In this document: positions 1 to 64,000 of the stretch, piece after piece | Position numbering within the stretch: the stretch's first letter is position 1 | Layout: every line of letters starts with the position of its first letter | Origin: Labia minor | Taxonomy: Eukaryota; Arthropoda; Insecta; Dermaptera; Spongiphoridae | Reading direction: 5' to 3' | DNA: 64,000 nucleotides | NCBI GenBank assembly: GCA_963082975.1 | Contig: OY720349.1 | Coordinates: 48,775,962 to 48,839,961, forward strand | Position numbers and translations under genes: made by a program | Notes under the pieces: generated by a model | Database searches by the model: none | What the model was told of the DNA's origin: nothing | The model's input: only the letters and a program-made list of their open reading frames with translations

Positions 1-165
1 TCTTCTGAAGCGAGAAGCGAAATGGGCCGGAAAATAGGCTGTCTGTTTTCAAAAAGGGATGCGAGTGACCCAAGCTAAGCAAGAAGGGCGGCGACTCAGG
101 CCACTGGAATAATCCCTTTCGCGAAAAGGGAAGAAACCTCCACCATCTAGGATGAATTTCAAAAA
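1..165. other. Unassigned GC-richer block at left edge
   Basis: This block is clearly less AT-rich than the following sequence and ends abruptly near 165. It contains a small stem-loop (TCCCTTT at 113-119 with AAAGGGA at 125-131). There is no convincing open frame and I do not recognise a repeat family. It could be the end of a unique or conserved noncoding block, or of a repeat that starts before the window. Confidence 0.3.
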
Positions 166-699
166 ATTATTCCATATAAATATCTATATTCATATCTCTC
201 ATTTATTGCAACAATATCATAACTCAAAAACACAATTTTCGAGAATATGAGTTTGATATCTTTTGTAACCGGGACATACATATTTCCCATAAGTATAAAA
301 TAAAATCTTAACTCCCAAAAATAAAAATAAACAAAACAAACTTGATTTTATAGAATATTTTAAAAAATATTATTTTGGTTTTCGTTGTATATATTAATAA
401 AAAATGTATATTTATATAGGCAAAAATAGTCATTCATCCAAATAAACTTTTTAATAATTAGATGTTGCATGTTGCATTCATTACATATTTTAAATCATTT
501 AATCATTAATCCAGTTCTTGTATTAAAGAATTCATTAAATATTAATTAATATTATTATTATTATTTTTATATTTTAATGAGTAGAAATCTTTATATAATT
601 TAATATACCAAAAGAATAAACTTCAGTACCAATTAACATAGATTTTCAAGAAAACATATAAATGATTATTGTAGTTTTTTACTAGAAATTCCCCAATGA
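166..699. other. AT-rich spacer
   Basis: Low-complexity A+T sequence with short ATT runs. I see no gene, repeat terminus or structured element in it. Confidence 0.5.
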
Positions 700-815
700 T
701 TAGGGAGAATAGGGATTGTGATCTAATAATAATTATAATAAAAATGGGATGGAAAGGATACGAGGCAAGAATGGGAGAGGAATTGTTAGCAAAAAGTCTG
801 TGTTGCCCCACACCA
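700..815 (+). mobile_element. Degenerate LINE reverse-transcriptase C-terminus
   Basis: Plus-strand translation contains WKGYEARMGEELLAKSL. It aligns with RWAGHVARMEEESLAKNV in the better copy at the right edge of the window (minus strand, 63600-64000). The motif is the familiar tail of arthropod non-LTR reverse transcriptases (WAGHVARM followed by GKRP.GR.R.RW). Here only a piece of about 40 codons survives and it is not flanked by the downstream part of the tail. This is a fossil fragment with no function expected. Confidence 0.55.
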
Positions 816-1094
816 CAAATAGATGGCGCCGCGCCAACGTGCACCAACCCAGGACGATAATAACATAATGGAGATATTGTATATAGTGTAGATATTGTCA
901 ATTGAGTTATGACTTCTTTTACATAAAGAAATGTTACTACATTATATTAAAATGTGTAACAGATTGATATGTAAGAAGGATATATCTTCAAGGGAAATCA
1001 TCGAAATTTTTGTCAAAAATATATTTCTCGATCACCATCTAAGAAATCTAAGAAGTAAATCAAAGTCCTTGGCCTGAAGATCTCAGCCTGTGAC

Positions 1095-1284
1095 AATTGA
1101 TGCAAAAAGGGTTAATTTATAAATAAAATTAACATTATTATTGTTAACTTAAAAATTGTGTAAATTTTATTTATGTGAGCAATTCTATACAAAGTTTTAA
1201 AAAAAATTGATGCAAAAAGGGTTAATTTATAAATAAAATTAACATTATTATTGTTAACTTAAAAATTGTGTAAATTTTATTTTT
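1095..1284. repeat. Recent 110-bp tandem duplication
   Basis: A segment of about 78 bp beginning AATTGATGCAAAAAGGG occurs at 1095 and again at 1205, with no difference that I can see over its whole length. The period is therefore 110 bp. The perfect match in fast-drifting AT-rich DNA implies a young duplication or a polymorphic tandem repeat. Confidence 0.85.
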
Positions 1285-1461
1285 GTATTTTATTATTATT
1301 ATTTTATTTTTACAGAAATTTTATATAAGGTGTTTAAAGAAAAATATGTATAAAGGATTTGTTTACAAATGAGATAAACATCATTATTGTTAACGATATT
1401 TTGTAATAATCTATTTTCAAATAAATATGCCACATACAACATTATTCTTTTATTCTATTCA

Positions 1462-1628
1462 TGAAAATTATGAAATTTTTCAGTTAAGTGAAAAATTATT
1501 TATTTTGTGATAAGACCAAAACAATTAAGCAATTTTATGAAAAATAAAAAAAAATTATTTCTGAAATGTCTGTTTTAGCTTTAAATAAATAATTTTTCAC
1601 TTAACTGAAAAATTTCATAATTTTTTCA
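1462..1628. repeat. Small element with about 42-bp inverted arms
   Basis: The arm at about 1462-1505 (containing TTTTTCAGTTAAGTGAAAAA) is repeated in inverted orientation at about 1584-1628. Some 80 bp of AT-rich DNA separates them. The size and symmetry fit a miniature inverted-repeat element of unknown superfamily. No target-site duplication is obvious. Confidence 0.55.
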
Positions 1629-1884
1629 TTCCTCCCGCTCTCTTATTCATTCAAATTGGATTTTAAAAATGGTGCCTGGTGCCAGGCCGTTTTTTTTCTC
1701 AATTAGTTCAAATATACATCACTATGAATAGCTCCAGACGCTGGTTCAAAAAAATAACATTGCGTGTCCCCCCCCCCTGACTCCAAGTCTTAGGCAATAA
1801 TTTCTAGCTCTCGTCAAGATTCAACATCCACCAAACCTATATATATGTCCGCCATAAGTTTATTTGTAGGGGAACCGATTGCGA

Positions 1885-2216
1885 AAATCCTAAGGACGCG
1901 GTGGGGATAACTAATTTTGGAGAGACTGATTGAAAATCAAGGTCGTAAGAGAGAAAGGAGAAAAACAAGTCAGATGGAAATGGCTCAGAATACGGGTATT
2001 TTGACATATGTGGTTGTTTAGGCCAAGAACTTTCGAGTTCCGTTGAGCCACAAAGATAGAAATTACAATAAAAATATCACTTATAGAAAAATTTATATTG
2101 TTTAGACAATTTTTTGGAATTTGTCAAGGTTTGTTTAATTTAATTTTATTTTAGTGTAGTATATTCTAACTAAGGCATCGAATGTATAAAGGAAATAAAT
2201 TATTATTATTATTATT
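1885..2216 (+). mobile_element. 3' end of the LINE family with ATT-repeat tail
   Basis: Contains the family's final coding stretch and 3' untranslated region: the segment CAAGAACTTTCGAGTTCCG near 2027 matches the copies at about 6720, 27840, 27975 and 63620. The sequence ends AAGGAAATAAATTATTATTATTATT, a microsatellite tail typical of some non-LTR retrotransposons. This copy therefore defines the 3' terminus of the family. Reading frames are decayed and the 5' part is missing, as expected for 5'-truncated LINE insertions. Confidence 0.6.
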
Positions 2217-5200
2217 ATATTATATATTAGAATAGTTACTATCTTCTGGAGCAACATTCGATCGACGCAACCGTGATTGAAATAAATGTTTAAATTTTAT
2301 TAAAAAAAAAACTTATTTTTCTGCAGTCACAAATCATAAAGAAGAATTTAAACCGCAATAAGTTGATCAAAAGGATTTAAGAATAATTTTAAAAACACTC
2401 TAAATCATGCGTATATATTAAAAGATTTATTTATTTATTCTAGTCTAGAATAGCTTGAAAAACTTCTCTTCATCTTTTTCTAATCTGAAAAATGACATTT
2501 GTTTGTTTTAATAAATTTTCCAAATGAGAGAGCATAGAGTATATTGGAGTGAGTAAGAATGAGGAAGAAGAGTGGGAGAAAAAATGGAATACCATTAGTT
2601 GATTTAACATGGTTTAAAAACACTCCCTTAAGATCAAGATAAAGTACGATTATCCAGGCCATTTATCATATTTATTTCGATATTTGAATTTATCTTCTCC
2701 TTCCTCCCCTCTTGGATTGTCCTCAGTGTCTTCTAATAAACATGAAAAATTCTTTCATGGGGTGACATCAGTTAAAATAAATACCAATTTAAAATGAGCT
2801 AGCTAGTGGGTGATTTTTAGAAGGGGAGAATTTCGGATCACGATTTGATTTCGATTTGATTGGCCAGTCGTGTGTGAATAGACCCTTTGCAGCTCTAAAA
2901 ACCGTTCAAGCCAGAGGCGAAAGGGCAGTTTTTCGTTTGAAGACCTTTCTGAGATTACATTAAATTCAACAATAAATAAATTTGGAATGCCCATCACACT
3001 TCCTTGATTTTAATCATATATATATATATATACTAATATAATAATATTTTAAAATCTTTCACACTTGAGCTGGAATTAAACAGGTTGAATTTGAAAAATG
3101 AATGAATCTGTTAATAAAAATTGATTGATAGGATAAATTTATACTTTTTTTTTTTGGATTTCCATATGAATGATTCAGTAGTTTTACAATGATCATTCTG
3201 TGTATCATGTTCAAAACATCAAATGTTATAAAATCGGGAAGTGTTGCACTTGAAACTTAATCATATTATTTTATCATCACGATATTCGATCGGATTTTAT
3301 TAGAATTTAATGAAAGTTAAAATGAAAATCTTATACACCACTAGTATCAAAGTTTTTAAAGAGTTTTACACTTCAAAATTGTTTACTCTTTATAAAAAAA
3401 TAAAAAATAAAAAAAAAAATAAAATAATAGTTTATTTAATCAAAGTAAAAATTAATTTTATAGGAAAATTCCGAAAATAATTCCTTGTTTGAGGATTAAG
3501 GTCTATGGTGGTCCTTTGTGTTAGACATAAGGGTTATTCAGGTATTTGAAGGTTTGTCCGATCTAAAAGCCACAAATTTGTCATCCCTCGGGTTGTTTAC
3601 TCTCTCAGGATGGGAGAGCAAGGGCGAGAGGGTCAACAGTCGAGGGTCGTTGAGTTTGTCCACTGGCTCATTTCCACCCCCCAACCCAAACAAACCCCTT
3701 AAGAATTGATAATAGTTATTCACTTCAAAAAATCATATTTCTCTATATTTTCTCAAATACTTGAAAATATTAGAAATTGAAAATAAAACAAAATGATTAT
3801 TAATTAAATAAAAAAAAACATTAATGTAAATTAATAAAAATAAATAAAATAAATATAAATAGAATTCTCCAGTATAAAAAGGAGTGTTCAAAGATGTTTA
3901 GACTTAAAAAAGCAGAAATTTTACTTGTTTTATTGATAAAGAATAAATTATTGAATGTTTTAATTTTATAGAATATATTTTTTTAACTGTAAAAAAATAT
4001 AAAATTTTTATTATTTTAAACTAAAGAGAGATAAAAATGTGTTAAAAAAATGAAATTTTTTCTATATTAGTTTAATAATTTATATTAAATAAAAATAGAA
4101 AAATACTGTCCTTTTTATGGTTTACAATTTATATTTTATTCATTAATTATCTTAATAAATTATGTTAAAGTTATGTTAATAAATTTTTAAATTATTTTTA
4201 TTTTTAATTCTTTTAATGTGTTAATATATCTTACATAATGTTGCAATATCATAAAAACTGTTATAAATTTTATATTAAATAGTTTTGTTTTTCAATTCTA
4301 ATCATTTGGAAAAAAATGAAGTAATTTGTTGAATTTTACTCTGATTAAGTATATAAATGACGGATAAAACCAAGCAGTTAGGCAGCCCACTCAGTCATTT
4401 ATCCTGATGTCTAACTGAACCCCCGAGTTTAATGGAGACCTGACATGGGGTGAGCAAAATGGCTATCTTGGGGATGAAAAGGGAGAGAGATGGAGAGGTT
4501 GCTTGCTACGCACACTAATTGTAGCGGTTTCCGTCCACTTCACGGAAATACCTTGTTAGTCAGCACAGAAAATGATCACCCAATCAAAAGTTAAAATAAA
4601 ATGTATATTTTTTATTGTTTGTTTGTTTTTTTTTTCAAGGTAAATTTTTATTAAAAGAGAAACATTTTATAAATAAAAGATCGACTTCCTTTGAGCCATG
4701 AGGCTACCGCAGCTATTCAGGTTTTGAAACCGCCCCGCAGTTAAAATAAAAAAAAAAAAAAATTAAAGAAAAACCAAACAACAGACGGAGACTATGGAAG
4801 GAGAGGAGAGATGTTAAAGGTGTCTCGAATTTGTCATTGGTCCATGCTTGTTTAACAATATCTGATATTCCAGTTAAAAAAAATCCTGTTGGATACTGAG
4901 AATATGAGCTTACAAGATTTATCTCTTTATTCGATTCCAAAATGTTCAATTTCTAATATAAAATGAAAAAAAAATTGTGGAAATGCAATTCAATTTTAAT
5001 TGGTTCTTGATTTTAAAATTTTTTCCTTATTTGTATAATTTATATTCATTAAAAAATGGCGTCCAACTAAATTTATTTAAAATTTGTGAAATCTGTTTTT
5101 TTAGATTTTTATAATATAATATATAGAATTTGTTAAAAGATATCAAAAAAAATTAAACATTCTAATATAAGTAGACAAGATTCTCATGTTGTTGGCGTGA

Positions 5201-5723
5201 AACAAAAATATATTTTTTGCCAGTTTGAAAGAAATTGAAAACTGTTCATTATTTTTCATTTTAATTTTTTAATATCATGATGGATGAAAATATATTTTTT
5301 TAATAATTAATTATGTTATCAATAGATACGAAACTTCAATATAATAATTTTGATAATCAAAATATTTTTTGAATATTTTCGTAATATCATTTTCGTTCGA
5401 TACTTACTTTATCCGAACAATAAGACTGTTTTTAATTTTCAAACGTTATTTACTATGAGTATTAAATTAGAATTCAATAAGTATAAATATAATATCTTAA
5501 ACATAATTTTTTTTATATTTTTCTCCACATTTTGAATTTTTATAAATTTTAATTTCACTTTTACAAAATCCAATCAGAAAATAATATAATTTGAAGATTA
5601 ATAAAATACATTAAAAGGACACAATTGGATGCGTCGTATTTGAAAAATAATCAGATTTTGAAGTCGAGCTTAAGAGAAGATTGAATGGGTGTAATTCTTT
5701 CATTAATAAAAGTAATAAAAATT
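2217..5723. other. AT-rich spacer with several composition islands
   Basis: No gene recognised. Balanced-composition islands lie at about 2690-3005, 3480-3720, 4375-4560 and 4680-4930. Their open frames (60-78 codons) lack family resemblance and occur on both strands over the same bases, which argues against coding. The islands are candidates for conserved noncoding sequence. The rest is A+T-rich with long A or T runs. Confidence 0.4.
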
Positions 5724-5972
5724 TACTAGACCAGGGGTGAGCAACCTTTTTAACCCACGGGCCAATTTAAATTGTAAAATTTTGTGGCGGGCCGCACTTA
5801 CTAATAATTTACAAAGCTTTATATATATACTAATAAACATTATAATATTGTTTATAAATAATCGAGACGAATAATAAAATTATATTTTAGAAATGCTCGG
5901 CGGGCCACAGAAAAATCTTTAAAGGGCCGCATGCGGCCCGCGGGCCGCGGGTTGCTTATCCCTGTACTAGAC
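5724..5972. mobile_element. hAT miniature element with 8-bp target duplication
   Basis: The 233-bp element (5732-5964) begins CAGGGGTGAGCAACC and ends GGTTGCTTATCCCTG, forming imperfect terminal inverted repeats. It is bracketed by identical 8-bp copies of TACTAGAC (5724-5731 and 5965-5972). An 8-bp duplication with CAGGG-type termini is the hAT superfamily signature. The interior carries a GC-rich palindromic stretch (GCATGCGGCCCGCGGGCCGC, about 5929-5948) flanking AT-rich DNA. It has no coding capacity, so it is a non-autonomous copy. The intact duplication suggests a fairly young insertion. Confidence 0.93.
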
Positions 5973-6496
5973 CATTTTGAAAATTAAAATATAATATCTA
6001 TTTTATCTTGGATTAAAATTTTGAATTGAAAAGTAATTTAATAATCGATTAATTTTGTTTTCAAAAATCAGTTGTTCAATAGTATTTAAATAAATGATAT
6101 TTTTGAAATTTCTTATAAATGGAAGCCAATAGAAAGAAAATGAAAAGACTGAATATATGAGGTGAGAGTAATGGATTAATCGAACCTCTGGCAATGACCA
6201 CACCTCGTTTTAAACACCGGTTGCCATTACAACAGATAAAAGACCGATTAAAGATCATAAACTGAAGCTTGATTAATAACTGAATGGACGAGTGATTAGA
6301 AGGGATGGGCTGGTAGGATAATAAACAAATTGGGCACTGGTGCATAACCGACAAATTTAAATTAACTAGCCTTTATCACACGATTTTCACTTAATATGCT
6401 ACTATCATATTCTAATTATATTTAAGTATTATAAAATATAAAACGAATCACTTAAAATTTAAAATTCATAAAAAAATTATTATTGATATAATTATT
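5973..6496. other. Spacer with composition island 6140-6360
   Basis: The island is less AT-rich. It has overlapping short open frames on the minus strand that show no domain. No gene is supported. Confidence 0.35.
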
Positions 6497-6760
6497 GATT
6501 TATAAAATCGAGAAGGCTGCGATGTGCAGGGCACCTGGCGAGAATGGGAGAAGAAAGAATGGCAGAAAAATATATTGGTGGGGAGACGGATTGGGAAACG
6601 TCCGCTTGAAAGACCAAGGACACGATGGGTGGAAGGGACGTAAGAGAGATGGGAGAGGGTGGGAGTTGGATGGATGTGGCTCAGGATAGGAACTATGAGA
6701 AATGTGGTTGCTGGGGCCAAGAACTTTCGATTTCCGTAGAGCCATGGAGATAGATAAATA
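6497..6760 (+). mobile_element. LINE reverse-transcriptase C-terminus, degenerate
   Basis: Another copy of the family seen at 1885-2216 and 63600-64000. On the plus strand it contains the segment for a GHLARMG-like motif (GGCGAGAATGGGAGAAG near 6537), then GACGGATTGGGAAACGTCCG (the GKRP region), then the RTRW region, and finally AAATGTGGTTGCTGGGGCC (6699) and AACTTTCGATTTCCG. Reading frame is lost in more than one place. The long minus-strand open frames over this interval are antisense shadows. Confidence 0.7.
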
Positions 6761-9700
6761 GATAGAATATTGATATATGGTACTCTATCAATTAAAATTA
6801 AATAAAAAAAGAAATTCAAAAGCTCAATTTCCAATTTTTCTCTTTTTTAAAAAATAATTAGTTTTCATTTTTAATTGTCCTCTCAAATCCCATGACCTGT
6901 TTATTGATGCTACTAGTTTTTTTTTCCAAAAATTTAAAATACATATACTTAAATATAACTCTAATTCAAATAAAACGGTCCAAATGAAAGAAAACAGAAT
7001 ATAATTTTCCCGATTAGAAAAATGATTATGAGTTGATATACGCCTGAAAATTTAATTGGAAGTTGATTTGTCAACTTGCTCCAAGCAAAAAAATGTACAA
7101 TATTCATTATTAAAAAAGTCTTTAATTAAGAAATTTGATTATAATAAAATTAGATTATCGTTTGTGTGTGTGTGTGTGTGTGTGTGTCGAAAGTAAATTA
7201 TTTAGTATACATTTTCAGCTGCTGGTTGATAAATTGATGATGAATTTTTCAATTTTCTATCACTTTTTACTTGGTAATTACATAAGTATATTTAAGTAAA
7301 AAAACTTAAGAGTCAAAATATAATTACTAACTCTACTGGAAATCAAATATTTACCAAGTGTCTTTTGCTTTCGGGCTAAGCTCTATTATTAACTTTTTTA
7401 ATCAGAGATTAGAAATAGAAGGTTATTTTAAAATTTCATATTTGCATTATCTGTTTAATTTCCAAGTCGATTCATTTCTCATCCCTTCTATAATAAATGC
7501 ATAAATATGGATCATTTTTTTTTATATATTTGAAGAAGAAGCTACTTAAAAAAGAATAACTAAGTCTGTTGAATCATTAATTTTGTTCACTTTTTTTTTT
7601 TGTTATTTTATTCTTTTTTTTCTGTTGAAGCATAGAATATTCATAAATCAATCTTCGATGAAGATAATAATACTTTCAAATTCATCCAAGAAAATGCTTA
7701 CTCTAAATAAATATTATATCAAGTTGTTTTATTATTAAACGGCATATTTTAATTGACTCTTTGTACAGATTATTTTTTCAACGATATAAAACTTTGCAAG
7801 AAAGACGAAAATTTCGGAGAAAAAAAAAAATTAGCATTTTAATAATAAATTTTAGTACAATTCGCTTTTAGAAGGATTTTTGATGAATTAAAGTTTATAA
7901 TTAACGTAAGAAAAGAAGCATGAGGGAGAAAAAAAGCTAAATTTGTAAAATTAAAAATTAAAATCCTCTCATAAAATTAAGAGAGATCGAATGTAAAGTT
8001 TTTTAAGGAAAGAACAAACAATACTTTTGCTCATTCCTCATAAACAATAGAATACAAGCTTTTGTTCAATTAATATCCCTTCTTAAATTCATAGTATTTT
8101 CTAATATTGTAAAATTTATCTTATCATTCTAAAATTATAGAATTATAAAAAATGCTATTTCCTCATGATATTTAAACTTGTTTTTCTTTTTAAATTATAA
8201 AATCATGTATATTTTTTATTTGTAATTTCTCGAAAATTCCCTAAACAACACGCCTGATCTAACGAATTCGATTCAAAAATGTTTATTTCATCTCCAAATA
8301 ATTTCTATAAAATTTAACATAACTTATTAAAGATTTATTAATAATTATTTTTAATTAAATAAAAGAATTTTTATTCTATACTAACTGACCCAATGAACTT
8401 TGTAGAGCGTTAGAATCAATAAATATTTATTAGGTATACTAAAATGGGAAAAATGAAATTTTATTGAAAATTTAATCTATATGAACGAGTGAGAGGGCAG
8501 CAGAATCCAATGGTGAATATAATATATATTAACAACATTAAATTAAATTAACATATAATTCGAAATCAAAATTTTCTATATACATAAAGATGAGTTACCA
8601 AGAAAATACTACTAATAATAATAATTTTCCTATTAAGAAAATAATAGTTCGTAAAATCAGAATTTAGAAAATTATTAAAAAAAAATAATAATACATCTAA
8701 AATTAATGAATCATTGCTATAAATATTTAATGATAAAATAGAATTCTTAATCATAATGAAGTTAATATAGTAAATTTGGGTTTTTTCCTTATTATCGGTT
8801 GACGTAAATGAAGATATTGTGATCACATTTTTTTTTTATTTTTCAAATTAGTTCATTCAAATCTAATCTTGATCGAAATAAAAAAAAACTTTCTTTTCTT
8901 TAACTTAATATTTTTTCCTTAGTTTTTATTACAAAAATGTTTATTTTTCATTAGATCATAAAATTTCATCATAATATTTACATATAAACTTTTTGAAAAT
9001 TCGCACATTAAAAAAAAAAACGAAAAAAAAACGAAAGTGATACCAGATAAATGAACGCTTGAATGAAAGGGAAAGGGAGAGATATATAGAAAGGAGAGGT
9101 TTACTTACCGGTTCTTAAAGGTTATGAAGTATTTCAAAGTTACACTATCATTTATGTCGCTTTTCTTAAAATATTTTATCTTAAATAGATCGTCAAATTT
9201 TTTTATTTCCCGTTTTTACGAATGATACTTAAGATTTTGATAAAAAATTCATATTTAGTTAATTAAATTTTAATATAAAATTTGAAATAAGTATAATTTA
9301 TTTGTGTGGATTTGATGGTTGATTTCGTATCCAATAATTTTAATCAAATCATTCATCCCTCTTGGCTAAGAATATTTTTATAATTTTAATTGAATTTGTA
9401 AAATATCTATTTAAATATTGAAAATAAAAATATTTAAAATATTCCTTTCAAAAATTATTTTTCAATTCAATTAAATATAAAATATTTATTATTTATTTTT
9501 AAATTTGTTTTATTAATATATAAAAAAAAACTATTGAATAGAATTGATAAATTAAATAAAAATAATACATATGTATATAAATATTTTTATTTTATTTTTA
9601 TTATTTATTATTCTCTTATGTTACTTTATAATGTATTATTCATTTTTTTCTTACCTAAATTCTGCCTATTACCTCAAACTACAAGATAATGTATAAAAAA

Positions 9701-12371
9701 CGGTTAAATTCAAATTTAATTATCATTGAAACCAATTTAAAATTGGTATAACAAGATACGATTATAAACTAAAAAGTAATTAATATGAAAATTAATAATT
9801 AATAGTATATTTTTTCAGGATTTATTGCTTTGTAAGAGATTCTTTAACAAATAATCTAACCCTTTTACCATTAATTAATCAATTGATTACATAGAATTTG
9901 TAAAAAAAAATTCATCTATTTGCTTGCATTAAAAATAATAATAATTATTTATCTTAACTCTTTTCAAGATAATTAACAAAAAAACATTTTCTATATTTAT
10001 ATCAATATTTTTCAAAATTTACACCCATTTAAATAATTGTGCAAATTATCTAACATTTTTTAATCTATAATATTTCAAATTATAAATCATGTACATTTCT
10101 CCAAGTTTTTTAATTAATTTTCTGAATAGATTTTTTTTTCTAATGACCAAAGGCTAATAAATAAACAAATAAAATTTGAAAAGAAGAAAAAATTATTCAA
10201 TATTAATGTATTCCTAATCTGGTAAAAGAAACCCACTCTCTCGTGCTGTTGCCTCCACTGAAAGCAAATCTTTCTTAAGCTATGCATCCTTTCAGAGTTC
10301 CTAATAAAAAGCCATCAGAGATGTTGATTATGAATGTGAGGAGCTATTTGCTGAGAATTATCCGGGCAGCTGACCTCGTGGCATTCGTTGCTTTTGAAAT
10401 AAGATCTATTTCATCCGTCTGGCGACCAACCCCCCCCCCCCCCACCTCCTCCCACTCCCCACTCTCTTTTTCTCGTACTCAATCCATCGTAGTATCTCTT
10501 GAAATTCTGATTGCAAGCATGAATATCCATTTCGAAAATAATTAACTGAGAGCTTTGACGGATCCTGATCTCATCAGTCGCTTGAAAATCAAGTCCAGAC
10601 TTGGGCTGCATTGCAGAGGCTAATTATTACTCACTCGTTCTTGTTTTATATATCTACTCTTCTCTTTCTTTCTATTATATTAATGTTACAGAATAGGATA
10701 ATTTTAATGGATCATTGTTTAGTAGTTGGATTTTGGATTTTCAAAAGCAAAGATTGAAATAAATCAAATAATTAATAGGAGTAATATATATTTAGATATA
10801 TATATATATATATTATTAATTGTAGTCATATACCTTGAAAAAAAAACATTTTTTGAGATGAAATCAAATATTTTTTTTATTAAAAATGTATTTATTAAAT
10901 ATCTATGAAATTATTAAAAAAAAATATATATATTGAAATATTAAATAAATTGTTCCAAAGGTGCGTTAAATCAAAATTTTAAATAAAAATACTGGAATCC
11001 TTTAATCTTAAAACAAAATTAAAATTCTAAATAATTTTAATAAATAAAATTTATATTTTATCTTTTAATGGTGATTAAAATTGTATATGAAATTTAAATG
11101 AATAAATTAATAATAAAAAAATATAAAAATGAAATTAAATAAAAAATTTAAAAAATTTTAATATTAACAAATAAAATAAAAACTTTACTAAATGTACCTA
11201 AATAAATAAAAAAGATGATAAGAAAATAATTAATAACACGTCACTCCCTGTTAGTGATATTAAAGAATATTAATAAATATTTTTTTATATTTCTGGAGGG
11301 GTTCGGAAAGTCGAGTGTTGTCTTCCGTTCAGAGAGCAGTTAATTTTTATTACAAAAAAAAAAAAAATATAATTTAGAGATGAAGTCCGACATGAAAATG
11401 ATACCCAGCCATCAAAGTAATGTAGAGAATTAATCAAAAGATCTGTTTATATTAATCATTTGTGTCGTCCCAGAGAAATCGAATATGAAAAATAATCAAG
11501 AAGAAAGAAAAATGGAAGGAGTGAAAAAGTTTTGTAGTATGGCATTTGAGAAGTATTAATTAAGCTTCATAACCTCTGTTCAGTACAAAAGTCATAAAGA
11601 GGACGCGCCGGCTGTTAAGGATTACAGATACCCTCCATCCAGAACATTTTCGGAGTGGTCAATAAATGTATAATCCGACTTTATATAAATATACAATATA
11701 TTATGCGCTAAAATGAACTTAAACCATCTTAGTATAGTCGGACAGCTGTCACACATGCGATTACTTTGAAAGGCACACTGACTCGTTAAAAATGACCAAC
11801 GTTCAACCGGTATACGTTTTTTCTCATTGAAATATAGTAAATATTGGAGCTTTCCTTTGAAGCTGATGGCGATTACCCTACGGAAAATGCACGCCAACTT
11901 TTCAAAAGAAATCAAGCATCTGCAACGGAGGGGCTGAGTGTAAAAATGAGGGAATTGAAAATAAGCGAGATGTGGAAGTGAGTGGAGTGGTGGCCCACTT
12001 GCTGACCAGAACAGTTTGGTCAAAATGAATTTTTTCTCATAATATGATCAAAGTATGAATTCGTTTGTAACAGTTTGTGTGAACTCGAATTAACACGACA
12101 AGACTAAAATATCTGACAACCGGGATTAAAATGTGAGGGAAAAAGAGAGTAGGATTACAAAAAAGCTTTCTTTATATTAACACTAGATTATATTTATTAA
12201 ACTGTTTTAATGTTAATTAGAAAAATTTCTTTTTAATTTTTTTTTTTTAATTTAACAGGTGGGAGACTCAAAAAATCATTGGATAACATATCAAATAGTT
12301 AAATTATACTATAAACTGTGACTAGGTTAATTAAATAAATTGAACCGAAAATAATAAAAATAATAATAATA

Positions 12372-12403
<32 letters not shown>

Positions 12404-12492
12404 AAAATATTAGAATATAGTCTGAATTTCTCTAGTTGGGGTCTATGGAATCCATCCACACTCCAGATTCATATTTAGGAAGGTACTTGATA
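6761..12492. other. Long AT-rich region with two islands and microsatellites
   Basis: No gene recognised in 5.7 kb. It contains a (TG)n tract at 7163-7187, an (AT)n tract near 12378-12402, and a balanced-composition island at about 10210-10640 with a run of 14 C at 10430-10443. A second broad island spans about 11290-12050. The latter holds an open frame of 133 codons on the minus strand (11622-12023) without recognisable domain, so I do not call it a gene. Confidence 0.4.
10210..10640. promoter_or_regulatory. Candidate conserved noncoding island
   Basis: About 430 bp of near-balanced base composition within very AT-rich flanks, with sharp edges and no repeat relatives in this window. It includes a pyrimidine-rich stretch around a C14 run and homeodomain-type ATTA cores. 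Short open frames on both strands overlap and lack family similarity. A regulatory role is inferred only from composition and uniqueness. Confidence 0.25.
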
Positions 12493-13303
12493 AATACTTT
12501 ATAAAAAAAAAAATTTTAAAAAAACCACGTTTTACTAACGGACTAAAAAGGAGAAAATAATTTTTTTCTGAAAATCCATACTGACATGACATACAAGAGA
12601 TCTGATTTGAATCAAACTGTTCATAACGTAAAACGTGGGGCGCAACAAATAATAATTTTTCTATTCAAATCTGATTTCCTTTATTAATTTTTATTTAGCA
12701 TCAATCGTTGTATTTTTTAAGGCTTAAGTTTTCACCAAAATTCTTGTAGAAGGGAATATTATTAGTAATACGATAGGATAAGTTTCGTGATATAATTTTT
12801 ATAAATATTACCTATTAAGTATTTAACAGACTTTTTGTAAAAAAGAATATTATTAGTTAATCATTAGAAAATTTATCGATTATTTAATATATTTAAAAAT
12901 TGTTTAAGATACTAACTTATACTATCAAACTTTTCAAATATCAAATTTTTTATCAGATCACTTGTAAAAGGGAATAATATTAGTAGTCCAATAGATTTTT
13001 TTTAATTTAAATTCTTTCGAGCATTAAATTTAATATTTTTGATAAAGATCAATATTCATTCGTCAAATTATATTATGCGTGGTTTTAATGTTTATTTTGA
13101 GATTTATATATTTTCTATATTTTTATTAGAAGCAGGATATTTTAGACATATTTGCGCCCCACGTTTTACGTTATGGACAGTTTGATTCAAATCAGATCTC
13201 TTGTATGTCATGTCAGTATGGATTTTCAGAAAAAAATTATTTTCTCCTTTTTAGTCCGTTAGTAAAACGTGGTTTTTTAAAAATTTTTTTTTTATAAAGT
13301 ATT
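12493..13303. mobile_element. Fold-back element with 153-bp inverted arms
   Basis: The left arm (12493-12645) and right arm (13152-13303) are inverted copies of one another with only a few differences; the spacer is 506 bp. Each arm itself contains an inner inverted pair, CCACGTTTTAC (12525-12535) and GTAAAACGTGG (12628-12638). It therefore looks like two small inverted-repeat units facing each other. The spacer holds three imperfect copies of a GGGAATATTATTAGTA-like motif (near 12755, 12842 and 12970). No coding capacity and no superfamily-specific terminus was recognised. Confidence 0.8.
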
Positions 13304-16300
13304 ATTTTCTACTTTTTAGTCTTCAAATTTTGCAATCGATTTTAGTTTACTCATATTAATTAAATTTATGAAGTATAATTTAAGAAATGAATGTGTACTA
13401 AATATTTATATTTATAAAGTTGGGGATTTTATGTTTTTTTGTTTACATTTTTTTTGTTTACATCCGACATTTTGAATTTTTATATATAGGAATAATTTTG
13501 GATTATTTCATTCAAATTGTAGCAATTAGAAGCTCATAGAAATGATAATATTGTATTGTCATAGAGAGCAAAGCTGTTGGTGAAGTTTCAAGAAAATTCG
13601 ATGATTGGAAGTCGTCGAAAAATCGATTGCAAGATTTGATGCATACACTCAGACAAGAATACAAGTTAAGTAAAACGTGATAAAAAGTAGCGTCTCCAAT
13701 CAAGAAAATCAAGATTAAGTTTAAGAGGACTCGTTTTACTGATCAAATAACGCCTTTATCCCGCTTAGGCGACAAACGACTTATAGCAAACATTGTAGAT
13801 TCGCTGTCCACTCGTAAAATATAGGTATAAAAGTCAGAGATATATGAATAAGCTGAAAAATTAAAAAAAAAAACAAAATTTAATAAACAGTGATTTTCTT
13901 TGATTATTAATTACTTCTGTGATATTATATTTATAATATATATTTTTTAAAATATTTAATTGAGTAAAAATATTTGTATTATCTTTCTATCTTGGAAATA
14001 TATAATAATTCTCTAGAATTGCTGGTCGGAAATGTAGTAGGGGTGGACAGAGAACGTGGGTTATTATAAATTAAATAATGTTTCCACAATTAAATTCATA
14101 TGATAATTTTTTGTTATATTTAGAAAAAAAAAAAATTAAAAATCATAAAATTCTCTCAAGCTATTTCTAAGTTCTTTCGAATGTTGAATTAAAGGGGATT
14201 CTTTCCCTTTGGTTAACTTCTTTTTTTTCTTCTTCAAGTTAATGTGAATCAGTGAATGTCTTTTGTCTCAGAGGCGGTTCGCCTCTTTTGACAAGGTAAT
14301 TAACATCCCGCCTCCCGGATTCTTCTTCAAATAATAAATTGTCAACGATAGATGTAGAAGAAGAATTTTAGCCATTAACCAAATCAAAACTTGGTTAAAT
14401 AATCTTGTAATATATTTTTTTCTGTCTTTCTTTCTTAACAAAGTGACAAAATATATTTACCAGTATATTGATTGTTTTCTTTGAAACGACATTTTTGTTT
14501 TAGAAATATTATTCCTCTTTGTTGTTGTTTTTTTTTCCGTATGTTATCTCTTTTTAGGTTGTCCATCCTGGTGTCGTTTTCATGTGTTTTACAAAAATGT
14601 TTGATCAAATTCCAGAACAATATAAAAAAATCCTATCTGATCTGTTTGTAGTTGAAAAATTATTTCTTATCAAAAAGATATTAGATAGTTTGTTTATTTT
14701 TTTTTTTTTATTCTTTTTTTTATACTTTAAATTTTTTGTATGTATATATATAAATGTTATTCAAAGGTAATATGATCTCTGAAGCTTAGAAGTCGTTATA
14801 AAATAATAATATGTTGAAATAGCAATAACAAAGAAATAGGATTATATTAGATCTAATATTTATTTTGGATTCAGAAATTAATTAATTGAATTATTTAAAA
14901 TAAAATAAGATTCTGGATGCCAATAAATAATTCGTAACATGATTTTATTGAATAACAGGTAAATTCTTTTTTCTGTATTTTTCTTAAGCATTATTTTATA
15001 CTTTATTATAATTGACAATAAAATTACCATTATTATAATTTCTATTTAATTTACTTATTTAATTGTTTAGTTCTGAAAGAGAATGCTTATGTTTATTGAG
15101 TACTTATATATTTAATACATATATATATGTATAATATTTACAGGCTGATTATTGTTTCGTTGAAATAAACAAGTTTTTAAGTTTTAATAATCGAAATATA
15201 CAATTATAATATTTTATATTAAATTTCAAGCTCCATGTAAGTTAAATTATTCAATTACCATCATTTGTTTGTATATGTTTGACTGGATAAGTACGAATAA
15301 GATTGAATTAAGTATGGATGAAAAATAAAATATTCAATATTCTATTTGTGTGACTTGTGTAAGGAAAGGTACGTAGAGTTTCATCAATCTTGAAGTGATG
15401 AAATATAAAATTGAAGCCAAAATTTACAAAAAATTAAAAAATTCATTTTTCACTTCATGAAACGTAAAATGTAAAATGTTGTAAATTAAAATAATTAATT
15501 TACAGACAAAAACTTAATTTGATATATTATTTATCAATTTAACAGAAGATGAATAAGCCATATTTTGAAAATTTTATTTATCCAGGTCCACGTTTGTCCA
15601 GGTTAAAAGAAACACTTGAAGAATTCAAACATGTATCTCCTTGAGTCACACATTCTATAACCCCTCCTTAAAGACTTTGCCTTTATAGCTATAACTCAGC
15701 AAGCCTTCACGACTCCATTATTTTTTTTTTATCATTTTTCAGTGAATTTTACGTGGAATTTTCAATTCATATTTATTTTTTAAGTGTATTTTGGAAGATT
15801 AAAGGTTACTAGAGATATAATTTTCTCAAATCCATCTACAAGTAGAGAATACTCATAAATAAGATGTCTATTTATTATATGTATATATATATATATATCA
15901 ATAATTTAGAGCTTTAAGATAATCAATATTCTATTTGAAATATTTAACCATACTTATAGATTTACCAAGCAATCACATTCCCTTCAAATTTTAAATAATT
16001 TCTATTGATCATCAATTAGAATTATTATAGACATAGCATTTAAAACAAATTATACTTTATTTTATAATAATAACTATCTAAACATGTAAAGTTAAGTAAA
16101 ATACATATATATTTAACATGTACATGTAAGGTTTTAAAGATACCGAAGTACACACACATTCTCCCCAAGTTTATCAATACTGATAAAAATCTTATCTATT
16201 GTCAAATTGACAGATTGTAAAAATAATTGTGAAATAAAATTCTCCCCAAGTATGATTATTTAATATATTATTGATGGTATTCCTGATTATGATCTGCTGG

Positions 16301-16307
16301 CAACCTT
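13304..16307. other. AT-rich spacer with small islands
   Basis: Balanced patches lie at about 13500-13830, 14190-14350 and 15590-15730. A direct repeat of ATTCTCCCCAAGT occurs near 16159 and 16241. No gene or complete repeat was found. Confidence 0.35.
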
Positions 16308-16496
16308 TCGCATCGACAACACAGCTTTAGTAAAGGGTACTCCACGATCTCTAAAGTAGTTGATGCCGTCGACCAGGCTAGAAACACAGGATGTTCACAG
16401 AACACATCATAGGTGCTTCTGGTCACTCTGGACGTGCGAAACGCCTTCAACACAGCTAGATGGGTGGATATGATTCTCAGCTGAGTGTTTAAATAA
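16308..16496 (+). mobile_element. R1-like LINE reverse-transcriptase fragment
   Basis: The plus-strand frame reads KGYSTISKVVDAVDQARNTG, an in-frame stop, then LLVTLDVRNAFNTARWVDMILS and a stop. LVTLDVRNAFNTARW is the RT palm motif A region, with the catalytic Asp in TLDVRNAFN, and the wording is typical of R1-clade LINEs of arthropods. About 60 codons of an RT domain remain, without endonuclease or the later YxDD motif. The minus-strand open frame over the same bases (16268-16537) is its antisense shadow. A Helentron-like element begins 28 bp downstream. Confidence 0.8.
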
Positions 16497-16523
16497 AACT
16501 GAATCTTATTAAGATTTACATTT

Positions 16524-16687
16524 TTACTTTCCCGCATACTTCGTAAAGGGAAGTATTGGAATCGTCAAAAATTTCGACTTCGAGATTTTGATAGATCTTG
16601 ACGTTTTAGACCTCCCTGAGTCGGAAAATACCATTTTTGGAATTATGTCTGTGTGTGTGTATGTATGTATGTATGTATGTATGTATG

Positions 16688-16718
<31 letters not shown>

Positions 16719-17656
16719 TGTCTGTAAGCAAATTTACTCAAAAACTAATCGGACTTCGAAATTTGGTATACCGATATTATTCACAGTTTGTAGATTTCTA
16801 TCAAAATTTCGTCAAAATCGGTTAACCGGAAGTGGTACTTTACCTACAATGGTTGCGTTTACCTTTCAAGTAAAGTACCAGTTTGCTTCGAGATATTTGC
16901 TTCATATTTTGTATATAGATTTAAAAATATGAAAAAAATTCAGATACCAAATTTCATCATGATCTGACTACCGGAAGAGACATTTTACCTATACAAGTAG
17001 CGTTTCCTTTTTACCGACCGACGATAGTAAGGGAGGTATTGTTTTCACACCAAATTTCACCTATGGATATTTTTAGGTACATATTTCCACGAATCATGCA
17101 TTTTCTTAACAGAAAAAAGTATTTTTAGCATGATGTCTGTCCGTCCGTCCGTCCATCTGTCCGTCCGTCCGTATAGATGTGTACAGTCTGAACGGCTCAA
17201 CGGATTTTGATGAAATTTGGTATATTTACTTAATGCATCAGTATGATGAATGGATCAACTTTTGGTGCAAATCCGGAAACCGGAAGTGCTAGTATTGCCG
17301 ATCGAAGAGAGGAAGTGAAGGGTTATTTTCATATCAAATTTCACGTGAAGGCATATCTCCACGTGTTATGCACTTTGTATTGGTTTTATCCTCGAGAAAA
17401 ATCATCTTCATTAGTTTTTTCTTAATTTAAAATTATATGACGTCACCCAGCACTTCATGACGTCACAGCCAGCCCTTATATATTATAAATAAAATAAAAT
17501 AAAATTAAAAATATTTATATTATATCCATATCTGTTTTTTTACATTTAAAATATCAGTTAACCGGAAGTAGCACTTTATTACATTCTAAATATTCATTCG
17601 CAACTCTTTATACCTATTTATATGCGGGAAAGTCTAGGGGAGGACACTCCCGCTTA
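16524..17656 (+). mobile_element. Chimeric Helentron-like element (family B ends, family A inside)
   Basis: It begins TTACTTTCCCGC and near its end has GCGGGAAAGT (17624-17633), the inverted match placed inside the 3' end. A GGGAG...CTCCC hairpin and the terminus CGCTTA follow. This asymmetric arrangement is the hallmark of Helentron/HINE (DINE-1-like) elements. A (GTAT)n microsatellite occupies about 16660-16716. From about 17012 the sequence switches to family A (ACCGACCGACGATAG, (GTCC)n near 17141-17170, paired TGACGTCA at 17438 and 17458), losing the family A 3' end. It returns to family B 3' sequence at about 17540. It has no coding capacity. Confidence 0.82.
17012..17540 (+). mobile_element. 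Helentron-like family A segment, 3'-truncated, inside family B
   Basis: Starts with TTTTTACCGACCGACGATAG and follows the other family A copies through the GTCC microsatellite, the GAAATTTGGTA/CCGGAAG core (17212 and 17280) and the two TGACGTCA palindromes. It stops before the internal 3' inverted repeat and hairpin. It arose either by insertion followed by a deletion, or by template switching between families. Confidence 0.8.
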
Positions 17657-17884
17657 TTTAATTATATGCAGTTTACATAACATAGTCTATATATATTGCT
17701 ATAATATACATCGAGTGTCATGTGAAAGAAGTTTATGGCTGCAACTACAATAAATGCGTATTTCTTCTGATACGAAATAAACTTGATTCTTTTCCCTTTA
17801 AAATAATACCATTATTTAAAACCTTTGGTTTGTCTTCCAACAGTCCCCTGATGTCAGATTATATATATATAGTATATAATAATT

Positions 17885-18046
17885 TATTAAAGCTTTGGAG
17901 GCTGTTTTTATTTATAAGGGAATTTTGTAAATAAAACCACATATTTAAAATTTTTATTGTAAATGTATTCAAAAAAATACACAACGTTTCGATTGCTATT
18001 TCTACATTCGTTATCAAGCGACTGCACTGTCCGAGCGTCCAGTGAC
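17885..18046 (-). mobile_element. Penelope-like terminal-repeat fragment
   Basis: This 160-bp segment matches the left arm of the palindrome at 48571-48957 (ATTAAAGCTTTGG at one end, GAGCGTCCAGTGAC at the other). On the minus strand it reads CGCTTGATAACG, a variable stem, then CAATCGAAACGTTGTGTA. That wording is characteristic of terminal repeats of Penelope-like elements in animals, which often carry hammerhead-ribozyme motifs. Only the terminal repeat is present, without RT or endonuclease. The assignment rests on sequence resemblance. Confidence 0.45.
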
Positions 18047-19132
18047 GGCAGTATAGTATATAAGTTCAGAAATACTTATAGAAATACAAATAAGAAGAAA
18101 AATACTTTGATTCAAATTTGTTTTTTTATCAAAAATAAAATTAAAATTTAATTAATTAAAGTTGAAATTAAAAAAGATCTTCAAAATAAGCAGATAAAAT
18201 TTTAACTTAAATAATAAATAATAAAATAAATAAATTGTATTTGTTAAGTTTCGAAAATTAATTGAGAAATATAGGCCGAAAGATTTTTCGTTTTTTAAAG
18301 AGGCAAAGAAAAAATTTCCTGGCCACCGTTCCCGCTAATAATAAAATGACTGGAGGTGGAAGAATAGAATTCTTTAGGGTACGTTTTCTTGAAGGGAGTG
18401 TAATATCGTACAAGCGTAATTCAACACTTGGTCTTCCCATTACATTTATATAACAAGATTGAAATGAATAAAACTGGCAATGGTAGACTGGTACACCACC
18501 CCGTGAAGGGATGAAAAAAAGCCTTGTAATCAAATGCACCCTATGCATTGCCGTACTAATAGTACTACTAGATCCTTATAGGCCATGTCTTTTCCTAATA
18601 AACAATAACAAGGCGTATTCGTAAGGGTGCATTCAATTAAAGAAAGAAGGCCTGTTTCATTAATTCATGAAAGAAAATAATTAAAATGAAAGTGATATAA
18701 TGGGCGTTAATAACCTCTTCCCCTAAAATAAAAACAACACCGAAGTAATTGGTGATACTTTAGAAAAAGGTTCCTTGAAACGTAAATAATTAAATCGAGT
18801 TTCACAAAACTGAATTTCATCACAATTTTAATTATATTATTCAACAGAAAAACATTTTCTAAAAAAAAAATTAGAAAATTTTAAAATTACCAATTCATAT
18901 TTATAATTTTTTTTTTAAATTTAAAATTTAAGTTAAATAAATATGAAGTGTAAAGAAAGAAAAAAATTAAAAATTTTATTATATTTTAGATTTTAAATTT
19001 TAAATTTAACAATATTTGAAACCCAATCTACGAGGTGGCATTTAAATCTTTTTAAACCAAAACAGATGATAAAGCATCTAATTTCTTTTACAACTTCCGA
19101 TAAAAACGAGAATACATTCATTTATACAAATC
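18047..19132. other. Spacer with composition island 18270-18680
   Basis: The island is of balanced composition with no repeat relatives in the window. It contains short overlapping open frames on both strands and ATTAATTC-type homeodomain cores. I list it as unassigned and possibly regulatory. Confidence 0.3.
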
Positions 19133-20005
19133 TAAGGTGACCATATTTTGAAAACACCAAATCAGGACATTTGACATTTTTTTTAGAACCAAAAATGAAA
19201 CAAATTTTGGAAAAAATTCGGAAATGTTCAAAAGCTTAGTCCAGAAAACGTTTGACCTTTTTTTTTAGAACCAAATAAAACAAAAGTACGAAATGTCTTA
19301 AATATTTCAAAAAACGGGACAGATATAAATAAGTTGACCTGTGGCCAGGTCCGAACCGACCGACGGTTTGAAGTAATTTAATTTCCAACTACAGAAACAA
19401 TTTCAAATAATTTTAATATATCTATTAATGTAATAAAAAACACATATGGATACATAAATAATAAATATAAACATTTTTAATTTTATTTTATTTATAATAT
19501 ATATGCAAGACCAGGCTGTGACGTCATATAATTTTAAATCAAGAAAAAACTAATAAATATGATTTTCCCGAGGATAAAACCAATACAAAGTGCATGATTT
19601 GTGGTGATATATAAAAAATCTGCTTTGGTGTGAAAATAACCCTTCCCTTCCTATCGTCGATCGCTAATACTACCACTTCCGGTTTCCGGAATTGCACCAA
19701 AAGTTGATCAATTCATCCCACTTATGCATTAAGTAAATATACCAAATTTCATCAAAATCCGTTGAGCCGTTCAGACTGTACACATCTATACGGACGGACG
19801 GACGGACGGACAGACATCATGCTAAAAATACTTTTTTCTGTTAAGAAAATGCATGATTCGTGGAGATATGTAAAAATCTCCACATGTGAAATTTGGTGTG
19901 AAAACAATACCTCCCTTACTATCGTCGGTCGGTAAAAAGGACAGTTAGGAGGACACTTACAAAAGAAGAACAGAGCTTACAAATCGAGGACGATTGGTCA
20001 CCTTA
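19133..20005. mobile_element. hAT-like element split by a nested Helentron-like copy
   Basis: The outer ends are TAAGGTGACCATATTTT at 19133 and TGGTCACCTTA ending at 20005, an 11-bp inverted pair of the kind seen in hAT miniature elements. The left part contains two imperfect repeats of a block with TTTAGAACCAAA (near 19180 and 19267). The interior is interrupted at about 19329-19938 by a complete family A Helentron-like element in minus orientation, after which the hAT right end continues. I did not find a clean 8-bp target duplication. Confidence 0.7.
19329..19938 (-). mobile_element. Helentron-like family A copy nested in hAT element
   Basis: Minus-oriented copy. Its 3' end is at the left (TAAGTTGACCTGTGGCCAGG; hairpin GACCTG-GCCA-CAGGTC on the element strand, then the internal ACCGACCGACG repeat). 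Its 5' end is at the right (CGTCGGTCGGTAAAAA). A (GGAC)n tract lies near 19792-19812. Only one TGACGTCA is left, at about 19518, consistent with loss of exactly one 20-bp interval between the usual two. Non-coding. Confidence 0.88.
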
Positions 20006-21310
20006 ACAAAAAATATTTAATTATATATCAATATGAAAAGAAAAAAATATTATTAATTATATAAATTGAAATTAAACTTTGGTAGATAAGTATTACAAAA
20101 AAGTAAACAAAAATGTAAATTTAACAAAAAAATAATACAATTTACATCTTATATTTTCAATTTTTTTCAATATATCAATAAGAATATCAAATTCGAAGAA
20201 GATAAAAATTAATTTGTGATTATAGAATTAATTCATTTTCTTTAAGTTCTCAATTAAATGAAGTATATTTAGTATACTAAGATATTTAACACTCCCCTCC
20301 AATATATTCATTGAAAAAAACAATAATCTTAATTATGTGTATTATCTTTTTTAATTTATATTTGGTTTTTATTTCTGTTTTCTTAATGTAATTATGATTA
20401 TAGAATCAATTCTATTATCTATTGGTTTCTTTTAGATAATGATATAAGTTGATTGCAATCCACCATAATAATATTTCATGTTTATTCATTATGTTAAATT
20501 AAAAAAAAAATTATTAATTAATTTATTTATTAATCTACCTCAATGTTAATTATTATTTTTGATTATTTAAAATATATTTCCATTAATTAATCAATTATTA
20601 CTATTATATTTATTCATTACAGAAATAATAATTATAATTTTCAGTACTAGATGAATAATTTGAAATAAAAAAAATCAATATATATAATTTATTTATTGAG
20701 ATATATATATATAACTTAAATAGGTGGTGTATTAAAAGAGAGAATAATTAATATCCGGTATTTATGCCAAATATACTGGTACTGATCGATTGCCCAATAT
20801 TTGAATAATTTACCTAAGATTGATGTTGATTTATGAAAAACAGCGTTTCAATAGATATAAATTACATCGATATAGTAATTTATAATGAAAATTAAATGTC
20901 AGGCTCTGTGCCAACTTTACGTACCATTCAGATCAGGAGCAATTAATAGGGAGTACGCTCACCTTGATAAATATCTTCTCATTTTTTTCGACCTTAATCT
21001 TCGTTTAAAGGTAGCAAGTTGGCTAATTTCAGAATTAATACACTCAATGTGATAAATATGCAATTATGTACTATGACATTAATCAGTCTTGGGGGGTATC
21101 TTTTGAAAAATTTGTCTTAAAAAAAATAATAAAATAGGGTTAAATATTACGTATATGATATTCATTAAATTAAAGAGTAATTTATTCTGAAATTTTAATT
21201 AAATTATAAAAGCAGGTAATTTTTTTTTCCTTTAAAAAAATAATAAAATAAAATAATTTAATACTTATTTAGAATCTAATGAAATACTTAACTTCCCAAA
21301 TATTGTATTT
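20006..21310. other. AT-rich spacer with island 20890-21120
   Basis: The island contains GATAA and ATTAAT motifs and no open frame of note. The remainder is AT-rich with nothing recognised. Confidence 0.35.
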
Positions 21311-21938
21311 TTTTACCGACCGACGATAGTAAGGGAGGTATTGTTTTCACACTAAATTTCACATGTGGAGATATCTCCAAGAATCATGCATTTTCTTAAC
21401 AGAAAAAAGTATTTTTAGCATGATGTCTGTCCGTCCGTCTGTCTGTCAGTCCGTCCGTATAGATGTGTACAGCCTGAACGGCTTAACGGATTTTGATGAA
21501 ATTTGGTATATTTACTTAATGCATCAGTGGGATGAATTGATCAACTTTTGGTGCAAATCCGGAAACCGGAAGTGGTAATATTAGCGATCGACGATAGGAA
21601 GGGAAGGGTTATTTTCACACCAAATTTCACCTGAGTAGATTTTTTACATATCACCACGAATCATGCACTTTGTATTGGTTTTATCCTCGAGAAAAATCAT
21701 CTTTATTAGTTTTTTATCAATTTAAAATTATATGACGTCATCCAACCATTCATGACGTCACAACCTGGTCTTACATATATATTATAAATAAAATAAAATT
21801 AAAAATATTTATGTTATATTTATATCTGTTTTTATTACATTAATAGATATATTAAAATTATTTGAAATTGTTTCTGTAGCTGGAAATTAATTTACTTCAA
21901 ACCGTCGGTCGGTTCGGACATGGCCACTGGTCAACTTA
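21311..21938 (+). mobile_element. Helentron-like family A, complete copy
   Basis: This is the best plus-strand reference copy. It starts TTTTACCGACCGACG, followed by a block containing GATAGTAAGGGAGGTATTG, then a GTCC/GTCT tract (21428-21458) and the core with GAAATTTGGTA at 21498 and CCGGAAG at 21566. Next comes a second version of the 5' block (GACGATAGGAAGGGAAGGG near 21589) and TGACGTCA at 21733-21740 and 21753-21760. It closes with the internal repeat CGTCGGTCGGT (21903-21913), a hairpin around TGGCCA, and the end CAACTTA. No protein is encoded, so it would need replication proteins from an autonomous Helentron. Confidence 0.9.
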
Positions 21939-22147
21939 TTATGTCTGAATTATTTTTTCTTAAAGTTTTTATCATTATTTAATTGTAAATTTATAAACAC
22001 ATTATATTAATTTATTTTTATAGATTTTTTTTCAAATATTTTTATATAATTTTTAGTCAATATACATAAAAAGAGAAATAGAATTAAAAAAATGGAAGAT
22101 AAGTCATTTAATCGCCGCTAAACTGTAGTCTCGTGCATTCGATTTTG

Positions 22148-22180
<33 letters not shown>

Positions 22181-23407
22181 ATTTAAAATTCCCAAACGTG
22201 CATTTTTTTCCTATCGCTTTTATTAATAAACTTTTCATAAGTCATGAATAAATTATTATCTAGAATTTTTCATTCTTTCCAGCGTCCGTGTTCGGCTCAT
22301 CAACTTATCAATCATGGCTGCCAGATCGTTGCTCATCTCCTTCTGAACAAGTTATCATCATTATTAACCTGTCCGTGTGTTGGCTATGACCGGGAGGCTC
22401 TGCCATATTATCTCCTTCTCGGTCCTCGTAAAACTGTTGACTTAATAAACATATCAGAGGAGATCGTCTCTCTTCCTCTCTCTTACCCTACATGAATGAA
22501 ATTATCCCTCTCTTCTCTATAAGCAACAACACGATTTCCACCAACTCAATTTATTTTCATTTCTTTCTCTTTATAACAACAACAACAACACAGATTCAGG
22601 TAGAGTATATTGCCCTTTCATTTTTTTTAAAGATAGCATGTATTTCGATTTAAAAAGATTCAAGCCAAAAAAATCTATTTATACTTCTTTCATCTACCTA
22701 AGTATAAAGACTAAATTTCTAAATTATAATAAATATGAAATTTGCATTAGAAAACGTTTTTATTTAATAAATTTGATTGAATTTTTAATTATGAATTTTT
22801 TCAAAACAGGATAAATTAACAAACATGGAAGAATTTCAAAAAAATTTTCATTTCCAAAAAATCTTTTAACATTTCCTTTATATTATTATTATTATATTAT
22901 TGTAGTGAAATATATGAATAATTATACACAGTTACGGAATAATTTATTATAATTATTTTTTTTTTAATAATTAAAATAAAATCTGTTTAAACTGAAAGAT
23001 AAGTTCACAAAATTAAACTCTCAAATTATCATCTTCGTTCTACAGTTAATGACTCTCATTTTGTTTTAAGAAGATTTATTTATTAATTTATATATATATA
23101 TAAACACTTATTTATTATAATGTAGGGAATATAGAGTTAACCAACAAGAATAATAAATAATTATATGAACATTATGCAGTAAAATTTATTCAAGCTACCA
23201 ATTTATTCTTTAATAATTTGAGATATTAATAATAATCTTTTCTCTCTTTCTATATATATAATATTTTAATATTATTTAGTTAATTAATAAAATAGCTTAA
23301 TAGTTATCTCATTGATTAAGTGATTCATATTTTGTTTTAAATAAATTCACCTATAATAAGACATAAATATATAGTATATGATCACTAAAGTATAAAATAT
23401 GTTCATT
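21939..23407. other. Spacer with T-run and island 22190-22620
   Basis: Contains a run of 27 T at 22154-22180, then a balanced-composition island. The 83-codon open frame within it (22244-22495) shows no domain. An (AAC)n tract lies near 22567-22590. No gene is supported. Confidence 0.35.
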
Positions 23408-23712
23408 AAAGTAAATAAAAGGAGGCAGCTAGCCGAGGGTGTAGCATAGCAATTTTCTACACAAGAAGTCGGCGTTCGATTCCAACTAAGAACAAATTTT
23501 TCTAATAAAATTCAATTTAACATCGGCTGCCTCCGACTCCAGGAGCTGTCAGTTCCTGGTTCTATACATGCGGAAGGCAACGGGAAACCACCGCATTAAC
23601 ATTCCCAAGAAAAATTATCATGGCTGGACAACTTCTAAGGCTATCCTAGTCATGATGACAGCCAAACTCCGAAAGGGAGACGGCACCTTAAGAAAAAGAA
23701 AGTAAATAAAAG
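23408..23712 (+). mobile_element. tRNA-derived SINE with 14-bp target duplication
   Basis: The body is about 23421-23698. It is flanked by identical AAAGTAAATAAAAG copies at 23408-23421 and 23699-23712. Pol III promoter motifs are visible: box A TAGCCGAGGGTG (23430-23441) and box B GCGTTCGATTCC (23472-23483). The head starts GGAGGCAGC, which is exactly complementary to GCTGCCTCC at 23526-23534, resembling a displaced acceptor stem. A central domain with GGAAGGCAACGGGAAACC (23572-23589) follows, and an A-rich tail ends the element. Mobilisation would have depended on a LINE reverse transcriptase. The perfect duplication indicates a young insertion. Confidence 0.9.
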
Positions 23713-24683
23713 TTATATATGTAGATTTAAAGCAAAGATTCATTAAATGAGAAATAGAAAAAGTGATATTGGATTTTTTTTTAATATTGAATCATGATCA
23801 AAATCATAAGAAACACGCATAAAAAAGATACTATATTATTAATACCAAATATTTAACTTCTTAAGGCTGATTACATTGAGAGTTATTTAGAGAGAGAAAG
23901 AAAGAAAGAAACCTTTATTACCACCAAATTAAATTTTTATCTCTGCTTTTATTGGATTAATTTCTTGCAAGAAGATAACAAAAAAAAAAGAAATCATCTG
24001 ATAAATAAAGAGTAATCACAAAATCTTTAATTATTTTTAAAAAGAAACCATAAAGACATTTATTTACAGATTGAAAAAGTGAACTAATAATATTTATAAT
24101 TTTTATAAATATAAAAAAGATAGATCATATATCATATATACCAGATAATAATTTAATGTTCAATAGTATTTATTTAAACTTTAATAAATAAGTTGACCTG
24201 TGGCCAGGTCCGATCCGACCGACGGTTTGAAGTAAATTAATTTCCAGCTACAGAAACAATTTCAAATAATTTTAATATATCTATTAATGTAATAAAAAAC
24301 AGATATGGATACATAAATAATAAATATAAACATTTTTAATTTTATTTTATTTATAATATATATGCAAGACCAGGCTGTGACGTCATGAATGGCTGGATGA
24401 CGTCATATAATTTTAAATCAAGAAAAAACTAATAAATATGATTTTCCCGAGGATAAAACCAATACATAGTGTATGATTTTTTCGTGGTGATATATAAAAA
24501 AAATCTCCTCATGTGAAATTTGGTGTGAAAATAACCCTTCCCTTCCTATCGTCGATCGCTAATACTACCACTTCCGGTTTCCGGATTTGCACCAAAAGTT
24601 GATCAATTCATCCCACTGATGCATTAAGTAAATATACCAAATTTCATCAAAATCCGTTGAGACGTTCAGGCTGTACGCATCTA

Positions 24684-25265
24684 CGAGGTAGGGTCAAAAA
24701 GTTCGCGGAATGGTCGCTTATAGTCAAGTATTTCTTAGCTGAAAGGGAAATTTTTGTTTGTGAGGTTGGCATGTGCTTTTGAGGTTAGCAGGCAGTTGTA
24801 GTTGGTTCCGTGCGTTCGGTGTTTAATATTGTAGATCGTAGTTTCTTTTTTTCGTCGGATTGTGCAATGTCGTCATTAGAGCAGCGTGGCAATATTAAAT
24901 TCTGTGTGTTGCTGGAGAAATCACCCTCGGAGACTCTTGAGATGCTAAAAAAAGCATACGGAAATTCTGCGATGAAGAAAACAGCAGTTTACGAGTGGCA
25001 TAAGCGTTTTCGCGACGGTCGCACAACAATTGATGATGACGTTCGGACTGGGCGGCCTTCCACTTCCACTTGAAAATGCGACGGAGCGGCTGAAGGAACT
25101 TTCAAAAAACGGCTTTCAAGAGTGTTTCCAACAATTATATGAACGGTGGAATAAATGTGTAGATGCAGGAGGAGAGTATTTTGAAGGGAAATAATGTAAG
25201 AATGTTATAAATAATTGTAATAAATTTTTAATAACCAATTCCGCGAACTTTTTGACCCTACCTCG
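24684..25265 (+). mobile_element. Internally deleted mariner element
   Basis: Terminal inverted repeats CGAGGTAGGGTCAAAAAGTT at the left and the exact complement at the right (27 bp or more in all) are flanked by TA duplications (24682-24683 and 25266-25267). At 582 bp it is less than half the usual length of about 1.3 kb. The N-terminal coding part from ATG at 24867 has the transposase helix-turn-helix (IKFCVLLEKSPSETLEMLKK and VYEWHKRFRDGR) and stops after RTGRPSTST. It is followed in another frame by the C-terminal tail FQECFQQLYERWNKCVDAGG. The whole DDD catalytic core is missing, so it could move only with outside transposase. Confidence 0.95.
24867..25073 (+). pseudogene. mariner transposase, N-terminal DNA-binding part only
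   Basis: About 68 codons beginning MSSLEQRGNIKFCVLLEK. The region corresponds to the paired helix-turn-helix domain that binds the terminal repeats. The conserved WHKRF.DGR and D..GRPSTS segments are intact. The reading frame could start upstream at 24810, but alignment to the family favours the internal Met at 24867. The catalytic domain is absent because of the internal deletion. A truncated DNA-binding protein could in principle compete for transposon ends; expression is unknown. Confidence 0.85.
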
Positions 25266-25404
25266 TATACGGACGGACAGACATCATGCTAAAAATATTT
25301 TTTTCTGTTAAGAAAATGCATGATTCGTGGAGATATGTAAAAATCTCCACATGTGAAATTTGGTGTGAAAACAATACCTCCCTTACTATCGTCGGTCGGT
25401 AAAA

Positions 25405-26897
25405 ATTATATTTAATTTAATTAAAATAATAATATCTTTTAAAATTATTTTATAAAAATTATAATTTGTATTTCAACAACGAAATTTGTTGTATATTATT
25501 TTTTATTTTTTTTTTTTTATAAAAATATAAGCCAGAGAGGTTAAATGATATATAATTTGAAACTTTGAGCGTCCTCTTGAAATTAAACTAAGAAAAGGCG
25601 AATGGGGAAAAGGAGTGTGGGGGGAATACTAAGCTATTTGAACTAATTAGGAAAAACTCGTTTTTCTCAGTTCAGTAGTCAAATATATGGGATGGCATCC
25701 GAATTAATAGGAAACCCAGAGGCGATATAAAGCTTAATTAAAAGAAATGGAGGAGTGAAAATGAAAGAAAGGGCTCTGGATGAAACAAGATGTTAATAAA
25801 AAAAAATCCTCTCAGGTGAGACGAAACTTAAACATCAAGACAATTCACATTTCGTATTAAAGTTGGTAAATTAAGAATTACGAATAAATTTTACTTTTAT
25901 TTATTTAATCATCTATAAATGTTCCATTAACCAAGTTAATCCAGATTAACATTACATTTTTTTATAACAAAATATTTGTAAAACTATTAGAGATACAAAC
26001 TCCAATGTTAACCTTACATTTCTTGAATGGCATTTCTGTCAAGGAAATTTATTTTAAAAAAATCGGAATTGAGACCCTACCGAAGAAGGTCATTCTGGAT
26101 AAGGAGGGGTGTTTTTCTGTTGTTGAAATGGAGACTACGAGAGCAGCAGCCGGCAATTCAGTGTTGCTTAATGGACGTCACATTCTTAGAATGTTTAACC
26201 CTTCAGGAGAAGGGAAGCCGTGAATGATGATCGCATTTACAACTGAAACGCAGATAAAGCTAAAAATCGATCAACCCGAAATTTAATAAGTAAACCGAGG
26301 GTTTCAATTAAAAATTATTTTAATTAAGTTTTATATTCTTCAAGTTTTGTTTTAAAATATACTTAATTATAATCTATTAATTGAAAAACATTACAGTACT
26401 TTTCATTTGAAATAATACATTTTGAATTTTTACTTTTCAATCAGAAAAATTATAAAATTTTTCGATAGTAAAGTATCTATATTCAAGATCCACCTTTCCG
26501 ATATGTGTTTTTACATATTTCCACGTTTTACATATTTCAGATCATTCTGATTAATAAAAAGTGGTTTTCCGTTGACCTATGTGGGTGTTTTTTTTTGGAC
26601 CCCTTCATTCTCAGATCCCCCAACATACAAAAGCTCACGTTGCTTTATAAAAATCACTCTGTTTTTTTCTTTTTCAATTATTTTTAGACTATAATTCGTT
26701 TTTTTATTAATGGTTTTCATAGTCCTCTTTTGTACTCGTATTATAGATTATTTTTCTCATTGTTAGTTAATTTTTGAATGATCATTTTTTAAAATTTTTA
26801 AATCTTAAATAATATTAATTCTTTCATTTTCAATTTAATTTTTTAAAATATTTAACAATTTTACTGCTTAAAATATTTTTTTAATAAAGAGTATAGC
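25405..26897. other. Spacer with islands 25560-25850 and 26000-26290
   Basis: Two islands of balanced composition. The second has overlapping plus-strand frames (26005-26223 and 26027-26227) with no recognisable family. I cannot decide between a decayed repeat and unique noncoding DNA. The rest is AT-rich. Confidence 0.3.
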
Positions 26898-27047
26898 TGT
26901 TACGGTAAAAGTAGATATTGTGGCAAATGTACACATTTTCCGGTAAATGTGCACATTAGCCTCCTCATTTTGGTAATGTGCATTCAACTAACATTTACAT
27001 TTTCAAATGAGGGAAATGTACATTGAATTCACAATGACCATGCCGTT

Positions 27048-27402
27048 TTGGTAAATGTGAGCATACGTGGTAAAACGGATCCCAAAAATTTGATTTGCGT
27101 TGTTTTGTCTAGAGATGACGATAAAAATTTATATAAATTAGGAACTAAACAGGGAATTTTAAAACAATCTTATATTCTAGGCATGAATTCGCCATTTGTG
27201 AACAAAAGTTTATATCATACGAAGATGTTCCTCAAGATGTTGAGAAATAGGTAAGAGAAATTATAGGAATGCAGTCCCTTAATGGTGGCCAAGGTTTTAA
27301 AAGATGCATCTGTAAAGGAACATGTTCCTCAAAAAAATGCAGTTGTAAAAATGCTGGAATATTACGTAATTCCAAGTGCCACAATAGCAATTCTTGCTAA
27401 AA
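27048..27402 (+). pseudogene. C-terminal remnant of KRBA2-like integrase transposase
   Basis: The first part reads IRGKTDPKNLICVVLSRDD, then LYKLGTKQGILKQSYILG, resembling the DPRNLL.VV and LY.IGT..G.L segments of KRBA2/SCAND3-related integrase proteins. The second part encodes NGGQGFKRCICKGTCSSKK followed by CSCKNAGI and SKCHNSNSC, a cysteine-rich tail characteristic of the same proteins. The N-terminal half and integrase core were not found. The coding sequence is broken and I do not detail the breaks. Function is not expected. Confidence 0.65.
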
Positions 27403-27589
27403 TAAATAGCACTTTCTTCATTATGAAATTTCTATATGTTCCTTTATAATTTTATAAAATTTAACTATTATAATAAAAAAAAGTATGTTAATATTATAAT
27501 TATTTGTTTGATTCCGATCGTATTGGTCCTAAAAAACTAGGACGAAAATAGTATTTATGAATATTGGGATCATAAGCCACGACATATTA

Positions 27590-27672
27590 TATGTAACTAG
27601 CTGCTCAGAGCTCCTTCGTCGCTCTTCACATCTAGACGGGGGCTCCGCCCCCTGTACCCCCGAGTGGTACAT
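27590..27672. repeat. Short GC-rich repeat fragment
   Basis: Contains GACGGGGGCTCCGCCCCCTG, a self-complementary stretch (GGGGGC with GCCCCC), followed by TACCCCCGAGTGGTAC. It stands out sharply from AT-rich flanks and resembles fragments of dispersed repeats seen in arthropod genomes. I cannot name the family. Confidence 0.3.
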
Positions 27673-27832
27673 AGTATTTGGTTGAAAGTAGTAAAAGGTT
27701 TTCATCCATTTTGTTTCAAACAATGTATAACATAAAACATTCATTTCTTATTGTGTGATTATTTAAAATATATTTTAATTTATTTAGTAAATTAATTATA
27801 TATATTATTATTGAATATGTTATATCTATCTA

Positions 27833-28150
27833 CTCGAAAGTTCTTGGCAGCTACAACCACATTTCTCCAAGTGTCCCCGGTGACCTCATCTTTCTTTGGC
27901 CAATAAATGCTGGAAAGAATAATCTGAATCTACTCTCATCTCCCAGGGTCATAGACCATGCGTGGCTCAACGGTACTCGAAAGTTCTTGGCAGCTACAAC
28001 CACATTTCTCCAAGTGTCCTTATCCTGAGCCTCTGTTCCATCTCTCGTACGTCATTCCCTGATGTACTCATCTTTCTTTGGCCCATAAATGCTGGGGAGA
28101 ATCCTATTCTCTGAATCCACTCTCATCTCCAAAGATCATAGACCATGTCT
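27833..28150 (-). mobile_element. Two tandem LINE 3' fragments
   Basis: CTCGAAAGTTCTTGGCAGCT occurs at 27833 and again at about 27973. In each case it is followed by CCACATTTCTCCAAGTGTCC, a TCTTTCTTTGGCC segment, and CATAGACCATG. The unit is the antisense of the LINE C-terminus found at 63600-64000; the first copy has a larger internal deletion. This is a partial tandem duplication of a decayed fragment, possibly by unequal exchange. Confidence 0.7.
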
Positions 28151-29344
28151 AACACTCATATAATACAACAGACAAAATAATTGTTTTATATATTTTAATT
28201 TTCATTCCCTTTTATAATAATTTTGATGAGATAAGCCTCTTTACTGCATGATAACAGGCGTTTTCCGATTGCAACTTCGATTTCAATTCTTCTCAAATAT
28301 TATTATCCTTCGTGATTACATTCAATTTTTCTACATATTCAAATTCTACATTTTGTATGTTAATACTGCTCCTGTTTGTTTCTAAATATATTTATTTATC
28401 ATTATTAATTTCAAACCTCATCTCTTTTCCTACCTCGATTAATTTTTCCTCGCTATCTGTAATTGCAATTGCCGAATCTCCTATTATATTTAAGTCGTCT
28501 GGGTCACCTAATATTTTACAATTGATTTCCACATCTTACTCTTTCTTTACTACCTTCAAGATAAATTTTAAGATCAAAATTTGAAAAAGTTTATCCGGAT
28601 CTATTGAGTCATGCGTAGGTTTTACTAAAGTCTACAAATAATTAGTGAACAGAGATATTGAATTCGCGGTTTTTTTAATATCTGTCATAATGAAAATATC
28701 TTAATTAATGTTGATCGATTTGGCATGAACCCGCAATGATATCGTCTAATATTTCCTCCGCCTATAGTTTATAAGTATTGTATATGTTATAATAGAGTAT
28801 AATATTTCTTGATCATTTCATTTCGATATTTTAATTTCATTGTTTGATTTTTATTGAATATTTTTAATTATAATAAAATTTGAGAAAATGCAAAGTTAGA
28901 GACTTGAGACAATTTATAAAAATTAACGGTATAAAAGTATTGATAAAACTAAAGATAAATTAACAATATATACATTCATTAATAGTATTAATTTAAATTA
29001 ATGGATTTATTTGATTTTTTATTATTAAGTTCATTTATTAATTTTTTTAGATCATAGTTAATTCCCTCCCTTAAAATAAAAGAAGTACCTATTCAAATAT
29101 GGAAAGAATAAATACAAAATAATTTAAGTTAAATATGATTTAAATATTTTATTATATTAATTAAAATGAGAACTTTTAGAATAAATTATTTAATTGAAAT
29201 GATATTTGAATATTAGAATTTAAAATAAAAAGTTAAAATTTATAATAATTCTTTGATTGCTAGTTATATACATTGTGTAAAATGAGTCCGCCAGTCAGTG
29301 GGCCACGCCTGGCTCTTGAATGAACAACACGGAGAACTATATAT

Positions 29345-29660
29345 AAACTTTAAATCTCTCTCTCTCTCCCGCTCACACACACTCTCACCTCTCTCCTCAT
29401 CCCCTCCACCTCTCATTTCTTAGTTATTTCAATTTCCACAAATTGTCTAATTTTTAAAATATTCACTAATTTACTTTCTATTTTTATTCTTTAATCCTTA
29501 AATAATATATTTTCTATTTTATGTTAAAATGTAAATAACTTACATTTTAACATATTAAACTATGACAGCAAAAAAGTAAACGAATTACATACATACATAC
29601 ATACATACAAACAGTCTCCTTTATATATATAGATAGAAGATAGATAGATAGATAGATAAG
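29345..29660. repeat. Pyrimidine tract and tetranucleotide microsatellites
   Basis: A long C/T-rich tract (about 29350-29425) is followed by (CATA)n near 29588-29610 and (GATA)n at about 29626-29658. These are simple repeats with no gene. Confidence 0.8.
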
Positions 29661-30200
29661 TATGTTTTGTTTCTCATTCACATTTTTGAATTAAAATAAT
29701 TTTCGTTATTAAAGCTTTTTGTATTATGTTTATTTAAATAAAATTTTTTTTACTGCAACAACATTTTTAATTTACTTGTATTCCACCTTTCCTTAAAATA
29801 CGAAGGTAAGAGTATACATTTACCAAAACGTAAAGGCAGGTGTACACATTTACCGGGAAATGTACATATACATTATATTCAGTTTACTTATACCTAACTT
29901 TTGTCACGGTAAATGTACCATCTTGGGAAATCCTCTACTTAGTCATAACTGCTCAGATCAACTCTCTGATCTGTGATTAGCCAACTTGGCTAAAAGTTAA
30001 GAGCACCGTCTCAGGAGGTGCAAAGACCTAAAATCCATCTAATCATTCATTTTCACTTATCACAAATTATACAGTATTCAAGAATGTATTAATTCTGTAT
30101 TAATATATATTTTTTTTATAATTCTAAATGATAAATAAATTAATTAACTTTATTCAATAATAATATTGAATTACAAATAGTTCTATTACTCACTCCCTTG

Positions 30201-30750
30201 TTACTATCTCGCCAGAGATAGTACTGCGATCACGAAAATTTTCCAGATTTCGATGTTTTTATACGTTTTTGAAGGTCCCTGAGTCATTTTCACTCAGGTT
30301 GAGAAAAATATCTGAGTGTATGTAGACAAGCTAAACGGTTTGAGCTAGAATAATGAAATTTGGTACACGGGCATTATTCAAAATTCGTAGTTTTTTGTCA
30401 ACTTTTGAGAAATGTAGCTCATTCAGAAGAGGACCATTACCTACCACGTTTTCATTTTTTTTTCCTCTAAACTGACCGTAAAAATAAAGATATATGTTTG
30501 ATAGTTTTTCACAAGATTAAAAATTATATAAAACTGCTATATATAGAATTTCAGCTTGATTGCTGAAAGTACCGGAATTAATCTTTTAAATTTTTTAACA
30601 CGTTGACTGCAAATCACGGCCAGAGACGTGGTGCCATCAACAATGAGCCAATCACGCGCTGGTTTAATAAATATTATTTATTAATTTTAATTTATAATTA
30701 ATTAAATTTAATTTAAATATAATATATGTTATTTAATCCAATTCAAATTC
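30201..30750 (+). mobile_element. Helentron-like family C copy, 3' end missing
   Basis: Begins TTACTATCTCGCCAGAGATA, whose first 22 bases after the T-run form a hairpin (TACTATCTC and GAGATAGTA). The core has GAAATTTGGTA at 30355 and a decayed CCGGAAG at 30423. Similarity to other copies continues to about 30750 (CCAATTCAAATT) and stops before the internal GCGAGATAGT and the 3' hairpin. The microsatellite is much shorter than in other copies. The most diverged of the four C copies. Confidence 0.85.
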
Positions 30751-32473
30751 CAGATTTTATACATGTACTTATAGAAAACATTAAAAAATTTTTAATTTAA
30801 TTTAATTTTATTTAATTTTTTTTTAATTAATGCTTAAAATTTATTTAATATAAATGATTTTTCCAATTTTTTTTTTATTTATTTAATGATGAATCGTAAA
30901 ATAAGAATATCTCATCACAAAAAATTAGTAAAGAAAATTGAATTTATTTTTTTTTTTTTCATTAAATACTTTGTTATAATTAGAAATGGTTTCTTTTGGA
31001 TAATATAACATCTATTGTGCTTTTATTTCATCTCTATATAAACGGTTTGTTTCATTCAAAAAGCATATGGGGACGTTATTCCCATCTGCCGTGACAAGCG
31101 CGCAATAAGTGTCTCTTCTTCAAGAGTAGAAAATCTTGTCCCCTTTTTCATAGCCAACCCGTACCTTCTGAAATTATTGACAACAGACATAAATAAATAA
31201 CGACGTTCTTGGAGGACCCTAGCTCTTAATCTTAAAAGATTTCTTCCTGAAAAATAATAGAAACATGTCAAGCATCTTGGGAATTAAGTCTCCCCTTCCT
31301 CTCTCCGCATCTCTTGAGAATTGATCCAACCCCTATAACATTTGGGTTCCCCTACAAATAATGACTTTTTTTTTTGAAGGTGGCTTTAAATTTAGAGCTA
31401 ATAATTTCATACCAACAACAAAAATAACTAATCTTTGAATAATTGATATTTCAATTAATATTTAAGCCGGTAGAAATTGGAAGTTTTAAAAAAGAAATGA
31501 ATGTTCAATTGGGCAAAAGACGAGTGAGGAATCACACCAGGATACGATTGAATTAATAAGACATGAGAAAAAATAAATTATTTATAAAGGGGAGGATTTT
31601 AGTAAATATTGACAAATTAAATAGAAAAACACTTTAATAGATTTGGAATTTAAAAAACAAAATAAATAATTAATAAAAATAGAATATGAGATTTTGGATT
31701 GAATCCACATTAAGTGCAGTAATTTCATTTAAAAAAAAAAAAATTTAAATAATATTTGAATTTTGTCTTTCGCAAGTAAATTGTTAATTTAACTTAACTA
31801 CGTTAATATATTTTGGAAGGATTAAATTTTAACAAATATCATTCGAAATGGATGTAAATTTAAAGTAATTCTTAGTTTAAGTAGAAGTTTTACAATTATG
31901 TCGCCTTTAAGTGCCATTTTCTTATATAAAAAAATCAATTTATGTTAGAATAATGATATATATGTTAGAATAATGATATATATAACCATACGCCTATTTT
32001 ATAAAATTTTATTTTCAAACTATCATTTTTTTAATACTTTGAAATTTTGGTTTTGAATTTTAAATTAAAGATTTATTTTAGTGATTATATTAACAAGGAT
32101 ATCTTTAGTACTAAATGACAAGTATAAAAAAATAATATTAGAAATAAAATTTAGTAAAATTAGTTTTCAAAAAGATTATTTTTAAACCATATGTTTAAAA
32201 AAAATTTAAATGCATTAGAACCTTATACTGAATGTAACTTACAAATTCTCACAATCAGTAAAAATATTTTGAGTTTATGATTTATTAAACTATATATTGG
32301 AGTTTAGAGATTGTGAAAAAATAATTCTACGAGAAAACCCGTAACAAAGTTAAGTGTCTTAACTACTCCTATAAATAGATTCTCAATATTTTTAAAATAA
32401 AAGTATCAATTAAGAATTTTTTTTTATTTTTTTCTATCATTATTTCTTTCAATTAAAATGGTAACCAGAGTAA
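30751..32473. other. AT-rich spacer with island 31040-31370
   Basis: The island has a 71-codon minus-strand open frame without family similarity. A tandem duplication of ATGTTAGAATAATGATATAT occurs near 31943 and 31963. No gene is supported. Confidence 0.35.
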
Positions 32474-33124
32474 ATAAGTTGACCTGTGGCCAGGTCCGAA
32501 CCGACCGACGGTTTGAAATAAATTAACTTCCAGCTACAGAAACAATTTCAAATAATTTTAATATATCTATTAATGAAATAAAAAACTGATATGGATACAT
32601 AAATAATAAATATAAACATTTTTAATTTTATTTTATTTATAATATATATGCAAGACCAGGCTGTGACGTCATGAATGGCTGGATGACGTCATATAATTTT
32701 AAATCAAGAAAAAACTAATAAATATGATTTTTCTCGAGGATAAAACCAATACAAAGTGCATGATTCGTGGTGATATATAAAAAAATCTCCTTTGGTGTGA
32801 AAATAACGCTTTCCTTCCTATCGTCGATCGCTAATACTACCACTTCCGGTTTCCGGAATTGCACCAAAAGTTGATCAATTCATCCCACTGATGCATTAAG
32901 TAAATATACCAAATTTCATCAAAATCGGTTGAGCCGTTCAGGCTGTACACATCTATACGGACGGACAGACGGACAGACGGACGGACAGACGGACGGACAG
33001 ACATCATGCTAAAAATACTTTTTTCTGTTTAGAAAATGCATGATTCGTGGAGATATGTAAAAATCTCCACATGTGAAATTTGGTGTGAAAACAATACCTC
33101 CCTTACTATCGTCGGTCGGTAAAA
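32474..33124 (-). mobile_element. Helentron-like family A, complete copy
   Basis: Ends TAAGTTGACCTGTGGCC (left, element 3') and GTCGGTCGGTAAAAA (right, element 5'). TGACGTCA starts at 32664 and 32684. A mixed GGAC/AGAC tract lies at about 32957-33001. It lies only 218 bp from the next copy. Confidence 0.92.
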
Positions 33125-33342
33125 ATTATTAATTACGTTAATTCTATCATTTGAATTTAAAATTTATCAACACGAATTTGAGTTTCAAATATTATATTAA
33201 TAAAATCCTCTTATTTTGTGGATATTATCTTTCATTCAATCAATAACCATGTTTCAAAAAATCACCTTCCCAATGATTATTCAAAGGAGTTTCTGCCACC
33301 AGTGTTTCTTAGATTATTCGAATTGGCGTCATCTATCTGAAA

Positions 33343-33956
33343 TAAGTTCACCTGTGGCCAGGCGCAGAACCGACCGACGGTTTGAAGTAAATTAATCCAG
33401 CTACAGAAACAATTTCAAATAATTTTAATATATCTATTAATGCAATAAAATACAGATATGGATATAACATAAATATTTTTAAATTTATTTTATTTATAAT
33501 ATATATGCAAGACCAGGCTGTGACGTCATGGATGACTGGATGACGTCATATAATTTTATCAAGAAAAAACTAATAAATATGATTTTTCTCGAGGATAAAA
33601 CCAATACAAAGTGCATGATTCGTGGTGATATGTAAAAAATCCCCTCATGTGAAATTTGGTGTCAAAATAACCCTTCCCTTCCTATCGTCGATCGATAATA
33701 CTACCACTTCCGGTTTCCGGATTTGCACCAAAAGTTGATCAATTCATCCCACTGATGGATTAAGTAAATATACCAAATTTTATCAAAATCCGTTGAGCCG
33801 TTCAAGCTGTACACATCTATACGGACGGACGGACATCATGCTAAAAATACTTTTTTCTGATAAGAAAATGCATGATACGTGGAGATATGTAAAAATCCCC
33901 ACATGTGAAATTTGGTGTGAAAACAATACCTCCCTTACTATCGTCGGTCGGTAAAA
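33343..33956 (-). mobile_element. Helentron-like family A, complete copy
   Basis: Same orientation as its neighbour at 32474-33124. TGACGTCA starts at 33521 and 33541. Its microsatellite is contracted to about three GGAC units near 33822-33833, the shortest among the complete copies. Confidence 0.9.
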
Positions 33957-36253
33957 AGCCATAAACTTTTTGAAAAAAAATAATTTATTAAATAATAAAC
34001 AATTTTTATTGTATAATAAAATCACCAGTAAATTTCAAGGGGATGGCATCGGTTCTTAGTTTCTTTTGGATCGGAACATAATAAATAAATAATAATAATT
34101 TCTTATAAACAGGTTTAATATAATCTCGGTATAACGTTTGTTAAAATTTATTTTTTCATATATGCACACAATCCCTTTAGGGTGAAAAGGAAGGGGTGTA
34201 ATGAAAAAGGGAAAGATACCCTATTCTCGCATGCCAACCTGATGTGAATAAATTTATTTTATTAAGCAATCTGTCTCAACCGAAATTAGGGCTTGGGTAG
34301 CGTCTAATTAAATAAACAAGTGTCCGGCTGCAAACCCCCTTCTTTCCTATAAATTTCGTTCTTAGCTCTCCCAACATCCTGGTCAATAAAATCTGTTTGG
34401 CTATTACAATTTTACAGTTGTCTATGCACAAGATTAATGCATTCTATAAAGGGTTGTCAAACCAAGCGAAAGTGACGTCACAGACGTTTTGTGACTCATT
34501 TGCACGGAATTAGTCTCGGACAAAGTTAAGACGCAACTGAGCAGCAGGGATGAAATTACGAGCAGCGTAACTGAATTTCATGTTCCTAGAAACCGCTTTG
34601 AGCCTCTGTCCTTCTGACGGACTGCTAATTTGGGCCGCATTTTATTAGGTTATACGTGTTTATAGGGTCGTATAACTCGTTGCTCGAGGGACAAACTATC
34701 TTTAAGAAGAAGAGGGAGAAAGAGACACGTGCCCCCAATTTGTTCAAGGTGTAAGCAAGAAGAGCTCACGGCTATACACCCTTATTTTAAAATTACAATT
34801 TTTTTAAATTTTTTCTAAGAAAACTACTCTTATATTCATCAACATTTATTTTGTTACTAAAAGGCCGTTAGGAAGAAAATTAATAATCTTGATTTATGGT
34901 AATCGCGTACTAATTCAAATTCAAATTTTTGTTAATTTCATAATTTAAATATTAAAAAAAATATAACTTGAAAAAATATTTTGTAAAAAAACTAAAATTC
35001 AGAATTTCATTTAACACTCTGCAATGCAATTGACTATCCATTGTTAGAATTTTTTATTTTTTTTTTATTTATTTACATTTTTTCAAATTAATTCAAATCA
35101 AAAATAATTATAATGATTTTTATTAGATTTTATTAAATTCTTTTGAACTCAAATGGAGGACTCAAAGTTGTGTTCAACTCATCAATTGAATCATAAGTAA
35201 GTATAAACTTGTATTAGCATGGAAATTTCTTGGAGCGTACACTTTCCTCAGGCAAAATAACAATCAATCCATGGATTTCGGATTTAGTAAATTCTGAACA
35301 AATTATATAATTTATGTTTGAAAAAACAATATCAAATTAAACTTAACTTTCTCATTTGTTTTAATATTAAAAGAATTCATTATTCATTACTTGAACAAAT
35401 TTTACTCTTTAACTTAAATTACATATTTAACCCAAATTGTTGATGGAATTGAAATTTGTATATGGGTGTTTTTCTAATATCTAATCATTTTGATGCCTAA
35501 AAAATATATTTTCTGAAATATTTCTTTGAAATTGTTTATTAGATTAGATTTTAATGATTTCACTTTTATGTGATGAATATAATAATTACCATGAAATTGA
35601 TTCGGCAAAAAAGATAGTCAAATACTTTTACTTTAATGAGAGACATTTCCAGATATAAAAAAAAAACTTTTTGTATATTTTTACATACAATATATTTGCT
35701 TAAAAAAATTGGAGACATAATTTGAAATCTTTTTACCGCTTGTTAAAAAAAATAAGTGAATTAAAAATAGGAACCAAATGTTTTAGACAGCGGATTGCAA
35801 ATTTTGTTTCCTTCTTTTTGTTTGATTATTTTTTTTTTAAATCACGAAACCTTCACATACATGCGAATAATTTAATTTTTCTCCACCTCAACTCTTATCA
35901 ACCACTAACTGGATTTAATAAATACTTAAAAAATAAATATGTATTGAATAATTTCTTAATATATTGAAAGATTGATGACTAAAGTATATATATATGCAAT
36001 TACATAAAATGCATATTTTAAATTAAATAAATATAAGGAAAATGGCGGATCGTTGATTATAATTAAACTACTGAATCATTGAAGTGTAAAGAATAGAATT
36101 GTGTGTGTGCAATAATGATATATATTATATTGGATGTGATTTACCATGTGATTAATATTTCTATTTTTTTTAATATTTGTTTCCCTGTATATAAGAATGA
36201 ATGTTCTAGTTTTTACCCTGTTCGGATTGAGCTTAATCAATTTTATATAAAAA
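33957..36253. other. Spacer including a large composition island
   Basis: The island at about 34030-34790 is listed separately. The rest (34790-36250) is AT-rich with no recognised gene. Open frames near 35722 and 36076-36303 overlap on both strands and lack similarity. Confidence 0.35.
34160..34790. promoter_or_regulatory. Candidate conserved noncoding block with CRE and AP-1 motifs
   Basis: About 630 bp of balanced composition, one of the longest such islands in the window, without repeat relatives or long open frames. It contains TGACGTCA (34473-34480), TGACTCA (34492-34498), several ATTA cores and a CACGTG near 34726. Clustered transcription-factor-type motifs in a unique island inside a gene desert suggest an enhancer. 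This is inference; cross-species conservation is unknown. Confidence 0.3.
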
Positions 36254-36383
36254 AACCCTCTAACTTGATCATAAGAAAGAACAGCGCCTATCAAGTGGGT
36301 TGACGCTTAAGCGTCATAAAGGTCCTTTCAACCTTTATCTTGATTTTCTTAATCGAAGGCGCTACTTATTTTCAAGTAGCACC
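36254..36383. other. Cluster of adjoining stem-loops
   Basis: Five inverted repeats lie end to end. (1) AACCC and ACTTGAT (36254-36258, 36263-36269) pair with ATCAAGT and GGGTT (36290-36301). (2) The perfect 16-base palindrome TGACGCTTAAGCGTCA is at 36301-36316. (3) ATAAAGGT (36316-36323) pairs with ACCTTTAT (36331-36338). (4) CTTGATT (36339-36345) pairs with AATCGAAG (36351-36358), with a bulge. (5) GGCGCTACTT (36358-36367) pairs with AAGTAGCACC (36374-36383), with one mismatch. No gene or known RNA family was recognised. It could be a structured RNA, or a DNA-level element. Confidence 0.6.
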
Positions 36384-39288
36384 TAATTTTTATTTTTCAG
36401 AGATCAAAAAACATGATGTATATTTTTCCCAAAATTCCTTTATTTGACCACAATAATTTTATAATAATTTTTATAATAATTATAAAGGAAATTAAATTTT
36501 GATTATGAAAAAGATATACGGAATTGAAATACTATATCTATTGATTTTCTGTTATATATATATATATATATATACGTATGTTATATATTTTTTGACGATT
36601 CATTCAAGCCTATTTCTATTATAATACAGAGGATATATTTATTTCCCTTCTATCCGATGAAAGATTTGTTATCCCCTCTCACCTTGATAGATTATGCATA
36701 TCTAAATGGGATATCTATCTAAATATAAATTAATTTTTCCTTTTCAACATCTATTTAAAATTCTAATTCACTTTGTGAATAATGTTAATCTATATTTTAT
36801 TCCAAATATATACAAAAGTAAATTCGTATAAAATAATCGATTGAAAGAAAAATCAATTTTTTCTTTTACCATTAAAGAATTGTGAGATAAAATCTAATTT
36901 TTATTTGTTACAAAGATATTGTCTCATAATTGTCTTTTATAAATTTGTCAGCGGTGATGGTAATAAGAATTAATTAACAATTACAATTTTCACATTATAA
37001 TTAAGCGGATTATAGTTAGAAAGTTTATAAATTAAAGCAAATAAAGTTAATTATATTGATTTGAAAAGCAAAATCATTAAGTTAAAGATAAAAAATGCTA
37101 CAGATCTGAGACCAAGACTGATGGAATGAATATTTGCCTTGTTCGTTGTGCAATAATTATCTCTCTTAAGTAGTTTTTCTAAATTCGATCAGCTTCACAC
37201 CGATAGAAAAAAATGTTCTCACCATCTTTATGATATATGACCAAATTCTAATTTTATTGTTGTTATAATTCTTATTGATTATTTTACTATTTTTTTTTTG
37301 TTCAATGATAACAAAGTTTCTGTTTATTCCGTTTTTTTTTATAAATATATTTATTATTTATTTATGTAGTCAGATTTCTACCTTCCTTTGTGTGGTTTAG
37401 GCTAAATTTTTCCATCATTTTTCTAATTTACAATTCTAAGATTTAAGTGTATATTGATTAAATTTAATTTTTTGAATATTATATTTTTATGTGTATCTTT
37501 TACAAATAATATAATCAATAATACAATAATATTAATAATAATAATAAATTCTTTATTTTAACAAAGATATTAATATAAAATATAGGTATATAAAATGTTT
37601 GATATCAATATATTAAAACTGCTTAATTTTTAGAAAAAATTGAATTAAGAATTTTTGAAATTAATTGAAATATTCTTTTCTATTAAATTAATACTATTTT
37701 AAATTACTTTATATATATTTTTTTTACTAAATTTATATATATATTGTATATATATAGATAAATTCTTTCTTTCTTTCGTAAAGGTTGTCATTCTGGTTTT
37801 CATATTTTCTGAGAAATATTTCTTAATAATATTTTAAAAATTCGTGCCGACTCTTTGGGTGTCCATTTCTACCAATTAGAACAAAAATAAAAAGCCCATC
37901 AACCAAATGACACAACTGGTCTCTGCATTCCATTTCGTTTTCTAAGCCATTCTCTCAGCCTCCTTTTATTTTTCACACACACACACACACACATACACAC
38001 CTACATATATAAACACAAACACAAACTTTGATGACATATTGAGAGGAATCGCAAGCGAATAGAATCCCTCCGGGTGTCACTCACCTAAGAGGATAAAAGT
38101 TTAAAAAAAAGACTTTCCAAAAACAAATCCAGTGAAAAATCACTCGATAACAAGTTCCAAAGAAAAGAAAGACGAAAACAAAATAGAAAACATTCTTCTT
38201 TTATTCTAATTAAATTACTTCCTTAATATTTTAAATTCAAATTTTCATCTTATCTTTATTTTTTTTTAAAAAAAAAACAAAGATAATATATAAATCTTTA
38301 AATATAAAGTATAATAATAATTAAAAATAATTATTATACTTCTTTGTAGATCAAAAATATTTTTTTTTAAGAAAATGATTTCTTGAAAATATCTTCAGGT
38401 AATTAAATTAAGTGGCATAGAAAAAATCACATTAAAGCACTTTTTAAATATGCAATTTTAATTTTATAGCATCCATATTTTGAATTAGACAATGATCAAA
38501 AACACATATACATTGGATTAAAAAATTAAATTTCTAAATAAAGGAAATATTTTATAATAGTTAAAAACTTTTGAAACATTTGAATATAATTATTTAATTG
38601 ATATTAGAAAACAATAATAAATTAATTGATAATCTTTTCTGATTTTTCTAAAAAACAAATATTTTCAATTTTTTTTTTAAATTTAATTCAGGATATTAAT
38701 CTGTTTTCTAAATTGAAATAGAGTAGATTTTAAACGGTAATGGAACAACGAAATGCGATTAAATTTAATATATCCATTTAATAATCTAAAGTAATTTAAT
38801 GAAAATATTATTGAACAGATTCAAATCTCATAATAATAAAGTTATTAATATATGTATATAAAACTAGAGACCTCACTAACTAACTGATTCAATGAGTGTA
38901 AATAATAAATGTTTTCTAGATTAGTTGGAGCGTTGGGGTTGTTTATAAAAACAAAGTTATAAAACTTTTTTGAAAACAAATTGGGAATCGTCAAAAATTT
39001 TAAAATTACGAAAAAGATTCCATTCTGTATTTGTTCAAGGGATTATATATATACAATTTCGAATAATTAATATCTAATTATGTAAATAATTTATTATATT
39101 TTATTGAAAAATGCTAATAATCGACTCAGCCAATTGTAAGTTAACAGACTTACCCTAGGAGACAAAATCTTTTAAGCTATATAAAGATTGGTCATATCTT
39201 GAAACATAAAGAAATTAATAAATTTTAAATTCCAAGTTAGGAACAGATAAAATATTTTTAATATATACAGTTATATATATGCTTAAGA
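36384..39288. other. AT-rich spacer
   Basis: Contains (AC)n at about 37974-38000 and a 16-bp-stem AT hairpin at 38308-38342. Slightly GC-richer patches occur at 37110-37200 and 37830-38110. No gene recognised. Confidence 0.4.
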
Positions 39289-39360
39289 GCGATGGTGGTG
39301 TAATGGTCAGCATAGTTGCCTTCCAAGCAGTTGATCCGGGTTCGATTCCCGGCCATCGCA
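39289..39360 (+). tRNA. tRNA-Gly(TCC)
   Basis: A 72-base cloverleaf. The acceptor stem GCGATGG pairs fully with CCATCGC, and A is the discriminator. The anticodon loop CTTCCAA (39320-39326) carries anticodon TCC at 39322-39324. The T arm CCGGG-TTCGATT-CCCGG is perfect. The sequence closely matches animal tRNA-Gly(UCC). The anticodon stem has two wobble pairs (G-U) but remains paired. CCA is not encoded, as usual in eukaryotes. Box A/box B promoters are internal, and a run of seven T (39366-39372) just downstream serves as the Pol III terminator. It reads GGA (and probably GGG) glycine codons and looks functional. Confidence 0.97.
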
Positions 39361-39365
39361 CTTAA

Positions 39366-39372
39366 TTTTTTT
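39366..39372 (+). terminator. Pol III terminator of tRNA-Gly
   Basis: A run of seven T begins five bases after the tRNA 3' end, the standard RNA polymerase III stop. Confidence 0.85.
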
Positions 39373-40386
39373 AACTCGCAACCTTATCCTTATAAAGAGA
39401 GATAAAATTTAAATTAACATAATACGAATTCTTCATTTAATTAATTTAAAAAATTAATAATTTTTCTAGGATAATAATTTTGATTCCATTACAGATAATT
39501 TACTTGTCACTAATTGTATATATTAATTGAAGGAAGTAAAATTTAACAAAAAATACTAAAAATAAATATATATATTTCTCCTGAAAAATATAATAATAAA
39601 AAAGAAAAAGAAAATGAAATGAAATATATATATATGGTTTTTAATTAATGCATGTAAAAATGATGAGCCTTTTTAAAGAATGAAACATTTAAAATAGATG
39701 TTGATTAATAGTTTATTTGGATTTAATGTTATATTTAAAAATTAATTGTCATTCATCTATGTTAAAAATAAGTTAAAAGTAGATAATAAGAGTGATAATT
39801 AATAAATCATTTGATAAATATATTATTCAAAAATATATAATCAATATCATTGGTTTTACATAGTTATATAACTATTTAACGATTATTAACCATTCTGAAA
39901 ATAATCTTTAAATATCTATAATGAATAATATAGAGTTTAAATAATTTATACTAATACAATTTATTTTTACCAGAATTAAATTATTTTTTTAATAGACCTA
40001 TTTATATATATATATATATATGGCAATATTGGATTTAGTTTATTTTTGAAAATTGGTTTCTTAGAAAATTTATGATCAAAAAACAATGAAACCACATAGA
40101 ATAACGTGGATTGGATAATAAGAAATACCTCTATGCTAGAACACAGATTATATATATTATATGATATGTATGTACATTTTTATGTACAATAAAATACAAA
40201 TAGATATAGATTTTCTTTAAATTATGAATTTGATTTATCAATTAATAAATTCTATTAAGAATTTATAAACCGTTTATGATTGAAATTTCATTATACAAGT
40301 TTTGATTAAGACTAGTAAATAATTTTGTGTTGTTATATTTATTTCAATATCAACCACTCATATATATATATAAATATATATATATA
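39373..40386. other. AT-rich spacer
   Basis: Dominated by A+T and (TA)n tracts near 40008-40020 and 40361-40388. Nothing recognised. Confidence 0.5.
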
Positions 40387-41243
40387 TAGACTTGCCATAC
40401 GTCCCAGTTTCGCCGGGACAGTCCCGGATATACTTGGTTGTCCCGGCGTCCCGCCCGGTTGTTGATATTGTCCCGGTTTAGATTCAGGGCACAGTTTCTT
40501 GGAAATAATTGAGCAAAATTATTAGATCAGAGAATGATTAATCTGCTCTTGTGTGATTAGTAACGTTTTGGCAAGTGACACAGTAATACAAATTTTTTGA
40601 ACCCAAATTTTCCTTGGTAAAAACCAAATGTGAGGCTATAATATTAAATGTAAAGCACCTTTAGCGCTGGAAGAATTAAAGAATGATTTAATAAATAAAT
40701 AAAATTTTGTTGCATTAAGTATGGATGGAAGAGGTTAAACTTGTCACCATAGTTGTGCGTTATTTTAAACAGGAATCTGGATTGTAAGTCAAACTAGAAT
40801 TTAAATCTGTATCTGGTGAAACTGCAGACATATTAACAAGTCATCTTATGACTGTCATCAAGGAACATAAACTGGAACATAAAGTAGTGGGCTTTTGTGG
40901 TGACATTTGCAACATAAACTTTGGTGGAGTCAAGAGGGCAGGGAAAAACATTGTTTTACTCTTGTAAAGAAAGAGCTGGGGAGAACAATAAATGGAATTG
41001 GTTGTAGAGCTCACATTGTCCACAACGCAGTCCAGACTGCAGTAGATAGCACATCTATGGGAAGCACTCCCATTAGAAAACTATTTTGTTTTGTAAAAAT
41101 ATCATGTTTGTGTACCATTATGAATAAAATAACAAAGATTATCTGTTTTCATATCCCCCCCCCCCCGAAACCGACATCCCTAAACCTAAAGTAAAATAGA
41201 CAGAACTGTCCCGGTTGGTCCGAGAAAAAATATGGCAACCCTA
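40387..41243 (+). mobile_element. hAT transposon relic with transposase remnants
   Basis: Terminal inverted repeats TAGACTTGCCATA (40387-40399) and TATGGCAACCCTA (41231-41243) fit the hAT end consensus. 8-bp TATATATA flanks occur on both sides, although they lie within simple AT sequence. GTCCC/GGGAC-rich subterminal sequence is present at both ends. The interior keeps pieces of a hAT transposase (see 40830-41070). At 857 bp it is much shorter than an autonomous hAT element, so a large part of the gene has been deleted. A run of 12 C lies at 41155-41166. Confidence 0.85.
40830..41070 (+). pseudogene. hAT transposase fragment (ZBED5/SCAND3-like)
   Basis: In plus-strand frames: HLMTVIKEHKLEHKVVGFCG, then NINFGGVKRAGKNIV, then (after a frameshift near 40950) KELGRTINGIGCRAHIVHN and AVQTAVDST. 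GFCGD and N.NFGGV..GKN with GCAAH.VHNA are typical of hAT transposases related to vertebrate ZBED5/zinc-finger-862-like genes. In this family the Asp of GFCGD is part of the catalytic centre. The BED zinc finger and the C-terminal dimerisation domain were not found. Non-functional. Confidence 0.8.
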
Positions 41244-41808
41244 TATATATAGTACATAGTATATTATAGTTTATTAATAGAATATGATAAGGATATGTAT
41301 CTATGATAATTTTTCGACTAAAGTGAAGGGACTTTAGTGACTGTTTATTGAAATTTTCTAATTAAGATATGAAAGTGTCTGTTTTGTACAGTATAATGTT
41401 TTGCAATTTTCTTAAAAACACCTCTATAATGATTTTAATTAACTCACTTCAATAATGTCAAAAAAATTATCTTTAATATGAAGAAGATTTTATTCAGATT
41501 GAAGTAGTCTGAAAGGGTTTAATCAGCAAATTTCCAAAATGGCTTTCCATAAAGTTCGTTTAATTTTTATTATTTACAATAAAAGTAAAGTGATCACATT
41601 GTTAATAGTAATAAAAAATCAATATGAACAATATAGATAATAAATATTAAGTGAATATTGAAAAAGTGTAAAAAGTTTTGTCTTACTCCCACCATATTTT
41701 TATCGTAATATCTTAATACATATAGAGATATAACCTTGAAGATATTCAAATTTTTAACATACTTAAAATTTACCTAGGTTCTTGATAATCGAAAATAAAC
41801 AAATATAT
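41244..41808. other. AT-rich spacer
   Basis: No gene or repeat terminus recognised. Confidence 0.45.
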
Positions 41809-42020
41809 TTAGTCCGTTAAGTGGTTATGACGTATATATACGTCTTGATCTCTTGTACAGTGTAGCGCTTATGACGGATATATTCGCATCATGACGTATA
41901 TATTCGTCTTACCCATTAAATATACCAAGAAAAATCATTATGCGAATATATCCGTCATAAGCGCTACACTGTACAAGAGATCAAGACGTATATATACGTC
42001 ATAACCACTTAACGGGTTAA
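41809..42020. mobile_element. piggyBac-type miniature element
   Basis: A 204-bp element (41813-42016). Its terminal arms, from CCGTTAAGTGGTTATGACG, are nearly perfect inverted repeats for more than 70 bp each. It is flanked by TTAA on the right (42017-42020) and TTAG on the left (41809-41812, one mismatch). The right terminus reads CCCGTTAAGTGG on the opposite strand, so CCC at the end plus a TTAA target points to the piggyBac superfamily. Each arm contains the self-complementary GACGTATATATACGTC. No coding sequence. Confidence 0.85.
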
Positions 42021-43128
42021 AATTAGTTTACTGATAATATTTATATTTAATTTTTTTCTATAAAAAGTATCGATTGGAAAACGTTTCAATTTACTTTTTA
42101 ATCCCTTTTCGCGTAATCTTTATTCTCATAGTCTCTACAATCTATATGGTTAACTATTGCTGATTAAATTCTTCTCGATTTGATTCTTTATAAATTAACG
42201 ATTGCTAACCATCTTTCCCTCATGTTTTATGATATCCAAAAAGTCAAAATATTTAAAGATCCCTCGAACAAAACAACGATAGGTTCTCAGCATTTTCATA
42301 ATAGCCTCTGTTCAGGAAGAGATAAAATCAGCCTTTTTGTTTCAGTCGGTATTTGGGTAACGAGGTCCTCGGCATCTTAACAAGCAGGAGGGTCGGCCCC
42401 CAAGGGCACGTGCTTTCCACCCAGACATCTTCAACCTTATCGCTTGGTTCCAATGCCTGATGCCAGCCTGATAACAGGAACCTTGCGCGAGGATCATTTA
42501 AGCGGGACAGCTAAAAATCAATAAACAAAAAAGAAAATATCCATCATAACTATCATTTGAAAAAGAGACACTTATCTGCTGACAGATTGTTGAACACCAC
42601 CATTGGTTGTGTAAAGATAAAAATATGTAGTAATGAAAGAAGTTTTATTGACTGGAAAATATCTTGAATGACATTTCTTTAAATCTCGAAGATTGTAATC
42701 TTTTGCAATAAAATCAATTTTTTTTTATCTTATTTTTAAATAAGCTTAATAAAATCAGTTCATCTCTGGAAAAAGACTGAACCGGATAATTATTTTGAAA
42801 GATGAAGTTCATTTTGATTCAGTGAGGAATGAATCTATTTATGATATTATTTTATTCACTTAATTATATATAAAATCAATTCCCTCTAATATACTGGTGT
42901 ATTTATATACGAGTACTAATATTATTATCATTTCTATTTATAGAATAAAAAATGCAAACAATGATTGATAGTATGAAAAAAATAATTAATGGTTATGAAG
43001 AGAATCTGGCAAACCAAAAATTAATTAAAAATAATATGTATAATATTATTTCATTTTCATGTAATTTATTTATCTATATAATATCTCCTAAACACTTTAT
43101 TATCAAATTATTATAAAAATAAATCTTT
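42021..43128. other. Spacer with composition island 42080-42620
   Basis: The island has balanced composition, densest at about 42350-42510 (GGTCGGCCCCCAAGGGC and similar). Its short open frame (42180-42380) has no family resemblance. Possibly conserved noncoding DNA. Confidence 0.3.
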
Positions 43129-43181
43129 AAAAATCACTTAATTTGATTGTTGCTATAGCAACTTTGACTAAACATTTTTTT

Positions 43182-43639
43182 TTACTTTCCCGCATACTTC
43201 GTATAAGGGAAGTATTGGAATCGTCAAAAATTTCGACTTCGAGATTTCGATAGATCTTGAGGTTTTAGACCTCCCTGAGTCGGAAAATACCATTTTTCGA
43301 ATTATGTCTGTGTGTGTGTGTATGTATGTATGTATGTATGTATGTAATGAATGTGAGCAAATTTACTCAAAAACTAATCAAGCTAGGACTTCGAAATTTG
43401 GTACACCGATATTATTCACAGTTTGTAGATTTCTATCAAAATTTCGTTAAAATCGGTTAACCGGAAGTGGTACTTTACCTACACTGGTTGCGTTTACCTT
43501 TCAAGTAAAGTACCAGTTTGCTTCGAGATATTTGCTTCCTATTTTGTATATAGATTTAAAAATATGAAAAAAATTCAGATACCAAATTTCATCATGATTT
43601 GACTACCGGAAGTGACATTTTACCTATACAAGTAGCGTT
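43182..43639 (+). mobile_element. Helentron-like family B copy, 3' truncated
   Basis: Begins TTTACTTTCCCGCATACTTC and matches 16524-17010 closely, including the (GTAT)n tract and the core (GAAATTTGGTA at 43393, CCGGAAG at 43461). It ends at ACCTATACAAGTAGCGTT, just where the copy at 16524 switches to family A. Its 3' inverted repeat and hairpin are lost. It lies inside the Jockey target-duplication bracket. Confidence 0.88.
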
Positions 43640-44340
43640 AGGTGTAAATTATAAATAAATATAATAGTGTTAAACCATTTTACTTTATAATTAAAATCAA
43701 AAGCAGAATTTCTAAAACTATTTTCATTTGTGAAAATGAAGCGGATCATAAAAGATTAATAAATTTTTTGAAAAATATAAATACTGAATTTTATACTTAT
43801 TCGACTCTCCTGGGCAAGGATTGATTAAGCTAGTACTTCATGGGCTAAGTCAGGGATTCACCATTGAAGAAATTGAAAATGATTTAAAATTAAAAGGTTT
43901 TCAGCCAGAAAAATTGTACAACTGAAATCAAAAAGTACAGGAAAAGATATACCTATTAATATTTGCCTTTTCCCTCCGGATATAAATATTCAAAATGTAT
44001 TTAAATTAAATAGGTTGTGCTGTAAGACTATTAAGGTGGGAAAAATATAAAAAAAGCCTTCACACAGGTAACACAATGTTATAGTTGCATGGGTTTTAAC
44101 CTTAGGTCACGTACTTGTTGGTTAAAAGAAAAATGGAAAAATGGAACAAAATAAAATCACAACTAAACAAAACAGACTCTGATGGAATTATCAAAATGCT
44201 AATTTAACTGATTAGTAACCCGAAAATTATATATATCAATTGGAAAAATAATAAAATTATTAAAATCTATGTCAGAAGCAAATGATGGTTCGCAACGCCT
44301 ACAAATCCTTATGGAGGAAGGATTAAATATCTTAAGTTAA
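43640..44340 (+). pseudogene. Jockey ORF1 remnant (PRE_C2HC/zinc-knuckle protein)
   Basis: In changing plus-strand frames it encodes ICENEADHKRLINFLKNINT, then LVLHGLSQGFTIEEIENDLK, LKGFQPEKL, and KSTGKDIPINICLFPPDINI. These correspond to the PRE_C2HC region of Jockey ORF1 RNA-binding proteins. A zinc knuckle follows as QCYSCMGFNLRSRTC, with the expected His replaced by Leu. The final codons (LQILMEEGLNILS) end in TAA at 44338-44340, which overlaps the ORF2 start as TAATG. Several frameshifts and stops make it non-functional. The tight ORF1/ORF2 overlap is kept. Confidence 0.75.
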
Positions 44341-44695
44341 TGGCCCTAATTCAAAATTTTAATCTAATTAATTGGAATGCCAATGGCTTATTAGGAAAAA
44401 TAGCTGAATTAATAAACTTGATTAAATTAAGAAATGCACATGTAATAGCTATAACGGAAACTAGGCTCAAATCTGATTCCTATATTTATATACCAGGCTT
44501 CAAAATATATAGAAATGATAATATCCCTCCTGCGCGTGGAGTTCTTTTGGCAATCAAATCAAATCTACAATCCGAAAAATATCAACTACCAAGCACCGGT
44601 CACCTTGAAGCAATTGGCGCAAAAATACAAACACCTGGTTCCGCATGTAACCTAAATTCAAATTAATTTGAATTACCGCCCTCCAACTATGTTTA
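44340..44695 (+). pseudogene. Jockey ORF2, apurinic-type endonuclease N-terminus
   Basis: The open frame from ATG at 44340 runs for 108 codons: INWNANGLLGKIAELINLIK, then HVIAITETRLKS, then YIPGFKIYRND and RGVLLAIKS. These are the first motifs of the exonuclease-endonuclease-phosphatase domain of LINE ORF2: Asn of WNANG and Glu of the ITETRL metal-binding motif are present. RGGV is altered to RGVL. A frameshift occurs near the end, beyond which YLPPSNYVYI is still legible to about 44695. Later catalytic residues and the reverse transcriptase are absent. Confidence 0.85.
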
Positions 44696-44894
44696 TATAT
44701 TAATTAAAATAAATAATTATAAATGTTAGTGTTAAATAATTAAGGAATTTATATCGGGAATTTTAAGTTAATTTCATTTATAATTTTAAATATATTTATT
44801 TTTATTGTAATAAATTAATAAGTTTGACCACCTCCCTCCCTTACCACCCCTAACATATCTCAACATTCCCCACCCTTACATATCTCCATAAAAA

Positions 44895-45160
44895 AGCGGA
44901 CCGAGCGCTCTGAAGAGCCCTGTTGTTGATTTGCCGCCCTTGCCTCTGCCTGTCGTCTTTCGGCCCGTCGGCCGCCGCCTGTTGACTTCACTCGCATTTG
45001 ACCCGTTCAAATTTACAACTTGAACGCGGTGCAATTTGGGATCGTCGACGCTGCTACGAAGACTTCAGCTGCCGGCCCTGTGCTCCCGAGTTTGTTCCAA
45101 GAGGGCAAACCCATTGGTTCCTGAGGGGGACCATTTCTGCCACGTTGGATCCGTTGATAA
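44895..45160. other. GC-rich stretch inside the Jockey relic, origin unknown
   Basis: The base composition changes abruptly to GC-rich (CTGCCTGTCGTCTTTCGG and similar), unlike both the host DNA and the LINE coding parts around it. It does not match the Jockey ORF2 protein. It may be a fragment of another retroelement or transferred unique sequence. I cannot assign it. Confidence 0.35.
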
Positions 45161-45164
45161 TGAT

Positions 45165-45401
45165 GATTTTAGAAGAAATAGAGCCCGCAGAATATGGAAC
45201 AGACAAAGGTGTAGTGATGCACGAGTCCTTCAACAAATGCTCAATCAAAATATAAGGCATTCAATAGCAGAATGGAGAAAAAATAGTTGGAAATCCAGAG
45301 TTTCCACTTTAACAAACAGTGACTGTTCCTTAAGGAATTTCGTAAGAAGACTTAAAGAAAAAAAAAACAAATTGGCCCACTCGACTCATCGCAAAGCCTA
45401 G
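45165..45401 (+). pseudogene. Jockey ORF2 linker between endonuclease and RT
   Basis: The frame 45036-45401 contains RRNRARRIWNRQRCSDARVL, then NIRHSIAEWRKNSWKSRVST, and CSLRNFVRRLKEKKNKLAHS. This matches the conserved stretch just before the reverse transcriptase of Jockey ORF2 (KN.ARR.WQR, W...L..L, DNSLWK..K.L..K). It is followed directly by non-coding DNA, so the RT domain is deleted or was never part of this copy. N-terminal residues of the open frame up to about 45160 are not LINE-like. Confidence 0.75.
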
Positions 45402-45720
45402 ACCAAATTAATCCACTCATATCGGAAATCTATCTATAAATAAATAAGAAATCATACATTTTTTGGATTTTAGTTTTTTAATTTTGTTATTATTCTTATT
45501 TTTTATATGTTCATATTATGTTAAAAGTGTTTTATTTCAAATTTTTTCCCTTTGAAATTAGGATAAAGACTTAATTTAGATCATAAATAAAATTTTTATA
45601 AATTTCTATAAAGCTATGTTAAATGCGAAGTCGAAAAAGAGAAATTACATGTAGCGCCCTGTGCGTAATTATGTATAAATTTATATAAATAAAGAATTTA
45701 AAAAAAAAATCACTTAATTT

Positions 45721-47340
45721 AATATTTTTTTTATTTAAATCATTCTATTATTTAGTATTTTTTTTTTAATAAAAATATTTTGTAGACTTATTTGGCTTTA
45801 TATCGTGCTATTCAAAATCCGTAAATAGCTGTATCTTGTTTTTATTTTAATTTAAAATTCATTATTTTTATACCTGAATTTATTTTCATGAAATGAATCA
45901 ACCTCTTATTTATTACATTATACGAATACATTATATAATATATATATATATATCTTATATATATATATATCTTAGAAACAATTTGAATTTGAAACGAATA
46001 AAATCTTTTCCACTGTATTCAATCTTACTTTGAGTCAGGAAACATTAAAATACAATTCATCTCATGCCGTATAATAAATAAGGCATGTCATCGTAAGTGT
46101 CATGACATCATGTGTTTTGAATTATACCTCGATCCTCCACCTGTTCGAATCCTTCATTGTCAATAATTTAAACTTATATTTTAATTTCAATATTTTATAA
46201 TTTTTAACCTAGATTTATAAACATTAATTGATATTGCACTTATTAAATATGTAAATAAATTTCATTCTAACAATATAAAAAATGTTTATGTTTGTTGCTA
46301 AATCTAAAATTATTTTTATCTTATTAATTATTAACTTTAAGAGAAATAAGAAATTTATTTATTAATTGAGTAAAGTAGATTTTAATTTTATTAAGAGAGA
46401 AAGATATTAAATAAAAAATTACAAAAATATTCATTTTTTGCCTTGTTTATAATAAAAAATAATTTTATTAATTATTCAATTTAATTAAAGTGTTTGTTTG
46501 TTTTTTTGTTATATTGAAATTAAATCTTTATAATAAGTGAGAGTCCATATTATTTTTAATAATTAGAAATGTATAGAGTATTATAAAAGGATTTTGGAAA
46601 GTTTATCCATGCAAACGAACGAATCTAATAAAGTATTAAAAGATAAGAAATGAATTATTTTCAAAGTCAATAAATTGAATATTCTATGTTTGAAAATAAA
46701 CCATTTTCACTCTCGTAGTCTAAAGAAATAAAATTTAATTTTAAAATCAAATTAATAAGTTTATATAGAAATCTCCTTCTCTCTTTCTCTCACTTAATTT
46801 TTAATGTAATTTGAAATATAAATTCTTATTGAATTAGTTTGCACTGTCGTGACAGTGAATTTGTTATTTCATTCATTTAATTCATTCATTTTATTTCTCT
46901 AAAAATAAATAAAAAGCAAACATACTAAATGGAGAGGAGAGAGGACAAAAATTGTAAAATAATATCTCATGACAGATCCAATTTAGTGAATCGCAAAACA
47001 TAAAACAGTGTCGGACAGCGCGTAGTATCTCTCGCTCCAGCGGAGATTTTTCATCTGATGGCTCGACTAATTCAATCAAGTTTTGAAAATGAATTTGCCA
47101 TCAAGGCACTAATAATTTACGCACGGAAGAGATAAACGAAGGCGGCACAAATTGACTACGATTTATAGGCAAATAAATAAATAAATATCATGATATTTGT
47201 AAATGCAAATTTAAATATAAACCAATACCAGAAAATCGACCCATGATTTTTATTGATAAATATGACAATGAAGAAAAAGGTGGAAGATTATTTATACATT
47301 TTAGTTATATAAAAAATATATATTTTATTTATATAAAAAA
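45721..47340. other. AT-rich spacer with island 46840-47170
   Basis: Contains (TA)n tracts at 45941-45970, the hairpin CACTGTC-GT-GACAGTG at 46842-46857, and an island with a 62-codon minus-strand open frame that shows no family. No gene is supported. Confidence 0.35.
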
Positions 47341-47599
47341 ATGACCTGTGACCAGAACCAACCGACGATTTGAAATAAATTAATTATATATATATATATA
47401 TACTTTATATAAAGTATCAAAAAAAATATTTTTAAAACTTGAATTAAAATAACTAAATTATATTATCTTGGTTTTTATTTTTAGTTTAATCACTGAATTA
47501 TTAATTACTACTACATTTTAAGTGAAAAATTTCCGACAATGAATATAAAATTAATACTTTGTCAAACATACTTCCCTTCCTATAATCGGTCGGTAAAAA
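47341..47599 (-). mobile_element. Helentron-like family A, old and internally deleted
   Basis: Only the ends are legible: ATGACCTGTGACCAGAACCA plus ACCGACGATTTG at the left, and CTTCCCTTCCTATAATCGGT plus CGGTAAAAA at the right. The microsatellite, core and TGACGTCA pair are gone. It is the most decayed family A copy here. Confidence 0.65.
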
Positions 47600-47692
47600 T
47601 GAGATACGTATAATTTTCTAAAAATATTTTATATAACATATTTAATAATATATCTAATGTTTTTCTTAACTAATTGAGGATTCTCTTTTTTA

Positions 47693-48297
47693 TTACTATC
47701 TCGCCAGAGATAGTATTGCGATCATGAAAATTTTCGATGTTGAGATTTTGATGTTTTTATACGTTTTGAAGGTTCCTGAATCATTTTCACTAAGGTTGAG
47801 AAAAATGTCTGTGTGTGTGTATGTGTGTGTGTGTGTATGTAGACAAGATTACGCAAAAACGGTTTGAGCTAGAATGATGAAATTTGGTACATGGACATTA
47901 TTCAAAATTCATAGTTTTCTATCAACTTTTGAGAAATGTAGCTCAACCGGAAGAGGGTCATTACCTACAACGTTTTGATTTTTTTTCCTCTAAAGTGACC
48001 GTAAAAATAAAAATACATGTCTGATAATTTTTCACATGATTAATAATTGTATAAAACTGTTATATATAGAATTTCAACTTGATTGAATTGCTGAAAGTAC
48101 CAGAATTAATTTTTTAACACTGCAAATCTCACGCGCCAACACGTGCCATGGTGCCATCAATAAAAAGCCAAACATGCGCTGGTTTAATATTTATTATTTA
48201 TAATTTATAATTAATTAAATTTAATTTAAATATAATATATTATGTTATTTAATCCAATTCAAATTGCGAGATAGTCGAGTGGAGACACTCCAGCTAA
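47693..48297 (+). mobile_element. Helentron-like family C, complete copy
   Basis: Starts TTACTATCTCGCCAGAGATA. It has a GT-rich tract at 47811-47841 and the core with GAAATTTGGTA at 47879 and CCGGAAG at 47947. The internal 3' repeat is GCGAGATAGT (48266-48275), followed by the hairpin GAGTG-GAGA-CACTC and the terminus CAGCTAA. Non-coding. It serves as the reference for the family. Confidence 0.9.
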
Positions 48298-48570
48298 TTT
48301 TTATTTATTTTATTCTATACTTAGTTAAGGATAAAGCGGTCTATTCCAGCGTTAAGCGATACATTCGATCAAATTCTGGTTGAATTATGCAATATTGTAT
48401 CAGCTCTGTCTGAGAGCACGCGCTCTACTGAATGTTGCTATTGTCTGCGACGTCGACAAGCTATCCAATTGTACAAAATTAAATTTCTAATGTCCTCATT
48501 CCGTAAAAATAAATGACTAAACTAAACTATGTAGGTATTTGAACTTATAAAAATTGTTTTAATTTAAATT
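48298..48570. other. Short unique spacer
   Basis: Balanced-composition patch at about 48320-48480, unassigned. Confidence 0.3.
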
Positions 48571-48957
48571 ATTAAAGCTTTGGTGGTTGTTTTTATTTAT
48601 AACGGAATTTTGTAAATTAAACCACATATTGATATTTGTTATTGTAAATTTATTCAAAAAATACAAACATATACACAACGTTTCGATTACTGCTTCTGCA
48701 ATCGTTATCAAGCGACTGCACTGTTCGAGCGTCCAGTGACAAGTGACCAATGATCATTAATATAAGACCAAAGTCACCAACCAGATGGCGCTCTGAACGT
48801 GCTATTATATTAATGATCATTGGTCACTTGTCACTGGACGCTCGAACAGTGCAGTCGCTTGATAACGATTGCAGAAGCAGCAATCGAAACGTTGTGTATA
48901 TGTTTGTATTTTTTGAATAAATTTACAATAACAAATATCAATATGTTGTTTTAATTT
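48571..48957. mobile_element. Penelope-like terminal repeats in a near-perfect palindrome
   Basis: The arm 48613-48765 is repeated inverted at 48805-48957. I count very few differences, and they include A versus G near the ATTACTGCTT/AAGCAGCAAT site. The 39-bp spacer holds CAGATGGCGC. The left copy extends a further 40 bp to ATTAAAGCTTTGG, as in the fragment at 17885-18046. Each arm, read toward the outside, gives CGCTTGATAACGATTGC, a loop, then GCAATCGAAACGTTGTGTA. No protein is encoded. Confidence 0.7.
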
Positions 48958-50631
48958 ATTATTGATTTTATTCTTTCTTTTTTGCAAAGTTAATAACAGA
49001 ATAAGTTGATATTCATCTGAACTCATACTCATAGCAACAGCAAACGTAAATTTTTTATGAAAATACACTTTTATTAATATAATATAACGCGATCGTACTG
49101 GACCGCTCACACAATATATAACGAGTTTTTTTGTTTCTATATCGCAGGCCGCCGCGACAAACGCTGAATTACTTGCCATCATGACAGGCTGCTTACTGTG
49201 TGGCCGGACCTTAAATGTTTATTTAAATAAAAATGTCAGCCACAGGTAATTCGGTGCTGATTTCATTGTGTGGAATTTATTTCCTTCCATTATTTCAATG
49301 TCAGAATTTTTTTTTAAACAAGTCTAATTTTTAAGTAATAAAATGTGAAATGAAAATCATAGATTTTAGACAGTAAATAGCAACAAACTATTAAATATAA
49401 ATTTAAATATGATATTTAATTGTAAAACATTCTTCAGAGTATTTCAATAATTTGAATATTTAAATATAAGTGTGAATGTTGTCATAGACTGTTGTAATAT
49501 AAAAGTATATTTTAATATAAAAAATGTAATAAATAAATATTTATTTTATAAATTTCCACTCAAAAATATTCTTAGGTGTGAGATAAATTCATATATATTT
49601 TATACCCAACTCAACTCAAACCTCATCTTATTTAAAAACAAATCTCTTAAACCATTCCTACTATTAATTCATTATAATTTTTTTAATTAAATATTATAAT
49701 ATGTTTATATTAAATAAATAGAGGTAGAATTTAAGGATATCTATAATGAAGGAAAGTCGTAGTATAAATTTATTGTTTAGTGATCAATTTTAACTAAGTA
49801 ATGCCCAATTTATTTATAAAAAAAGGAATGTGTAATTTGATCTGTCCAAATGAGTTTAAATCGCCACTTTATTTATGGGTCAGTCTAAACTGTGACCGTG
49901 AATTATCTCCCATCACTGTATTTCAATTAAAATATTTCCTGTTGTCTGTTGATTCTCTAAATGCCATTAAAAATACCTAAAAAAAAGGGAAAACATCTTT
50001 TCAGTTAAATTTTCAATTTATATACGGCCATTGTTTTAAAATGAATACACACAGTGGCATTTGCCACTATTTAGGGGCCAATTAAACTCAAAAATATATT
50101 ATTTGACGGGCAAGCTGCTTGCCAGGTGAGTCACGGAGGGCTTTACCACACCACTGGTTAGAGCCTCTCTAATGGGATTGGCTCATCGTATTCGACATCG
50201 AGGGCCTTATTATGCCATAATTACAGATGGGCCTCCCTCCGCCCCTTACCAAACCACTCCTTTGGGTGTAAAAGACTATTCAGTCATCAATAGGGGTTGT
50301 TTCTACACGCGACACCTGGAACACCTTTAGATGTTTATTTTGTTCAAGTTCTAATTAAAATCAGACACTTGAATGATTAGGCTCTTCATTAATATTTTAT
50401 TGTAAGCTGTTGCTATTGGACAAATCATAAAAACTGAATGAAAAGAACATTTACTATTGTATTGTTAATTAGAATTCTCTTAAATGACTGATCTATTATA
50501 TCTTATTTAGTATTTTATTTAATTCTTAATTTAAACTAATCAACATAAGTTTAGATTTGATGAACATATAATTTTTAAATTTTCTAAATGTTTTATGAAT
50601 TAAAAACAAAAGAAAATTTCCTAATATTTTT
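48958..50631. other. Spacer with island 49800-50340
   Basis: The island is balanced in composition. It includes a TGAGTCA AP-1-type motif near 50128 and the hairpin GGCAAG-CTG-CTTGCC at 50109-50123. Open frames near 48817-49182 overlap the palindrome arm and are shadows. No gene is supported. Confidence 0.35.
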
Positions 50632-51244
50632 TTACTATCTCGTAAGAGATAGTATTGCGATCACGAAAATTTTCGATGTCGAGATTTTGATGTTTTTATA
50701 CGTTTTGAAGGTTCCTGAATCATTTTCACTAAGGTTGAGAAAAATGTCTGTGTGTGTATGTGTGTGTGTGTGTGTGTATGTGTGTGTATGTATGTATGTA
50801 ACCAAGATTACGCAAAAACGGTTTGACCTAGAATGATGAAATTTGGTACATGAGCATTATTCAAAATTCGTAGTTTTCTATCAACTTTTAAGAAATGTAG
50901 CTCAACCGGAAAAGGGTCATTACCTACGTTTTGATTTTTTTTCCTCTAAAGTGACCGTAAAAATAAAGATATATGTTTGATAATTTTTCATGATTAATAA
51001 TTGTATAAAATTGCTATATATAGAATTTCAGCTTGATTGATTCGCTGAAATTACCAGAATTAATTTTTTAACACTGCAATTCTCACGCGCCAACATGTGA
51101 CGTGGTGACATCAACAAAAAGCCAAACATGCGCTGGTTTAATATTTATTATTTATAATTAATTAAATTTAATTTAAATATAATATATTATGTTATTTAAT
51201 CCAATTCAAATTGCGAGATAGTCGAGTGGAGACACTCCAGCTAA
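50632..51244 (+). mobile_element. Helentron-like family C, complete copy
   Basis: Begins TTACTATCTCGTAAGAGATA (hairpin retained, loop changed). It has a mixed GT/GTAT tract at 50750-50800 and the core with GAAATTTGGTA at 50838 and CCGGAA at 50906. The internal repeat GCGAGATAGT (51213-51222), hairpin and CTAA end at 51244 follow. Confidence 0.9.
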
Positions 51245-52613
51245 TTTTTTTTTGCGTTACATAATAAATTTCAATTGAATTCAATTATTTTTATACGCTT
51301 TTTATCAACTTCACTTTTCTGTTTGCCTATAATGTTAATAATTAGTAATTGGTTTTTAACCCTCTACTAATTGAGGAATTTCGTTCAAATTCGAAACGTA
51401 TAGATTCAATTTATAATATTTTAAATTTTCTATACATTTTCTATGCAATGTGCTTGTGTTGTTCTGTGATTACGAAAAGATATAAAGATAAAAATAGTCA
51501 ATAATTTCATTCATTTAGTGAGTTAATATTTTTTAATAATTTTTCTTGCAATCATGTGGTTGTACATTAATTTTATAGATTTATTTTGTGTTTTAAAAAG
51601 AAATGTTGCGGATCAAATATTTAAGTCATCAAGGACACCTCAACTTCAAATAAATATTATTGATTTATTTATTTTATCAATTATACATTTTAATTGTCTC
51701 TTATCAATGATTTCATCAGAGAGTATAGGACCGCTTCTCGCTGAGGCACAACCATATAATAAGGCTTAACCCCTCTTGTAAAAATAACAAAGAGAGGGTT
51801 TGCTGTTCGATTTGATTGAAACTCTTAGAAATCCCTAAGTAAAATTATATACTCAAAATAATCTCCCTATATTCTTTAAAATTTCAATATACTTAGTATA
51901 TAGTACTTTTATTTTAAAAATAATTAATTCATTTATGTTAAATTTACGAAATATTAATTATTAACAAAGAAATTAAAGATTATATACTTATATAGTATAT
52001 TAAAAGCTTTTAGATTCACAAAATTTAATAATTTATAAGAAAGAAAATATAAAACTTATTATTATTATTAAATGAAGATATTTTTAATTAATATTGTACA
52101 TTTATTAAAATTTCAAGTTGATTGATTTATTTATATATCTAAGCAAGTGTGATCTTTTACAACCAACTTATGAAAATATTAAAAAATATGTTCTAATATT
52201 TCCTATTCTTTTTCTAAATTGCACTTATAAGAAAATTTATAATTTCAAAAACATATAAATATTGTTGATTATAGTTGTATGATGTCTGTTAGGATTGTCT
52301 TCAAAAAAACTGAACTATAGTCACTGTGACAAACTCATATTTCTCTTTTTGTTTTTAATTCAAATAAATATCCCTATTTTAGCTTAGACTCGTTATCAAT
52401 TTTTTTTTTTGTTTTTTTTATCATATTTATATTATCAATATTTTTATTCCATTCATTTTGTAAAACTTTTAATATTGATTATTTAAAGTTTTATAATATG
52501 AAATAACTTATACACATACTCGTATTAAAACAAATATTTATTTTTTAAGAAAGATATTGGTAAATTAATTTGAAATTCCACTAATATATATATTCATATT
52601 ATTATAAAATAGA
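51245..52613. other. AT-rich spacer
   Basis: A small balanced patch lies at 51690-51850. The 71-codon open frame over part of it is not recognisable. Otherwise A+T-rich. Confidence 0.4.
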
Positions 52614-53254
52614 ATAAGTTGACCTGTGGCCAGGTCCGAACCGACCGACTGTTTGAAATAAATTAATTTCCAGCTACAGAAACAATTTCAAATAATTTTA
52701 ATATATCTATTAATGTAATAAAAAACAGATATGGATACATAAATAATAAATATAAACATTTTTAATTTTATTTTATTTATAATATATATGCAAGACCAGG
52801 TTGTGACGTCATGAATGGCTGGATGACGTCATATAATTTTAAATCAAGAAAAAACTAATAAATATGATTTTTCTCGAGGATAAAACCAATACAAAGTGCA
52901 TGATTCGTGGTGATATATAAAAAAATCTCCTTTGGTGTGAAAATAACCCTTTCCTTCCTATCGTCGATCGCTAATACTACCACTTCCGGTTTCCGGAATT
53001 TCACCAAAAGTTGATCAATTCATCCCACTGATGCATTAAGTAAATATACCAAATTTCATCAAAATCGGTTGAGCCGTTCAGGCTGTACACATCTATACGG
53101 ACGGACGGACGGACAGACGGACGGACAGACATCATGCTAAAAATACTTTTTTCTGTTTAGAAAATGCATGATTCGTGGAGATATGTAAAAATCTCCACAT
53201 GTGAAATTTGGTGTGAAAACAATACCTCCCTTACTATCGTCGGTTCGGTAAAAA
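52614..53254 (-). mobile_element. Helentron-like family A, complete copy
   Basis: Left end TAAGTTGACCTGTGGCC, right end GTCGGTTCGGTAAAAA with one inserted base. TGACGTCA is at 52804-52811 and 52824-52831. A (GGAC)n/(AGAC) tract lies at 53098-53131. The core spacing is 68 bp when read on the minus strand (52989 to 53057). Confidence 0.92.
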
Positions 53255-55205
53255 TTATCTTTAATATTTTTAAAATAATAAAAATAATAATTTTATCAAT
53301 CAATAAAAACAGTGTGAATTGGTAATCAAGTCTAAATTTGAATTTATGAATTTATTTTTGTTTAATATTAAACTAATATCCGAGCAGTAAAGTATATTTT
53401 TACAGAGAGAATATAATTTCCCCCTCCCTTTTCCCTCCCTCCCTTATAACTCTATCTCATCTACCTTTATGTATCGTCAATATTTTTATTCCACTCGTGT
53501 TTTTTTTTTTTTTTTTTTTTTTTTTGATTTTATGTATCTCGCGTTCGATTCGGCATAGAAATAAGTTGGAAATGGCTTCGGGCCGCGTATGATTTAGCAC
53601 AAAAGAGGAGGTCTGCTGTCTATTAAGATAAACAGATTGGATTTGATTTGACATGCACAACATTATCTGTATAAAAATCTCTAATTGATATAAACGTTAA
53701 ATTATTGATGGTCTCATCATAGAGCAGATGTCCCCATGGGCCGATTTCTCTTTTATATTTAATCAGCCCCAGTGGTGGCAGCGACGGTGACCCTGGGGGT
53801 GTTTTTCCACGGTGGGGAAGGAGGTAATGGCGCCTGCCCCACACTTCAAAATGACCACCGATTAGCTCCTGGACAAGCGAATATCAATAAGGTCTCGTAG
53901 GGACCCAAATGCCCTTTATTTATTTGTTTGTTTACTCTACCGGAGACATTTAACTATTTATCTCATGGTGTGCTGGTAGAGCGCTTTGCTCATTTATCCA
54001 CTTTAATTGGTAAAATTTGATATGATTTTCCAACTAATGAGAACTAATTGATGAAATTAATATCAAAAAATTAATCTTCGCTTAAAAATTATATATAAAA
54101 ATTAATATACTAAATATTACAATGAAATTTAAATTTTAGAAAAATAAAGTTTTTTTATTATTTACATTAGAAATATCTATAAACAGAAAGAAAATTAAAA
54201 TGTTTAATAACGGATATATAGTTAAAGTGTAAAACATCTAATTGGAAAATGTAGAAAAGTTTAATAAATACTTATCTACCATAATCATAAAAGACAATAT
54301 TATGAGGTCCGTTGCGTTAAAGAAAGAGAATATATACAATCATTATAGAGTATTTATGCCAAATAATAAAATGGCAAATGATGAAGTTTGCATAACGAGG
54401 AATTGGATGATCAAAAGAAATAGAAAGTCTATATGTTCAAATTGGCTGAAAAAAAGACTAAAAATCAAAAGTCAAATCAAATTTTCCATACAATTATTGG
54501 ATTTAATTATTTGGAGGAAGCTTCTGGCACACTAAATAACTAGAGATCACGTGATTGAGTATTTTTGAGAATTTAATATTTTCATTTACAGTTCTGATTT
54601 TAGGCTCTTAATATAAGATTTTGTTTTTTTATTGGGTTTTTATTTGGTGCTACTAAGGTATTTTGTCAATGTGAAATGTTTGTATAATAGAATAGAAAAT
54701 ATCATTTGAGATTTGTAATTTTGATAAAATAAGATACTTTGTTAGATTACTAGTTTAATCCAATTAACGAAACTTAACAGTTTTAAGTTTCACTAAAACT
54801 AAGAACACTTTCTAACAGATACTAAGAACGTCGTGAACAGACAATAAAAAGTAAGTGTGTGAAGGAATTATGAGAAGATATGAATTGATTTCTTGGGTAT
54901 GGATAATTAAAGAAATGTGATTGCTTAGGACAAGACTATTTAAATCCGGAAGCGCAACAGGAATATATAAATATGAGTATTTATAGATGATAAAAACAAT
55001 TTCTGCAAAAAATAAAGCTTCTTAAGTAAAACAAAACAAGAGTCAATAATTAATATTTTTATTTTATTATTATTATTATTATGTTAATTTAAAATTTCAT
55101 ATAATTTTAACAACAGTATTAACTTAGCTATCGAGCTGAACGGAATTCTGAGCCTATTTATTCTAATAATAATTTTTTTTTCTTTTTATAATATATTTTT
55201 TAAAA
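53255..55205. other. Spacer with island 53390-53960
   Basis: The island includes a run of 26 T (53500-53525) and a GC-richer core at 53730-53870. A 97-codon AT-rich open frame at 54242-54535 has no recognisable domain and I do not call it a gene. Confidence 0.35.
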
Positions 55206-55440
55206 TATTATATAAATATATCTATATATATAAAAGGCAATGTCTGTCTGTATGTCTCGCCTAAACTCAAAAACTACCCGTCCGATTGCGATGAAACTTT
55301 CAGGGATTGTTGTGGGCATCCCAGGGAAGGTTTTAGTGTAGTTAAATTCAAAATTAATTTATCCAAAATTAATTTAATTAGTAATATTTATGTAAAAGTC
55401 TATTCATGGTTACCATGGTTACATTGGTTACTTATAAGTA
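55206..55440 (+). mobile_element. Possible fourth Helentron-like family fragment
   Basis: Contains GGCAATGTCTGTCTGTATG followed by CAAAAACTACCCGTCCGATT and GATGAAACTTTCAGGGA. The layout (TCTG-type tract, then an AAAC...CCGAT...GATGAAA block) parallels families A-C. The CCGGAAG partner and terminal structures were not found. It resembles a widespread arthropod repeat, but the family assignment is uncertain. Confidence 0.45.
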
Positions 55441-58400
55441 GGTATATACATAAAATTACAATACAACATTTATATATATATATATATATAATATATTATA
55501 TGTTTGAATTTTCATTTTAAATTCAATAATTTTACAATTTTAATTCTAATTAATAAATGATTCTACCTAAATAGTAAAATCTTTAAAATGTAAAAATGAT
55601 TAAATTATATATTGAATAAAGAAAATAAAAAATTAAAGAAAATAATCACGATATTCAATTATTTTTTTTAATTCATAATAAAATAAAAAAAAAACAATTG
55701 AATATTTAATAGGGCCTCCTCCTATCCCCATAAATTAGCCCTTCCAAGCCTCTCCTTACGGAATTTGGAAAAAGTAATGAAAAAGAAAGTTCGCCTTAAA
55801 AAAAAAAATATTAAAAAAATAAGGCGTTTGGTCTGTACGCCTTTTTGAATCAGCTGAGAATACCTTTGATTTTTTGGATTTCGAAATGAAACCGCCACAT
55901 TCGGGGCAACCTGAAATAAAACCTGCCTACCTAAGAAGATGCATGGCCTCCACTATTAGGAGTGGATCGCCCATGCTAATCGAATCTATCCTACGCTCAA
56001 AAGGTATCCAACAATTTGTTCCTATTCAGGCTATTCCCATTTCGGAACTGTGCTGAATTACCTTCCCGAATGCTCGTTCATTCGATCCACCTCAAATACA
56101 TTCTCAGTAATACAAAAAGGCACAATTCAGACATGGCATGCAATTAATACAACCCTTCTCTTATAATAATGGCATGGCAATTGCTTTATCCACCCACACT
56201 TTTCTATTTAATAATTCTAAACTAATCTATGGATTAGTAGGATGAGAACCAGCATCCTTCGATGGAAGCAACCTCCTGAAAATCTCTAACAACAAAATAT
56301 AAGTATATTCCAATTATTAGCGCCCCCCCCCCCAGTGTAACGCAATTCTAATTACCTTTCTCTCTTCTGCTTCCTTTATCAATGATACTCATTCTTGAGA
56401 GATGTAATCTGAAATCCCCTAATCTCACTAAGTTCTAGAATATATTTCCCTATAATTTTCTAATTAATATTATCAAAATAAAGAAAATCAATCAATCATA
56501 AATTATATATAATTACTGTTATGTATGTTAAATTTTACTTGAAATATTTTATTTAGAAATTGAAATTAATAAAATTTATTCCTATTTGAATTTGTGCCAT
56601 GCTAAATAAATAAATAACGATGATTACTTACATTTGGTGAGCTGTATGAAGGTCATTTCATCATCATCAGTGATGGAGAAGATAATCAAGAATTTGAATC
56701 AACATCCAGTAGAAGGAACGAAGTTTGAATCATGAAATGGAAGAAAAAAATAACATATTAGATTATAAAATTTTAAAATAGATAATTATAAATTGAATAA
56801 AAATCAAATTAATAATAAATACTGACCTCGAAGTTAATAAAATTTGATATAACTCGCAGATTAAACTCGACGACTTGTATTGATATTCCATCTCACTCGA
56901 CTGGATAAAAAAGAAATTAAATAAGATTAGTTATGTCATTTAAGAAAAAGAAAAATATAATAGATATAAAAATAAAATAAATAACATTATAATGATTGAA
57001 GAGGTGTAAGTTTTAAAAAAATATTATTTTATTTTTTCAGTAATATTACATTAAAATACTAAAATTCTAGAATTATCCTAGAGCCACTCCATTTTATGAA
57101 TGGATGAATAAATTCATAAGTGTTTGAGTGTGGATTTTAATAGAAATACTTACAATACTTATTATACTCAATTAATAGTCATTAAAAAAAAATTTCGTAC
57201 AAAACAACACAAAACTAAAAATCTCTTTCTTAAATATTAAAAAGATTATGGGATGCCACAGTGGAAATAAATTACATTTATCTTATTAATTTCATGAAGA
57301 TATTCTTCTGTGTAATTGACATATAATAGAAATACCCTTAATTTACTTTCCAAAAGTGTTATATTATAATAATAATAAATTGACAAAATATTATTCATTT
57401 TTCATTGGGATATTTCTATTCTAATTTATTAAATTGCTTTTATTTATTTATTTTAAGAATTTTATGAGAATTGTTTTTTTTAATGATGTTATTAAGTTTG
57501 AATAGATATATAAATGCCCTTTAAAGTAGTATTGTATATTTTTTTTTGATAATGTTATTCTAATCACCTGTGTCAATCAATGACAATCAATGATAAAGGC
57601 TTATTTATACTATTTTCCACCACTTTATTTTTATATGATATTAATTTTATTATTATATTGATTACAAATTGAATATCATTTTATATTGAAACATTGAAAG
57701 CAATGTTGTTCTTTAATATATTCATAAAATTTAAATTTTGAAAATTGCAAAGATATTTCAAATGTTAAAATAAATAAATCGATTTAAATATCTATAATAG
57801 ATTTAAAATGTTTTATTTTCAAATTAAAAAAAAAATATTTTAATTATTCGAAGCATTTTCATCGAACAAAGTCTGTGATAAAGCCACTGGAATAAATTGA
57901 GATTAAATAAAACTGATTTGAGAAATTTTTCATTCAATTTATCCAAAATTTGTTTTGTTTTTTTTAATAGAAACTCCAATAAATAATAATACGAGAATCG
58001 TAGAACAAAATTATTATTAAAGAGGATGAGATGTTGGTAAGTGAAAATATTAACTTGATTAAAATTGAATGGTAATTTACCAACTGGTTGATTGATTGAT
58101 GTTGCAGTGTTATTTTCATGGATTCAAGACGAAGAAATTGATTTCCACACTGAAGAGCGATGTATCAATGAGATTAGAAATAATAAATAAAATATTTTAA
58201 ATTTATGTTTTATATTAATTTTAAAAATAAATAGCGAAAGATTTAATAATTATTACAAATTTTTTAAAGAAAATTTAAAAATAATTCTAACATTTTAAAG
58301 ATGATTTTATTTTAAAAAAATATTTAATAAATATATTTAAAGAAAATTATATCTTATAATTGATTTTAAATCTTTTTTCAAAGAATTTGATTAAAAATTT

Positions 58401-59162
58401 ATAATTATATATATATTCATATATTATTTTTTAATGAAAAATATTGAAATATTGTTTTTTTTTTGAAAGTTTACTAATAAAATCTTGGTTTTAATTAATA
58501 AAATAAATAAATCTTCAATTAATTCTTGATTAGTGAATGATTCAAGGGATGATTTCGATGAATAGGACGGCGAGCGTCTTGCACTGCAAGGGGAATGAGT
58601 ACTGAATGCGTTCGAGGCAGCAGCGCATCGGCCGGCAGGCATGCAGGTGGGGTCAGGCGGAGAAGACAGGAGTGGGGCGGGCGGGGTCGAGCGGAGGTGA
58701 AATTTGAAAGCTTTTCTTGCAATTTATTACAAATAAATATTATATTAATTAAAGAAAAACATAAATATTAATTTTTTTTATAATTAATGGTGTTTTTATA
58801 TAGATTTGAAATCGAACCGATAGAAACAACATTTAAATTTAATTCTTTTAAGATTTTAATGAAAAATTTATAAAATTTATAAATATAATTAATATATCAG
58901 TAAAAAGTTATATAAAACGCATTTTATAAAATGTAATTTTTAATAAAATATTTTTTTTTAAGTTCATTATGGAAATGAATATATTTTTAAAAAAACATGG
59001 AGGCGGAGGGTGAGATAGAAATTGTTCAATTTTAAATTATCAATTGATTAACGAGTGTGATATAACATAAATTTAATGAAAATACCTATAATAACAAAAT
59101 AAATAATGTATTAATAAGTAATATCTATGTAATATAATAAAATTTCCCTATTTAATTTGTTT
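55441..59162. other. AT-rich spacer with islands
   Basis: A balanced island lies at about 55720-56450, with an 11-C run at 56323-56333 and a 60-codon open frame of no recognised family. A very GC-rich patch lies at about 58545-58705 (listed separately). The rest is A+T-rich without recognised genes. Confidence 0.35.
58545..58705. other. Abrupt GC-rich patch with G-runs
   Basis: About 160 bp of strongly GC-rich DNA in an extremely AT-rich setting. It includes GGGGCGGGCGGGGTCGAGCG (58674-58693) and other G-runs that could form a G-quadruplex, and several CpGs. Two overlapping minus-strand open frames are proline/arginine-rich by composition only. It may be a promoter-like island or a captured fragment. 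Confidence 0.35.
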
Positions 59163-59541
59163 GTTTAAACCAGTGATTCTCAACCTGGGCGATCGACATC
59201 TTAAAGGGGGCGATTATTTGACTATAGGATTTTGGGGGGCGAAATCATTTTCAAAAAAAAGGTAAGATGATTTTTCGAACAGGCTTTTTAAACATTTCCT
59301 CTTTTTTCAATTTTTTCAATATGGTTCTAAAAAAAAGGTCAGATGATTTTGCAATCAGGTTCTTAAATATCAATTTTTCAATATGGCTCTAAGTATCACT
59401 TAGTGTACCTACCTTATATTAGGGATTATCATGCAATTTTTATCTGTAAAAATTTATAGGGGGGGGGGGGGGGCGAATTAAGGAGCGGGTCTTACAAAAG
59501 GGGAGATTGGTCCAAAAAGGTTGAGAAACGCTGGTTTAAAC
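59163..59541. mobile_element. hAT miniature element with 8-bp target duplication
   Basis: The 363-bp element (59171-59533) starts CAGTGATTCTCAACC and ends GGTTGAGAAACGCTG. Identical GTTTAAAC copies flank it (59163-59170 and 59534-59541). The interior has two imperfect units with AGATGATTTT...CAATATGG...CTCTA (near 59265 and 59340) and a run of 15 G at 59459-59473. Non-coding hAT derivative; the intact duplication suggests limited age. Confidence 0.93.
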
Positions 59542-60864
59542 CATGGTTTTTCTTTTAAAACAGTGTAATATATAATTTACTAAAATTAAGATATCTTAAA
59601 AATTCGAGGTGATAGGCAAAAATTAATGGCATATTTGAATTCAGGGCATCAAATTCATATAAAATCACCTCCAAAATCATTGGCACCAAAACCACTGTTG
59701 ACAAGTGCTATATTTAATTTTTACATCTTGAGACTCTAAAGCCAATTTAGTTTTTGTATATTGTATATCTTTTATGATAAATTAGAAAAGATATATTGTA
59801 TACTGTTATATTTTCCTTTTAATAAAAGATTTCTATAAAAGATAAAGAATTTAAAAAAATTTGTAAATGAAGTGTAAATTCCTGAAACGATAGCGTTGTA
59901 TAGTCTATCATTAATATCCTTGAATTTATAACTACAATTTTCTACACATTTCTAAAAGTTGTAACCACCCTTCTGAATTGAAATGTGTTTTTGAAAAGTG
60001 GAAGGAGGGTAGTCCAGGGCATTCCAAACCCACACATGTCAAAGCGCCGCGACATATTGGGGTGAGAATTCCAGATACGTATATCAAAGTCACTTTCTAC
60101 CCTCACTCTCAATTGAGATTTGATAAATACAAATTGCCAAAGGGATTAAGGGTGGCAATTTTATGCGGACATAATTTATAAATAGACACAAATATTATTT
60201 ATTAAATTTATTTTTTGATTTTAATAATTAAATTATTTTAATTATGTTAAAATTAATATTATATTATTTAATTAGTAGAGACAATAACAAGGTGATAATA
60301 ATATGATTTTAAAATTAAAAAAATTTCTATCCTCGAAATAGTAAGAGATGTATATTTCCGAGATGAATTTTTTTCAAATATGCAATTATCTACTCATTCG
60401 AGTCGAAACGGTGACTTCAGGGTTGTAATTTGTATAAAATGGTGCTCTTGCAAATATGTTTATTGTGAAACATAATTGGTCAAATTTTTAGCAAAATATT
60501 ATTAAATAATCAATGATTCATAATCATAGAGCAAAAACAAAGAATTTTCACACTATAATTCTGGAATCATTCAAAATTTTATAAAATATAAAATGATAAT
60601 GATAAAATAAAAAAATATTTTGAATAATTATTGAAATATGATCCTCCAGGTTGGGGGTTTATATGTAGGGAAAGCAACCCACATTTGTAAAATAACAAAA
60701 CAAAAATCGCTCAATGTACCAAAAAGAACAAGGCGGAAATATAAATATAAATAAATATAATGAAAAGAGTTTAGTTGTTATATTTCCTTAAATTATTTAA
60801 AAGTCATTAAAGATATAATCATGATAAATAAAATTCACAACTTTCGTATACTTCAAACATAAAA
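59542..60864. other. Spacer with island 59930-60180
   Basis: The island carries a 67-codon open frame (59978-60181) without recognised similarity. The remainder is AT-rich. No gene is supported. Confidence 0.35.
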
Positions 60865-61471
60865 TAAGCTGGAGTGTCTCCACTCGACTATCTCGCAATT
60901 TGAATTGGATTAAATAACATAATATATTATATTTAAATTAAATTTAATTAATTATAAATTATAAATAATAAATATTAACCAGCAAATGTTTGTTTTTTTA
61001 TTGATGGCACCATGGCACGTGTTGGCGCGTGAGATTTGCAGTGTTAAAAAATTAATTCTGGTACTTTCAGCGATTCAATGAAGCTGAAATTCTATATATA
61101 GCAGTTTTATACAATTATTAATCATGTGAAAAATTATCAAACATATATCTTTATTTTTACGGTCACTTTAGAGGAAAAAAATCAAAACGTTGTAGGTAAT
61201 GACCCTCTTCCGGTTGAGCTACATTTCTCAAAAGTTGATAGAAAACTATGAATTTTGAATAATGCTCATGTACCAAATTGCATCATTCTAGCTCAAACCG
61301 TTTTTGCGTAATCTTGCCTACATACATACACACACACATACACACACACACACAGACATTTTTCTCATCCTTAGTGAAAATGATTCAGGAACCTTCAAAA
61401 CATATAAAAACATAAAAATCTCAACATCGAAAATTTTCGTGATCGCAATACTATCTCTGGCGAGATAGTAA
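60865..61471 (-). mobile_element. Helentron-like family C, complete copy
   Basis: Minus-oriented: TAAGCTGGAGTGTCTCCACTC at the left is the 3' hairpin end, followed by the internal ACTATCTCGC. The right end GGCGAGATAGTAAAAA is the element 5' end with its hairpin. A (CA)n tract lies at 61326-61354. The terminus is CTTA here rather than CTAA. Confidence 0.9.
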
Positions 61472-63599
61472 AAATAGAAATTACATTTTTAGACTAAATA
61501 AATTTTGATATATTGGGATCTAAACTTATTTTGTTAACAAAATATAAAGCAATTAATTTTAAATAAATAATATATTATTAAAGATTTTTGAAAATCTCAA
61601 CCAATCAACTACGATAAAAATCATTAACTAATAAATATTATATCTAAGAGAGGAATGTTTTGGTCTTAAATTGGATATTTTTTCTTGATTTGAGACTTAA
61701 AACTTCTATAAAAGTTTTTATCTTTTAATAATATTAATATATTTTTTTAATAGTAATAGAAAACTCCTTGAATAAGTATGGGTATTTATGGCGATTTGAA
61801 TGTCATTTTTAGTTTCATTTTCGTTGAATAGTTTTCTATATTTTATAAATAAATTATTTAGAATGACAAACATGACAAGGGGATATCGTGTAGGGTTAAT
61901 TTTTCGTGCTGTCGAGCACAAGAGCTACCCGTTAATGTTTAAATGAAGCCTAGTGATTTGTTTTTTTCGGTGGGGAATTCGTAAAACAAGCAGGGATTTC
62001 ACAATGCTTTCCGGTAGTTTCAGACTGTAATTTTTAGGGTAGTTTATTGTGATTCACACCCCTAATGGGGTGTTTTTCAAAAAGCCAATTGAAAAAATCT
62101 GTCAATGTAGACTAATCTATGTATATATAGATATATACTCTAATTTTCATTTGGAACATTAAATTGGATTAAAATTAAAATTTGGTAATTAAAAAAAAAA
62201 CAGATGAAATGATAAACACTTGAATTTTTTTTTTTTTTTAAAATCTGAACAAATTATGGACAAATTTTTAGAAAAGGTTATATTGAAAATATTCAAAATA
62301 AATTATGAAATATTATATATTTATTATATTTATTTAATTATTTCTAGATAAAAGAATTTCAATTACAAAAATGACAAAGTTTATAAAGTTTGACTTCTTG
62401 GAATCCTAAAATCTTCTTGTAAAATTTAATCATTTTTAATTTCTTTAAAAGACTGACTGTGTTTGAATCTCGATGTGACTAATAAATTAAAATTTAAAAA
62501 AAACATTAAACTTCCATTACTTATTCAAGCTCAGTGCTTTAATGATGAATGCAACTGAACAAAATGATTAGAGATCAAACCTCAAATATTTATTTAAAAC
62601 ATAAATCTTTTTATATGCGAAGGCCGACTAAACTGATTTAAAATCTCTTAGCAATGAAATTAAGATAAAATAGAATCATGCGAATTTGCTTAATGGGAGT
62701 TAATACGTCTAAATATACAATTATCTTTCATTGATAAATTACTGGATTAATTTATTATTTTTTTAAGTCACTTAACGATTTTTATATATAATTCAACAAT
62801 TTTCTTTTTTTTTGACGAGTAAAGATGATTGGATTCTCTAGTCTTTTATTTTCAAATAATAGTTGTCAAGACTTTCTACCAATCAATGATTGAATGATAT
62901 TTTAGTTAGAGGACAGTTGTTAAATGTAACATAAATTAAATTCTTCTTAGGCTACTCATTGCGAAACATGCAACTGCGATTACAGACTCATTATTTTCAA
63001 AAAAAAAAAAAAGAAAAAAAAATTAATTTATACAAAGCTTGCTCATTCCTATTGATTTTTTCATTAATATACAGAGAGCAAGAAAAAGATGAATGGTATT
63101 GTCTTTTGAATGCATTTAATTTTCTTAATCCAAGGTTATTATAATTAGGAAAAGTACAAAATCAATTAAAATTCTATTCACGATTTACATTCCAATGAAA
63201 TGGTGATTTTATCATCAGGTTTTTTTTATATAATTTAGATTCTATTAATCTTACATGTAATTGTAAATTTACTGAAAAATAGATTATATAAAATACATCT
63301 ATAGATACTATATATGAATATAAAGGAATATAATGTTTAATGTGTTTATACATTCCTAACGAAGAGGTGCATATAATTTCTACATTCCATGTTAATTAAG
63401 TACACGGAGCTGTTTGAGTATATAAATGGACTCCCATCAAAACGGCTTTTGTTATATTATCACACAGAAAGTCAATTTTCAATTTCCTACAAGTCACAAC
63501 GATTAATTTAATTGTAACCAGACCGACAGGAATTTAATTAGTTAAATGGGAAATTATATCTTCTTAGAATTATTATACTATATTTATTTACGTATCTTT
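61472..63599. other. AT-rich spacer
   Basis: Balanced patches lie at about 61870-62130, 62500-62700 and 63340-63560. No open frame with family resemblance. No repeat recognised. Confidence 0.35.
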
Positions 63600-64000
63600 G
63601 TGGTTGTACGAAACTCGAAAGTTCTTGACCGCAGCAACCACATTTCTCAAGTGTCTCTATCCAGAACCACACACATTCAGCTTCTATTTTATCCCATCTC
63701 CCTTAAGTCCCTTCCTACATGGTCCACCCACCGTGTCCTTGTTCTTCCAACCGGACGTTTCCCAATCGGTCCCTTTACAAATACATTTTTCGCCAAACTT
63801 TCTTCTTCCATTCTTGCCACGTGTCCTGCCCATCGCAATCTTCTTGATTTTATAATCCTAACTATGCCTGGAGATGTATAGAGATGATGCGATTCCTCAT
63901 TATGTAGTCTTCGCCATTCCATGGTGGCCTTATCTTTCTTTGGTCCATAAATGCTGAAAATAATCCTATTTTCAAATACTATAAATCTCCTCTCGTCTCC
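63600..64000 (-). mobile_element. LINE reverse-transcriptase C-terminus, cut by window edge
   Basis: On the minus strand it reads from the right edge: FENRIIFSIYGPKKDKATME, then WRRLHNEESHHLYTSPGIVR, IIKSRRLRWAGHVARMEE, KGPIGKRPVGRTRTRWVDH and VGRDLREMG, ending at a stop at 63689. These are the standard final motifs of a common arthropod non-LTR endonuclease-reverse transcriptase (E.R.IFGPKR, WR.LHNEEL, RWAGHVARM, GKRP.GRPR.RW.D). Beyond the stop, the homologous tail segment (NVVAAVKNFRVS in another frame) is still legible to about 63612. The catalytic RT region lies beyond the window. The longest and best copy of this family here. Confidence 0.88.

Follow-up and report, generated by a model that had tools for sequence, protein, structure and literature searches.

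The core of the Drosophila DINE-1 element lies behind a microsatellite, is over 90 bp long and is conserved in 12 Drosophila species, which has been read as a hint of a role in transposition (PMC2374699). In position and length the core of DINE-1/INE-1 (SGM, mini-me; PMC2374699) fits that of the elements found in the window, which is the whole 64,000-nucleotide stretch of Labia minor DNA analysed here. Unlike DINE-1, however, the window elements have different sub-TIR sequences, a further 5' end lies inside family A, and the GTCY microsatellite of DINE-1, matched by GTCY-rich sequence in family A, is replaced at that place by TG/TGTA repeats in families B and C. The HINEs of the mite Metaseiulus resemble the window elements in having no coding sequence, in carrying a 3' palindrome and a sub-TIR close to each end, and in their T-rich target, but are reported without a 5' inverted repeat and core (PMC4067079); as the window elements carry a core, they are closer to DINE-1 than to the mite HINEs. 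By description, the Hel-2-like non-autonomous Helitrons found in insects and in insect viruses share with them a 5' inverted repeat and subterminal inverted repeats, and have a tetranucleotide microsatellite that follows the 5' sub-TIR on its downstream side (PMC4344730). A literature search covering titles and abstract openings found no description of a fixed 68-bp spacing, and of four papers containing the string GAAATTTGGTA none has a title about transposons.

Three element families and their ends

In each of the three families the 5' sub-TIR is followed by the 5' block, the microsatellite, the core, a variable middle, the 3' sub-TIR and the 3' stem-loop. Family A comprises A1 (starting at 17010, plus strand), which is nested in B1 and is without the family A 3' end, A2 (21312..21940, plus) and five minus-strand elements, A3 (19328..19936), A4 (24187..25404), A5 (32473..33123), A6 (33341..33955) and A7 (52613..53252). 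A mariner-like insertion (24684-25268) splits A4 at the microsatellite. Family B is represented by B1 (16522..17658) and B2 (43180..43640), both on the plus strand, and family C by C1 (30202..30588), C2 (47694..48295) and C3 (50633..51242) on the plus and C4 (60867..61470) on the minus strand. No 3' end was identified for B2 and C1. The sub-TIRs of family A (ACCGACCGACG/CGTCGGTCGGT) are exact at both ends in four of the five copies with both ends, those of family C (ACTATCTCGC/GCGAGATAGT) in two of three, and family B carries ACTTTCCCGC/GCGGGAAAGT, with the 3' end observed in B1 only (3' sub-TIR from 17624). Both sub-TIRs are changed in A7, and C3 is without an exact 5' one.

A 3' stem-loop is present in all ten copies in which the 3' end was located: A2 (21917-21932), A3 (19336-19351), A4 (24195-24210), A5 (32481-32496), A6 (33349-33364, with its outer pair compensated), A7 (52621-52636), B1 (17637-17652), C2 (48276-48291), C3 (51223-51238) and C4 (60871-60886). 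The A2 copy is decayed, with two mismatched pairs, and as DNA folds no better than its shuffles (z 0.74). Across the five distinct rows 86.7% of cells are paired, and the stem-loop covaries between families, with five of the six pairs changed on both sides, against one double-changed pair per slid control and a shuffle mean of 2.7 (16 of 500 shuffles reach five). Family A begins with TTTACCGA and ends with AACTTATT in five complete copies, and family C begins with TACTATCTCG, with CTAA following the hairpin in C2 and C3, not in C4. The canonical Helitron termini (5' TC, 3' CTRR) are not found. The 5' boundary is T-rich in the eight complete copies shown, and no obvious target-site duplication was seen there. 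The Helentron-like label of the original prediction is upheld by the subterminal repeats, the covarying 3' stem-loop and the T-rich ends.

A shared core with anchors 68 bp apart

The two anchors, which are the most conserved columns of the core, are 68 bp apart, counted between their first bases, in all 13 cores, and these represent only three lineages, families A, B and C. Eight of the anchor pairs had been listed before, with correct coordinates and spacing, and five further ones, all on the minus strand, are located at 19750/19682, 24645/24577, 32917/32849, 33781/33713 and 61281/61213. The family A cores lie at 17212..17286 (A1, running from GAAATTTGGTA to CCGGAAG at the spacing of 68) and 21498-21572 (A2) on the plus strand and at 19676-19750 (A3), 24571-24645 (A4), 32843-32917 (A5), 33707-33781 (A6) and 52983-53057 (A7) on the minus strand. 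Those of B1 (16758-16832), B2 (43393-43467), C1 (30355-30429), C2 (47879-47953) and C3 (50838-50912) are on the plus strand, and that of C4 (61207-61281) is on the minus strand. The second anchor has decayed in place, at +68, to TCAGAAG in C1 and CCGGAAA in C3, and other decayed anchors read GCAATTTGGTA in C4 and AAAATTTGGTA in A6. A profile search of the 64-kb window with the core returned the 13 copies at E<=1.8e-21, the next match being a short inverted fragment (E=0.0016).

In all three family comparisons, ungapped identity across the inner 57 bp is highest at offset 0 (B-C 36/57, A-B 29/57, A-C 27/57; shuffle means about 16-17), and all 22 exact GAAATTTGGTR occurrences in the window fall within the element intervals, a total of 8164 of its 64,000 bases. 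Together, these in-register peaks and the confinement of the motif indicate that the sharing of the core exceeds chance, and the homology in register bears out the earlier suggestion of a common ancestral core. Both B1-C1 and B2-C1 align without a gap as far as +173, making 68 an arbitrary cut, and the homology of family A ends just past CCGGAAG because its 5' end is repeated internally from about +81 (about 21579 in A2). The motif GAAATTTGGTR recurs in the orientations minus, plus, minus in family A and plus, minus in family B, where an inverted GAAATTTGGTA copy is located at 16945..16955 (minus strand) in B1, with its B2 counterpart at 43580-43590.

The interval is best explained, with a probability of around 0.8, as part of an ancestral core, "block A", of three non-autonomous Helentron families (HINEs, DINE-1-like), its length having been kept by descent. 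The elements would be mobilised by a rolling-circle mechanism, with the Rep/helicase/endonuclease of an autonomous Helentron acting in trans and the sub-TIRs and stem-loop putatively marking the element ends. The core probably acts in cis and has been retained in source elements, and GAAATTTGGTR within it is a candidate protein-binding motif. Descent probably accounts for the constant length, with no more than mild purifying selection against indels across the whole of block A, and a dedicated 68-bp ruler would not be needed. Points against this reading are that no autonomous partner was encountered in the window, that families B and C have TG/TGTA microsatellites and that the sub-TIRs of A7 and C3 are inexact.

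In a search for relatives elsewhere, IMG/VR was scanned with sequence patterns, which returned 27, 7, 16 and 0 stretches, and a bacterial/archaeal contig scan returned eight. When five element sequences were compared by BLAST with the 58 loci so obtained, the matches were of 19-33 bases only, and many were just the search pattern (best match 27 bases, E 6.6e-06, locus L058), and no relative was accepted. A spacing of 68 occurs in one of the 27 IMG/VR stretches (L022), approximately the chance expectation for 31 allowed spacings.

Descent or constraint on the interval length

Between families the cores differ at 20-29 of 68 positions, and within families A, B and C eight, two and nine of the 68 columns vary, respectively. 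Net length is constant, as had been claimed, but the best A-B alignment holds two cancelling 1-bp gaps, the gain from which is matched by 44/1500 and 86/1500 simulated gap-free pairs. The low variation within families means that few indels are expected, and it could be argued that the copies are young and the interval short, leaving too little time for indels to arise. This explanation is unlikely, as it leaves the between-family divergence uncovered and indels do occur in neighbouring intervals of the same copies (B1 -13..-8, C1 -29..-23, C3 +90..92, and a poly-T at +100). None of the 28 within-family indel events falls in the 75-bp core, against 3.2-3.7 expected (P 0.020-0.034), and this leans slightly towards constraint beyond plain descent. 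After scan correction the probability is 0.065 or 0.117, and the depletion is weak and marginal. The comparison with neighbouring intervals thus gives a mixed answer, as these carry indels but the corrected probability is only 0.065 or 0.117. Between families B and C no core indels are seen at a gap penalty of -8, against 4.1 expected from within-family decay, a shortfall confined to strict gap penalties, since two, near expectation, appear at -3.5.

The same counts bear on the proposal that the anchors form one bipartite site bound by a transposition protein, with the distance between them selected, for example by helical phasing. The invariant 68 in 13 of 13 cores despite strong between-family divergence, the absence of core indels within families and, at the strict penalty, between B and C, and the superior conservation of the anchors would all suit such a site. 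The continuation of the gapless B-C1 stretch to +173, the scan-corrected probabilities, the near-expected B-C indels at the relaxed penalty, the cancelling gaps preferred by A-B and the restriction to three lineages all speak against it, and such a site is decidedly unlikely. A bolder version, in which block A is a length-gauged Helentron landing site with GAAATTTGGTR, in both orientations, and AACCGGAAG bound jointly at fixed helical positions, is highly unlikely. If true, source elements gaining or losing bases there would cease transposing, and families with different end sequences would retain one internal geometry.

It is very unlikely that the length of the interval is set by a conserved structure across it, whether of RNA or of single-strand DNA. 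RNAalifold joins the anchors by six pairs, with 98.6% of cells paired, and with the inner helices both the pairing and the covariation score lie above all 500 shuffles. None of the six anchor pairs is changed on both sides, however, the covariation term being -0.06, and sliding by -2 raises the covariation score (0.180 vs 0.155) and yields more double changes. Single-sequence folds of the core yield z values of -0.67, -1.67 and -0.85, and for B and C alone one of 18 predicted core pairs is changed on both sides. Firm structural support for the core is thus absent from single-strand folds, alignment folds and pair counts. Given the non-covarying anchor helix, the gapless B-C1 extension and the marginal depletion, the spacing-sensitive DNA or RNA signal of the original prediction is not established, and it is further weakened in that A-B may hide two cancelling indels. 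The original prediction as a whole is partly supported, and the finding is mostly one of ordinary shared descent. Three core-sharing families with different ends in one window would make it easy to ask if the core is required at all, and a constant length, if selected, would suggest an internal recognition step separable from end recognition.

Coding capacity and hairpins around the core

No frame was said to be open through the core, yet at least one of the six is open across the 75 bp in 11 of the 13 copies (not A7 and B2). A coding core was rejected all the same, as these open frames are family-specific and show no sign of coding. The window holds eight stop-to-stop frames of >=110 aa, one of which (139 aa) overlaps an element, extending across the B1 microsatellite and core; judged by frame length, the elements appear to have no coding capacity, as expected of HINEs. 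A hairpin behind CCGGAAG was discarded as a common feature, the matching C2 stretch folding like its shuffles (z 0.37). In family B, a perfect 11-bp hairpin is located right behind CCGGAAG, and the 138 nt fold has a z of -2.68.

The 68-bp spacing and its length conservation

Three families of non-autonomous Helentron-like (HINE/DINE-1-like) elements, A, B and C, share a 75-bp core that runs from the start of a GAAATTTGGTR-type anchor to the end of CCGGAAG. The original prediction, that the first bases of these anchors are exactly 68 bp apart, gave the correct positions and distance in all eight copies that it listed. Five further copies in the window each show the same spacing, and a profile search of the window returned these 13 cores only, with no other match of similar score. 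The spacing is kept in copies A6, C1, C3 and C4 despite decayed anchors. The added claim that no frame is open through the interval fails for 11 of the 13 copies; a coding role of the core is unlikely because the open frames are not the same from family to family. The copies represent three independent lineages, which is not enough to settle any spacing rule.

Among 28 distinct within-family indel events outside the microsatellites (16 in family A, two in B and ten in C; eight listed microsatellite events excluded), none falls in the core, where 3.66 would be expected (P 0.020), a figure that drops to 3.16 with each hot spot counted once (P 0.034). The longest indel-free stretch common to the three families is 97 bp, and random placement gives a stretch of at least this length in 6.5% or 11.7% of trials. 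The depletion of indels in the core is only suggestive, as the interval was picked after inspection and the expectation ignores homopolymer content.

The accompanying claim of strong divergence without length change holds for the total, with 68 bp kept in 13/13 copies, but not for the comparison of families A and B, the best alignment of which contains two mutually cancelling 1-bp gaps. Few simulated gap-free pairs gain as much from gaps (44/1500 at a gap penalty of -8 and 86/1500 at -5), so that hidden length changes between A and B are likely, though unproven. The best A-C alignment is gapless at -8 and gapped at -5. Between the B and C consensus cores, 20/68 positions differ; the two align without gaps at -8 and -5, and with two gap runs at -3.5. 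Both B copies are gapless against C1 as far as +173 (counted from the first base of the first anchor), and the 68-bp interval is therefore an arbitrary slice of a longer collinear block. From +68 to +173, two to four gap runs are needed against C2, C3 or C4, part of which go back to losses among the C copies themselves, of 3 bp in C3 and in poly-T length. The within-family ratio of ~0.16-0.17 indels per variable column predicts for B-C at -8 about ten indels in the 5' block, four in the core and eight in the next 105 bp, where one, none and two are observed; at -3.5 the observed 8/2/8 compare with 6.1/3.4/5.2 expected. Selection against length change in the source elements, distributed across block A (the 5' part including microsatellite and core), is possible, but the deficit depends on the alignment.

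Folding and covariation

RNAalifold pairs the two anchors with each other (6 pairs), with two-sided changes in 0/6 pairs of this helix and a covariation term of -0.06. When inner helices are added, pairing and covariation score beat 500/500 shuffles, but the core structure slid by -2 has a covariation score above that of the unslid structure. Single-sequence DNA folds of the core give z-scores of -0.67 (B1), -1.67 (A2) and -0.85 (C2). The stem-loop at the 3' end of the elements, with two-sided changes in 5/6 stem pairs among five distinct rows, scores 0.733 vs at most 0.180 in slid controls; among 500 shuffles its score is reached by one and its pair number by 16. It is the positive control for these tests, showing that the set is able to reveal covariation. 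Family B carries a perfect 11-bp hairpin just past the core (16833-16880 in B1, 43468-43515 in B2), and no hairpin in the same register occurs at the equivalent place in family C.

Element ends and the inner 5' end of family A

Per-family alignments place the ends at 5' TTTTTACCGACCGACG and 3' CGTCGGTCGGTTCGGACCTGGCCACAGGTCAACTTATT in family A, TTTACTATCTCGCCAGAGATAGT and GCGAGATAGTCGAGTGGAGACACTCCAGCT in family C, and TTTTACTTTCCCGC and GCGGGAAAGTCTAGGGGAGGACACTCCCGCTTATT in family B, the last 3' end being known from B1 only, past the nested A1. An own 3' end was not found in A1, B2 and C1. The subterminal inverted repeats (sub-TIRs) are 10-11 bp long and exact at both ends in 4/5 complete A and 2/3 complete C copies, and the stem-loop lies downstream of the 3' sub-TIR in all ten copies having one. 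Within 17010-17658, A1 is nested in B1 and lacks the terminal part of family A including the stem-loop; the B1 tail downstream of it carries B1's own 3' sub-TIR and stem-loop. The elements are ordered as 5' block, microsatellite (GTCY in family A, TG/TGTA in B and C) and core. An insertion (24684-25268) interrupts A4 at the microsatellite. The plus-strand piece of this insertion at 24789-25070 matches Pfam HTH_48, an HTH domain known from Mos1 transposase, with E 2.8e-07, which marks it as a mariner-like fragment.

In family A, a second copy of the element's own 5' end begins at ~+81 (TATTAGCGATCGACGATAGG... vs TTTTACCGACCGACGATAGT...), directly after the core in A2 (21579-21671) and at the equivalent place in A3, A5, A6 and A7. 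Inner and outer ends of the same copy are identical at 68/91 (A2), 68/90 (A3), 71/95 (A5), 78/91 (A6) and 65/87 (A7) positions. The inner sub-TIR has two changes, and in 4/5 copies the outer sub-TIR is identical to that at the 3' end, a pattern consistent with the outer end being that in use. The inner end resembles either a nested insertion of old date or a duplicated end that has become a feature of the family, and the second anchor is prominent in part because it sits just ahead of this junction.

The DINE-1 elements described by Yang and Barbash (PMC2374699) have the same layout as these families; their account gives a core of >90 bp, conserved across 12 Drosophila species and read as functionally significant. 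The layout described for mite HINEs (PMC4067079) is also the same, except for the core and inverted repeat. Pattern scans of IMG/VR and of bacterial/archaeal contigs found no relatives.

Repeated motifs and other features

If one mismatch is allowed, the window holds 30 GAAATTTGGTR sites, of which 26 lie within elements; the exact sites are within elements in 22/22 cases. Seven elements were compared with shuffles. The number of motifs is three in A2 and in A6 (in the order minus, plus, minus), two in A5 (minus, plus) and in B2 (plus, minus), and one in each of C2, C3 and C4; shuffles average 0.03-0.10, with a maximum of 1 or 2. The third motif in family A is not independent, since it belongs to the duplicated 5' end. 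Repetition in both orientations gives the motif the look of a candidate protein-binding site. CCGGAAG recurs in B1 (16826, 16971 and 17562, the third past the nested A1) and B2 (43461 and 43606), the first two being 145 bp apart in each; the letters that follow are alike, and the recurrence is perhaps a short central repeat.

A 126-aa frame at 44286-44663 weakly matches Exo_endo_phos (E 6.2e-05, under the Pfam cut-off) and may derive from part of the endonuclease of a non-LTR retrotransposon. Inverted self-matches at 12343-13459 (66% identity), 41796-42030 (84%) and 48613-48958 (91%) are probably other palindromic or inverted-repeat elements. A tRNA gene at 39289-39360 scores over the Rfam gathering score.
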